From Neocallimastix lanati (nom. inval.) (Eukaryota; Neocallimastigomycota; Neocallimastigomycetes; Neocallimastigales; Neocallimastigaceae), in NCBI GenBank assembly GCA_016946835.1, contig JACVTC010000033.1, positions 1,284,501 through 1,348,500 on the forward strand: a stretch of DNA of 64,000 nucleotides, written 5' to 3'. Positions 1 through 64,000 of the stretch are shown one piece after another (position 1 is the stretch's first letter; each line of letters begins with the position of its first letter). The position numbers were made by a program, and so were the translations under genes. A model generated the notes under the pieces. That model saw only the letters and a list, made by a program, of their open reading frames with translations. It searched no databases and was not told the origin of the DNA.

Positions 1-731
1 AGTATCATCAACTAAATCTAGCACAAATCTATTTTTCTTAAGCGTGTTAATACCAATTAACACGTCGAAAATATCATCTTTTTCTATTTTTCTGAAATAG
101 TCTTTGAAAGTGTAGCCGCCTATTTCAATTTCTAATTCGTATACATCCGAAGAAATATAATTATTAGAATAAGCCTGGAATATTCTTTCCGAAATAGTTC
201 CAACGGCCGTTTTATTTATTTTATACTTCTCGAATGCAGCAGCAGTAATTAAATTAACACTTGCACAAGAATCTAAGAATATTTCTGCGTAGGATCCTTC
301 AATAGTACCATTTACTTTTATAACTTTATAGTCGCTTAACAATGATAAAGCATTTATTAAAAATTCTTTACTGGTACTTTTAATTAATTTTTGTTCTTTG
401 TTAAACCCGGTACGAAATTTAGGACATAAGTCCAATAAGTGTGCCAATTTAAGTTTGACTTCTATATTGGCAACATCTTTAACCAGGTCATTTATATCAT
501 AATTATCGACCAAATTGATCATTTTAATATGTTTCTCTAATTTTGACGTCTTAGTATTACCTCCATTTTCATTTTCGTTTGTAGTATTGGATATTATCTC
601 TTTAATTCTATTTAATTTGTTAATTTTTTTTGCGTTTAAAATATTTGGTTGGTTTATATATGATATATCCAAATGTTCCAATTTTTCTGTGCTATTATTA
701 CTATCATTATTAGTATTAATATTATCATTAA

Positions 732-789
<58 letters not shown>

Positions 790-1762
790 GATATTATTAG
801 AATTGTCATTATTGTTAATATTATTATTATAATCATCAATATTAATATTATGATTATTATTATTATTATAATTTAAATTATTTGGATCATCCTCTAAATT
901 CATATTATCTTCATCTCGAATATTTCCATTATTATTAATTTCAATAATATCTGGATTTTCTCTAAAATTAACCTTTTTTGTAGAAGAAAGATATTCACCT
1001 TCAATTATTTTATTATTATTTAGTTCCTCATTATTATTACTATCATTATAATTATCATTATTATTATTTATTTGTTTCATGGCTGGAGTGTGAATAGGAA
1101 CTGGATTATCTTTGAGATGAAGCCTTCGTGTTTCTTTATAAGGCCCCTTATATTTTTCTTTATTTTGTTTCCCTTTTCTCTGAGCAGCAAAAACAACTTC
1201 ATCCTGGAATTCTTCATTGGTATCTCTTAAATAAACATTATTATTATTATTTTTATTATAATTGTTATTATAATAATCATTTTTTTCATTATCATTATCC
1301 TTAATATTATTATTACAATTATTATTACAATTATTATAATGATTATTATTATCATCGATATAATAATCATTATTATCATTTCTCATATTAACATTATCAC
1401 TATTACATTTCATAATACTATTATTATAATTATAATTATAGTTATTGTAATTTTTATAATTATTATTATGATTGTAATTATTAGTATCGTTATTATTATA
1501 ATTATCATTACTATAATCACTATTACTATAATTATTATTAAGATTCTTATTGTTATAATTACTATTATTATTATTAATATTAACATTATTATTAATATCA
1601 CTATTATTATTAATATTACTATTATTATTATTAATATAACTATGACTATTATTATTATAATTATTGTTATTAATATTACCTCGATTATTATAATCATCAT
1701 TATTATAATTATTACCATTATTAACAAAATTATAATTATTATTATAACTACTATTATGATTA

Positions 1763-1800
<38 letters not shown>

Positions 1801-2312
1801 ACTATTACTATTATTATCATTATTGTAACGATTATTAATGTAATTATTATTATATGTGTAATTATTATTTTTGTTATTTTTATGGTTATTGTTATTATTA
1901 AAGTTATTGTTATTATTAGTATTATTGTTATTGTTACAATTTGGTTTATTGCAATAATTATTATTACTATTATAATTATTATTATCATTATCATTGGAAT
2001 TAGTATTAAAATTATCTTTTCTATTAACTAAATAAATATTCTCATTGTTTTTATAGTTGTTGTCTTTATTCTTGATATCCATTTCTTCATTATTTCCATA
2101 ATTTTCATTTCTTTCATTATTATTAATTAGTAAATTATTATTTTTATTTTTAGTATTCTTATAATATATATTATTTTCATTATAATTATTAGGTTCATTA
2201 ATATTATTATTATTATTATTATAATGATTATGGAAGTTATCATTACAATAATTGTCGTTGTTTATACATAAAAGGGTGGTTTGTTTACTGGAAGTTGGCC
2301 TTCTCCCATAAT
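1..2312 (-). CDS. Pol of element A, N-terminal part (linker and protease), partial at the window edge
   Basis: No long start-to-stop frame is closed here because the gene leaves the window. The minus strand nevertheless reads open across the part I checked (about 1080 to 1), in the -1 frame relative to gag. Near 340-440 it has the motif LAHLLDLCPKF, the counterpart of LAQLLDVSPK in the Pol N-terminus of C, J and K. Around 250-290 lies FLDSCASVNLIT, a retropepsin active site with Cys after D-S. Most of 700-2260 is (AAT/AAC)n coding an Asn-rich linker, far longer than in the sister elements. Reverse transcriptase and integrase should lie beyond the left edge. Expression would use the -1 signal at 2290-2322. 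Confidence 0.7.
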
Positions 2313-2322
2313 CTATTTTAAA
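2290..2322 (-). promoter_or_regulatory. -1 ribosomal frameshift signal of element A
   Basis: Reading the minus strand: slippery heptamer U_UUA_AAA in gag phase (2316-2322), 8-nt spacer containing the gag stop (2308-2315), then hairpin GGGAG/CTTCC with 8-nt loop AAGGCCAA (2290-2307; one G-U pair). The same geometry recurs in C, F, J and K. Function is inferred from the known X_XXY_YYZ-plus-structure rule. Confidence 0.75.
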
Positions 2323-3875
2323 TTGCTATCGCTTCTAATATTTTGCTGATGAGGATTTTGATTATCAAAGTACCTAGGATTACTTTTATTTCTTATTTCC
2401 TCCATATTTCTTGCATTGTTGTAGTTATCATTGTTATAGTTGTCATAATTAGTATTATTAGTATTATAATTATTATTTCCATAATTACTATTACTATTAT
2501 AATTATTATTTCTATTATAATTATTATTGTTATTATACATATTATTGTTATTATAATTATTATTGTTATAATTGCTATTAATATAATTATTATTGCTATA
2601 ATTGTTATTATTATAATTATTATTGTTATTATAATTATTTTTTCCTCTATTGTTGTTGTTCCTAAAATTATAATTACCATTGTTAATATTATTATTATTG
2701 GAATTATTATTATAGTTACCAAAATTATTATTATTATTATTATTGTTACTGTTATTGAAATTATTATAATTACTATTATTGCTACTATTAATATTACTGT
2801 TATAGAAATTATTATAATTATTATTGTTATTATAATTACTGTTATAATTATTATTACCATATAGAGTATTATAATTATTATTATTATTATTATTAATATT
2901 ATAATTATTTCCATTATTTCCGTTATTAAACATTCTATTTCCATTATTATTATAATTATTTTCATTATAAAATCCAGAATTAAATTTTCCGAAGGTCATT
3001 AATTGATTCTGATCCTGACTATAATTAAGAGATTTATTTTTATTTCTTAAATTTCTTTTGTTACATTCTCTTGCTTTGTGACCTGGTTCGCCACAGAGGT
3101 AGCAAGTAAAATTTCTAAATTGATTATTATTATTGTTGTTATTATTATTCCTTGAATTAAATCTTTCTTGACGATATCGACCAGTAGAAAACAGATCAGC
3201 GTTGCCCACATAATACGCATTTTGTATAGAATTATCTAAATCCCTATTTCCTTCGGTCAATCCTCTATATAATGGATGTTCTAATAAAGAATTTTGACAA
3301 TTAGAATTATTTTGGAAGACCATAGAAGTGTTGAGAAATTCATTATTTCCTATGGTCCTTTTTTCGGCTTTCTCGGCTCTTACAGCCACTTCAAAAGCAT
3401 CCGACAAGGTATCACATTCGGCTAAGAGAATTTGAGAATGAACATATATTCTTGATTTTATTGAATTTAAATAATCATCGACTGATATAATCTTCTGATA
3501 ATCTCTATCTAATCGATGATACAAGGTTAAATAACGGTAGTTAAAATTCTTTATATTTTCATTTGGTTTTATTTTCAGATTTTTTAAAACTGAGCATTTA
3601 TCAGCCGGTTTTATATCCATATACTTTTCAATAGCTGATTGCACTTCTTTATAGTTTGGATACCTTGTGATATTATTCCGAGTGGTTACTAATGATTTCA
3701 AAACGTTCCTCAAGTCAGCCTCCACGGCTATTTTTAGCCATACAAAAATTCTAGATGAATCTTGGATGTCATGCATTTCCATGACACCCTTAAAATCTTC
3801 TATCCATGTGTCTATGTCTTTACCATAGTCACATAGATATGGTAGATCACGTTTTACTTTGGAAGCGTCAACCAT
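2313..3875 (-). CDS. gag: Gag of element A with CCHC zinc knuckle and very long Asn-rich tail
   Basis: 520 residues. The N-terminal 190 residues are helical Gag-like sequence (for example DLPYLCDYGKDIDTWIEDF), similar in layout to the Gag of F and J, including the conserved stretch on a basic motif, NFNYRYLTLYHRLDR. A CCHC knuckle, CYLCGEPGHKAREC, is near residues 255-268 and should bind the genomic RNA. Residues about 300-500 are almost pure Asn/Tyr, built from AAT/AAC codons, which makes this protein about 200 residues longer than its relatives. The start ATG is supported by the conserved N-terminal layout. Gag forms the cytoplasmic virus-like particle. Confidence 0.85.
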   Translation of the reverse strand: MVDASKVKRDLPYLCDYGKDIDTWIEDFKGVMEMHDIQDSSRIFVWLKIAVEADLRNVLKSLVTTRNNITRYPNYKEVQSAIEKYMDIKPADKCSVLKNLKIKPNENIKNFNYRYLTLYHRLDRDYQKIISVDDYLNSIKSRIYVHSQILLAECDTLSDAFEVAVRAEKAEKRTIGNNEFLNTSMVFQNNSNCQNSLLEHPLYRGLTEGNRDLDNSIQNAYYVGNADLFSTGRYRQERFNSRNNNNNNNNNQFRNFTCYLCGEPGHKARECNKRNLRNKNKSLNYSQDQNQLMTFGKFNSGFYNENNYNNNGNRMFNNGNNGNNYNINNNNNNNYNTLYGNNNYNSNYNNNNNYNNFYNSNINSSNNSNYNNFNNSNNNNNNNNFGNYNNNSNNNNINNGNYNFRNNNNRGKNNYNNNNNYNNNNYSNNNYINSNYNNNNYNNNNMYNNNNNYNRNNNYNSNSNYGNNNYNTNNTNYDNYNNDNYNNARNMEEIRNKSNPRYFDNQNPHQQNIRSDSNLK

Positions 3876-4085
3876 TATTAATTAACTACTAAAAAAGGAA
3901 AAAAAATGAAACAAAACTTATATTTAATACGTAATTTATTTTCTTATTTAATTCGACTTATCTCTAATATTATTTATTTATTTTTACTATTATATATATA
4001 TATATATTTTAATAAAAAAAAAATAATTTTTTTTTTTTTTTTTTTTATAATATTATTATTATTTTCATATAATTTAATAGTGCAG
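3876..4085 (-). other. 5' leader of element A
   Basis: About 210 bases between gag and the primer binding site. A+T-rich with a T-run at 4028-4046 on the plus strand. I see no gene or clear structure; the plus-strand frame through it is incidental. Confidence 0.5.
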
Positions 4086-4103
4086 CGCCCGGATTCTCCA
4101 CCA
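4086..4103 (-). other. Primer binding site of element A (tRNA type)
   Basis: The plus strand reads CGCCCGGATTCTCCACCA, which ends in CCA and fits a tRNA 3' end: T-stem CCCGG, acceptor strand ATTCTCC, discriminator A, CCA. It lies 6 nt from the LTR. The matching tRNA gene is not in this window. Confidence 0.75.
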
Positions 4104-4109
4104 AAAATA

Positions 4110-4784
4110 TGATACGATATATTTTAAATATTCGTATTTACAATAGTTTTGGGCGCTACACTGGGGAATTGTATTAAATTATATATTCTAATAATAATAT
4201 TAATTATTTTATTTAATTATTTAAAATTTTTATTTTAGGATATTTGTTTTGTAATATTTTATTTTTATTTTATTTTATTTTATTTTATTTTATTTTATTT
4301 TATTTTATTTTATTTTATTTTATTTTATTTTATTTTATTTTATTTTATTTTATTTTATTTTTATCATATTAACTATTAATAATTATAATTTAATTATAAT
4401 ATTCTACAATTAATTACTTAAACAACTAATTTTATTAAAACTAATAACTAAACTACTATCTTAACTAATTAAAACATTTTTCTTATATTAAATCAACTAT
4501 TACTAATTAACATATATCAATAATTTTTTAACAAAAACATTTTTTTTTTTTTTGTATAATATTTTTATATATTTTTTTTATAATTATTATCTCTATATTA
4601 AATCATAATTGTTATATTTTATATAAACATTAATATAAAAGTTTATATTATAATAATTAAATTTTATACTATAATAATATTATTTTATATGATTTATAAT
4701 TAATATAATTCATCATTTTTATATAATTAATTTTAATTTTATAATAATATATATTTTACAAACTTTATATAATTAATATAATTT
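4110..4784 (-). repeat. 5' LTR of element A, larger part
   Basis: Starts TGATAC after the primer site and continues, after element B, at 11877-11922, where it ends GTATCA. Total about 721 bp. It holds a (TTTTA)n array at about 4256-4360. Only this LTR of A is in the window, so no age estimate is possible. Confidence 0.75.
4256..4360. repeat. (TTTTA)n microsatellite
   Basis: About twenty uninterrupted copies of a 5-bp unit inside the LTR of element A. Confidence 0.95.
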
Positions 4785-5519
4785 TGTTAAAAAGTAAACA
4801 GGTTGAATTTAACGAGGAATCAGGTTGATATATCTATATAATATAACTATATAGATATAAGTAAATTACTAAAATAAAAGAGTTATAAAGTTAAATTTGT
4901 TAATTTAACACTTAATTAAAACTAATAATTGGTTTGATATGATAAAAATTTTTATTTATTAATAAAAATATATAGTTATATTATAATAGGTTAACTATAA
5001 CCTTACAAAGGACAAAAAGATAAATTTGAATTTTCTTTTTATACTTTGTAGGTTTGAGAATATTGATAATAATAATATAAAGTTGATAATAATAATATTT
5101 AGTATAAGAATATGTTTAATATAAATAAATTATATTTTTTAATCTAATATATTAGCTAATATATATAATATAATATTAAATTTAAATATTTAATATAGTA
5201 ATTAATAATTAATAATTAATTAAATCAATATAACATAAATTAATACATAAACATTAATTTATGAATCAAGGATGACATGACCAAATGATTCATGTTAATA
5301 AATATTTTATTTATTAATAATATTTAAGTTTAATATGATATCATTAGAATCAGTAGGCCTAAGCTGGTCCTAAGATGATCAAATAACTTATAATATTATA
5401 AAATAAATAAAATTTAAAGAATAATTAATGAATTATAAATTTTTATTAATTATTTTGTTTTTAATAATTTTAATTGAAATTAATTGAAATTGAAATTTAA
5501 TTCAGTTGTAATTTCGACA
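4785..5519 (-). repeat. 3' LTR of element B
   Basis: 735 bp, TGTTAAAAAG...TTTCGACA. Identical by eye to the right copy. Confidence 0.9.
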
Positions 5520-5606
5520 ACGCCCTTCCACAAAAATCGGATTCCAGACGATTTTGTGTAACGTTACATAAAGAAATTATTATATTTATAAAATTGTATA
5601 TTTTAA

Positions 5607-5644
<38 letters not shown>

Positions 5645-6051
5645 AAGTAAAAAGGTCACATGAGTCCTTTAAAGAACACATTACAAGTGGCCATTTCATG
5701 GAAATTTCGAAATTGTCAAAATTTACTGAAATTAAAATTTTGTTATAAAATTAAATATCGAGAAATATAATGGTGTGAATTTTATTAAAAATTTCGTTGA
5801 AAAAATGTAAAATTGAAATTTTGAAATTGAAATTGAAATTTCATCTTAATTTTATGCATTAAATTGAAAATTTTTAAATATAGTGAAAATTTATAATTTA
5901 ATGAATATAATAATGTAAAAATAAATAAAGTATTATTAAATTTCGATTTTTTAAAAATTTTTGAAATTTTGAAATGTAAAATTTTAAATTAATTAATTTA
6001 ATTTTGAAATATTATTATTATTTAATATACTATTTATAGCTTAAGTATAAT

Positions 6052-6129
<78 letters not shown>
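5520..6129 (-). other. 3' untranslated region of element B with hairpin, polypurine tract and poly(A)
   Basis: In element sense: a run of about 78 A residues directly after the pol stop (6053-6130 as T), a second shorter run (about 5610-5643), then a hairpin AAAATCG...CGATTTT at 5533-5555 with the conserved core TCGTCTGGAATCCGA, then the purine tract GTGGAAGGGCG just before the 3' LTR. No gene is seen. Confidence 0.75.
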
Positions 6130-6135
<6 letters not shown>

Positions 6136-9100
6136 ATAAGAAAGAGAAGTGAATTTTCTATTATTCTTTAAATATTCTTGATATATTCTTTGATTCCTTG
6201 GATTATTTTCAACTTCATAAGAAGGCACCCAATTACTTGAACTTTTATATTTGTATCTAACTCTATATTCGTAGCAGTTTTTCTTGTAGTTTGTCCTAAA
6301 TCCAGAAATTTCAATAATATCATTAATGGATTCATTGTGCGAACTTCTATTTAAAAACTTTTGCGGAGTTGGGACATAAGGTTCCAATTCAGAGATATGA
6401 AAGATTGGATGATGTTTTGGAAAAGGTGACTTTTTAAGATCAATTTTATAATTATTATTCTCTAAAACATCGATTACCTTGTAAGGTCCATATTTGCAAG
6501 GAGCGAGTTTAGAACAATCTTCAATATTTAAGGAAGGAGGTGCTTGAATCCAAACCAAGTCACCTTCTTTTATTACAGGAGGTGGCATCCTTTTCTTATC
6601 CGCATAATTTTTATATAATTCTTTAGATCTTAATAAGACATCTTTAATATGATTAAAACTTGTACTTACATTTTTAATAAATTTACTATTAGTATCAACT
6701 TGGGGTAGTAAGAAATATTCGTCCATAGATGGATGAAATCCATAGTTAATAAAGAAAGGTGTTTCTTTTGTAGATTCATTGACTGAATTATTATAAGCGA
6801 ACTCTGCAAGATAGATCCAATTAATCCAATCGTCGTGATAATAAGATCTTGAATAAGCTCTTAAATACTGTTCAATAAAGGAGTTACATCTCTCAACTTG
6901 ACCAACAGTCTCATGATGATCTGTTGTAGCTAATTTGGATTTAATATTAAGTAATTTCATGAATTCTTTCCAAAGTGCACTTGTAAACTGAGGACCTCTA
7001 TCTGTATACATATCATAAGGAAGGCCATGTAATTTATAAACATTATTCATAAATGCTTTGGCAGTTTGTTTTGCATCAGGAATTTGTTTGAAAGGTATTA
7101 AGTGAATCATTTTAGAGAAACGATCCACTACAACCATTATTACCGTATATCCCTTTGAATCCGGGAGGCCACATAAAAAGTCAACTTCTATAGATTTCCA
7201 AGGTCTATCAGGTGTTTCCAACGGTTGTAGAAAGCCATATTTCCTATGTCTATTAATTTTGTTTCTTGCACAACATTCACAGGAATTGACAAATTTTATA
7301 ACATCATCTTGCATTTTGGGCCACCAAAAGTTTCTTGTAATTAATTCAAGAGTTCTTTTAATTCCAAGATGACCAGCGGAAGGCTTTTCATGATATTTAG
7401 TTAAGATTTCTAATCTTAAAATTTCAGGAATATAAATTAAATTATTATATAATATAATATTATCCTTTATTTTGAACTTATTCATTTTCCTAAAGGGTTT
7501 ATAGGACATATCATTTTTAATATTCTGTGGGCTAAAATAGAGTCTAATATCATCAGCTGTGGCATCTGTTTTTGTAGCTTCTATAATTCTTTCTAAAAGA
7601 TCGCTAACAAGACCAATAAAACATGGAACTTCCTTTACATTTTTTATGTCAAGAATATTTTCGGTTTTAGTTTCTTCATTATTTTTTATATAATCTGGTC
7701 TTCTTGAAAGAGAATCAGGTTTTCCATTATTGGAACCTTGTCTATAAATTAATTCAAAATTATATTCTTGGAAGAACATATGCCATCTATGTTGCCTTTG
7801 ATTACCAATTTTACCACCAAGGGTATATAATAAGTTCCTATGATCAGTATAAACAGTTACTTTGTATTTCGCACCAAGTAATAAATGTCTCCATGCCAAA
7901 AAGGCTTCTCTAATAGCTAACAACTCCTTGTCTGTAATAGTATAATTAATTTCTGCACCTTGTAAGCTTCTTGAGAAATATGCAACTGGATGTAATTTAT
8001 TATTATCATCCTTTTGTGATAAAACAGCACCAAGGGCAAAGTTACTTGCATCACATTCAACAATAAATGGTTTATTATTATCCGGATGGAATAAAACTGG
8101 AGAACTGGTTAATCTTTTCTTTAATTCTGAGAATGATTCTTCACATTTGTTATTCCAATTAAATTTAATATTTTTTCTGGTTAAATTATGTAAAGGTTTT
8201 GCAATTTTTGCAAAATCTTTAACAAATCTTCTATAATAATTGCAAAGACCTAAAAACCTCTGTACGTCCTTTAAGTTATTTGGTTGAGGCCAGTCTTTAA
8301 TTGATTCTATTTTCTTCGGATCGGTAGTGACACCTTGACCTGATAATACATATCCAAGGAATTCAACTTTCTCTTTATCAAATTCGCATTTTTCTAATTT
8401 TGCATATAAGTTATTATTAATTAATGCTTGCAAAACCTCCCTAACTTGTTTATGATGTTCTTTTAAATCTTTGGAGTAGATTAAAATATCGTCTAAATAA
8501 AGAATAACACTTTTTTCTAAATATGGTCTTAGTACCGAATTAATAAACGATTGAAAAGTAGCTGGTGCGTTTTTTAAACCAAATGGCATAACTAAGTATT
8601 CATAGTGACCATATTTAGTTCTGAAAGCTGTCTTGTATTCATCCCCTTCCTTAATACGGATTAAATTATAGGCTGAACGTAAATCTAATTTTGTAAAATA
8701 CTTTGCTCCTTTAACCTTTTCAATAATTTCATTAATAAGAGGTATGGGGTACGAGTTTCTTATAGTAACAGCGTTTAACTTCCTATAGTCTACGCATAAC
8801 CGAAGTGTACCATCTTTTTTCTTTTGGAATAGAACTGGATAACCTGCAGGTGATTCAGATGGTCTAATAAATCCTTTTTTTAGGTTTTCTTTTATATATT
8901 CTTTCAAAACTTTATTTTCCTCTTCGGTTAAGGGATAGATTGGACCATAGTGAAGGGAAGCGTCCTTCTCCAGCACTATTTTGCAGTCGGTTAAACGATG
9001 TGGGGGAAGTTTATCGGCTTCGGCTTTACTAAAAACAATAAATAGATCGCGATATTGAGGCGGAATATCTTCAATATTTGGATCTTCATTGTCATTTTTA

Positions 9101-9825
9101 TTAATTTCTTTATTTGATAAGAAGGAATATATTAAAAAATTGTAATTATAGTCATTGTTTAAATTAAAATTGTTTTTTAAATATTTATTTTGTTTTTTGA
9201 AATAATATTTATATTTATTAATAAAATAATGATTTTTATTAAAAAATTTTTTATAATTAAATTTATCACAAAATTTTGAAAATTTATTAAGGTTAAGGTT
9301 ATTAAGTTTTTTATTAAAAAATTTTTTATTATAATTAAACTTCTGATCAAATTTTTTTAAATTTTTTGAAAAATTTTTATAATTAAATTTTTTTATTGAT
9401 TTATTAAAAAGTAAATAATTTTTTAAAATTTTATTTTTCATCGACTGTAGATATAAATTGTTTTTGCAATATTTATTAGGATTTTTGTTATTTTTATTTG
9501 AAAAATAATAATTTAAGTAAGAATATAATATATTCTTATCATAATTATAGTGAATTTTGAATTTTCGCATGAATTGATTACCAAAAAGTAGATCAGTTGG
9601 TATGCAATTTGTTATTAGAAATTTTTCATTGTAATTTTTAAAATAAAATTTTTTATTCTTTTGTATTTTTATTTGAAATTTTAGCCAAACGTACTGATCT
9701 ATCTTAGTAGTAGAACCAGATATACCTTTGACTGAAATTTTATTTTTTAAATTATAAATTTTTAAATTTAGTTTTTGAACTAAATTTTTTGTAATAAAAT
9801 TACAAAATGATCCAGAATCTAGCAT
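6130..9825 (-). CDS. pol: Pol of element B: protease, reverse transcriptase, RNase H, integrase, chromodomain-like end
   Basis: 1231 residues from the first ATG; the frame stays open upstream to gag, and expression is by -1 frameshift, so this ATG is not a true start. In order: retropepsin site MLDSGSFCNF at 1-10; a Lys/Asn/Phe-rich linker to about 240; reverse transcriptase from about 270 (LPPHRLTDCKI) with YLDDILIYS near 440; RNase H with VECDASN near 590 and YTDHRNL near 660; HHCC zinc finger at about 815-852; integrase core with VDFLCGLPD near 878 and DHHETVGQVERC near 965. The last 60 residues (DIIEISGFRTNYKKN... NWVPSYEVENN) align in pattern with a chromodomain but are divergent. Products would copy RNA to DNA and integrate it. 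Confidence 0.92.
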
Positions 9826-9999
9826 AGATTCAGATGTAATTTTTTGGTTATTTTTAATTTTTAATTTATTATTATTAATTGGTAGTCTTGTTGGAATGTA
9901 GCAATGGAATAAAAGAAAAGTTGAAGGTAGTTTTTGGGTTGTGATGTTATCAAATGAAGGAAAGTTATAATAAATTGTTTTTACATTTTTTGATGAATT

Positions 10000-10032
10000 G
10001 GACTCCGAGTGAAGTCCTTCATTTAGTTTTTT
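10000..10032 (-). promoter_or_regulatory. -1 ribosomal frameshift signal of element B
   Basis: Minus strand: heptamer A_AAA_AAC (10026-10032) directly before the gag UAA, 8-nt spacer (10018-10025), hairpin GGACTTC/GGAGTCC with a 4-nt loop (10000-10017, one G-U pair). Same geometry as in G and I, with paired differences that preserve the stem. Confidence 0.8.
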
Positions 10033-11102
10033 GAATTATTATTATTTGTACTATTATTACTGTTATTATTAATTTTATTAAAGTTATTATTATTATGGAC
10101 TTTATTATAATTATTATTATAATATTTATTATAATTGTTATTATTATTATATTTATTATTATTGTTGTTGTTGTTATTGTGGACATTAGAAGGCTTTTTC
10201 TTTAAATTTTTATTACCATTAGATTTTAATTGACCTTTAGATTTCAAGGAATTTTCGTAAAGAATACATCTAGTATAAATAGTACTAAGATCAGAAGGAA
10301 ATTCATCCATTTTTTCTATTTCTTCCTGGAACCTTGGGTGCAATCCATTATAAAAGAATAAAACTAAAGCTTCTTCATTCCAATTCAAACATGTTGTAAG
10401 GGTTCGAAATTCATCAATATAATCATTAATTTTCCCAAATGTGTGAGAAATTTTTGCGAGTTGGATCATGGCTAATTTCTTACTGGCAACATTATTAAAA
10501 GCTTTCCTTAATTCTTTAATCAATTCTTCTAATGTTGCTGGACTTCTATCTTTATATTTGGCATAATACCAATTACGAGCACCATCTCTTAAGCGTGACT
10601 TAACATAATTAATTTTTACATCCATAGTAGATTCACAGTTAGGATAAGTCTTAAAAGTATCTTCACAGAGCTGACAAAAGAGATCGGTTTCCTTAGTATC
10701 CCCAGTGAAAAATCCAGGTTCTGGGACTTCTTGAAGTGTATTGGGAATAGTATTCCTCATTATTACATCATTGTCTGCCTCTCTTCTTGTTGATATAGAA
10801 GCGTTATCATCTTGATTTTGAGAAGCATTAACATTAGGAATAAAATCGAATTTCTGATTTAAAATGCTGGTAATAGAAGAAAGTTGTTTTATGATATTCT
10901 TGTTATCCCTATTTAAAGTAAAAAGTTTCTTTTGAAGATCTTCATTATATTTATTAAAATCTTCTCTTGATAAGAATGTAACTTCTGCATCTTTTGCCAG
11001 TTCAGAGACAGTAATCTGAGCGTCTGTTCTTAGCTTATTTACTTCCGACATAGGAGCAAAGTCAGGATAGGAGTTTGCCCACACGTTATTATAAAGGGAC
11101 AT
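10023..11102 (-). CDS. gag: Gag of element B
   Basis: 359 residues. A central Gag domain (about 115-275) contains VPEPGFFTGDTKETDLFCQLCEDTF and WYYAKYKDRSPATLEELIKELRKAF, typical of the retrotransposon Gag family. The C-terminus (about 290-359) is Lys/Asn-rich with no CCHC knuckle; basic residues there may bind RNA instead (inference). Gag and Pol are in a -1 relation. It is clearly homologous to the 358-residue Gag of G and I. The ATG at 11100-11102 follows the primer region by about 25 nt. Confidence 0.9.
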   Translation of the reverse strand: MSLYNNVWANSYPDFAPMSEVNKLRTDAQITVSELAKDAEVTFLSREDFNKYNEDLQKKLFTLNRDNKNIIKQLSSITSILNQKFDFIPNVNASQNQDDNASISTRREADNDVIMRNTIPNTLQEVPEPGFFTGDTKETDLFCQLCEDTFKTYPNCESTMDVKINYVKSRLRDGARNWYYAKYKDRSPATLEELIKELRKAFNNVASKKLAMIQLAKISHTFGKINDYIDEFRTLTTCLNWNEEALVLFFYNGLHPRFQEEIEKMDEFPSDLSTIYTRCILYENSLKSKGQLKSNGNKNLKKKPSNVHNNNNNNNNKYNNNNNYNKYYNNNYNKVHNNNNFNKINNNSNNSTNNNNSKN

Positions 11103-11126
11103 ATCAAGGTGATTCTCTTTTCTAAG

Positions 11127-11136
11127 GTAAGGTTAT
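11127..11136 (-). other. Self-primer binding site of element B
   Basis: The ten bases next to the 5' LTR (sense ATAACCTTAC) are perfectly complementary to GTAAGGTTAT inside the LTR (11349-11358). That LTR stretch lies about 38 nt downstream of a TATA box, i.e. near the expected RNA 5' end. No tRNA-type TGG site is present. This matches the Tf1 self-priming layout. Confidence 0.75.
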
Positions 11137-11871
11137 TGTTAAAAAGTAAACAGGTTGAATTTAACGAGGAATCAGGTTGATATATCTATATAATATAACT
11201 ATATAGATATAAGTAAATTACTAAAATAAAAGAGTTATAAAGTTAAATTTGTTAATTTAACACTTAATTAAAACTAATAATTGGTTTGATATGATAAAAA
11301 TTTTTATTTATTAATAAAAATATATAGTTATATTATAATAGGTTAACTATAACCTTACAAAGGACAAAAAGATAAATTTGAATTTTCTTTTTATACTTTG
11401 TAGGTTTGAGAATATTGATAATAATAATATAAAGTTGATAATAATAATATTTAGTATAAGAATATGTTTAATATAAATAAATTATATTTTTTAATCTAAT
11501 ATATTAGCTAATATATATAATATAATATTAAATTTAAATATTTAATATAGTAATTAATAATTAATAATTAATTAAATCAATATAACATAAATTAATACAT
11601 AAACATTAATTTATGAATCAAGGATGACATGACCAAATGATTCATGTTAATAAATATTTTATTTATTAATAATATTTAAGTTTAATATGATATCATTAGA
11701 ATCAGTAGGCCTAAGCTGGTCCTAAGATGATCAAATAACTTATAATATTATAAAATAAATAAAATTTAAAGAATAATTAATGAATTATAAATTTTTATTA
11801 ATTATTTTGTTTTTAATAATTTTAATTGAAATTAATTGAAATTGAAATTTAATTCAGTTGTAATTTCGACA
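11137..11871 (-). repeat. 5' LTR of element B
   Basis: 735 bp. In element sense it carries TATAAAAA (11388-11395 on the plus strand) and, about 38 nt further, the self-primer sequence at 11349-11358. Ends TG...CA. Confidence 0.9.
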
Positions 11872-11876
11872 AATTT

Positions 11877-11922
11877 AATAATAATTTTAAAATATCATTA
11901 TTTTTCTTTTCATCTTGTATCA
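11877..11922 (-). repeat. 5' LTR of element A, terminal 46 nt
   Basis: Remainder of A's LTR after the insertion of B; ends GTATCA at 11922. In A's sense this is the U3 start. It is followed by AAAA and then element C. Confidence 0.75.
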
Positions 11923-11926
11923 AAAA

Positions 11927-12896
11927 TGTTAAGGTTCGGAGAGAGGGAAAAATAAAAATAAGTATTAATATAAACAACAAAAAAAATAAACAAACAAGAA
12001 AATTAATAAACAAAATAAATTTTTGTTTTATAAATCCTTTATTAAAATTTTATTTAAAAATTACAATATTAATTTACAATATAAAAAATACAATTTTTTT
12101 TACTGTTATTTATATTTTTTTTTTTCTTAAAATAATAGAAATGGTAAAGCCATTTCTTTGTATAATAAAAATTAATTATTAAATATTTTATATTAATTTT
12201 TTATTATTAATATAATTATTATTTAACTTATAATAAATAATACTTATATATTAATCTATTACTAATTATTTATTACTAATCTACTTAATTATATATTTTA
12301 AAAGACAAATTTTTTTATTTTACAGAAGTTAATTCTGTGGTTTAGTAATATTTATTTAATCCTAAAGTTTAATTTTACTAAGTTTAGAAAAATAATATTA
12401 TTTAAATTATTAATATAAAAATTATAATCATTTCATCAAATTTATAATATAATATTTATAATAAAACATATAATAATAATATAATTATTTCCTTTTATGT
12501 TTAATCTTTTATTAGTAATCATTAATACAATTTTTTTAATTTGGAATTTTCCAAAGAAATAATTGATATTGATAAGTTTAATATTAATAAAAGAAATATT
12601 GATAAGATTTTGATAAACTATAAAGAAAATTGATAAAATAAACTATATAATATTGATAAGGATTTTAATAATAATAAAATATAGATAAGAATAATAAAGG
12701 TAGCATAGATAAGGAATTAATTTTAAATATACTTTTTTAAATAGTATAATTTAATTTGTACTAATTAGGAATATAGATTAATTTATTAGAATATAGAAAG
12801 TTCCAAAAGAATAAAGAATCAAATAATTTGTTTAAGGGTTAAATGAATCATTTAAGATGCATAACCAAAAGAACATTATTTGGGCATTCTTTATCA
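11927..12896 (-). repeat. 3' LTR of element C
   Basis: 970 bp, TGTTAAGGTTCGG...CATTCTTTATCA. Followed in plus coordinates by the polypurine tract (sense AGTGGGGGCATCT, 12897-12909), with the pol stop immediately upstream of it in sense. Confidence 0.92.
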
Positions 12897-12919
12897 AGAT
12901 GCCCCCACTAAGACTCAAG

Positions 12920-15900
12920 CTATACAGAAGCTGAGTTAAACTTTACTATATTCTTTAAATGGACATTGCGGTTCATTTGGATTCCAGATTTAGGGTCCAC
13001 AAGAGTTACCGTATTGAATTGTTTCTTTAATACTTGAAGGGGTCCAACAAAATATGGTTCAAGTTTGGTTCTAGAAAAATTTCGGACTAAGACTAAGTCT
13101 CCAGGCCTAATATTTTTAGCTTGATTCATGCTGTTCTTGCTTTCTCTTCTATTGGCCCAATATTTATTCGCATTTTTCACATTTGCAGCGGCTTCTGTTG
13201 TCCATAAGTAGTGGTTAACAAACTTTTCGAGTAAGATCTCATCAGATGACTTGTTTATTCCTATAGTAGGTCTTGCAGCGATATCGAAAGGTTGCTGGTC
13301 TTCTCTTCCATATACCAGCTCGAAACTTGAATGATTAGTGACAGAATTCTTGGTAGTACGAAGGGCCCATAAAGCAGAAGGTAGTACTTCATCCCATTCC
13401 TTGTGCTTTTCACTTAGAAGTCGAAGTAATTTTCCTATCTCTTTGTTTCTATTCTCTGTGAGTCCATTAGTTTCAGGGTGATAAGTGGTACTAAATTTCA
13501 CGTATACATCATAGAGATCGAGGAATATCTTGGTCATATCGGAAGTAAATTGGACACCATTGTCCGTAGTAATCACTTGAGGTACTCCATGGCGTGCAAA
13601 AACATTGATAAGGAATTTTATAACTTCTTTAGAGGTTACATTTTCTGTAGGTTCGGCTTCAACCCACTTGGTGAAATAATCGACTACCACCATAATATAT
13701 TGATTGTTGTTGGAAGTTTTCTCTAAAGGTCCAATTATATCAAGACCAAGGTGAGTAAAGGGTCCTTCCACTTCAGTTGGAATATCTTCTGTTGGTTTTG
13801 GATATGGTTGAGGTTTATTCAATTGGCACTTTTCACATTTAGCTATAATCCTCTTAATGTCGTTTACCATACCATTCCAGTAATAGCTTTTCCTAAGTCG
13901 TTGATAAGTTTTGTGATAACCTTCATGACCGATTTGGTGGGCTTCTAGAATTAGCTTTAATTTTTCGTTAAGATCAGTAACTAATTTTCGGTAGATATTT
14001 CCATCTATGAAATATTCAACACCATCGATTATAGTAAACTTTTCTTCAATAAATTCTTTTACTACTTTAGATAAAAGAGATTCGTCGACTTCTTTTGTAA
14101 TTTTGGTAACTAATACCTTCTTGTCAGTGTCATTCTTCATTCTTGATAGGGCATCTGCAATAACATTCTTTTTACCTGATTCATAGCAGATTTCAACCCC
14201 CAAAAGGTTAGCAGCCATGCACCATCTAGTTTGTCTAGCATTTGTTGGTTCTTTCTTGTTGAACAGTCCGACTAAGGGTTTATGGTCTGTATATATAATA
14301 GTTTTATGAGGATTTCCCATTATATATGATTTGAATTTAGTTAAGCAGTAGAATAAGGCTGTTCCTTCTAAATCAGTTATTCCGTAATTTTTCTCACTTT
14401 TGGTTAGTGTTCGACTCGTATAATGAATTGGGTGTTCTTTGTTAGTTTCTTCATTCTTTTGTAGTAGTACACCACCTACTCCATCATAGGACGCATCAGT
14501 TCTTATAATAAACTCTTTATTGAAAGAAGGGAATTTTAGAATTGGGGCATTCATTAATTTTTCCTTAAGCATTTTAAAGCTTTTCTCTTGTTCATCTTTC
14601 CATTGGTACTTAACACCTTTTCGCAATAACTTACAAAGAGGAGCTGTGATCTGTGCATATTTATCGATAAAAGTTCTGTAGTATCCAATTGCTCCTAAGA
14701 AGGATCGTAATTCATGGAGATCAGTAGGTGCTATCCATTTTTTAATAGCTTCTATTTTGCTATCCAGAGGACTTAAGCCTTTGTCAGATACCTTGTGACC
14801 TAGAACTTCTACTTCAGATTGCATGAAAGAACATTTTTCAATGTTGATCTTGAGTTTATGTTCCTTGAATACGTCTAATACTTTCTTAATGTGATCGAGA
14901 TGTTCTTCAACTGTTTTTGAATAGATCAAAATATCGTCAATGAAGTTAAAAACAAATTCACCAATGTAAGGAAAGAGAATCTTATTCATTTCTCTTTGGA
15001 AGGTAGCAGGAGCTCCAGTTAATCCGAAAGGCATTACCTTGAATTGGTAATTACCAAACTTAGTAGTAAAACTGGTTACTTCAACGCTTTCTTCATCCAT
15101 TAGTATTTGATGGTAACCAGAATAGAGATCCATTGTAGTAAAAATTTTGGCTCCATCTAAGCTATCGAAAATTTCATCAATATTTGGCAAAGAGTAAGAG
15201 TCTTTAATGGTAACATCATTTACTTTTCGGTAGTCGATACACATTCTCCACTTTCCATTATGTTTAGGAACTAAAACTACTGGTGAGGACCACTCTGAAT
15301 ACGACGGTTCAATTAGTTTCTTATTGATCAATTTGGTAAGTTCTTCTTTTAGAATATCAGATTTATATTTGGTTACTCTATAATATTTCTGTTTAATTGG
15401 TTTTACACCAGTTTTTAATCTAATTTTATGTGGTGATAAGTCAGAAGGAGTTAATTCTTCAGATGAGGTGGCTATAATTACTAAATAATCCTCAAGCAGT
15501 TGTATAATTTGTTCTCTGAACATTTTATTAAGGGTGTCAGTGAACTTTTTGTTATGAATATATTCTTTAGGAGGTAAACCTTCTATTTTCTTAAGATCGT
15601 TGTTGTTTTCATCAGGTATTGCTTTTAATACACACATTAATTTTTCTTCTTCATCATAAGTGTTGTTAATTGGAGCTATCACATCAATAAGTCCATTATC
15701 ATTCATATAACAGAGACTATACAATGTTGGATGGATAAATAATTTATAATCTACTAAAGTTTTTAAATTAATAAGAATATCATAGAACGGGTCTTCTTTA
15801 TCAACTACTCTGCATTTAGCTATCATTTCAAAGTTATTAATTTTTAAGGGAATTTGGACAATGTAATCTTCTGAGTATTCTTCATTTTGGGTAGCTAATC

Positions 15901-16804
15901 GAATTCTACCGCAACTAACATCGATAGGTTCATAAGTTGTAGGAAGTTTATCCAAAAATTGCTGTGTTACAATATTAAGGTTACTACAGGAGTCCATTAA
16001 AGCTTTTCCTTTTACTCCATCTACCTCAACGTCTACCATTGCGATATCATCTTCATTAGGTTCTATATTCTTACTCTTATATGTATGATCAATATTATTT
16101 ACTAAGATAGTCGTAGCACAAACATTGTTTACAGCACCAGAAATTTTTGTTTGGTCTTTTTCAAATTTTAAGCCTTGTATGACTTTGGTCTTTACTTTTG
16201 GAGACACATCTAGTAGTTGGGCTAAGGTAATATTACATTTGATGTTATTCAGATCTTCAATAACATCATAAGGTTTTTGATTCGCAATCATTTGAAGAAT
16301 TCTTGGTACTCTTGCAGTTTTGGTTATAGAAGATTTATTATTAATTTTATCATTCACCAATTTTGTTAAAGTTTGTTCTGTTGTATTATCAGGAGTATTA
16401 TTTGAAGTAATATCAATAATATTATTAGTTTCTGATTTGTCAATTTCAATAATTTTAACTTGTCTTTTTGAAGTATTAGTTCGTTCTTTATCACGTAGCT
16501 CTTTTTCTTTTTCCTTATTAATTAAAGGTTGCGTAAGTATTGATGGGTGAATCTGACTCCGAGTTGATTTTTGCTTTGGGTTTTCCATTAGTTCATTTTC
16601 TTTTTTCTTTCTTAATGCAGGTGTTGCAATTGGTCTAGGATTATCTTTAAGACTTCGATGTATTTTCTTTCCTGGACTAGATTCTAGTTTGTCATCTTTT
16701 TTTCGTTTAATTGCAGCGCATAAATAACTTTCATTTTCTTCTAAGTCAGATTTACTTACTTTTTCAGTATGAAATTCTTCTTCATTTTCTGATTCTGATT
16801 CCAT
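12920..16804 (-). CDS. pol: Pol of element C: protease, reverse transcriptase, RNase H, integrase
   Basis: 1294 residues from the first ATG, with the frame open upstream to gag; made by -1 frameshift. The acidic N-terminal extension carries the motif LAQLLDVSPK near 195. The retropepsin motif ALMDSCSNLNIVT near 266 has Cys after D-S. Reverse transcriptase spans about 460-680 with WRMCIDYRKVN near 520 and FIDDILIYS near 625. RNase H has IRTDASYDG near 768 and YTDHKPL near 841. The HHCC finger (HEGYHKTYQRL...CEKCQ) is at about 955-993; the integrase core has LGLDIIGPL near 1021, TTDNGVQF near 1081 and HPETNGLTENR near 1114. There is no chromodomain. Confidence 0.93.
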   Translation of the reverse strand: MESESENEEEFHTEKVSKSDLEENESYLCAAIKRKKDDKLESSPGKKIHRSLKDNPRPIATPALRKKKENELMENPKQKSTRSQIHPSILTQPLINKEKEKELRDKERTNTSKRQVKIIEIDKSETNNIIDITSNNTPDNTTEQTLTKLVNDKINNKSSITKTARVPRILQMIANQKPYDVIEDLNNIKCNITLAQLLDVSPKVKTKVIQGLKFEKDQTKISGAVNNVCATTILVNNIDHTYKSKNIEPNEDDIAMVDVEVDGVKGKALMDSCSNLNIVTQQFLDKLPTTYEPIDVSCGRIRLATQNEEYSEDYIVQIPLKINNFEMIAKCRVVDKEDPFYDILINLKTLVDYKLFIHPTLYSLCYMNDNGLIDVIAPINNTYDEEEKLMCVLKAIPDENNNDLKKIEGLPPKEYIHNKKFTDTLNKMFREQIIQLLEDYLVIIATSSEELTPSDLSPHKIRLKTGVKPIKQKYYRVTKYKSDILKEELTKLINKKLIEPSYSEWSSPVVLVPKHNGKWRMCIDYRKVNDVTIKDSYSLPNIDEIFDSLDGAKIFTTMDLYSGYHQILMDEESVEVTSFTTKFGNYQFKVMPFGLTGAPATFQREMNKILFPYIGEFVFNFIDDILIYSKTVEEHLDHIKKVLDVFKEHKLKINIEKCSFMQSEVEVLGHKVSDKGLSPLDSKIEAIKKWIAPTDLHELRSFLGAIGYYRTFIDKYAQITAPLCKLLRKGVKYQWKDEQEKSFKMLKEKLMNAPILKFPSFNKEFIIRTDASYDGVGGVLLQKNEETNKEHPIHYTSRTLTKSEKNYGITDLEGTALFYCLTKFKSYIMGNPHKTIIYTDHKPLVGLFNKKEPTNARQTRWCMAANLLGVEICYESGKKNVIADALSRMKNDTDKKVLVTKITKEVDESLLSKVVKEFIEEKFTIIDGVEYFIDGNIYRKLVTDLNEKLKLILEAHQIGHEGYHKTYQRLRKSYYWNGMVNDIKRIIAKCEKCQLNKPQPYPKPTEDIPTEVEGPFTHLGLDIIGPLEKTSNNNQYIMVVVDYFTKWVEAEPTENVTSKEVIKFLINVFARHGVPQVITTDNGVQFTSDMTKIFLDLYDVYVKFSTTYHPETNGLTENRNKEIGKLLRLLSEKHKEWDEVLPSALWALRTTKNSVTNHSSFELVYGREDQQPFDIAARPTIGINKSSDEILLEKFVNHYLWTTEAAANVKNANKYWANRRESKNSMNQAKNIRPGDLVLVRNFSRTKLEPYFVGPLQVLKKQFNTVTLVDPKSGIQMNRNVHLKNIVKFNSASV

Positions 16805-16865
16805 ACTTATTACTTCTTGAAGGTGATTTTGTTGTGGTTCTTCTAAGGTTGATTGAAATTTGACT

Positions 16866-16918
16866 GAAGCAATTTTATTGACAATGGGAGTGCTTCTTCT
16901 CCCTTTTAGTGATTTAAA
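16866..16918 (-). promoter_or_regulatory. -1 frameshift signal of element C, possible pseudoknot
   Basis: Heptamer U_UUA_AAU (16912-16918), 8-nt spacer holding the gag stop (16904-16911), hairpin GGGAG/CTCCC with loop AAGAAGCA (16886-16903). GAAGC in the loop can pair with GCTTC at 16866-16870, giving an H-type pseudoknot. K has the same loop and partner sequence. Confidence 0.78.
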
Positions 16919-17844
16919 TTTTTATTTTCGAAATATTCTTGGCGATTTTTATCAACAATCGCTTTAAGCTTAGGACAGTTATTCTGATAATGACCTTTTT
17001 CCGTACAGAAGAAACATGTACTAATAGTTAAGTTTTTCATTCGTTTTGTTAGATCTTCAACATCTGAATCTTTTACTGGCTTTCTTCGTTCTGAGAAAGA
17101 TTTCTGTTTAAATTTCTTTTTATTAAAATTGGAGGGCTTATTATAGTGAGGATAAGTATTTTCGTCTGAATCATAAGCAATTTTAGGAATAAGTCTATCT
17201 ACTTTCTCCGCTATTTCAAAGGCTTTATTGAGAGAAATATTATCCTTAAGGGAAACTCTTTTCCATGCCTCTTTATTATTTTGTAATGAGTCGGCATAGT
17301 CTAATACACTAATTCGTTTTCTTCTTTTAATATCCAACTTGTGGTAAAGAGTTCGGTAGCGTATATTAAAATCTTTCACTTTTTCGTTCCTTTTAATTTT
17401 AAGTGCACGAAGTTCTCTGAGTAGAACATTTTGATCTTCTTTTAGGCCATAGAATTTTTCTAATTCGTCCACAATTTTGTCTAAACTTGGGAAATTATGA
17501 ATATTGTCATCACCGATGTTATTATCTTCGTCATTATCATCATCACTAAAGATATTATCATTTTCCATATCTTGGATGATTTCTCTTATTTCACCGGTAG
17601 AAGTCAAAATACAAGCTATAAATATTGTTTCTGGATCAACCACTTGCTGATATCTGATCCATAATTTTAGTTCAGAGGCCCAGGATTTTATATCTAAGTT
17701 GTCTTTACTAAGTTTTTCTATTCCCTTAAGTTCCTTCTTTAAGTCTTTAAAATTAATTCGACTATTATTTATAGCTACTGGACTGGGAATAGAGGGTGAT
17801 GCACTAGACGAGCCACCACTATCAGAAGAAGAGTTTTCCGACAT
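16906..17844 (-). CDS. gag: Gag of element C with CCHC zinc knuckle
   Basis: 312 residues from the ATG at 17842-17844; the frame is open further upstream to a TTG, but the ATG agrees better with the start of K's Gag. Layout: Ser-rich N-terminus, a helical Gag domain (DLDIKSWASELKLWIRY, then an acidic stretch NIFSDDDNDEDNNIGDD), the conserved basic segment KDFNIRYRTLYHKLDIKRR, and a knuckle CFFCTEKGHYQNNC near residues 276-290. It should assemble the particle and bind RNA. It ends four codons after the slippery site. Confidence 0.9.
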   Translation of the reverse strand: MSENSSSDSGGSSSASPSIPSPVAINNSRINFKDLKKELKGIEKLSKDNLDIKSWASELKLWIRYQQVVDPETIFIACILTSTGEIREIIQDMENDNIFSDDDNDEDNNIGDDNIHNFPSLDKIVDELEKFYGLKEDQNVLLRELRALKIKRNEKVKDFNIRYRTLYHKLDIKRRKRISVLDYADSLQNNKEAWKRVSLKDNISLNKAFEIAEKVDRLIPKIAYDSDENTYPHYNKPSNFNKKKFKQKSFSERRKPVKDSDVEDLTKRMKNLTISTCFFCTEKGHYQNNCPKLKAIVDKNRQEYFENKNLNH

Positions 17845-19176
17845 GTTTGAATTTATTGAAAGAAGTAGTAATGAATCAAGTAGAGTATACAAGGTTAATA
17901 GTTATATTAAAAAAAATATTTTTGTGTTACCAGGTAATAAAGATTTGATTAATAACCTCAATGTATTTTTCTTGAGTAGTAGAGTTTTATTTTTTTATAA
18001 TAAATTAGCCAAAAGTTATCAATTTAATTATTTTGAATAAGTAGTAAACAATGGATTCAACAACCAAATAAATTTAAGATATAAACTAGCGTCAACTTGA
18101 CCACCAAATATATCAATTCGTAGAATAGTTAAGCTCGAATTCCCCTTCGACCCACTTAACGATGAAAATATATTAATAATTTACTAGTTGAGCTCGAATT
18201 CCTCTTCGACCCACTCAACAGAATTTTTTTTTTTTTTTTTTATTTGAATTTACTTAAATTTTTTTTTTTTTTATTTAGAAGCTTATTTTTATAAAAAAAA
18301 ATTAATTTAATATTGTTATTATCAAGTTGAATTACCGACCAAGTTATATTATAAACTACTAGCTTATGGGTCTTTCGTCCGATAATATTCATTCCGTCAC
18401 CTTATTCACGTGATCTATGTTCCGTCACACGCTTCAGGATCTTAATATTACCCCTACTATCCCCCTCTTGACAGCTAGTAAGGCTTGTTTATGCTGAATA
18501 TAACTTGTTTAATTCAATCTTGATAAGAAAAGAATATTTCAATTATCAATATTAAATTAAACAAAGTAGCTTCCTCAAATGTTCTTTTTCAATTCTATTT
18601 AAAATTTTTGGATATTTATTAGAATAAAAATATTATTAATATTATTATTTGTATTATAAAAAAAAAATTTTTTTTTTTTTATTTATTACTCTAAAAAAAA
18701 GTTAAAATTTAAATTATAAAATACTTAAAAAAAAATTAAATTTTATCATTAATTAATTATTTCTTGAACAACGGCATTTCCGGAAATTTTCCGTACTTAA
18801 AACAGAACGTAGAGTGGTAGTATGTAAGTCAACCCAGCTCGCCTATTACGGCTTCATGTGGTGCTTACACCAGGCGCTTCTGCTTACTATTAAACAGAAC
18901 GACCAGAGCTTAAGAATAATTGTCACTACAATTAATTCTTAAGAGTAATTAACCCGAAAACCCTCTACTTCTTGAGTTCTGAGATAAGTACGCTTCTAAA
19001 TCGTACTAACTCCAATGCCCAAGAAAAATAAAAAAAAGATAAAATTTAAAATTTATTCGAAGCTTCACGGATAATATAAATTATCTAACACTTCAAAATA
19101 TAAAAAAAAATTGTTTTTTTAAGAAAAATATATTTATTTTAATATTATTTATATTATCTTATTTTTAATTTTATTC
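17845..19176 (-). other. Structured 5' leader of element C
   Basis: About 1.3 kb between primer site and gag. It is markedly richer in G+C than its surroundings at about 18050-18220, 18350-18490 and 18770-19025. It contains two similar hairpins with paired base changes (18128-18160, 18187-18219) and a 15-bp near-perfect stem CTTAAGAAT...ATTCTTAAG (18909-18943). Segments near 18865-18970 resemble the leader of K. No gene is seen. A role in RNA packaging or dimerisation is plausible but inferred. Confidence 0.65.
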
Positions 19177-19194
19177 TCCCCGATATCTCCACCA
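19177..19194 (-). other. Primer binding site of element C (tRNA type)
   Basis: Plus strand TCCCCGATATCTCCACCA: T-stem CCCGA, acceptor strand TATCTCC, discriminator A and CCA. It is identical to the site of K. Seven nt separate it from the 5' LTR. Confidence 0.85.
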
Positions 19195-19201
19195 AATTTT
19201 A

Positions 19202-20171
19202 TGTTAAGGTTCGGAGAGAGGGAAAAATAAAAATAAGTATTAATATAAACAACAAAAAAAATAAACAAACAAGAAAATTAATAAACAAAATAAATTTTTG
19301 TTTTATAAATCCTTTATTAAAATTTTATTTAAAAATTACAATATTAATTTACAATATAAAAAATACAATTTTTTTTACTGTTATTTATATTTTTTTTTTT
19401 CTTAAAATAATAGAAATGGTAAAGCCATTTCTTTGTATAATAAAAATTAATTATTAAATATTTTATATTAATTTTTTATTATTAATATAATTATTATTTA
19501 ACTTATAATAAATAATACTTATATATTAATCTATTACTAATTATTTATTACTAATCTACTTAATTATATATTTTAAAAGACAAATTTTTTTATTTTACAG
19601 AAGTTAATTCTGTGGTTTAGTAATATTTATTTAATCCTAAAGTTTAATTTTACTAAGTTTAGAAAAATAATATTATTTAAATTATTAATATAAAAATTAT
19701 AATCATTTCATCAAATTTATAATATAATATTTATAATAAAACATATAATAATAATATAATTATTTCCTTTTATGTTTAATCTTTTATTAGTAATCATTAA
19801 TACAATTTTTTTAATTTGGAATTTTCCAAAGAAATAATTGATATTGATAAGTTTAATATTAATAAAAGAAATATTGATAAGATTTTGATAAACTATAAAG
19901 AAAATTGATAAAATAAACTATATAATATTGATAAGGATTTTAATAATAATAAAATATAGATAAGAATAATAAAGGTAGCATAGATAAGGAATTAATTTTA
20001 AATATACTTTTTTAAATAGTATAATTTAATTTGTACTAATTAGGAATATAGATTAATTTATTAGAATATAGAAAGTTCCAAAAGAATAAAGAATCAAATA
20101 ATTTGTTTAAGGGTTAAATGAATCATTTAAGATGCATAACCAAAAGAACATTATTTGGGCATTCTTTATCA
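19202..20171 (-). repeat. 5' LTR of element C
   Basis: 970 bp and identical by eye to 11927-12896. Confidence 0.92.
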
Positions 20172-20769
20172 AAAAATTAGAAATTAGAATGCTGGCATAG
20201 TGGTTAGTCACTATGACCTCAGCCTGAACCACTAGGGTTCGACTCACACCTTTACTAAAATTTTATATCATTTAAATTTTAAAGAATTTTTATACTTCAT
20301 TTCTGTATTTGTTTCTGTATTTGTTTCTGTATAAATTTCTGAAAAAATTAACAAAAGAAATTCTTAGAAATTAATAGAAACAAATCAGATAGAAATTCTA
20401 TTTTAATTTATCTTTTATCATTATTTCTTTTAGATTCTTTTTAACCGAAAATAATCAATTTTTATGAAACTTTTTAATGATTTTATGGTTTTAAATTTTT
20501 ATGGATTTAAATTTTGAAAAACTATAAATAGGAGTGAATTTCGCAGCCAAAAAAAAAAAAAAAATATTCTAAAAATTGTGTTTTTATTAATTATTGAATT
20601 AATTAATAAGTAATTCGAAATATTACAATAATTAATCTTTATAATTAATATTTTTAAATTTCTTAATTAATAAAACTATATTTTAAAAAACCAAATTACT
20701 TATTAATCAAAAAGTGCTTACCTATTGTGTTACACTCTTTAAAACACGGATATTCCAATATTCGTTACA
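20172..20769 (+). repeat. 5' LTR of element D, most of it
   Basis: Matches the right LTR from its run of A onward. It contains tRNA-like A and B boxes (20193-20246), a TATA box CTATAAATA (20522-20530), an A-run, and GTGTTTTTATT (20578-20588), the self-primer sequence. Confidence 0.9.
20193..20246 (+). promoter_or_regulatory. Pol III-type A box and B box in D's left LTR
   Basis: TGGCATAGTGGTTAG (20193-20207) fits the tRNA A-box consensus and GGTTCGACTCA (20236-20246) fits the B box, 43 nt apart start to start. The sequence does not fold into a good tRNA T-arm, so it is tRNA-derived or tRNA-mimicking rather than a tRNA gene. Confidence 0.55.
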
Positions 20770-20779
20770 ATAAAAACAC
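20769..20779 (+). other. Self-primer binding site of element D
   Basis: AATAAAAACAC at the LTR/internal border is perfectly complementary (11 nt) to GTGTTTTTATT at 20578-20588 in the LTR, which lies about 55 nt after the TATA box. No tRNA-type TGG site is present. Confidence 0.65.
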
Positions 20780-25420
<4,641 letters not shown>

Positions 25421-25704
25421 ATATAAATCATTTAATCAAAAATAAATTTTATTTCATCAAAGTACTATTAATCATTCTAACTTATGATTATTTTAAAAAA
25501 AAAAAAAAAAAAAAAAATTATTTTATATTATTCAAAAACATTTATTCTAGATAGTTTTATTTTTATACTTTATTTTTAAAACTTAAAATTCATGTAATTT
25601 TTATTATCCAATGTATTAATTAAATTATCACTCCTATAAGTATTTTAGTTATAGTTTATTATTATAAAAGTTAGAATTAGAAATAGTTTAGATTTAAAGC
25701 AAAA
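25421..25704 (+). other. 3' untranslated region of element D
   Basis: A+T-rich, with an A-run at about 25495-25517. No gene is seen. Confidence 0.6.
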
Positions 25705-25739
25705 GATTCGTCTGGCATCCGAATCCTAGAGGAGGACCA
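25705..25739 (+). other. Conserved hairpin and polypurine tract of element D
   Basis: Hairpin GATTCG...CGAATC (25705-25725) with core TCGTCTGGCATCCGA, followed by CTAGAGGAGGACCA (25726-25739) against the 3' LTR. The same core stands before the polypurine tract of B, G and I. Confidence 0.75.
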
Positions 25740-26352
25740 TGTAACGAATCTTAAAAAATTAGAAATTAGAATGCTGGCATAGTGGTTAGTCACTATGACC
25801 TCAGCCTGAACCACTAGGGTTCGACTCACACCTTTACTAAAATTTTATATCATTTAAATTTTAAAGAATTTTTATACTTCATTTCTGTATTTGTTTCTGT
25901 ATTTGTTTCTGTATAAATTTCTGAAAAAATTAACAAAAGAAATTCTTAGAAATTAATAGAAACAAATCAGATAGAAATTCTATTTTAATTTATCTTTTAT
26001 CATTATTTCTTTTAGATTCTTTTTAACCGAAAATAATCAATTTTTATGAAACTTTTTAATGATTTTATGGTTTTAAATTTTTATGGATTTAAATTTTGAA
26101 AAACTATAAATAGGAGTGAATTTCGCAGCCAAAAAAAAAAAAAAAAATATTCTAAAAATTGTGTTTTTATTAATTATTGAATTAATTAATAAGTAATTCG
26201 AAATATTACAATAATTAATCTTTATAATTAATATTTTTAAATTTCTTAATTAATAAAACTATATTTTAAAAAACCAAATTACTTATTAATCAAAAAGTGC
26301 TTACCTATTGTGTTACACTCTTTAAAACACGGATATTCCAATATTCGTTACA
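25740..26352 (+). repeat. 3' LTR of element D, complete
   Basis: 613 bp, TGTAACGAAT...ATTCGTTACA. Same A/B boxes (25775-25789, 25818-25828) and TATA box as the left copy. Confidence 0.92.
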
Positions 26353-28250
26353 AACAATAATCTTATTAAATTCCTAAATGGACACACAATTAACAAAACT
26401 CTATGTATTGGCTGCAAAATATCAAAGCTAAAAAAAGAACCTTTCAGAAAAACTTTAAATGCAAGAAGTACAAGGCCATTGGAACTAATCCACTCGGACA
26501 TTATTGGACCTCTTAAAGAATCAAGGAATAATTTCAAATATATTTTAACTTTCCTTGATGATTTCACAAGAAAAAGTTGGATATATCTACTAAAAAGAAA
26601 ATCCGAAGTTCCAGAAATTTTTGAAAATTTCATACGTATGGTGACAAATGAATCAAATTTAACAATAACAAAAATTCAAAGTGACAATGGAAAAGAATAT
26701 ACATCAAGAAAATTCATAGATATCTGCAACAAAGCAGGTATACAAAGAAATCTTATCGTTCCAAGAAACCCACAAAGCAATGGAAGAGCTGAAAGATTAA
26801 ATGGAACAATAATAAATGCTACAAAAGCATTATTAAACCAAGCAAAGTTAAGCTACCATTTCTGGGAAGACGCTGTCAAAACCGCAGTGAAAATATATAA
26901 TATGACTCCAAGAACAGCAATAAAATTTAAAATTCCTGATGAATTATACTACCATAAAGAAGTGAATATTGACAATCTTCGTGTTTTTGGATACAGAGCA
27001 TACTACTATGTAGACGCTTCCCTTAAAAACTCAAAATTTGATAATAACACATTACCCGGAATTTTCTTAGGATATGATGAACATTCTCCAGGATATGTTA
27101 TTTTCGGAACTAATGATTGCAAAACTCATATTGTTCGTGATGCCGTATTCGAAGAAGATATCCCTGATAACTTTAATTTTAATAACAAAACAAATTATAA
27201 AGAAAATTACACACCTGAAGAACTTAACAAAGAAGAAGATGAGGATGAAGACGAAGATTTAGAATATGAATCAAATGAAAATAATTCAAATGTTCATCAC
27301 CAAAGTAACAACAATCAAAACGTACTCTTAATTCAACAAAATTTCAATAATAATAATACTTCAAATTTCAACGACAGTAACTATTCAAGTGAAGATTCTC
27401 ATGAGTATTCTCAAAACAATGATAATAATAACTCATTAAATAATAACAAAATTTACAACGACAACTATGAATCAAATATTTCTACTAATAAATCAAATAA
27501 TATTCCAAGTAATAAATCAAATATTATTTCAAATAATAAATCAAATAATATTCCAAATAATAATTCAAATATAATTTCAAATAATAATTCAAACAATATC
27601 TCAAATAATAAATCAAATAATACTTCAAATATTATTTCAAATAGTAACTCAAACAATAATTCATATAAAAATTCAAATAATTCAACAAATTAAATCAAAT
27701 ATCTCGAATCACAATTTAACGAATAATTTAAATAAAATAAAATATATATTTAACAATGACTCAAATATTGTTAATAAAATGAAATCAGATATTAAGCAAT
27801 ACAATTTAAAGCATAATGGTATTATTAGTGATTATAAAAATAATAAATTTAATGATAATAAAATTGTTAATAAACAATTAAAACAAGCAACAAAAAATTT
27901 AAAAGAATTTATTAAAAATAAATATAACAATGAAGAACTTTTATCAGAAATTTACAAAAATATAAAATCAAATATATTTTCAAATAATGACAATAACTCC
28001 TCCAAAAATAATTCCAATACAAATAATAATTTAAAATCAATAAATAATTCTAATATTCCAATTAATTATCAAAATAAATCAAAGAATATATCTAATGCAA
28101 AACAGTCAAATAAAAATAATAAAAAGATAATTATTAAAGTTCAAGCCACAAATTCAAATAATTTACATATGCCTGAAAACATTAATCAAAATAGGAAAAT
28201 TAAAAATCAAGCCACAATAAATACTTCGAAATTTTCAAAAAAAGAAGAGT
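26353..28250 (+). mobile_element. Element E: Ty1/copia fragment (integrase and Asn-rich linker)
   Basis: Plus-strand remnant. Its left half was separated by the insertion of D and would lie left of the window; on the right it stops where truncated element F begins. No LTR and no reverse transcriptase are present. It is broken, with at least two breaks, and is the oldest layer of the left half of the nest. Confidence 0.8.
26353..28250 (+). pseudogene. Copia integrase remnant
   Basis: Recognisable from FLNGHTINKTLCIGCKISKL (end of the zinc finger) through the integrase core: ELIHSDIIGPLKES, FLDDFTRKSWIYLLK, IQSDNGKEYTSRKF, NPQSNGRAERLNG, then the copia-type VFGYRAYYYVD and GIFLGYDEHSPGYVIF. 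That order is diagnostic of Ty1/copia, where integrase precedes reverse transcriptase. Downstream the sequence is Asn/Ser/Lys low complexity (about 27250-28250). It is not a working gene. Confidence 0.88.
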
Positions 28251-31200
28251 ATTCCGAATCGAGCAAAAATCTTGGATAAAAATTCTATTACATCATCTGA
28301 ATCAATATTTTGGGTTGGTTCTGCTTCAACCCACTTTGTTAAGTAATCTACTAAAACTATTATATATTTATTTCCTTTTCTTGAAGTAGGAAGTGGACCT
28401 ACTATATCCAAGCCAACTTTCGTAAATGGTAAACCAGGTTGAGTAGCAATATCTTCTGTTTGGTTATTAAAAGATTGCGATCTAAAGTGTTGACACCTAT
28501 CACAAGTTCTGACAATGTATTTAACGTCAAGTATCATGTTGATCCAATAGTAGTCACGTTTAAGTCTATTGTAAGTTTTAAATACTCCTTCGTGACCAAC
28601 TTTGTGAGCTTTTAGTATTAAATCAATTTTTTCGTTTTGATTTTTTATAACTTTTCTAAGTTTTCCATGGTCTTTATAATATTCTTCGTTATTAATTATT
28701 GTAAATTTATCTTTAAATTTTGTAAGTAAGTTATACGGATTATTTTCATTTATCTCTTCAGTAACAGTTGTTAATATTGTATTTTCTTTTGTTGATAATC
28801 TAGAAAGTGCATCAGCGATGACATTTTTCTTTCCAGGTTCATATAAGACTTTAACTTTTAGCATTGATAGAAGTAATACCCATCGAGTTTGTCTAGAATT
28901 GTTAGTTTCTTTATTTTTGAAAAGTCCAACTAAAGGTTTATGATCGGTGAATAAAAGAGTTTCATATTTATTTCCAGAAATATAAGATTTAAATTTTTGA
29001 ACGCAGTAAGTCGCGGCAGTTCCTTCAAGATCAGTTATTGAATAATTCTTTTCCGCCGGTTTTAAAGAGCGACTTACGAAGTGAATTGGCTTTTCAATAC
29101 CATTCTCATCTTTCTGAAGTAAAACACCTCCAATACCATCGAAAGAGGCATCCGTTCTGATTATAAATTGTTTTTCAAAGTCAGGCATAACAAGAATAGG
29201 AGCTGATGCTAATTTTAGTTTCAACTCATTAAAGCTTTCTTCTTGTTCTTTACCCCAGACAAACTTTACACCTTTTTTAACAAGTTTAAATAATGGTTTT
29301 GCTATATTAGCGAAGTTAAGAATAAATTTACGGTAATAACCCACTGCACCAAGGAAAGATTGTAATTGTGTAACATTTTTTGGTGGTATCCATTCTAATA
29401 TGACTTGAACTTTAGCTTGAATAGGGGAAATACCGTTAATTGATAAAGTATGTCCTAACAATTCGACTTTTATTTTAAAAAAATGACATTTTTCTAAGTT
29501 AATTTTTAATCCATTTTCTTTGATAATATCAAACACTTTCTTAATATCTATAATATGTTGTTCAAAGGAGGGTGAAAATATAACTAGATCATCGATATAA
29601 ACAAACATGCATAACTCCAATAAGAGGAAAGAATATTCTATTCATTTCCCTTTGAAAAGTACCTGGGGCATTGCATAAACCAAAGGGCATAACTAAGAAT
29701 TGATAGTTACCATACATTGTAGCAAAGCTAGTTTTAGGAATATCTTCTTTGTTCATAGGGATCTGATGAAATCCCGAAAATAAATCAATCGTAGTAAAAA
29801 CTTTAACTTTTTTCCCGATAGAAAATAAAATTTCATCTATAAGCGGTAACGAATATGCATCTTTAATAGTAAGATTGTTTAGTTTTCGAAAATCTATACA
29901 TATTCTCCACTGTTTATTTTTCTTAGGCACTAAAATAACGGGAGAAGACCAAGGGGAGTGTGATGGTTCAATTAGTTTATTTTTTATAAGTTTTTCTAAT
30001 TTTTTTTAAGAGCTAATGCTTGATTTTTAGAAAGTCGATAACATCTCTGTTTAATCGGTTTAGCGTTAGGCTCGAGTTGAATACTATGAGGTAACAATTT
30101 AGTTGGTTTTAACTCATCAATTTTTGTGGCAAGAATAGTATTATATTCATCAAATAACTTTTTTACTTCATTTCTTAGCTTTTTTGGAATTCCTTTAAGT
30201 ATATTTTGCAGGAGTTGATCTTTTTCAAAAACACCATTTTCATTAATGATATCTACTTCTTTAGTTATTGTTTTAGAGTCTTCTATTTTATTTTGAGTTA
30301 TTGTTAAATTATCATTAATATTATCAATTTCATTAACAAAGCAATAAAGATAGGAATTATTATTAATATCAGAATTTGTTTTATCATATATAATTATTGA
30401 TTCAGCATCTTCATCATCACTAATAACATTTCCTTTCTCTTCTTTGCAAAGATTTTTAACACACATCCATTTGTTATTTTCTTTCATTATGCACAAATTA
30501 TTATTAATAGGATTAATAAATAAATTATTTTCTTTAAGTGTTTTATAGCTAATTAAAACATCAAATAGGTTTTGGTGATTATCTATAACTCGGAATATAT
30601 CATGAATAGCTAAATCTCCAAGTTGAACTTTTAGCAAGTAGATTTCAGTATTAACATTCTCTTTAGATAATAATTGAACAATATTATTTTTAACAAATCC
30701 AATTGGTTTTACATCTCCTAACTTGTTTAAAAATTGTCTAGTAATAATATTAATGCTTGCGCCTGTATCTAAAAATGCAATACCTTGGACTCCATTAATT
30801 AAACATTCAACTGTAGCAACATCTTCCCTACATATAGCAGATAATACAACTTCTTCAGGAGTCTCTTTAATTGTTTCTGTAGTTTTTAATTTTAAGGCCT
30901 TTACAATATCAGCACGGAGTTTAGGACTAACATCCAATAATTGAGGTAATGTAATATTAGCAAACCTAGTACTTATGTCTTTACAAATATCATATTTTGA
31001 TTGACCTTCCATAATGGTTATTTGTTTATTGGGATTGTTGGTTTTAACTTTCTTCTCTTCTAATTCTACGCTTGGAAGTTTAACTCTAGATTCTTTATTA
31101 GAACTAACCTCGAGATTCTTAGTGCTTTCTAATATTTCTTTTTCTTTTTGTTTCTTTGAATTTCGTTTAGCTTTGTTGATTGAGGGTTGCGCAATAACTG

Positions 31201-31444
31201 ACACATCAATCTCCTCAAGTCTTTCGGTTTCATTTATAGGAGTGTTAGATATTGTATTTATTTCATTGGTTTCAATTTCTATATCTTCATTATCTTCTTG
31301 TATGATATTATTAGAATTAGAAATATTATCATTTACTTTATTTTCATTTTGTTTTCTTTTATCTCTTGAATATGGTTTTTCAAAAACTTGTTTTCCTTTT
31401 CTTCTAACTGCAGTAGCTACTATTTCATCATTGGTTTGATTACT
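28251..31444 (-). pseudogene. Pol remnant of element F
   Basis: Reads as protease (AFLDTGASINIIT), reverse transcriptase (WRICIDFRKLN, VYIDDLVIFSPSF), RNase H (IRTDASFDGIGG, FTDHKPL), HHCC finger (HEGVFKTYNRLKRDYYW, CDRCQ) and the first part of the integrase core (VGLDIVGPLP). It is close to Pol of J throughout. It is broken and lacks the integrase C-terminal region. Confidence 0.88.
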
Positions 31445-31477
31445 GGGAGTTTCCCTTCTCCCGTTTAGAAGTTTAAA
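31445..31477 (-). promoter_or_regulatory. -1 frameshift signal of element F
   Basis: Heptamer U_UUA_AAC (31471-31477), 8-nt spacer (31463-31470) holding the gag stop, hairpin GGGAG/CTCCC with loop AAGGGAAA (31445-31462). Confidence 0.78.
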
Positions 31478-32460
31478 TGATTGTTTGAATTTATTGTATT
31501 ATTTTGATTTCTTAGTTTAGCAAATTCTTTAAAGGAATAAGGACATAGTTTATAAATGTGTCCTTGTTGTCCACAACGGTAACAAATAATGTGGGATTTC
31601 TCAGAATTAAATGTATTTCTGGCTTGTTTGATTTCATTATTTACCAAGTTATTTCTTATTTTACTATCTTTAATATTTTGTGTGGTATTTTCTAAATTAT
31701 TACTTTGCATAATTTCATTTTTAGAATTGAATTTAGTATTAAAATTATTAGTTGTAAATTCTCTATTTTCATTATAATTTGTATAATTTCGAGGAGTTTT
31801 CTTAATGTAAAATTGTCTTCCATTATAATTATAATTATAACTTGGAGAATTGAATTGCTTAAATGGATGAGTGTTACTTCGGTAATAGAATGGTTGAGAA
31901 TTAAATACTGTCATCATCACGGTTTCATTTCTAAGATTTCCTCCTTCTTCAGCTCTTTCAGCTAACTCTGCTTCTTCAAAAGCATCTTCAAGATCTATAC
32001 ATCGTTGTGTTATTACTTGTGATCTAGCATAAGGACGGTAGATAATCGAATCAGCATAATCTTCTATTGTTATAAATGTTTGGTACAATTTTGGTAGACT
32101 GTTATAAATTTTCCTATATCTCCAATTAAAGTTTTTTATGCTTTCTCCTCTTTGAATTTTCATTCGTTGTAGTCTTTTACATTTCTCTTGTGGAGTTACT
32201 TCTAATGAATTTTCAATTGCTTCTTTTATTTCTCTCATTGATGGAAAATGTTCATTACCTTCCTCATCTATTGTATGTAGTTCTTGTAAAGTGCCCCTCA
32301 ACTTTCCTTCTACACACTCCATTGCCCAGGTAAGAATGCTTCTTGGATTGGTGATATCAGCCAGTGCCATTATTCTTGAAAATTCATCGATCCATGAATC
32401 GACATCCCTTGCGCTTTCGTTAAGTCTGGGTAATAGCCTTTCCAATTCTAAAATTTTCAT
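31465..32460 (-). CDS. gag: Gag of element F with CCHC zinc knuckle
   Basis: 331 residues from ATG at 32458-32460. Starts MKILELERLLPRLNESARDV, nearly the same as J's Gag. It has the shared segment IKNFNWRYRKIYNSLPK, an acidic/Ala stretch DLEDAFEEAELAERAEEGG, an Asn/Tyr-rich region, and knuckle CYRCGQQGHIYKLC near 290-303. It ends two codons past the slippery site. Confidence 0.9.
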   Translation of the reverse strand: MKILELERLLPRLNESARDVDSWIDEFSRIMALADITNPRSILTWAMECVEGKLRGTLQELHTIDEEGNEHFPSMREIKEAIENSLEVTPQEKCKRLQRMKIQRGESIKNFNWRYRKIYNSLPKLYQTFITIEDYADSIIYRPYARSQVITQRCIDLEDAFEEAELAERAEEGGNLRNETVMMTVFNSQPFYYRSNTHPFKQFNSPSYNYNYNGRQFYIKKTPRNYTNYNENREFTTNNFNTKFNSKNEIMQSNNLENTTQNIKDSKIRNNLVNNEIKQARNTFNSEKSHIICYRCGQQGHIYKLCPYSFKEFAKLRNQNNTINSNNHLNF

Positions 32461-33386
32461 TTTGATAAAAAAAAATCTAATGCTTTTAATATTTAATTGA
32501 TGAATTGATGGATGAATGAGGAGATAAATGTCTTATATAAATTTATTTTTATTATTTTTATTATTATTAATTGTTTTATTTATTAAATTGATGAATTAAT
32601 ATATTCTTTTAATTGTATATTTTTATTAAGTTGATGGATGGATGAATGATTAAAAAAAATTTTATATCTTAATTAAACTAAATTTTGAAATAACTAAATT
32701 TAAAAATTAAACTATTACTGAATTGAAATTTTAATTGCTAATAAACTGAAAAAATTTTTGCTGAATATTTCGATTTATTTATTGTTGACTAGACTTTATT
32801 TTATATTAATATAATAATTCTAAAAAAGAAAACCTTATACCTTCGGTGATATAAGTTCATTATTGAGTGCTCGATCTTGTCCAAAAACCCTGACAACACT
32901 CGGATAGTTGATAAACTACGGAAAGTGCCGTGGGGAGTATAATTATTACTTTGGGACGTATTCACGCACTCACGAGATCGATTAAAAACCTTAATTAATA
33001 ATAAATTGGAATCACCCTAACTTATTATTAATTAATTTTCTTACGGTTTAAACACTGTATATGAATTATTATACTTTTTGATTTTAATATTCTCAAAAAA
33101 GTAAAAATAACAAATTTTTTTTTTTTTTTTTTTAATAATTATTAATTTTTTATAACTACTATTAATAATATTTTAGAATAATCTTTCTTTTTTTTTTTTT
33201 TTTTTTTTTATTTATTATTATTTTTTTTTTATTTATTTATTTTATTTATCTTACTATTTATTTAATTATTTATTTATTATTTATTTATTGATTAAATTAA
33301 AATTTTTTTTTTTTTTTTTTTTTTAAACCTTATTAATTATTAAAATTTTCTCAAATTATTATTTTCATATTATTTTATCTCTTCAG
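32461..33386 (-). other. 5' leader of element F
   Basis: About 0.9 kb. Mostly A+T-rich, with several T-runs at 33113-33325. It holds a G+C-richer island at about 32830-32995, including a hairpin with arms CTTATA/TATAAG (32834-32855). No gene is seen. Confidence 0.55.
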
Positions 33387-33404
33387 GTCCTGCATAGCTC
33401 GCCA
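33387..33404 (-). other. Primer binding site of element F (tRNA type)
   Basis: Plus strand GTCCTGCATAGCTCGCCA: T-stem CCTGC, acceptor strand ATAGCTC, discriminator G and CCA. It is identical to the site of J. Seven nt separate it from the LTR. Confidence 0.85.
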
Positions 33405-33411
33405 AATTTTA

Positions 33412-34207
33412 TGGTACAAGATCTGAAGATTTTATTAATAAAATAATATATTCTAATAATAAGGAAAAATTTAAAATATTATTCTCTAATTCTAAACCTA
33501 AATTAATTAATAAACTACTCTAATTTTAGTCTAAACTATCCTAATCTAAAAGAATCTAAACTAAGTTAAAATAACTTAAACTAATATCTTAATCTAAACT
33601 ATTCTAATCTAAACTATACAATTTCTCTAAATCTATTACTATTTCTATAAAATGTTTAATACAACTAATCTATTACTAAACTAATTTTATACTATACTTA
33701 TCTTAATATTATACACTAAACACAAAAAACTATTAATTAAACACTTTTAAAACATTAAATTTAGAAAAACTATTTAATAAATTTTAATTTATTTTAAACT
33801 ATTTAATTTATTATTTAACTTTTAGAAAATATTAAAAAAATAATATAATAATAAAGTCGTAAGAAAAAAAGGGAGAGAACAAAAGTATTTTGTTACTTTG
33901 TTCTTTTTTATACTAATAAAATATTTATTTGATTGGATTAAAAATAAAAATAAAAAAAAATTAATAATAAAAATTAAATAATAAAAATTTAATAATAAAA
34001 ATATAGTAATAAAAATATAATAAGCTTAAATTTTCTAAATTATTAAAATATTATATAAAAATTTTACAATATTAAATAATTAATACATGATTTTTTAATA
34101 CATCTAATTATTTTTATTTAACTTTATAATATTCTATAACTAATATTTTAATATTCAATTTTTTATTATTTATTTATAATTGTTAATGATATTTTTTACT
34201 TTAATAT
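33412..34207 (-). repeat. 5' LTR of element F, larger part
   Basis: Starts TGGTACAAGATC; continues after G at 41227-41272, ending GTACCGTAACA. About 842 bp in total. Only one LTR of F survives. Confidence 0.8.
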
Positions 34208-34937
34208 TGTTGAAATTATAACTGAATTGAAATCTCAATTTCAGTTATTTACATTTCAATAGTTAACAAATATTATTTATTTAATTATAAATAATATATA
34301 TATTTAAATAATTAATAATTAATATAAATTCTTATTTAATATTTAAGGAATTATCTTAGGCCTAATAATTCTGAGAATATTAGTAAATAAGATTTATATT
34401 AATAATTTCAATTATCTACATATGACGTCACATGTATTTATTTATATTATGTTTATATATATGTTTACATCATATATATTAACTACTATTTTTAATTATT
34501 CAAATTAATTATATAATTATAAATTAAATTTATTTAGTTATATTAAATATTTTAAACATATCGATATTGTTATTATCTTAATATTTTATTAATATTCATA
34601 TTACTATATTATTAATATCTTATAATTAAATATTATTATTATGTAACTTACAAAGTATAAAAGAAAGATGTAAAAATCTATCTTTTATGTTCTTTGTAAG
34701 GTTATTGTACTTACAATAATTATATACTAATAATTCAATAAATAAATATTTTCATAAATCCTTCAAAGAAATTATTATTTAAAATATTCTTAGATATTAA
34801 GTGTTTAAATAACTTAACTATTTATCTTATATTATTTTTATATTAATTAATTATTGTTGGGTTATTAATATATAATTCAACATATTAACCTAGTAACGTT
34901 ATTAATCATAAAACTATTTTATATCTTAATTTTAACA
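34208..34937 (+). repeat. 5' LTR of element G
   Basis: TGTTGAAATT...TTTTAACA. TATA box TATAAAAG at 34656-34663; self-primer sequence GTAAGGTTATTGT at 34696-34708, about 40 nt later. Confidence 0.92.
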
Positions 34938-34947
34938 ATAACCTTAC
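34935..34947 (+). other. Self-primer binding site of element G
   Basis: ACAATAACCTTAC, spanning the LTR end, is perfectly complementary over 13 nt to 34696-34708 near the expected RNA start. There is no tRNA-type TGG site. Confidence 0.78.
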
Positions 34948-34971
34948 CCTAGTTTTGGTTACTACTTTAAT

Positions 34972-36048
34972 ATGTCTTTTTACAATAATGTATGGGCTGA
35001 CATTGCTCCAATGTCAGAAGTTAATAAATTAAGGTCTGACGCCCAAGTTACTGTATCCGAATTGGCTTCTTCTGTTAATGATAGTTTTTTATTAAAAGAA
35101 GATTTTAATGAATATAACAAGGACTTACAAAAAAAACTTTATACACTTTACAAAGATAATAAAAATATTATTAATCAATTATCTAATTTAACAAAAATTT
35201 TAGATGAAAAGTTAAATATAAATATTGCTACAAATGATATTCCTTCTACTAGTCGAACACAAGAGGATAATGTATCTACCATTACTAGACGTGATGATGA
35301 CAATGATGTTATTATGAGGAATGCTTTTTCAAACCGTTTACAACAAGTTCCTGAACCTGGATTTTTCTCTGGAGATACTAAAGAAACTGATCTATTCTGT
35401 CAACTTTGTGAAGATACCTTTAAAACATATCCAAATTCAGAAGCTACAGAAGATATCAAAATTAACTTTATTAAATCCCGTTTAAGAGATGGCGCTCGTA
35501 ATTGGTATCTAGCTACGTACAAGGATACTAACCCAAAAACTCTTTCTGAATTGACTACTGAATTAAGAAAAGCATTTTCCAACGTTGCAAGCAAAAAATT
35601 AGCTAAGATTCAATTAATAAAATTGAAACATAACTATGGGAAAATAAATGATTATATTGAACAATTTAGAACTCTTTCGAATGGTCTTGGATTCAGTGAA
35701 GAAGCCTTAGTTTTAATTTTCTATAATGGGTTACATTCAAAATTCCAAGAAGTAATTGAAGAAATGGAAGAATTCCCTGTTGATCTTGGTACTATTTATA
35801 CTAAATGTATTTTACTTGAAAATACATTAAAAACAAAAAATCAAATAAAATCAAATAATGGTAATTCAAAACTTTCTAGAAGCAGTAATAATAAACATTC
35901 AAAACACGTTAGTACCCATATTAATCATGATAAAAATTATAATTCTAATAACAATTATAATAACAAAAGTAATTATAATAATAATTACAATAATAACAAT
36001 TATAATAGTAATAAAACTAGTAGCAATAATAATAAAACAAAAAACTAA
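34972..36048 (+). CDS. gag: Gag of element G
   Basis: 358 residues, starting MSFYNNVWADIAPMSEVNKL. The Gag domain is at about 115-275 (VPEPGFFSGDTKETDLFCQL, TLSELTTELRKAFSNVASKK, LHSKFQEVIEEMEEF). An Asn/Ser/Lys-rich tail lacks a CCHC knuckle. It is identical in sequence to the Gag of I and homologous to that of B. The stop follows the slippery heptamer directly. Confidence 0.92.
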   Translation: MSFYNNVWADIAPMSEVNKLRSDAQVTVSELASSVNDSFLLKEDFNEYNKDLQKKLYTLYKDNKNIINQLSNLTKILDEKLNINIATNDIPSTSRTQEDNVSTITRRDDDNDVIMRNAFSNRLQQVPEPGFFSGDTKETDLFCQLCEDTFKTYPNSEATEDIKINFIKSRLRDGARNWYLATYKDTNPKTLSELTTELRKAFSNVASKKLAKIQLIKLKHNYGKINDYIEQFRTLSNGLGFSEEALVLIFYNGLHSKFQEVIEEMEEFPVDLGTIYTKCILLENTLKTKNQIKSNNGNSKLSRSSNNKHSKHVSTHINHDKNYNSNNNYNNKSNYNNNYNNNNYNSNKTSSNNNKTKN

Positions 36049-36071
36049 ACAATGGACTTCAACAGAAGTCC
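36039..36071 (+). promoter_or_regulatory. -1 frameshift signal of element G
   Basis: A_AAA_AAC (36039-36045), 8-nt spacer beginning with the gag UAA (36046-36053), perfect 7-bp hairpin GGACTTC/GAAGTCC with loop AACA (36054-36071). The frame entered is the one used by pol, and it is open from here to the first pol ATG. Confidence 0.82.
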
Positions 36072-36242
36072 AATATAATAAAAAACACAAGAATTCTTCA
36101 TTATAATTTTCCTACATTTAATAATGTAGTAAATAAAAAATTACCTTCAACTTTCCTTTTATTTGATACATATATTCCAACATCATTTTCAAATAATATA
36201 AAAAATATTAAAAATGATAATAATAAATTAAAAACTGAATCT

Positions 36243-39200
36243 ATGTTAGATTCAGGCTCCTTCTGTAATTTTATTACAGAAGATTTAGTAAAAACTTTAA
36301 ACTTGAAAAAATATAATTTAAAATCAAAAATTTTAGTCAAAGGAATTTCTGGTGATACAACCCAGATAAAGAATTATGTTTGGCTAAAATTTCAAATTAA
36401 AATTAATGAAAATAAAAAAGTTTATTTTAAAAATTTTAAAGAAAAATTTTTAATTTCGAATTGTATTCCAACAAAATTACTTTTTGGAAATCAATTTATG
36501 AGGAAGTTTCATATTCATTACGATTATAATAAAAACTTCCTATATTCTTATTTAGATTCTCACTTTTATAACAAAATTAATAAAAATGCTAATAAAAATC
36601 CACAATATTATTCTCGGTTTAATTTAGTGATAAAAAGATTTTTAAAAAATTATTTTTTAAAACATAAATTCATAAAAAAATTTAATTATACAAAAAATTC
36701 AAAAAATTTCAAAAATTTTAATCAAAATAAATTAAATTTTAAACTTAATAAATATAAAAAATTTCTTCATAAAAAATTTAATTTTTTAATCAATAAAACA
36801 TTTTTTAAATTAAAAAACAATCACCAAAATAAAAAATATAAAATTAATAATAAATTTAACTATAATTATTTAATTTATTCATTTTTAACAAATAAAGAAA
36901 ATTATGAAGAAGATATTGAAGATATAAAAATCGAAAATATTCCGCTTCAATATCGAGATTTGGCTGTTGTATTTAGTAAGAAAGAAGCAGATAAACTACC
37001 GCCACATCGTTTAACTGACTGTAAAATAGTTTTAGAAAAGGATGCTTCTCTTCATTATGGACCTATCTACCCATTATCTGAAGAAGAAAATAAAGTTTTA
37101 AAAGAATATATAGAAGAAAATTTAAAGAAGGGATTTATTAGACCTTCTGAATCTCCAGCTGGTTATCCTGTCTTATTTCAAAAAAAGAAAGATGGTTCTT
37201 TAAGATTGTGTGTGGATTACAAAAAGTTAAACGCTGTTACCATTAGAAATTCATATCCTCTTCCACTTATTAATGATATCATTGAAAAGGTTAAAAGTGC
37301 AAAATATTTCACAAAATTAGATCTAAGATCTGCCTATAACCTAATTCGTATAAAAGAGGGGGATGAATATAAAACAGCTTTTCGAACTAAATATGGTCAT
37401 TACGAATATCTCGTAATGCCTTTTGGGTTGAAAAATGCCCCAGCCACTTTCCAATCATTTATTAATTCTGTACTCAGACCTTATTTGGAAAAAAGTGTTA
37501 TTTTATATTTGGATGATATTTTAATTTATTCTGAGGATTTGGAAGAACATCACAAACAAGTAAGAAGTGTATTACAAACTTTAATTAATAATAATTTATA
37601 CGCAAAATTAGAAAAATGTGAATTCGATAAAGAAAAAGTTGAATTCCTAGGTTACATTTTATCTGGTGATGGTGTATCTACTGACCCAAAGAAAATTAAA
37701 TCTATAGAAGAGTGGCCAACTCCGAAAAATATTAAAGAAGTACAACGATTTTTAGGCTTATGTAATTACTATAGGAGATTTGTAAAAAATTTTGCAAAAA
37801 TAGCTAAGCCTCTCCATAATTTAACAAGAAAAAATACAAAATTTATTTGGGATACAAATTGTGAAAATTCATTTAAATTATTAAAAAGTAAATTAACTAC
37901 TTCTCCAGTACTGCATCACCCAGATGTAACTAAACCATTCATAGTAGAATGTGATGCAAGTAACTATGCTATAGGTGCTGTTTTATCTCAGAAAGATGAA
38001 AATAATAAATTACATCCTGTTGCTTACTTTTCAAGAAGTTTACAAGGCTCCGAAATAAATTATACCATTACAGAAAAAGAGTTATTAGCTATTAGAGATT
38101 CTTTCTTAACTTGGCGACATCTTTTACTTGGTGCAAAACATAAAATTACTGTCTATACTGACCATAGAAATTTAATCTATACTTTAGGAGGAAAAGTTGG
38201 TAATCAAAGACAGCATAGATGGCACTTATTCTTTCAGGAATATGATTTCCAACTTATATATAGACAAGGAACTAAAAATGGGAAACCAGATAGTCTTTCA
38301 AGAAGACCTGACTATATGAAGAATAACGAAGATATTAAACCAGAAAATATATTAGATATTAAAAATGTAAAAGATGTTCCCTGTTTTATAGGAATTATGA
38401 GTAATTTACTAGAAAAAATTATTGATGCTATTAAAGAAGATGCTACTGCTGAAGATATTAAATTATACTTTAGTGAAAACAATATTAAAAATAATTATGC
38501 TTATAAACCATTTAGGAAAATGGAAAGATTTAAAATAAAAGATAATATTATATTATATAACAATTTAATTTATATTCCTGAATCACTTAGATTAGAAATT
38601 TTAGAAAAATATCATGAAAAACCCACTTCTGGACATCTTGGTATAAGAAGAACTCTAGAACTAATTACAAGAAACTTTTGGTGGCCAAAAATACATGAAG
38701 ATGTTACAAGTTATGTTAATTCTTGTGAATGTTGTGCAAGAAACAAGGTTAATAGACATAGAAAATATGGTCTTTTACAACCTTTAGATACTCCTGATAG
38801 ACCTTGGAAGTCTATCGAAATTGATTTTCTATGTGGTCTTCCTTATTCTAAAGGATACACCGTTATTATGGTAGTTGTTGATCGTTTCTCTAAGATGATT
38901 CATTTAATTCCGTTTAAACAAATACCTGATGCCAAACAAACTGCCAAAGCTTTCATTACAAATATATTTAAACTACACGGATTGCCTTGTGATATGTATA
39001 CAGATAGAGGATCTCAATTTACAAGTGCTCTTTGGAAAGAAGTAATGGAATATTTAAACATTAAATCAAAAATCGCTACAACTGACCATCATGAAACAGT
39101 TGGTCAAGTTGAAAGGTGTAATTCTTTTATTGAACAATATTTAAGAGCTTACTCAAGATCATATTATCATGATGATTGGATTGAATGGATTCACCTTGCT

Positions 39201-39875
39201 GAATTTGTTTATAATAACTCCATAAATGAATCTACAAAAGAAACACCCTTCTTTATTAATTATGGTTTTCATCCATCTATGGATGAATTTTTCTTATTAC
39301 CTGATATTGATACTAATAATAAAATTATTAAGGACTTAAGTATGAACTTTAATCATATTAAAGATGTTTTATTAAGGTCAAAAGAACTATATAAAATACA
39401 CGCAGATAAAAAGAGAATGCCACCTCCAATATTTAAAGAAAATGATTTAGTTTGGATACAAGCTCCTCCATCACTAAATATCGAAGATAGTTCAAAGTTA
39501 GCTCCTTGTAAATATGGACCATATAAAGTAATAGATGTTCTGAATAATCATAATTATAAAATAGATATTAAAAGGTCACCTTTTCCAAAACATCATCCTA
39601 TATTCCATGTTTCGGAGTTAGAACCTTTTATTCCAACACCTCAAAAGTTTTTAAAAAGAAGAACTCATGATGAATCTGTTAATGATATAATTGAAATCTC
39701 AGGATTTAGAACTAATTATAAAAAGAATCAATATGAATACAGAATCAGGTATAAATATAGAACTGCTTACAATTGGGTTCCTTCAGACGAAGTTGAAAAT
39801 AACCCCCGAAATCAAAATATTTATTTACAATATTTACAAAATGGAAGAAAACCTATTTCAATAGCTTATAACTAA
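36243..39875 (+). CDS. pol: Pol of element G: protease, reverse transcriptase, RNase H, integrase, divergent chromodomain
   Basis: 1210 residues from the first ATG; the frame is open upstream to gag. Protease MLDSGSFCNF at the start; Lys/Asn/Phe-rich linker to about 225; reverse transcriptase with LPPHRLTDCKI near 255, LRLCVDYKKLNA near 320 and YLDDILIYS near 422; RNase H VECDASN near 566 and YTDHRNL near 638; HHCC finger at about 796-833; integrase core IDFLCGLP near 859, DRGSQF and DHHETVGQVERC near 947; C-terminal DIIEISGFRTNYKKNQYEYR and NWVPSDEVENNP (about 1146-1196) fit a divergent chromodomain. Identical in sequence to Pol of I. Confidence 0.93.
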   Translation: MLDSGSFCNFITEDLVKTLNLKKYNLKSKILVKGISGDTTQIKNYVWLKFQIKINENKKVYFKNFKEKFLISNCIPTKLLFGNQFMRKFHIHYDYNKNFLYSYLDSHFYNKINKNANKNPQYYSRFNLVIKRFLKNYFLKHKFIKKFNYTKNSKNFKNFNQNKLNFKLNKYKKFLHKKFNFLINKTFFKLKNNHQNKKYKINNKFNYNYLIYSFLTNKENYEEDIEDIKIENIPLQYRDLAVVFSKKEADKLPPHRLTDCKIVLEKDASLHYGPIYPLSEEENKVLKEYIEENLKKGFIRPSESPAGYPVLFQKKKDGSLRLCVDYKKLNAVTIRNSYPLPLINDIIEKVKSAKYFTKLDLRSAYNLIRIKEGDEYKTAFRTKYGHYEYLVMPFGLKNAPATFQSFINSVLRPYLEKSVILYLDDILIYSEDLEEHHKQVRSVLQTLINNNLYAKLEKCEFDKEKVEFLGYILSGDGVSTDPKKIKSIEEWPTPKNIKEVQRFLGLCNYYRRFVKNFAKIAKPLHNLTRKNTKFIWDTNCENSFKLLKSKLTTSPVLHHPDVTKPFIVECDASNYAIGAVLSQKDENNKLHPVAYFSRSLQGSEINYTITEKELLAIRDSFLTWRHLLLGAKHKITVYTDHRNLIYTLGGKVGNQRQHRWHLFFQEYDFQLIYRQGTKNGKPDSLSRRPDYMKNNEDIKPENILDIKNVKDVPCFIGIMSNLLEKIIDAIKEDATAEDIKLYFSENNIKNNYAYKPFRKMERFKIKDNIILYNNLIYIPESLRLEILEKYHEKPTSGHLGIRRTLELITRNFWWPKIHEDVTSYVNSCECCARNKVNRHRKYGLLQPLDTPDRPWKSIEIDFLCGLPYSKGYTVIMVVVDRFSKMIHLIPFKQIPDAKQTAKAFITNIFKLHGLPCDMYTDRGSQFTSALWKEVMEYLNIKSKIATTDHHETVGQVERCNSFIEQYLRAYSRSYYHDDWIEWIHLAEFVYNNSINESTKETPFFINYGFHPSMDEFFLLPDIDTNNKIIKDLSMNFNHIKDVLLRSKELYKIHADKKRMPPPIFKENDLVWIQAPPSLNIEDSSKLAPCKYGPYKVIDVLNNHNYKIDIKRSPFPKHHPIFHVSELEPFIPTPQKFLKRRTHDESVNDIIEISGFRTNYKKNQYEYRIRYKYRTAYNWVPSDEVENNPRNQNIYLQYLQNGRKPISIAYN

Positions 39876-39893
39876 AATGATAATAATAATATT

Positions 39894-39937
<44 letters not shown>

Positions 39938-40485
39938 GAAATTTTATTTTTTATTATTATTAATTCGTTTTTAAATTTTATTTTATTATTATCAATTTTT
40001 CAGTCAAATTTCAATTTCAAAATTTCGAAATTTTCAAAATTTTCAAAATTCAAAAACATAGCTATGTTACACTTACATCTATCAATTTATAATCTAATTT
40101 TATTCATAAATTCATTAATTATTATAATTTTCAATTTTTAAAGTTAATGCATAAAATTAAAAAGTTAATTGAAATTAAAATTTCAAAATTTCAATTTCAA
40201 AAATTTTTAATCAAAAACATTTAAAAATGGTACCATCATATTCTTAAACATCAATTTTCATAATAAAATTTTAATTTTATTAAATTTTAGAGATTTCAAA
40301 ATTTCAATGAAATGGCCACTTATAAAGGGTTTCCTTTAAAAATTTAAAAGGACTAAAGTGACCTTCCTCTTTCATAAATTAAAAATTTTTAATTTAAGAA
40401 ATTCCAAAAAATTTTTTAACAAAAATTTAATCCTCCTTATCGTTACACAAAAATCGTCTTGAATCCGATTTTTATGGGAGGGCAT
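39876..40485 (+). other. 3' untranslated region of element G
   Basis: A run of about 36 A starts some 20 nt after the pol stop, then A+T-rich sequence, a hairpin AAAAATCG...CGATTTTT (40449-40473) with core TCGTCTTGAATCCGA, and the polypurine tract ATGGGAGGGCAT against the LTR. A small hydrophobic frame (39935-40141) looks incidental. Confidence 0.7.
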
Positions 40486-41221
40486 TGTTGAAATTATAAC
40501 TGAATTGAAATCTCAATTTCAGTTATTTACATTTCAATAGTTAACAAATATTATTTATTTAATTATAAATAATATATATATTTAAATAATTAATAATTAA
40601 TATAAATTCTTATTTAATATTTAAGGAATTATCTTAGGCCTAATAATTCTGAGAATATTAGTAAATAAGATTTATATTAATAATTTCAATTATCTACATA
40701 TGACGTCACATGTATTTATTTATATTATGTTTATATATATGTTTACATCATATATATTAACTACTATTTTTAATTATTCAAATTAATTATATAATTATAA
40801 ATTAAATTTATTTAGTTATATTAAATATTTTAAACATATCGATATTGTTATTATCTTAATATTTTATTAATATTCATATTACTATATTATTAATATCTTA
40901 TAATTAAATATTATTATTATGTAACTTACAAAGTATAAAAGAAAGATGTAAAAATCTATCTTTTATGTTCTTTGTAAGGTTATTGTACTTACAATAATTA
41001 TATACTAATAATTCAATAAATAAATATTTTCATAAATCCTTCAAAGAAATTATTATTTAAAATATTCTTAGATATTAAGTGTTTAAATAACTTAACTATT
41101 TATCTTATATTATTTTTATATTATTATTAATTAATTATTGTTGGATTATTAATATATAATTCAACATATTAACCTAGTAACGTTATTAATCATAAAACTA
41201 TTTTATATCTTAATTTTAACA
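40486..41221 (+). repeat. 3' LTR of element G
   Basis: 736 bp and almost identical to the left LTR. Confidence 0.92.
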
Positions 41222-41226
41222 AATAT

Positions 41227-41272
41227 TTTCTTTAAATAGTTTAATTTTTCTTTATTTAATTGTACCGTAACA
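41227..41272 (-). repeat. 5' LTR of element F, terminal 46 nt
   Basis: Remainder of F's LTR after G; ends GTACCGTAACA and is followed by CAAA (41273-41276). Confidence 0.75.
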
Positions 41273-42254
41273 CAAATGGTAGACTCGGGGTTGACACTTA
41301 GATATTTAAAATCAAGCAAGGGGGGACGGGTATTACCCTGCTTTGATTTTAAATAAAAAAAAAATAATAATTCTTTTTTTAAAAGTTATTTATTTATTTT
41401 TTTTTATTAATATAAAATTTTTTATTTAAAGTACACATATTTAATTTTTAAGAAATTGTTACAATATTTATATTTGTTTATAAATTTAAAGTATAATTAA
41501 TTGTTTATAATTTAAGTAATTTTATAGAATTATTGAATTAATTTTATATCAATAATTCATTTTTGTTTTAATTTTTATAAATATAATAATATAATATTCA
41601 AATATAATTTAATTAAAAATAATTATAAAATAAATATATAGAAAATAGTTTTTACTATTTTCTTTGATATTTTTAAGTTAAATAAATTGTTTTTAAAGAT
41701 TAATATAATAAATTTAATAATCTTTAATTATTTTAAATAATACTTGTAATTATTTTCAAAATAAAATAAAATTTTTATAATATTTAATTAATAAATTTGA
41801 TAATATTTAAATAATAATTTTTATAATAAGTAATAATTTTTAATAATAATTTTTAATAATAAATTTAATTAATAATCTTAATAATTTTATAATAATATTT
41901 AATAGTTATAATAAATAAATTTTTATAATAATATTTAATAATTTTAATAATTTTATAATATTAATAATTTATAATAATTTTTAGAATAATATTTAATTAA
42001 TAATTTTAATAATTTTATAATAATTTTTATAATAATATTTAATTAATATTTTTAATAATTTAGTATCTTAAAAGTATAATTTTAATATTTACAATTGTAT
42101 TTTAATATATACATATATTTAATAATATAACAATAAAGTGATTAATTAAAATTTATTTACATTATTTACAAATTAAAATTAATTTATATCAAAATAAATT
42201 AAATTTACAATGAGGTTTAGGTTATGAAGAATATAGGAAAGTACAATTTAGTAA

Positions 42255-42955
42255 TGTTAAAATTAAGATATAAAATAGTTTTATGATTAATAACGTTACT
42301 AGGTTAATATGTTGAATTATATATTAATAACCCAACAATAATTAATTAATAATAATATAAAAATAATATAAGATAAATAGTTAAGTTATTTAAACACTTA
42401 ATATCTAAGAATATTTTAAATAATAATTTCTTTGAAGGATTTATGAAAATATTTATTTATTGAATTATTAGTATATAATTATTGTAAATACAATAACCTT
42501 ACAAAGAACATAAAAGATAGATTTTTACATCTTTCTTTTATACTTTGTAAGTTACATAATAATAGTATTTAATTATAAGATAATAATAATATAGTAAAAT
42601 GAATATTAATAAAATATTAAAATAATAACAATATCGATATGTTTAAAATATTTAATATAATTAAATAAATTTAATTTGTATAATTAATTTGAATAATTAA
42701 AAATAGTAATTAATATATATGATATAAACATATATATAAACATATATATAAACATAATATAAATAAATACATGTGACGTCATATGTAAATAATTGAAATT
42801 ATTAATATAAATCTTATTTATTAATATTTTCAGAATTATTAGGCCTAAGATAATTCTTTAAATACTAAATAAGAATTTATATTAATTATTAATTAAATGT
42901 ATATTGAAATGTGAATAACTGAAATTGAGATTTCAATTCAGTTATAATTTCAACA
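42255..42955 (-). repeat. 3' LTR of element I
   Basis: 701 bp. More divergent from G's LTRs than the right copy is, including in its middle part. Confidence 0.9.
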
Positions 42956-43505
42956 ATGCCCTCCCATAAAAATCGGATTCAAGACGATTTTTGTGTAACG
43001 ATAAGGAGGACTAAATTTTTTGTTAAAAATTTTTTGAAATTTCTTAAATTAAAATTTTTTTAATTTATAAAGGAGGAAGGCCACTTGAGTCCTTTTAAAT
43101 TTTAAAAGGAAACCCTTTATAAGTGACCATTTCATTGAAATTTTGAAATTTCTAAAATTTAATAAAATTAAAATTTTGTTATAAAAATTGATGTTTAAGA
43201 ATATGATGGTAATTTTTAAATGTTTTTGATTAAAAATTTTTGAAATTGAAATTTTGAAATTTTAATTTCAATTAACTTTTTAATTTTATGCATTAACTTT
43301 AAAAAAAATTGAAAATTATAATAATTAATGAATTTATGAATAAAATTAGATTATAAATTGATAGTTGTAAGTGTAACATAGCTATGTTTTTGAATTTTGA
43401 AAATTTTGAAAATTTCGAAATTTTGAAATTGAAATTTGACTGAAAAATTGATAATAATAAAATAAAATTTAAAAACGAATTAATAATAATAAAAAATAAA
43501 ATTTC

Positions 43506-43549
<44 letters not shown>

Positions 43550-43567
43550 AATATTATTATTATCATT
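42956..43567 (-). other. 3' untranslated region of element I
   Basis: Polypurine tract at the LTR border, conserved hairpin (42968-42992), A+T-rich sequence, and a T-run (sense A) at about 43509-43544. Scattered differences from G are confined to the outer part (to about 43215); inside that the two match. Confidence 0.7.
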
Positions 43568-46500
43568 TTAGTTATAAGCTATTGAAATAGGTTTTCTTCC
43601 ATTTTGTAAATATTGTAAATAAATATTTTGATTTCGGGGGTTATTTTCAACTTCGTCTGAAGGAACCCAATTGTAAGCAGTTCTATATTTATACCTGATT
43701 CTGTATTCATATTGATTCTTTTTATAATTAGTTCTAAATCCTGAGATTTCAATTATATCATTAACAGATTCATCATGAGTTCTTCTTTTTAAAAACTTTT
43801 GAGGTGTTGGAATAAAAGGTTCTAACTCCGAAACATGGAATATAGGATGATGTTTTGGAAAAGGTGACCTTTTAATATCTATTTTATAATTATGATTATT
43901 CAGAACATCTATTACTTTATATGGTCCATATTTACAAGGAGCTAACTTTGAACTATCTTCGATATTTAGTGATGGAGGAGCTTGTATCCAAACTAAATCA
44001 TTTTCTTTAAATATTGGAGGTGGCATTCTCTTTTTATCTGCGTGTATTTTATATAGTTCTTTTGACCTTAATAAAACATCTTTAATATGATTAAAGTTCA
44101 TACTTAAGTCCTTAATAATTTTATTATTAGTATCAATATCAGGTAATAAGAAAAATTCATCCATAGATGGATGAAAACCATAATTAATAAAGAAGGGTGT
44201 TTCTTTTGTAGATTCATTTATGGAGTTATTATAAACAAATTCAGCAAGGTGAATCCATTCAATCCAATCATCATGATAATATGATCTTGAGTAAGCTCTT
44301 AAATATTGTTCAATAAAAGAATTACACCTTTCAACTTGACCAACTGTTTCATGATGGTCAGTTGTAGCGATTTTTGATTTAATGTTTAAATATTCCATTA
44401 CTTCTTTCCAAAGAGCACTTGTAAATTGAGATCCTCTATCTGTATACATATCACAAGGCAATCCGTGTAGTTTAAATATATTTGTAATGAAAGCTTTGGC
44501 AGTTTGTTTGGCATCAGGTATTTGTTTAAACGGAATTAAATGAATCATCTTAGAGAAACGATCAACAACTACCATAATAACGGTGTATCCTTTAGAATAA
44601 GGAAGACCACATAGAAAATCAATTTCGATAGACTTCCAAGGTCTATCAGGAGTATCTAAAGGTTGTAAAAGACCATATTTTCTATGTCTATTAACCTTGT
44701 TTCTTGCACAACATTCACAAGAATTAACATAACTTGTAACATCTTCATGTATTTTTGGCCACCAAAAGTTTCTTGTAATTAGTTCTAGAGTTCTTCTTAT
44801 ACCAAGATGTCCAGAAGTGGGTTTTTCATGATATTTTTCTAAAATTTCTAATCTAAGTGATTCAGGAATATAAATTAAATTGTTATATAATATAATATTA
44901 TCTTTTATTTTAAATCTTTCCATTTTCCTAAATGGTTTATAAGCATAATTATTTTTAATATTGTTTTCACTAAAGTATAATTTAATATCTTCAGCAGTAG
45001 CATCTTCTTTAATAGCATCAATAATTTTTTCTAGTAAATTACTCATAATTCCTATAAAACAGGGAACATCTTTTACATTTTTAATATCTAATATATTTTC
45101 TGGTTTAATATCTTCGTTATTCTTCATATAGTCAGGTCTTCTTGAAAGACTATCTGGTTTCCCATTTTTAGTTCCTTGTCTATATATAAGTTGGAAATCA
45201 TATTCCTGAAAGAATAAGTGCCATCTATGCTGTCTTTGATTACCAACTTTTCCTCCTAAAGTATAGATTAAATTTCTATGGTCAGTATAGACAGTAATTT
45301 TATGTTTTGCACCAAGTAAAAGATGTCGCCAAGTTAAGAAAGAATCTCTAATAGCTAATAACTCTTTTTCTGTAATGGTATAATTTATTTCGGAGCCTTG
45401 TAAACTTCTTGAAAAGTAAGCAACAGGATGTAATTTATTATTTTCATCTTTCTGAGATAAAACAGCACCTATAGCATAGTTACTTGCATCACATTCTACT
45501 ATGAATGGTTTAGTTACATCTGGGTGATGCAGTACTGGAGAAGTAGTTAATTTACTTTTTAATAATTTAAATGAATTTTCACAATTTGTATCCCAAATAA
45601 ATTTTGTATTTTTTCTTGTTAAATTATGGAGAGGCTTAGCTATTTTTGCAAAATTTTTTACAAATCTCCTATAGTAATTACATAAGCCTAAAAATCGTTG
45701 TACTTCTTTAATATTTTTCGGAGTTGGCCACTCTTCTATAGATTTAATTTTCTTTGGGTCAGTAGATACACCATCACCAGATAAAATGTAACCTAGGAAT
45801 TCAACTTTTTCTTTATCGAATTCACATTTTTCTAATTTTGCGTATAAATTATTATTAATTAAAGTTTGTAATACACTTCTTACTTGTTTGTGATGTTCTT
45901 CCAAATCCTCAGAATAAATTAAAATATCATCCAAATATAAAATAACACTTTTTTCCAAATAAGGTCTGAGTACAGAATTAATAAATGATTGGAAAGTGGC
46001 TGGGGCATTTTTCAACCCAAAAGGCATTACGAGATATTCGTAATGACCATATTTAGTTCGAAAAGCTGTTTTATATTCATCCCCCTCTTTTATACGAATT
46101 AGGTTATAGGCAGATCTTAGATCTAATTTTGTGAAATATTTTGCACTTTTAACCTTTTCAATGATATCATTAATAAGTGGAAGAGGATATGAATTTCTAA
46201 TGGTAACAGCGTTTAACTTTTTGTAATCCACACACAATCTTAAAGAACCATCTTTCTTTTTTTGAAATAAGACAGGATAACCAGCTGGAGATTCAGAAGG
46301 TCTAATAAATCCCTTCTTTAAATTTTCTTCTATATATTCTTTTAAAACTTTATTTTCTTCTTCAGATAATGGGTAGATAGGTCCATAATGAAGAGAAGCA
46401 TCCTTTTCTAAAACTATTTTACAGTCAGTTAAACGATGTGGCGGTAGTTTATCTGCTTCTTTCTTACTAAATACAACAGCCAAATCTCGATATTGAAGCG

Positions 46501-47200
46501 GAATATTTTCGATTTTTATATCTTCAATATCTTCTTCATAATTTTCTTTATTTGTTAAAAATGAATAAATTAAATAATTATAGTTAAATTTATTATTAAT
46601 TTTATATTTTTTATTTTGGTGATTGTTTTTTAATTTAAAAAATGTTTTATTGATTAAAAAATTAAATTTTTTATGAAGAAATTTTTTATATTTATTAAGT
46701 TTAAAATTTAATTTATTTTGATTAAAATTTTTGAAATTTTTTGAATTTTTTGTATAATTAAATTTTTTTATGAATTTATGTTTTAAAAAATAATTTTTTA
46801 AAAATCTTTTTATCACTAAATTAAACCGAGAATAATATTGTGGATTTTTATTAGCATTTTTATTAATTTTGTTATAAAAGTGAGAATCTAAATAAGAATA
46901 TAGGAAGTTTTTATTATAATCGTAATGAATATGAAACTTCCTCATAAATTGATTTCCAAAAAGTAATTTTGTTGGAATACAATTCGAAATTAAAAATTTT
47001 TCTTTAAAATTTTTAAAATAAACTTTTTTATTTTCATTAATTTTAATTTGAAATTTTAGCCAAACATAATTCTTTATCTGGGTTGTATCACCAGAAATTC
47101 CTTTGACTAAAATTTTTGATTTTAAATTATATTTTTTCAAGTTTAAAGTTTTTACTAAATCTTCTGTAATAAAATTACAGAAGGAGCCTGAATCTAACAT
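43568..47200 (-). CDS. pol: Pol of element I
   Basis: 1210 residues, the same protein as Pol of G: retropepsin, reverse transcriptase with YLDDILIYS, RNase H, HHCC integrase and divergent chromodomain-like end, in that order. Identity over the whole length contrasts with the divergence of I's own LTRs. Expression is by -1 frameshift from gag. Confidence 0.93.
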   Translation of the reverse strand: MLDSGSFCNFITEDLVKTLNLKKYNLKSKILVKGISGDTTQIKNYVWLKFQIKINENKKVYFKNFKEKFLISNCIPTKLLFGNQFMRKFHIHYDYNKNFLYSYLDSHFYNKINKNANKNPQYYSRFNLVIKRFLKNYFLKHKFIKKFNYTKNSKNFKNFNQNKLNFKLNKYKKFLHKKFNFLINKTFFKLKNNHQNKKYKINNKFNYNYLIYSFLTNKENYEEDIEDIKIENIPLQYRDLAVVFSKKEADKLPPHRLTDCKIVLEKDASLHYGPIYPLSEEENKVLKEYIEENLKKGFIRPSESPAGYPVLFQKKKDGSLRLCVDYKKLNAVTIRNSYPLPLINDIIEKVKSAKYFTKLDLRSAYNLIRIKEGDEYKTAFRTKYGHYEYLVMPFGLKNAPATFQSFINSVLRPYLEKSVILYLDDILIYSEDLEEHHKQVRSVLQTLINNNLYAKLEKCEFDKEKVEFLGYILSGDGVSTDPKKIKSIEEWPTPKNIKEVQRFLGLCNYYRRFVKNFAKIAKPLHNLTRKNTKFIWDTNCENSFKLLKSKLTTSPVLHHPDVTKPFIVECDASNYAIGAVLSQKDENNKLHPVAYFSRSLQGSEINYTITEKELLAIRDSFLTWRHLLLGAKHKITVYTDHRNLIYTLGGKVGNQRQHRWHLFFQEYDFQLIYRQGTKNGKPDSLSRRPDYMKNNEDIKPENILDIKNVKDVPCFIGIMSNLLEKIIDAIKEDATAEDIKLYFSENNIKNNYAYKPFRKMERFKIKDNIILYNNLIYIPESLRLEILEKYHEKPTSGHLGIRRTLELITRNFWWPKIHEDVTSYVNSCECCARNKVNRHRKYGLLQPLDTPDRPWKSIEIDFLCGLPYSKGYTVIMVVVDRFSKMIHLIPFKQIPDAKQTAKAFITNIFKLHGLPCDMYTDRGSQFTSALWKEVMEYLNIKSKIATTDHHETVGQVERCNSFIEQYLRAYSRSYYHDDWIEWIHLAEFVYNNSINESTKETPFFINYGFHPSMDEFFLLPDIDTNNKIIKDLSMNFNHIKDVLLRSKELYKIHADKKRMPPPIFKENDLVWIQAPPSLNIEDSSKLAPCKYGPYKVIDVLNNHNYKIDIKRSPFPKHHPIFHVSELEPFIPTPQKFLKRRTHDESVNDIIEISGFRTNYKKNQYEYRIRYKYRTAYNWVPSDEVENNPRNQNIYLQYLQNGRKPISIAYN

Positions 47201-47371
47201 AGATTCAGTTTTTAATTTATTATTATCATTTTTAATATTTTTTATATTATTTGAAAATGATGTTGGAATATATGTATCAAATAAAAGGAAAGTTGAAGGT
47301 AATTTTTTATTTACTACATTATTAAATGTAGGAAAATTATAATGAAGAATTCTTGTGTTTTTTATTATATT

Positions 47372-47404
47372 GGACTTCTGTTGAAGTCCATTGTTTAGTT
47401 TTTT
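47372..47404 (-). promoter_or_regulatory. -1 frameshift signal of element I
   Basis: A_AAA_AAC (47398-47404), 8-nt spacer (47390-47397), 7-bp hairpin (47372-47389); identical to G. Confidence 0.82.
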
Positions 47405-48471
47405 GTTTTATTATTATTGCTACTAGTTTTATTACTATTATAATTGTTATTATTGTAATTATTATTATAATTACTTTTGTTATTATAATTGTTATTAGAA
47501 TTATAATTTTTATCATGATTAATATGGGTACTAACGTGTTTTGAATGTTTATTATTACTGCTTCTAGAAAGTTTTGAATTACCATTATTTGATTTTATTT
47601 GATTTTTTGTTTTTAATGTATTTTCAAGTAAAATACATTTAGTATAAATAGTACCAAGATCAACAGGGAATTCTTCCATTTCTTCAATTACTTCTTGGAA
47701 TTTTGAATGTAACCCATTATAGAAAATTAAAACTAAGGCTTCTTCACTGAATCCAAGACCATTCGAAAGAGTTCTAAATTGTTCAATATAATCATTTATT
47801 TTCCCATAGTTATGTTTCAATTTTATTAATTGAATCTTAGCTAATTTTTTGCTTGCAACGTTGGAAAATGCTTTTCTTAATTCAGTAGTCAATTCAGAAA
47901 GAGTTTTTGGGTTAGTATCCTTGTACGTAGCTAGATACCAATTACGAGCGCCATCTCTTAAACGGGATTTAATAAAGTTAATTTTGATATCTTCTGTAGC
48001 TTCTGAATTTGGATATGTTTTAAAGGTATCTTCACAAAGTTGACAGAATAGATCAGTTTCTTTAGTATCTCCAGAGAAAAATCCAGGTTCAGGAACTTGT
48101 TGTAAACGGTTTGAAAAAGCATTCCTCATAATAACATCATTGTCATCATCACGTCTAGTAATGGTAGATACATTATCCTCTTGTGTTCGACTAGTAGAAG
48201 GAATATCATTTGTAGCAATATTTATATTTAACTTTTCATCTAAAATTTTTGTTAAATTAGATAATTGATTAATAATATTTTTATTATCTTTGTAAAGTGT
48301 ATAAAGTTTTTTTTGTAAGTCCTTGTTATATTCATTAAAATCTTCTTTTAATAAAAAACTATCATTAACAGAAGAAGCCAATTCGGATACAGTAACTTGG
48401 GCGTCAGACCTTAATTTATTAACTTCTGACATTGGAGCAATGTCAGCCCATACATTATTGTAAAAAGACAT
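47395..48471 (-). CDS. gag: Gag of element I
   Basis: 358 residues, the same protein as Gag of G, with the Gag domain at about 115-275 and an Asn/Ser-rich tail without zinc knuckle. Confidence 0.92.
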   Translation of the reverse strand: MSFYNNVWADIAPMSEVNKLRSDAQVTVSELASSVNDSFLLKEDFNEYNKDLQKKLYTLYKDNKNIINQLSNLTKILDEKLNINIATNDIPSTSRTQEDNVSTITRRDDDNDVIMRNAFSNRLQQVPEPGFFSGDTKETDLFCQLCEDTFKTYPNSEATEDIKINFIKSRLRDGARNWYLATYKDTNPKTLSELTTELRKAFSNVASKKLAKIQLIKLKHNYGKINDYIEQFRTLSNGLGFSEEALVLIFYNGLHSKFQEVIEEMEEFPVDLGTIYTKCILLENTLKTKNQIKSNNGNSKLSRSSNNKHSKHVSTHINHDKNYNSNNNYNNKSNYNNNYNNNNYNSNKTSSNNNKTKN

Positions 48472-48495
48472 ATTAAAGTAGTAACCAAAACTAGG

Positions 48496-48508
48496 GTAAG
48501 GTTATTGT
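48496..48508 (-). other. Self-primer binding site of element I
   Basis: Complementary over 13 nt to 48735-48747 in the 5' LTR, which follows the TATA box (48780-48787 on the plus strand) by about 40 nt. Confidence 0.78.
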
Positions 48509-49194
48509 TAAAATTAAGATATAAAATAGTTTTATGATTAATAACGTTACTAGGTTAATATGTTGAATTATATATTAATAACCCAACAATAATTAATTAA
48601 TATAAAAATAATATAAGATAAATAGTTAAGTTATTTAAACACTTAATATCTAAGAATATTTTAAATAATAATTTCTTTGAAGGATTTATGAAAATATTTA
48701 TTTATTGAATTATTAGTATATAATTATTGTAAGTACAATAACCTTACAAAGAACATAAAAGATAGATTTTTACATCTTTCTTTTATACTTTGTAAGTTAC
48801 ATAATAATAATATTTAATTATAAGATATTAATAATATAGTAATATGAATATTAATAAAATATTAAGATAATAACAATATCGATATGTTTAAAATATTTAA
48901 TATAACTAAATAAATTTAATTTATAATTATATAATTAATTTGAATAATTAAAAATAGTAGTTAATATATATGATGTAAACATATATATAAACATAATATA
49001 AATAAATACATGTGACGTCATATGTAGATAATTGAAATTATTAATATAAATCTTATTTATTAATATTTTCAGAATTATTAGGCCTAAGATAATTCTTTAA
49101 ATACTAAATAAGAATTTATATTAATTATTAATTAAATGTATATTGAAATGTGAATAACTGAAATTGAGATTTCAATTCAGTTATAATTTCAACA
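48506..49194 (-). repeat. 5' LTR of element I
   Basis: 689 bp. From 48506 to about 49050 it follows G's LTR; from there to its end it follows I's own 3' LTR type. Confidence 0.88.
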
Positions 49195-49249
49195 AGTAAA
49201 GAATTATTAATAATAAAATAAAGGTTATTAATTCATTCTTTACCACAAA

Positions 49250-49970
49250 TGGTGCAGGTACACAATAAACTTCAAAAAAAATGAAAATAATATATTAGTT
49301 AATAATTTAATTTCAATTTCCAGTTTTTTTTATTTTTTTAACTCCTGATTTTTTATTAAGTATTTTCTTTTTCTTTTATACTTTTTTACTACATGAATTT
49401 TTATAATAATTTAAATTATTTTAATTCTTATTAGTATAATTATTACATGTGATTTTAAATAATATTTTTTAAGAGTTATTTTAATAATAAAAATATTAAT
49501 ACTAATATAATTAATATTATCTTTAATGACAAATATTATTAATGATAAAATTAAAAAATTTAACAATAAAATTATTGGTAATATTTTTGATAATATAATT
49601 CTTGAAACAATTTAATATTAATAATAATTAAATATAATAATAAAACAATTTAATTAATATAAGATAATAATTATTTAATAATTAGTCATTAATCAATTTA
49701 ATTAAATAATGATTTTTTAATAATTAGTCATTAATCAATTTAATTAAATAATAATTTTTTAATAATTAGTCATTAATCAATTTAATTAAATAATGATTTT
49801 TTAATAATTAGTCATTAATCAATTTAATTTGATAATTTATATAATTATTTTAAATTAAGAATAAAATTTTGGAATTATAAAAATAGTTTAAAATATTTAA
49901 TACATAAAGTTATTAAACTTAATTATAATTTCCAATAGTATAATACGAATTATTAGTTAGTTCCGTATCA
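49250..49970 (-). repeat. 3' LTR of element J
   Basis: TGGTGCAGG...CCGTATCA. Contains four tandem copies of a 42-43-bp unit (about 49678-49829, ATTAGTCATTAATCAATTTA...). The polypurine tract (sense AAAGAAAGGGCGTCA) is at its internal border. Confidence 0.92.
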
Positions 49971-49983
49971 TGACGCCCTTTCT

Positions 49984-52900
49984 TTATTTAGACTTCGTCC
50001 CTGAAGTCTCTAATTCACATAATTTATAAGGAACTATATTTTTTAGATGTACATTCCTATCAGAAATTTCGCCGGTAATAGGATCTGCGAGAGTAACTAT
50101 ATTAAATTCCTTTTTGATGATTTTCAGTGGGCCTACGAAATAAGGATCTAATTTTCTTCTGTTTATTAATCGTATTAATACTAGGTCTCCTGGATTGTAG
50201 TTGGCTTTCATTCTTTTCATCTGGTTCCTTCTGTCTTCCCAAATTTTGTTGGCTGTAGTGATATTATTAATTGCTTCATGAATCCATTGGTAATGTTTAG
50301 CAAATTTTCTTATAAGGTATTCCGTAATACTTTCACCTTTTTCTTTTTTATCCAGATTTAAAGATAGCTCGAAGGGTTGTAAGTCACGACGGCCGTAGAG
50401 TAATTCAAAGCTTGAAAATTTTGTTACTTCGTTTTTGCAGGTACGGAGAGCCCACAAAGCACTTGGTAGAATTAAATCCCAATTTTCTATATTTTTATTA
50501 CATAATATTCTTAGATATTTTCCTATTTCTTTATTTCTGTTTTCTACCATACCATTAGATTCAGGATGATAGACAGAAACAAAGTGCACATAAATACCAT
50601 ATAAATCTAGGAAAGCTTTAGTTTTGTCGGACTTGAACTGGGGACCGTTATCCGTTATTAATGTTTCGGGAACTCCATGTCTTGAGAAAACTCTTGTTAA
50701 GAAGCCTATTATATCATCAGATTCAATCTTGACAGTGGGTTCAGCTTCAACCCACTTTGTTAAATAATCGACTAATACTAGGATATACTGATTTCCATTT
50801 TTTGTTTGTGGTAAAGGGCCTACTATATCCAGTCCTACCTGGGTAAAAGGTAATCCCGGCTTTGTTGGGATGTGTTCGGTGTTTGAATTGAAAGTTTGTG
50901 GTTTGAACAGTTGGCAGTGTTTACACGTATTGACTATGTATTTTACATCCAAAACCATGTTATTCCAATAGTAATCACGTTTGAGCCTGTTATACGTTTT
51001 GAAGATTCCCTCATGGCCTATCCTATGGGCTTCTAATAATAGTTTAATTTTTTCTTTATCTTCTTTAATTACTTTTCTGAATGTGCCTCCATCTATAAAA
51101 TATTCTTCATTGTTTATTCTTGAAAATTTTTCTTCAAACTTCTTTAATAACGAATTTTTTCCTGTATTAATTTCTTCTAAATAGGTAGCTATTACTTCCG
51201 ATGGTTTTGATCTAAGTCGAGATAACGCATCCGCTAATACATTACGTTTTCCTGGTTCGTAAATGACTTTAACTTTTAACATAGAGAACATAATTACCCA
51301 TCTTGACTGTCTGGTATTTAAGGTTTCTTTACTTTTGAATATACTTATTAATGGTTTGTGATCTGTGAACAACAATATTTCGAATTTACTTCCCGAAATA
51401 TAGGATTTAAATTTTTTAACACAAAAAGCGGCGGCAGCTCCTTCTAAATCTGTAATCCCATAGTTTACTTCAGCTGGTTTCAAAGTTCTGCTCATATAAT
51501 GTATTGGTTTTTCGATATTATTTTCATCTTTTTGTATCAGGACTCCACCTATTCCATCTTTTGAGGCATCTGTCCTGATTATAAATTGTTTGTCGAAATC
51601 AGGCATTGATAAAATAGGGGCTGTGATTAATCTTCGTTTAAGTTCTTCAAAGCTCTCTTGTTGAACAGCTTCCCAAGAGAATTTTACATTCTTTTTAAGT
51701 AGTTTAAATAGAGGTTTGGCAATTGTTGCAAAGTTGTATATAAACTTCCTATAATAACCTACTGCTCCAAGAAATGATTGTAATTGCGTGATGTTGGTAG
51801 GAGGTAACCATTCACGTATAATCTCAATTTTTTTATTAATTGGTGATATTCCTTCAATTGATACTGTGTGTCCTAATAATTCAACTGATTCCTTGAAAAA
51901 ATCACATTTGTCGAGATTGATTTTTAATCCATTATCCTTTAGGATATCAAATACTTTCTTCAAATCTTCTATGTGTTGTTCAAAAGTTGGAGAGAATATG
52001 ATTAAATCATCGATATATATAAACATACACTTCCCAATGAGCGGAAAAAATATCCTGTTCATCTCTCTCTGGAAGGTTCCTGGGGCATTGCATAAACCAA
52101 ACGGCATTACCCGGAATTGGTAATTACCGTACATTGTTGTAAAACTTGTTTTGGGAATGTCTTCATGGAACATTGGAATTTGATAAAAGCCGGAGAATAA
52201 ATCTATTGTTGAAAATACTTTAACTTTCTTTCCGATTGAGAAAAGTATATCATCTATTAGTGGCAGAGAATAAGCGTCTTTAATAGTAACGTTGTTGAGC
52301 TTCCGAAAATCTATACACATTCTCCATTTATTATTCTTCTTCCTTACAAGAATAACTGGAGAAGACCATGGTGAACTGGATGGTTCAATTAAATGGTTGT
52401 TCAGTAATTTAATTAGCTCTTCCTTCAGGGCGTCTGCTTGTACTTTAGATAATCGATAAGCTTTTTGTTTGATTGGAATCGTATTTTCTTCTAAACTGAT
52501 ATGGTGCGGTAATAACTTTGTTGAACCTAATTCATCTATTTTTATTGCTAAGATTTCAATATTATCTTTTAATAGTTCCTTGAATCGGCCTCTAACTACT
52601 TCTATTGTATTTTTTATAATTTGTTCAATTCTTGTCTTCTTTTCTTCAATGATTGTATTTTCTTCTTTGTCTTTTTTATTTTCCTTAATCGTAATTGCAT
52701 TCTGTATTTCTGCTGATTCTTTGTTTATGAAACAAAATAACATGGAGTCTGGATTATCTTGCATTTCAGTTTCTTCAATTTTTACTTCTTCATCTATTTC
52801 TTTTTCTTCTTCATCTATTTCTTTTTCTTCTTCATCTATTTCTTTTTCTTCTTCATCTATTTCTTTTTCTTCTTCATCTATTTCTAAAGCTGAGATTGTT

Positions 52901-53847
52901 GTAAATGTACCATCTTTCTTCATTTTACATAGACTATTACAAATAGGATTAATGAATAAATTATTATCCTTTAAGGTCCTAAAACCTATCAAAATATCAA
53001 ACAGATCCTGATCATGTTCTATTACTCTAAATACGTCTTGAATAATGAAATCGTTGAATTCAACTGTTAAATGATATAATTCAGAGGATATGTGGGTCTT
53101 CGAAGTTACCTGTATAATATTGTTAGTTGTATAACCAAATGGTTTTATATTTTTCAACTTGCCTAAAAACTTACTCGTTATTATGTTGATGCTTGCACAT
53201 GTATCTAAAAAGGCGAATCCATCTTCTCCGTTAATTTTACATTTAGTAGTAGCTATATCCTTCCTTGAGACAGTAGATAATACCATTTCTTCCATTTTTC
53301 CGTTATGAGGTGTTTCTTTTAGCTTTAACAATTTATTAAGTTGAGCTCGTAATTTTGGACTTATATCCAACAATTGAGCCAGAGTTATATTAGCTGTGGT
53401 AGATGTTAAATCAGTTACAAGATCGTACTTTGCTTGGTTTTCCATTAGAATAATGTGCTTCTCCTTTTTGTTATTTGGATTCTCTTCATTTTTATTTTCG
53501 ATTCTCATTTCTTCTTTATTTTTATTATTTTTTAATCTTTCGCATTTATTCTTCTTTTCTTCCATTTGAGTACTGGGTAGTTTAGCTGTAACCTTTTTTC
53601 TCATTTCTTCTTCTTCGGGTTTCTTATCCATTATTTCTGATATTCTTTCCTTCTTTGAATCCCTTTTTGCTTTGTTTATTGATGGGTTGGCTATCACAGA
53701 CAAGTCAATTTCTTTTAAGGTTTCCGTTTCTTCTCTATTTTTTGGGTTATTTAAGGGTTCTTCTTCATTGTTACTTTTTGGTTCATTATTAATATTTTCT
53801 ACTTCTACTTCCATTTTTCGATCATTTGTTTGTGATTTCGAAAGCAT
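49984..53847 (-). CDS. pol: Pol of element J: protease, reverse transcriptase, RNase H, integrase
   Basis: 1287 residues as an open frame; made by -1 frameshift. A Lys/Glu-rich N-terminus carries LAQLLDISPK near 165; protease AFLDTCASINIIT near 214 has Cys after D-T; a heptad array DEEEKEI, four to five copies, lies near 325-355; reverse transcriptase has WRMCIDFRKLN near 500 and IYIDDLIIFS near 615; RNase H IRTDASKDG near 759; HHCC finger HEGIFKTYNRL...CKHCQ at about 939-972; integrase core VGLDIVGPL near 1005, TDNGPQF and HPESNGMVENR. No chromodomain. Close to the Pol remnant of F. Confidence 0.93.
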   Translation of the reverse strand: MLSKSQTNDRKMEVEVENINNEPKSNNEEEPLNNPKNREETETLKEIDLSVIANPSINKAKRDSKKERISEIMDKKPEEEEMRKKVTAKLPSTQMEEKKNKCERLKNNKNKEEMRIENKNEENPNNKKEKHIILMENQAKYDLVTDLTSTTANITLAQLLDISPKLRAQLNKLLKLKETPHNGKMEEMVLSTVSRKDIATTKCKINGEDGFAFLDTCASINIITSKFLGKLKNIKPFGYTTNNIIQVTSKTHISSELYHLTVEFNDFIIQDVFRVIEHDQDLFDILIGFRTLKDNNLFINPICNSLCKMKKDGTFTTISALEIDEEEKEIDEEEKEIDEEEKEIDEEEKEIDEEVKIEETEMQDNPDSMLFCFINKESAEIQNAITIKENKKDKEENTIIEEKKTRIEQIIKNTIEVVRGRFKELLKDNIEILAIKIDELGSTKLLPHHISLEENTIPIKQKAYRLSKVQADALKEELIKLLNNHLIEPSSSPWSSPVILVRKKNNKWRMCIDFRKLNNVTIKDAYSLPLIDDILFSIGKKVKVFSTIDLFSGFYQIPMFHEDIPKTSFTTMYGNYQFRVMPFGLCNAPGTFQREMNRIFFPLIGKCMFIYIDDLIIFSPTFEQHIEDLKKVFDILKDNGLKINLDKCDFFKESVELLGHTVSIEGISPINKKIEIIREWLPPTNITQLQSFLGAVGYYRKFIYNFATIAKPLFKLLKKNVKFSWEAVQQESFEELKRRLITAPILSMPDFDKQFIIRTDASKDGIGGVLIQKDENNIEKPIHYMSRTLKPAEVNYGITDLEGAAAAFCVKKFKSYISGSKFEILLFTDHKPLISIFKSKETLNTRQSRWVIMFSMLKVKVIYEPGKRNVLADALSRLRSKPSEVIATYLEEINTGKNSLLKKFEEKFSRINNEEYFIDGGTFRKVIKEDKEKIKLLLEAHRIGHEGIFKTYNRLKRDYYWNNMVLDVKYIVNTCKHCQLFKPQTFNSNTEHIPTKPGLPFTQVGLDIVGPLPQTKNGNQYILVLVDYLTKWVEAEPTVKIESDDIIGFLTRVFSRHGVPETLITDNGPQFKSDKTKAFLDLYGIYVHFVSVYHPESNGMVENRNKEIGKYLRILCNKNIENWDLILPSALWALRTCKNEVTKFSSFELLYGRRDLQPFELSLNLDKKEKGESITEYLIRKFAKHYQWIHEAINNITTANKIWEDRRNQMKRMKANYNPGDLVLIRLINRRKLDPYFVGPLKIIKKEFNIVTLADPITGEISDRNVHLKNIVPYKLCELETSGTKSK
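52783..52887. repeat. 21-bp in-frame minisatellite in J pol
   Basis: About five head-to-tail copies of a 21-bp unit, coding DEEEKEI repeats in the linker between protease and reverse transcriptase. The unit keeps the frame. Confidence 0.9.
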
Positions 53848-53984
53848 TTTTATTGGTTGAGGATTTTCTTTTAATGTGGCTATTTTCTGATGTTTATCGT
53901 AAGGTTTCTTTTTTGTATTTAATTGTCTTGTTTGCCTAGTGACAGCTGCTACGATATCATCAGTTTCAGTATCATTTATGGTTT

Positions 53985-54869
53985 TTATAAGGGAAGTTTT
54001 CCTTCTTCCATTTTGGAGTTTAAAGATTCCTTTGAAATCTGACCTTTTTCCTCTAACTCAGCTAATTCCTTAAATGAATAAGGGCATTGCTTGACACCAT
54101 GACCTTCCTGGTTACATCTGAAACACTTATATGTTCTTTTATATGTATTGTTAGTCTCGTATTTTGGATTCTTATTTAAGAGTTTATCATTAGTGCGACT
54201 TCTCATATTTCTTTTGGGGTTGTTAACTTCTATATAATTATTGGCAGAAAATTGTCTAAAAGGATGTTTCCCAGTTCTATTTGATTGAGAAAAGTTTGAA
54301 TAAACCCCCCGAGTATATAAAGTAGACATTACAGTTTCATTTGTTTCTTTCCTCTCTTCGGCTCTTTCGGCTAATTCCGCTTCCTCAAATGCATCCTCGA
54401 GATCTACACATCTTTGAGTTATAACCTGGGCTCTAGCAAAAGGTCGGTATGAAATGGATTCAGTATAATCCTCCACTGTTATGAAAGATTGATAAAGTCT
54501 TGGTAAATTATTGTAAAGCTTTTTATATCGCCAATTAAAATTTTTAATACTTTCTCCTCTTTTTATTTTTAATCTTTGTAATCTTTTACATTTATACTGT
54601 GGAGTGATTTCTAAGGCTTCTTCTAAGGCTTCTTTTATTTTTTTCATAGAAGGAAATTCTTCTTCTTCATCTTCATTGACTTTCACCAGATCTTGTAAGA
54701 CTCCCCTGAGTTTGCCCTCAACACATTCAGTTGCCCATGTATGAATGCTAGCTGGATTGTTAATACCAGCTAATTTCATTAATCTTGTGAATTCTTCGGC
54801 CCAGATATCAACGTCTCTAGCATCTTCATCAAGCCTAGGTAGTAGTTCCTCAAGTTCTAAGATTTTCAT
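53985..54869 (-). CDS. gag: Gag of element J with CCHC zinc knuckle
   Basis: 294 residues from the ATG at 54867-54869 (MKILELEELLPRLDEDARDV), chosen because F's Gag starts the same way; the frame is open three codons further to a TTG. It has the shared segment IKNFNWRYKKLYNNLPR, DLEDAFEEAELAERAEE, and knuckle CFRCNQEGHGVKQC near 247-260. Unlike its relatives it continues ten codons past the slippery heptamer, so its stop lies inside the hairpin region. Confidence 0.9.
   Translation of the reverse strand: MKILELEELLPRLDEDARDVDIWAEEFTRLMKLAGINNPASIHTWATECVEGKLRGVLQDLVKVNEDEEEEFPSMKKIKEALEEALEITPQYKCKRLQRLKIKRGESIKNFNWRYKKLYNNLPRLYQSFITVEDYTESISYRPFARAQVITQRCVDLEDAFEEAELAERAEERKETNETVMSTLYTRGVYSNFSQSNRTGKHPFRQFSANNYIEVNNPKRNMRSRTNDKLLNKNPKYETNNTYKRTYKCFRCNQEGHGVKQCPYSFKELAELEEKGQISKESLNSKMEEGKLPL
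53992..54024 (-). promoter_or_regulatory. -1 frameshift signal of element J
   Basis: U_UUA_AAC (54018-54024), 8-nt spacer (54010-54017), hairpin GGAAG/CTTCC with loop AAGGAAAA (53992-54009). The stem differs from F's at both partners of one pair. Confidence 0.8.
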
Positions 54870-54990
54870 TCTTGGCAATTTAATTTATTTTATTATATTA
54901 TTTTTAATATAGAATTAAATTTTTTCTTTTTATAATTAAAATTTCTTAATATTCATTTAAATTATTAATTTTTCATATTATTTTCTTTGT

Positions 54991-55008
54991 GTCCTGCATA
55001 GCTCGCCA
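54991..55008 (-). other. Primer binding site of element J (tRNA type)
   Basis: GTCCTGCATAGCTCGCCA on the plus strand, identical to F's site; 3 nt from the LTR. The leader between gag and this site is short (about 120 nt) with no visible feature. Confidence 0.85.
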
Positions 55009-55011
55009 ATT

Positions 55012-55732
55012 TGGTGCAGGTACACAATAAACTTCAAAAAAAATGAAAATAATATATTAGTTAATAATTTAATTTCAATTTCCAGTTTTTTTTATTTTTT
55101 TAACTCCTGATTTTTTATTAAGTATTTTCTTTTTCTTTTATACTTTTTTACTACATGAATTTTTATAATAATTTAAATTATTTTAATTCTTATTAGTATA
55201 ATTATTACATGTGATTTTAAATAATATTTTTTAAGAGTTATTTTAATAATAAAAATATTAATACTAATATAATTAATATTATCTTTAATGACAAATATTA
55301 TTAATGATAAAATTAAAAAATTTAACAATAAAATTATTGGTAATATTTTTGATAATATAATTCTTGAAACAATTTAATATTAATAATAATTAAATATAAT
55401 AATAAAACAATTTAATTAATATAAGATAATAATTATTTAATAATTAGTCATTAATCAATTTAATTAAATAATGATTTTTTAATAATTAGTCATTAATCAA
55501 TTTAATTAAATAATAATTTTTTAATAATTAGTCATTAATCAATTTAATTAAATAATGATTTTTTAATAATTAGTCATTAATCAATTTAATTTGATAATTT
55601 ATATAATTATTTTAAATTAAGAATAAAATTTTGGAATTATAAAAATAGTTTAAAATATTTAATACATAAAGTTATTAAACTTAATTATAATTTCCAATAG
55701 TATAATACGAATTATTAGTTAGTTCCGTATCA
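55012..55732 (-). repeat. 5' LTR of element J
   Basis: 721 bp and identical by eye to the left copy, including the four-unit tandem repeat (about 55440-55591). Confidence 0.92.
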
Positions 55733-55736
55733 CAAA

Positions 55737-56524
55737 TGGTATGGTTCATATAATTTTAGGAATATAATAATAATTAACACAAATAATAAAATTACAATAA
55801 AAAAAAATAATTTGTTTTAAAATCAATATTTATTTATTTAAATTTATAAAAGAAAAATAATAATATAATTATTTATTTAATAAAAAGAAAGTTATTGATT
55901 ATATTTTATTTCACTAAAATTACATGTATTTATATTTTTTTATCAAATTAAAATTTGTAAAGCCTAACTATTTTTTTAATAAACTAATTACTAATTATTT
56001 TTATAAATAAAACATTTAAATTGAAATTGAATTATTATTTTAGTTAATAATATTATTGTTATAAATAGTAGTTATATATTATTGAATTATTAATTATTTA
56101 ATAATAGTTTAATACTAATATATATAAAATAAAAATAAAGAGATTATACAGAATATTTTATTGTGGTTTAGTTAAATTTAGTAATTAAAAATAAATTTAA
56201 ATTGATAACGAAAATTTTAATAACTAATTAAATAGATTTGATTATTTTCAATATAACATAATACAAAAGAAATATAATATTAATATATTAAGTGGGCAAG
56301 GACAATATTCTTGGCTAAAGATTTTTAATACATTATAATGGAATCGGATCGATAATTCAAAAAGGAATTATAAGTTAATTAGTGATTTATTTACTTAAGA
56401 TTTCTATTTAGTAATATTTGAAGAATATTGGAAAGTTCCAATTATATAGAATAGAATAATCTATAAGGTTAGAATAATTTATATTATTCTAGCACAATTA
56501 GTATTATTTGTTCATTCTGTATTA
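55737..56524 (-). repeat. 3' LTR of element K
   Basis: TGGTATGGTTC...CATTCTGTATTA. The end was set by alignment to C's LTR and by the matching length of the right copy. The polypurine tract (sense AGCGGGGGCATCT) follows. Confidence 0.85.
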
Positions 56525-56547
56525 AGATGCCCCCGCTAAGACTCAAG

Positions 56548-59500
56548 CTAGGTAGAAGCTGAGTTAAACTTGACAATATTTTTCAAATGAACATTACGAT
56601 TCATTTGTATATTAGTAGCAGGATCAGCTAAAGTGACTGTATTGAATTGTTTCTTTACCACTTTCATAGGTCCAACAAAGTAAGGTTCTAATTTAGTTCG
56701 ATTAAAGTTTCTTACTAGTACTAAATCACCTGGTTTTATTCTTTTAGCTTGATTCATACTGGTCTTTTCTTCTCTCTTAGTAGCCCAATACTTCGAAGCA
56801 TTTTTGATATTAGATGCGGCCTCCATTACCCATTGGTAGTGTGATACAAATTTTTCCAGTAGAATTTCGTCAGAAGACTTATTTATACCCTTAGTTGGTC
56901 TGGCAGCAATGTCAAAAGGTTGTTGGTCCTCCCTTCCATAAACTAATTCAAAACTTGAATGGTTGGTGATTGAGTTTTTAGTAGTTCTTAAAGCCCAAAG
57001 TGCAGATGGTAAAATTTCATCCCATTCTTTGTGTTGTTGTTCTAGTAATCGTAATAATTTTCCAATTTCTTTATTACGATTCTCAACTAAACCATTGCTT
57101 TCAGGATGATATGGAGTGATAAATTTAACATATACATCATATAAATCAAGGAAGATTTTTGTCATATCTGATGTAAATTGTGTTCCATTATCAGTAGTGA
57201 TAATTTGAGGTACACCGTGTCGAGCAAATACATTAATTAAAAATTTTATCACATCCTGAGAAGTAACATTTTCAGTGGGCTCTGCCTCAACCCATTTAGT
57301 AAAATAATCAACCACAACGATTATATATTGATTATTATTTCTGGTTTTACTTAGAGGTCCTATAATGTCCAATCCTAAGTGAGTAAATGGTCCTTCCACT
57401 TCAGTTGGTTTATCTTCCGTTGGTTCAGGGTATGGTTGAGATTTATTTAATTGACATTTTTCACATTTACCTATAATTCGCTTAATGTCATTAACCATAT
57501 TGTTCCAATAGTAGCTCTTTTTCAAACGTTGGTATGTCTTGTAATAGCCTTCGTGTCCTATACTGTGTGCTTGAAAAATTAATTGAAGTTTTTCTTTTGT
57601 ATCTGTAACTAATTTTCTATAATTATTGCCATCAACAAAGTAGTCCACACCATCAATTGTCGTAAATTTTTCTTCAATAAATTCCTTAATGGTTCTTGAA
57701 AGCAGGTTTTCATCTTGTTCCTTGATAATTTGTGTTGTTAAGACAACTTTTTCTTTTTCATTTTTCATTCTTGATAAAGCATCTGCGACAACATTATTCT
57801 TTCCAGTTTCATATCGTAAATCAATTCCTAACATACTGACAGTCAAACACCATCTAGTATGACGAGAATTTTGTGGTTCCTTACTTTTAAGTAATCCGAT
57901 TAATGGTCTATGATCTGTATATACTATAGTTTGCTTAGGATTTCCCATAATATAAGATTTTAATTTATTAATACAGTAAATTAGAGCAGCACCTTCTAGA
58001 TCCGTAATTCCATAATTCTTTTCCGATTTAGATAAACTTCTACTAATATAATGAACCGGATGCTCCTTTCCAGTTTCATCATCCTTTTGTAAAAGCACAC
58101 CGCCTATTCCATCATAGGAAGCATCTGTTCTTATAATAAATTCTCTATCAAATCTAGGAAATCTTAATATTGGGGCATTGATTAATCTTTCCTTAAGAAT
58201 TTTAAAACTTTCTTCTTGTTCCTTTTTCCATTCAAACTTAATACCTTTTCTTAATAGAGTGCAGAGAGGAGCAGTAACTTTTGCAAAGTCCTTAATAAAA
58301 TTTCTATAATATCCAATGGCTCCTAAAAATGATCGAAGTTCATGAATGTTAGAGGGAGCCTTCCATTCTTTAATATCTTCAACTTTGTTTTCCAATGGAC
58401 TTAAACCTTCTGAGGATACTTTATGGCCAAGTACTTCTACTTCAGTTTGCATGTAAGAACACTTTTCGATATTGATTTTTAACTTATGTTCCTTGAATAT
58501 TTCTAAGACTTGTTTAAGATGTTCTAGGTGTTCTTCTTCAGTTCTTGAGTAGATTAAAATATCATCGATAAAGTTATATACGCATTTTCCTATTAAGGGA
58601 AATAGTATACGGTTCATTTCTCTTTGGAATGTAGCTGGAGCACCTGTTAAACCGAAGGGCATTACCTTGAATTGGTAGTTTCCGAACTTAGTTGTAAAGG
58701 TAGTGATTTCAACACTATCATCATCCATTAATATTTGATGATAACCGGAATAAAGATCTAATGTTGAGAAGATTTTTGCTCCATCTAAGCTATCAAAAAT
58801 TTCCTCAATATTTGGTAAAGAATAAGAATCCTTCTTAGTTGCTTCATTTACTTTCCTATAGTCAATACACAGGCGCCATTTACCGTTCTTTTTAGGCACA
58901 AGTACTACTGGTGATGACCATTCTGAACATGAAGGTTCAATTAATCGTTTATATATGAGTTTGGTTAATTCTTCTTTTAAGATATCTGTTTTTAATTTAC
59001 TAAGTCGATAAAATTTTTGTTTAATAGGTTTAACTCCTTCCTTAAGAATAATTTTGTGTGGTGATAAATCTGAAGGTGTTAATTCTTCAGAAGAAGTTGC
59101 AATTATATCAATATATTCTTCAAGTAATTTAGTAATAGCTTCTCTATAATTTGAATTAATTGTACTTTGAAAAACTGTGTCATATATATATTTTATGGGT
59201 GGTAATCCTTCAATCGTTTTCAATTGTTGCTTAGCTTCTTGGTGATTCAATGCTTTGATTACACATAATAATTTTTCTTCGTCATCATATTCATTATTAA
59301 TAGGTGTAATTTCTTCAATTAAACCTTGATCATTAAATCGACAAAGACTATATCTAATTGGATGTATAAATAACTGGTTATCAATTTGAGTTTTGAGGTT
59401 GATTAATATATCATAGAATGGATCCTCCTTGTCTATAATTCTACACATAACAAGTAGTTCTAGTTCATTAATTTTTACGGGAACTTTGATTAACACATCT

Positions 59501-60366
59501 TCTGAGTAATCATCATTCATCGTTGCTAAACGTATTCGTCCTGCACTAACTCCTATAGGTTCATACTGATAAGGTAATTTATCTAAAAATTGCTTTGTGA
59601 TAATACTTAAGTTGCTACATGAATCTATTAAAGCCTTACCATGAACTCCATCTACTATTACATCAACCATAGCAATATCATCTTCTTGTGGTTCATGATG
59701 TTTACTTTTATATGTATGATCTATATTGTTCGTTATTATTGTAGTAGCACACATATTATCCACTGCACCTGAAATTTTAGTATTATTCTTTTCTAATTTA
59801 AGTCCTTGTGATACTTGAGACCGTATCTTTGGAGCAACGTCCAATAATTGTCCAAATGTAATATTGCAATTACTGGAGTTTAAATCTTTGATCACGTCAT
59901 AACTATCACAATCAATTTGCATTTGTATTCTTTTTGGAATTCTAGTTGGCATAATTTCAGTTGATTTTTCTGATGATTTTTCTTGAATTAATTTATTTAA
60001 AGTTTGTTTAGAATTATTTCCTTCCTGAGAAGTTTCATCATTAATAATATTAACATTACTATTTTTATTATTTTCCACAGAAGTACTAGTACTAGCTCTT
60101 TCCTTATCTCTTAGCTCTTTCTCAATCCTCTTTTCTTTCTCTATTCTGGGTTGAGCCATAATCGAAGGATGTAATTGAGTTGTTGGCTTTTTGACTGGTC
60201 GCGATGTTCCCCTTAATTGATTTTCTTTTTGTTTTCGTAAACCTGGAGTAACTATTGGCTTAGGATCATCTCTTAGACTATGGTGAACCCTCTTTCCTCT
60301 TTGGTCACTAGTCTCTTCATCTTTAGGATTTGCCTTTCTCTTTATAACGTTTACTAAGTAATCCAA
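56548..60366 (-). CDS. pol: Pol of element K: protease, reverse transcriptase, RNase H, integrase
   Basis: 1272 residues from the first ATG; open upstream to gag and made by -1 frameshift. Motif FGQLLDVAPK near 180; protease ALIDSCSNLSIIT near 247 with Cys after D-S; reverse transcriptase WRLCIDYRKVN near 495 and FIDDILIYS near 603; RNase H IRTDASYDG near 747 and YTDHRPL near 825; HHCC finger HEGYYKTYQRL...CEKCQ at about 935-975; integrase LGLDIIGPL near 1002, TTDNGTQF and HPESNGLVENR. No chromodomain. Collinear with and very similar to Pol of C. Confidence 0.93.
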   Translation of the reverse strand: MDYLVNVIKRKANPKDEETSDQRGKRVHHSLRDDPKPIVTPGLRKQKENQLRGTSRPVKKPTTQLHPSIMAQPRIEKEKRIEKELRDKERASTSTSVENNKNSNVNIINDETSQEGNNSKQTLNKLIQEKSSEKSTEIMPTRIPKRIQMQIDCDSYDVIKDLNSSNCNITFGQLLDVAPKIRSQVSQGLKLEKNNTKISGAVDNMCATTIITNNIDHTYKSKHHEPQEDDIAMVDVIVDGVHGKALIDSCSNLSIITKQFLDKLPYQYEPIGVSAGRIRLATMNDDYSEDVLIKVPVKINELELLVMCRIIDKEDPFYDILINLKTQIDNQLFIHPIRYSLCRFNDQGLIEEITPINNEYDDEEKLLCVIKALNHQEAKQQLKTIEGLPPIKYIYDTVFQSTINSNYREAITKLLEEYIDIIATSSEELTPSDLSPHKIILKEGVKPIKQKFYRLSKLKTDILKEELTKLIYKRLIEPSCSEWSSPVVLVPKKNGKWRLCIDYRKVNEATKKDSYSLPNIEEIFDSLDGAKIFSTLDLYSGYHQILMDDDSVEITTFTTKFGNYQFKVMPFGLTGAPATFQREMNRILFPLIGKCVYNFIDDILIYSRTEEEHLEHLKQVLEIFKEHKLKINIEKCSYMQTEVEVLGHKVSSEGLSPLENKVEDIKEWKAPSNIHELRSFLGAIGYYRNFIKDFAKVTAPLCTLLRKGIKFEWKKEQEESFKILKERLINAPILRFPRFDREFIIRTDASYDGIGGVLLQKDDETGKEHPVHYISRSLSKSEKNYGITDLEGAALIYCINKLKSYIMGNPKQTIVYTDHRPLIGLLKSKEPQNSRHTRWCLTVSMLGIDLRYETGKNNVVADALSRMKNEKEKVVLTTQIIKEQDENLLSRTIKEFIEEKFTTIDGVDYFVDGNNYRKLVTDTKEKLQLIFQAHSIGHEGYYKTYQRLKKSYYWNNMVNDIKRIIGKCEKCQLNKSQPYPEPTEDKPTEVEGPFTHLGLDIIGPLSKTRNNNQYIIVVVDYFTKWVEAEPTENVTSQDVIKFLINVFARHGVPQIITTDNGTQFTSDMTKIFLDLYDVYVKFITPYHPESNGLVENRNKEIGKLLRLLEQQHKEWDEILPSALWALRTTKNSITNHSSFELVYGREDQQPFDIAARPTKGINKSSDEILLEKFVSHYQWVMEAASNIKNASKYWATKREEKTSMNQAKRIKPGDLVLVRNFNRTKLEPYFVGPMKVVKKQFNTVTLADPATNIQMNRNVHLKNIVKFNSAST

Positions 60367-60516
60367 TTCTTTGGAACCATCCGACTCATCATCAAAATCT
60401 TCGTAATAATCCGTAGTAGTACCTTCTTGGAAATCAGCAATTTCTTCATAATCATCATCTTCTTTTAAGTCAACTGTTTTGGGACGATGGCAGACTGAAG
60501 CAATTTTTTTGACTAT

Positions 60517-60549
60517 GGGAGTGCTTCTACTCCCTTTTAGTGGTTTAAA
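60517..60549 (-). promoter_or_regulatory. -1 frameshift signal of element K
   Basis: U_UUA_AAC (60543-60549), 8-nt spacer (60535-60542), hairpin GGGAGT/ACTCCC with loop AGAAGC (60517-60534). A downstream GCTTC (minus strand, near 60497-60501) could pair with the loop as in C. Confidence 0.82.
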
Positions 60550-61454
60550 TAATTTTCATAAAACTTCTTGCGGTTATTTTCCAATATAGAATTTAATTTA
60601 GGACAGTTTCGTTTGGTATGTCCTTCATTGCTACAAAACCAGCAAGTACTAATTTTCATTTCTTTCATCTTGTTAGTGAGATTTTCTATAGATACATTTT
60701 TGTGGGTTTTTGGTTTGTTAAAATCATTTGAAATGTTCTTATTAAAATTACTTTTAGAGTTAAGGAGATTGTAACGAGTCTTATCATAATATTCAGTACT
60801 ATTTTTAATAGATAAACGATCAACTTTTTCAGCTATAGCGAATGCTTTAGTAATAGAAATATTGTCTTTAAGCATAACCTTTCTCCATGCGTCAGGATTA
60901 TTGGTTAAGGAATCTGCATAATCTAAAACACTAATTTTTCTTCTTCTCTTTTTATCCAATTTATGGTACAAAGATCTATAACGGACATTAAAATCTTTAA
61001 CTTTCTCGTTCTTCTTTATTTTCATGGAACGCAATTCTCGTAACAAGTTGGTTTGATCTTCTTTAAGTCCATAGAAAGTCTTCAGATGATTTATGATTTC
61101 ATCAAGGCTTGGGTAGGTGGTAGTAGATTCACTTTCTTCATCATCTTCTCCTTCACTATCGCTATCGAAATCAGAATCTTCATCTTCAGTAAGGTCATTT
61201 CCATCTTCTAGTTCTTGGATAATTTCTCTTGGTTCTCCAGAAGCCGTTAATATACAAGCAGTAAAAATAGTTTCAGGATCCTTGATATGTTGGTATTTTA
61301 TCCATGCCTTTAACTCATTTGCCCAGGAGTTGATGTCAAGGTTTTGTTTAGTAAGCTTTTCAAAATCTTTTAATTCTTTCTTTAATTCTCTGAAGCTAAG
61401 CTTACTTTCTGGAGTACTCTCTGTTGGAGTACTGGAAGTACTGGATGTTCTCAT
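60537..61454 (-). CDS. gag: Gag of element K with CCHC zinc knuckle
   Basis: 305 residues starting MRTSSTSSTPTEST. It has LDINSWANELKAWIKYQHI, an acidic segment (DLTEDEDSDFDSDSEGEDDE), the shared KDFNVRYRSLYHKLDKKRRR, and knuckle CWFCSNEGHTKRNC near 269-282. Collinear with C's Gag. Confidence 0.92.
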   Translation of the reverse strand: MRTSSTSSTPTESTPESKLSFRELKKELKDFEKLTKQNLDINSWANELKAWIKYQHIKDPETIFTACILTASGEPREIIQELEDGNDLTEDEDSDFDSDSEGEDDEESESTTTYPSLDEIINHLKTFYGLKEDQTNLLRELRSMKIKKNEKVKDFNVRYRSLYHKLDKKRRRKISVLDYADSLTNNPDAWRKVMLKDNISITKAFAIAEKVDRLSIKNSTEYYDKTRYNLLNSKSNFNKNISNDFNKPKTHKNVSIENLTNKMKEMKISTCWFCSNEGHTKRNCPKLNSILENNRKKFYENYLNH

Positions 61455-61935
61455 AAAATAAAATTTATTGTATCTATAGAATGCTAAACCTCGTAATGTA
61501 TAAATTGTTATAAAAAAGTAAAAATAAAAAAAAATTAAAAAAAATAAATCTTTTAACTAATAAAATTATTAATTATTTATTATTATTAATCACTTATTAA
61601 ATTATAATAATCGTGCAATCTGATAGTACACACTGTCTGACGTGCAGCTTACCTCTTGAAAGGTGTCATGCCACGCGTGTGCCACGGTTACTATTTTCAA
61701 TATAAAAAATAGCAGTCCAGAGCCTACTAGCCCAATTACTATGTAGGATAAACTTAACCCGGAAATCTATGCACGAATATTAGTTTAATTTAATATTAAT
61801 TAATATTTTTAACAATTAATAATAATTAGTTAAAAATATAAAAATTGTTTTTTTAAAAAAAATTATTTGTTTTATTAGAAAAATTATTTATTAATATTAT
61901 AATTTTATCCCTAATGTATTAATTTATTATTATAT
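61455..61935 (-). other. Structured 5' leader of element K
   Basis: About 0.5 kb with a G+C-richer island at 61610-61770. It contains short hairpins CTATTTT/AAAATAG and CCTAC/GTAGG (61690-61745). Blocks TTACTATT, CCAGAGC and TTAACCCG recur in the same order in C's leader. No gene is seen. Confidence 0.6.
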
Positions 61936-61953
61936 TCCCCGATATCTCCACCA
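61936..61953 (-). other. Primer binding site of element K (tRNA type)
   Basis: TCCCCGATATCTCCACCA on the plus strand, identical to C's site, 8 nt from the LTR. Confidence 0.85.
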
Positions 61954-61961
61954 ATTTTTCA

Positions 61962-62747
61962 TGGTATGGTTCATATAATTTTAGGAATATAATAATAATT
62001 AACACAAATAATAAAATTACAATAAAAAAAAAATAATTTGTTTTAAAATCAATATTTATTTATTTAAATTTATAAAAGAAAAATAATAATATAATTATTT
62101 ATTTAATAAAAAGAAAGTTATTGATTATATTTTATTTCACTAAAATTACATGTATTTATATTTTTTTATCAAATTAAAATTTGTAAAGCCTAACTATTTT
62201 TTTAATAAACTAATTACTAATTATTTTTATAAATAAAACATTTAAATTGAAATTGAATTATTATTTTAGTTAATAATATTATTGTTATAAATAGTAGTTA
62301 TATATTATTGAATTATTAATTATTTAATAATAGTTTAATACTAATATATATAAAATAAAAATAAAGAGATTATACAGAATATTTTATTGTGGTTTAGTTA
62401 AATTTAGTAATTAAAAATAAATTTAAATTGATAACGAAAATTTTAATAACTAATTAAATAGATTTGATTATTTTCAATATAACATAATACAAAAGAAATA
62501 TAATATTAATATATTAAGTGGGCAAGGACAATATTCTTGGCTAAAGATTTTTAATACATTATAATGGAATCGGATCGATAATTCAAAAAGGAATTATAAG
62601 TTAATTAGTGATTTATTTACTTAAGATTTCTATTTAGTAATATTTGAAGAATATTGGAAAGTTCCAATTATATAGAATAGAATAATCTATAAGGTTAGAA
62701 TAATTTATATTATTCTAGCACAATTAGTATTATTTGTTCATTCTGTA
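61962..62747 (-). repeat. 5' LTR of element K, all but its last three bases
   Basis: Matches the left LTR; the last bases TTA reappear at 63785-63787 beyond L. Confidence 0.85.
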
Positions 62748-63780
62748 GGGTAGACTCGGGGTTGACACTTAGATATTTAAAATCAAGCAGGGGGGGACGG
62801 GTATTACCCTGCTTTGATTTTAAATAAAAAAAAAAAAAAAAAAAAATAATTCTTTATTAAAAATTATTTATTTTTTTTTATTAATATAAAAGTTTTTTTT
62901 TTTATTTAAAGTACACATATTTAATTTTTAAGAAATTGTTACAATATTTATATTTTTTTATAAATTTAAAGTATAATTAATTGTTTATAATTTAAGTAAT
63001 TTTATAGAATTATTGAATTAATTTTATATCAATAATTCATTTTTGTTTTAATTTTTATAAATATAATAATATAATATTCAAATATAATTTAATTAAAAAT
63101 AATTATAAAATAAATATATAGAAAATAGTTTTTACTATTTTCTTTAATATTTTTAAGTTAAATAAATTGTTTTTAAAGATTAATATAATAAATTTAATAA
63201 TCTTTAATTATTTTAAATAATACTTGTAATTATTTTCAAAATAAAATAAAATTTTTATAATATTTAATTAATAAATTTGATAATATTTAAATAATAATTT
63301 TTATAATAAGTAATAATTTTTAATAATAATTTTTAATAATAAATTTAATTAATAATCTTAATAATTTTATAATAATATTTAATAGTTATAATAAATAAAT
63401 TTTTATAATAATATTTAATAATTTTAATAATTTTATAATATTAATAATTTATAATAATTTTTAGAATAATATTTAATTAATAATTTTAATAATTTTATAA
63501 TAATTTTTATAATAATATTTAATTAATATTTTTAATAATTTAGTATCTTAAAAGTATAATTTTAATATTTACAATTGTATTTTAATATATACATATATTT
63601 AATAATATAACAATAAAGTGATTAATTAAAATTTATTTACATTATTTACAAATTAAAATTAATTTATATCAAAATAAATTAAATTTACAATGAGGTTTAG
63701 GTTATGAAGAATATAGGAAAGTACAATTTAGTAAAGAATTATTAATAATAAAATAAAGGTTATTAATTCATTCTTTACCA
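62748..63780 (-). mobile_element. Element L: solo LTR of the same family as H
   Basis: 1033 bp, GGGTAGACTC...TTCTTTACCA, nearly identical to H apart from A-run lengths and a few bases; it is uninterrupted, so it shows the empty site of I (near 63733). Flanked by TGTA on both sides (62744-62747, 63781-63784), a 4-bp target duplication inside K's LTR end. Confidence 0.82.
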
Positions 63781-63787
63781 TGTATTA

Positions 63788-64000
63788 CAATGTAAGAAAT
63801 TGATATAAATTTTTATAATTTATTTCTATTTCTTATTAATTAATAATTATTTCATAATTATTATTCTTTAAAAACAATTATACCAATTAATGTATTAATT
63901 GTTATAAGAAAAAATTTATTTAATATAACTTCTGTATTATTTCATAGAAAAAATGTATTTAATAAAATTTCTGCATTATTTTATCCTTCTCTTTTTTATC
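63788..64000. other. Right edge, unassigned A+T-rich sequence
   Basis: Begins CAATGTAAG after K. An imperfect direct repeat of about 38 nt (AGAAAAAATTTATTTAATA / AGAAAAAATGTATTTAATA) lies at about 63908-63982. It could be the start of another LTR, but nothing proves it. Confidence 0.3.

What the first reader, a model, noticed from the sequence alone, without database searches (positions are those of the whole stretch)
11872..49245. Three self-primed elements inserted at the same distance, 46 nt, from the end of three different host LTRs
After removing the 5-bp duplications, exactly 46 nt of host LTR remain to the right of B (11877-11922, in A), of G (41227-41272, in F) and of I (49200-49245, in H). 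The three LTRs are of different sequence, the duplications differ (AATTT, AATAT, AGTAA), and G is in the opposite orientation to B and I, so this is not one copied event. The position is about 50 bp inside the U3 5' end. Tf1 is known to be steered to promoter-proximal sites by host DNA-binding proteins; a fixed offset here suggests integration guided by something bound at the U3 terminus of the tRNA-primed class. Three of three is striking but still a small sample.
Basis: partly seen in the sequence, partly recalled or inferred. Interest (0 to 1): 0.9.

Follow-up and report, generated by a model that had tools for sequence, protein, structure and literature searches.

The report
Retrotransposons landing at tRNA-gene distances
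Two kinds of jumping element in this probable anaerobic-fungus genome land at two fixed distances upstream of tRNA genes (about 14 and about 65 bases), so one kind ends up about 51 bases inside the other, and later arrivals push the pair away from the gene like items on a conveyor belt.

Summary
B, G and I each have a 5-bp target duplication and exactly 46 nt of host LTR to their right, and the three host ends are independently confirmed. In other copies the offset is a sharp peak: window-derived LTR-end words in 134 non-window flanks (up to 250 nt each) lie at 47-52 nt (9 of 9 U3-terminus words) and after 54-58 nt (11 of 11 neighbour-start words).

The anchor is probably not a U3-bound factor. 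ARAGORN finds 8 tRNA genes in the 140 flanks, all starting at nt 65-68 from the insertion, in two cases with no LTR end at the usual place. In 33 distinct tRNA upstream flanks picked by tRNA similarity, 13 carry window-family LTR ends, all 12-18 nt from the tRNA. One locus shows displacement directly. Walking right, the chain holding G and I ends, as predicted, 14 nt before a tRNA-Val gene, with the chain's recurring CAAA.

Best explanation: tRNA-primed elements use a slot about 14 nt, Tf1-like self-primed elements a slot about 65 nt, upstream of Pol III genes. The 51-nt offset is the distance between slots, kept as a fossil after newer insertions moved the gene away. New variant of a known kind.

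The parts
4110..4784 (-). Host A, 5' LTR, left piece (LTR continues at 11877-11922); a tRNA-type primer-binding site lies just left of 4110
   Evidence: PBS next to TGATACG at 4110; uninterrupted mate LTR of A ends at C257:1280040, 99.6% identical over 542 aligned positions
4785..11871 (-). Self-primed element B, LTRs 735 nt with no substitution between them; TSD AATTT at 4780-4784 and 11872-11876
   Evidence: gag 10023-11102 and pol 6130-9825
11877..11922 (-). 46-nt remnant of host A's U3 end; terminus GTATCA
11923..11926 (.). AAAA spacer between A and C; the same letters follow C's far end before the tRNA-like module
11927..20171 (-). tRNA-primed element C, LTRs identical over 970 nt; PBS TGGTGGAGATATCGGGGA
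20186..20255 (+). tRNA-like A/B-box module in the 5' LTR of element D; A box at 20193; inferred first nucleotide 14 nt from C's terminus
   Evidence: regex scan; not called by ARAGORN or Rfam
20172..26353 (+). Element D, gypsy-type with chromodomain; intact 3' LTR from 25740 holds a second copy of the module (A box 25775) and shows the empty target site
33412..34207 (-). Host F, 5' LTR, left piece (continues at 41227-41272); PBS TGGCGAGCTATGCAGG just left
34208..41221 (+). Self-primed element G, opposite orientation; TSD AATAT at 34203-34207 and 41222-41226
41227..41272 (-). 46-nt remnant of host F's U3 end; terminus CGTAACA
   Evidence: same host and site in L085
41273..41276 (.). CAAA spacer between F and H1; recurs at 49246-49249 and 55733-55736, at M/M2, and at the start of the spacer before tRNA-Val
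41277..42254 (-). Host H1, apparent solo LTR, left piece (continues at 49200-49245)
   Evidence: 97.5% to 62749-63734; joined copy compared
42255..49194 (-). Self-primed element I; TSD AGTAA at 42250-42254 and 49195-49199; its two LTRs are of different subtypes
49200..49245 (-). 46-nt remnant of host H1's U3 end; terminus TTTACCA
   Evidence: uninterrupted in 63735-63780 and L121
49250..55732 (-). tRNA-primed element H2, LTRs identical over 721 nt
55737..62747 (-). tRNA-primed element J, LTRs without substitution over 785 nt
62748..63780 (-). H-family LTR (apparent solo LTR), uninterrupted: shows the empty site of I
63791..64000 (+). Start of element K (plus strand, TSD TACAA); the chain continues beyond the window through M and M2 to a tRNA-Val gene at C257:1371022-1371096

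Best explanation
Pol III genes are the anchor. The tRNA-primed Ty3-like elements (hosts A, F, H and C, H2, J, M) integrate in a slot 12-18 nt upstream of the first tRNA nucleotide. The Tf1-like self-primed elements (B, G, I) integrate in a second slot, 62-67 nt upstream, in either orientation. If an LTR already occupies slot 1, slot 2 falls about 51 nt inside it (46 nt plus the 5-bp duplication). A later slot-1 insertion goes between the old LTR and the tRNA gene, repeats the same few target letters, and moves the older pair away by one element length; the 46-nt remnant then looks like a property of the LTR. Shown by sequence: both distances, displacement at one locus, a tRNA gene at the end of the chain. 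Inferred: that the bound object is TFIIIB or the Pol III complex, touched by each integrase, and that the self-primed insertions in the window preceded displacement.
For: Eight of 8 ARAGORN tRNAs within the 140 insertion flanks (up to 250 nt) start at nt 65-68. Two more element-picked loci, L013 and L076, have tRNAs with 66 and 64 nt between; L076 is the same host and site as I. L122, from the tRNA-Leu list, has 62 nt; L102 has 67 nt to tRNA-Asn. 13 of 33 distinct tRNA upstream flanks hold window-family LTR ends, all 12-18 nt away. Same host and site with a tRNA or with a chain neighbour: L068/L067, L096/L052 and I, L094/L044, L006/L055. Displacement: in L003+L101 a 3,104-nt insertion ending in an A-family LTR lies between the host LTR of a B-type copy and tRNA-Arg, with AACA on both sides; L004-L006 have the tRNA directly. 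Filled and empty tRNA-Leu site: L130 and L125. Prediction met: at the end of the eight-member chain the last terminus lies 14 nt before tRNA-Val and the spacer again begins CAAA. Downstream flanks of 16 tRNAs hold 0 of the LTR-end words. L007: B-type LTR at the start of a G-type LTR, i.e. slot 2 used twice.
Against: Where LTR and tRNA are both present, the distance to the LTR end (about 50-51) varies less than that to tRNA nt 1 (63-68), so the LTR end, or a factor fixed relative to it, could contribute. LTR divergence gives G 1 in 730 and I 10 in 683, the reverse of the order the model needs, though I's LTR pair is a mixture of two subtypes, which makes that comparison unreliable. 42 of 85 loci met neither strict criterion, some because only one flank was held or the terminus is mutated; some may be untargeted. 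Two chain junctions do not fit the simple picture: J/H' has no spacer and K is in the opposite orientation. The inner parts of M and M2 were not fetched. The module in D is tRNA-like by A/B boxes only. No protein contact was tested.
Confidence: 0.9

Rival explanations
1. One reading: the self-primed integrase is guided by a factor bound at the U3 terminus of tRNA-primed LTRs, whether or not a tRNA gene is near.
For: Distance to the LTR terminus is nearly constant at 51 nt over many host families, slightly tighter than the distance to tRNA nt 1.
Against: L064 and L075: tRNA at nt 65 and 66 with no CA ending at 50-53; L102: 67 nt from tRNA-Asn, CA ends only at 23, 57 and 60; L090: insertion apparently outside the tRNA-primed class, nt 68 from an A/B-box module. 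The termini themselves are placed by tRNA genes.
Confidence: 0.06
2. Local sequence preference: the integrase picks an AT-rich motif that happens to lie 51 nt inside these LTRs.
For: Same host families are hit at the same base repeatedly (L085 and G; L052, L076, L096 and I).
Against: Unrelated hosts with unrelated letters at the site give the same offset, both orientations are used, and tRNA flanks without an LTR end are hit at the matching distance.
Confidence: 0.02
3. Copying artefact: a few nested units were duplicated with their hosts, so the offset is one event seen many times.
For: Some loci look like duplicates (L004-L006; L014/L046).
Against: Different element subfamilies, orientations, host families, target letters and neighbours share the offset; flanks identical over 60 nt were counted once.
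Confidence: 0.02

Closest known systems
Tj1 of Schizosaccharomyces japonicus (PMC4600332; abstract and discussion section read)
   Same: Self-primed LTR retrotransposon related to Tf1/Tf2 that integrates upstream of tRNA and other Pol III genes.
   Different: Tj1: 13 of 17 sequenced inserts within 12 bp upstream of tRNA genes, fixed orientation. Here 62-67 nt, both orientations.
Ty3 (yeast) and DGLT-A (dictyostelids) (PMC5006619; abstract and one discussion section read)
   Same: LTR elements about 15 bp upstream of the first tRNA nucleotide: matches the tRNA-primed class here (12-18 nt). Ty3 works through TFIIIB according to that paper.
   Different: Here they form long chains with the same spacer letters recurring within a chain.
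TRE5-A of Dictyostelium (PMC5391098 abstract; PMC5006619 as above)
   Same: Fixed upstream distance to tRNA genes (about 47-50 bp), and also targets A/B-box sites without other tRNA-gene context.
   Different: TRE5-A is a non-LTR element; the slot here is 62-67 nt and used by LTR elements.
Tf1/Tf2 of S. pombe
   Same: Self-priming layout and the integrase C-terminal SH3_Tf2-1 domain.
   Different: Tf1/Tf2 go to Pol II promoter regions (PMC4600332 abstract); here Pol III genes.
Nested LTR elements in plants (PMC6911290; abstract read)
   Same: Non-random position of nested insertions.
   Different: Plant nesting favours 3' UTRs and rarely LTRs according to the abstract, which names no tRNA anchor.

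Membership tests
Tf1-like self-primed LTR retrotransposons (B, G, I) | PBS directly after the 5' LTR, complementary to a stretch inside the LTR | tested here: met
   ATAACCTTAC follows the LTR; GTAAGGTTAT at LTR nt 514 (B), 489 (G), 448 (I). RNA 5' end not tested
Tf1-like self-primed LTR retrotransposons (B, G, I) | RT, RNase H, integrase with Tf2-1-type SH3 domain | tested here: met
   PF24626 E 8.7e-15 (B) and 1.6e-13 (G); no Chromo match listed for B or G. I's proteins were not scanned
Tj1-type targeting | Integration within about 12 bp upstream of tRNA genes | tested here: not met
   62-67 nt lie between self-primed copies and the tRNA
Tj1-type targeting | Single orientation relative to the tRNA gene | tested here: not met
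   Of the 8 tRNAs, six face the 5' end and two (L094, L068) the 3' end; 28 of 83 5' flanks and 13 of 57 3' flanks have CA at nt 50-51
Ty3/DGLT-A-type targeting (tRNA-primed class) | LTR end about 15 bp upstream of tRNA nt 1 | tested here: met
   13 of 33 distinct upstream flanks, 12-18 nt; M2 14 nt from tRNA-Val
Ty3/DGLT-A-type targeting (tRNA-primed class) | Ty3/gypsy RT-RH-IN order and tRNA-like PBS | tested here: met
   C, H2, J pol, PBS of C, H2, J and F; the priming tRNA was not identified
Ty3/DGLT-A-type targeting (tRNA-primed class) | Integrase contact with TFIIIB | not testable with these tools
   needs biochemistry
TRE5-A-type targeting | Non-LTR retrotransposon | tested here: not met
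   B, G, I have LTRs; B and G pol carry an integrase

The most novel reading that the evidence does not exclude
One Pol III complex serves as a two-slot dock read by integrases of two different element classes about 51 bp apart, and a third class (chromodomain element D and relatives) carries a tRNA-like A/B-box module at the start of its own LTR that recruits the same machinery, so that a transposon brings a landing pad for other transposons. In the window, C (and by inference A with B) sits at that module.
Probability: 0.35. Interest if true: 0.78.

Novelty: new variant of a known kind. Interest (0 to 1): 0.62.

Why it matters
tRNA-gene targeting is discussed mainly for compact genomes, where it is thought to spare genes (PMC5006619). 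Here it works in a 199-Mb element-rich genome and builds long ordered chains in which position should give relative insertion order. A self-primed element with a slot near -65, beside a relative (Tj1) with a slot near -12, offers a natural comparison of how a Tf1-type integrase changes its distance to the Pol III machinery. It also warns that a fixed nesting offset between elements can be a displaced shadow of a gene anchor.

Tried and rejected
Rejected: U3-bound factor as the sole anchor, sequence motif, and copied events (see rivals). Rfam and ARAGORN found no tRNA in the window, so the module in D rests on A/B boxes alone. LTR dating to test the order of G and I was uninformative because I's LTR pair is mixed. 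The M-family search did not list the C257 copies among its 40 scored, so M's far end was found by fetching at the family's usual spacing. I did not reach the far left end of A, where the model expects the first bases of D's 5' LTR (one search stops short of it). Searches score only the best candidates, so their counts are lower bounds. tRNA panel: 17 of the 63 places plus 15 of the tRNA-Leu and 5 of the tRNA-Glu places; I left out most of the C555 cluster, places already seen and the 11-kb-repeat contigs, and fetched three further places (L101-L103) because elements were known there, which are not in the panel. For one search I shortened or widened the F, H2 and J words after seeing flanks. 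Paper searches that found nothing on this host: (the one hit, a choanoflagellate survey, was seen in the listing only); one search gave two papers on other subjects; some searches gave the papers named above and others seen in the listing only.

Full report
WHERE. The window is C257:1284501-1348500 of a 199-Mb genome in 762 contigs, AT-rich. The host is most likely an anaerobic gut fungus (inference).

THE OBSERVATION. The host LTR ends were checked independently. A: its own mate LTR is uninterrupted and ends with the same letters at C257:1280040. H: 62748-63780 is uninterrupted and ends at the same base. F: a primer-binding site bounds the LTR on the left, and locus L085 shows the same terminus with a different neighbour. 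G and I are one family, but host, letters and orientation differ.

THE WIDER TEST. The 21-base start of the self-primed LTR occurs 624 times (reversed control 0). 100 places were listed; 89 loci around them were fetched, and seven more came. After dropping internal (PPT or PBS) sides and flanks identical over 60 nt, 140 outward flanks remained, 134 of them outside the window, from 85 loci. 'CA' at nt 50-51 occurs in 28 of 83 5' flanks and 13 of 57 3' flanks. LTR-end words taken from the window were found 9 times as U3 termini (8 at 51-52; one at 47, the J word, which by L114 and L059 probably stops about 5 nt short of the real end) and 11 times as neighbour starts (after 54-58 nt). In this orientation none lay elsewhere. 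In reverse, terminus words gave 0 and neighbour words 3, all a short K word at 39-43. The strict junction pattern occurs in 34 of 134 against a mean of 2.2 in 53 control windows. A flat distribution is excluded for this sample; it is not a full census.

WHAT THE ANCHOR IS. In the 140 flanks ARAGORN finds 8 tRNA genes, starting at nt 65, 65, 65, 66, 66, 67, 68 and 68. L013 and L076, whose LTR ends were not aligned there, have tRNAs with 66 and 64 nt between and a host terminus at 51. L122, from the tRNA-Leu list, has 62 nt between and a terminus at 50; L102, picked because an element hit lies near a listed tRNA, has 67 nt to tRNA-Asn. Several host LTRs with an insertion at 51 nt are followed directly by a tRNA gene (L094, L068, L096, L076, and L006 with a mutated terminus). 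The same host and site in other loci (L044, L067, L052, L055) is followed instead by another LTR after about 4-6 nt. In L064 and L075 no CA ends at 50-53 and the tRNA distance is the same.

SLOT 1. Among 37 tRNA upstream flanks (33 distinct) picked from tRNA similarity lists, 13 hold window-family LTR ends, all 12-18 nt from the tRNA and none elsewhere in the stretch (three words adapted after seeing flanks). By eye several more end in other LTR-like termini at that place. Seven tRNA-Leu flanks (four distinct) share one sequence with no such end; L130 against L125 is a filled/empty pair. In 16 downstream flanks the same words gave 0 hits.

DISPLACEMENT. In L003 plus L101 a B-type LTR lies 51 nt inside a host LTR whose terminus reads TTTACTA. 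After AACA a 3,104-nt unit begins that ends in an A-family LTR (its left part was not resolved), and then the same AACA and the tRNA-Arg leader follow. L004-L006 have the tRNA directly. So in this locus something was inserted between the nested pair and the tRNA.

PREDICTION. The chain F(G), H1(I), H2, J, H', K, M, M2 was followed to the right of the window. Spacers CAAA recur at F/H1, H1/H2, H2/J, just before M, and at M/M2. At its end M2's terminus is followed by CAAAAAAAATGTAA and tRNA-Val. I had predicted a tRNA gene there before fetching it (note). The inner parts of M and M2 were not fetched; their ends were matched by identical LTRs at the expected spacing. Exceptions: J/H' has no spacer, and K is in the opposite orientation inside an 11-nt spacer. 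In the other chain, A(B) and C lead to an A/B-box module in the LTR of chromodomain element D, 14 nt from C's terminus. The A/B-box regex gave 25 hits over all sequence held: tRNA genes or a tRNA remnant (L011), the two copies in D, and similar modules in L030 and L090. It missed several tRNAs that ARAGORN called.

MECHANISM. Reported for Ty3: integrase and TFIIIB (PMC5006619). By analogy both classes here read the Pol III complex, one at its downstream edge and one at its upstream edge. This is inference. The tighter distance to the LTR end than to tRNA nt 1 fits a ruler on TFIIIB that sets both slots, but does not exclude a part for the LTR end.

NOVELTY. Each ingredient is known: Tj1, Ty3, DGLT-A, TRE5-A. 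The 62-67-nt slot for a self-primed LTR element, the two-slot nesting with its fixed 51-nt offset, the chain record and the LTR-borne module did not turn up in my paper searches, which cover open-licence papers only.

Noticed in passing
20186-20255 and 25768-25837: tRNA-like A/B-box module near the start of both LTRs of chromodomain element D; similar modules in L030 and L090 also lie beside insertions. An LTR that may carry a Pol III-like landing pad.
   Followed up: partly
42255-49194: Element I has two different LTR subtypes: its 5' LTR (nt 61-689) matches G, its 3' LTR matches L085 with one mismatch and one gap, which suggests recombination or conversion with a G-type copy.
   Followed up: partly
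L136, L044, L006, L055, L075, L086, L093: Another repeat (TGTTAAAGTTTTAAGATAATTTGG...) ends 63 nt from tRNA-Glu in L136 and abuts the target duplication of self-primed copies in the other loci; possibly another family using slot 2.
   Followed up: partly
L099 to L142 (C257:1348401-1371900): Chain continues with plus-strand element K (TSD TACAA) and two M-family elements in tandem before tRNA-Val.
   Followed up: yes
C555, about 170000-400000: Cluster of near-identical tRNA-Arg genes on one contig, with a C-family LTR ending 14 nt before one of them (L103).
   Followed up: no
C188, C266, C252, C251 and others: tRNA-like matches repeated about every 11 kb on small contigs, which look like tandem arrays.
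   Followed up: no
555-4700: Long stretch of 9-15-nt AT-rich repeats with a 520-aa ORF bearing a zinc knuckle (2313-3875), probably part of element A.
   Followed up: no
20731-21350: Array of about 13 copies of a 40-nt repeat just after the 5' LTR of D.
   Followed up: no
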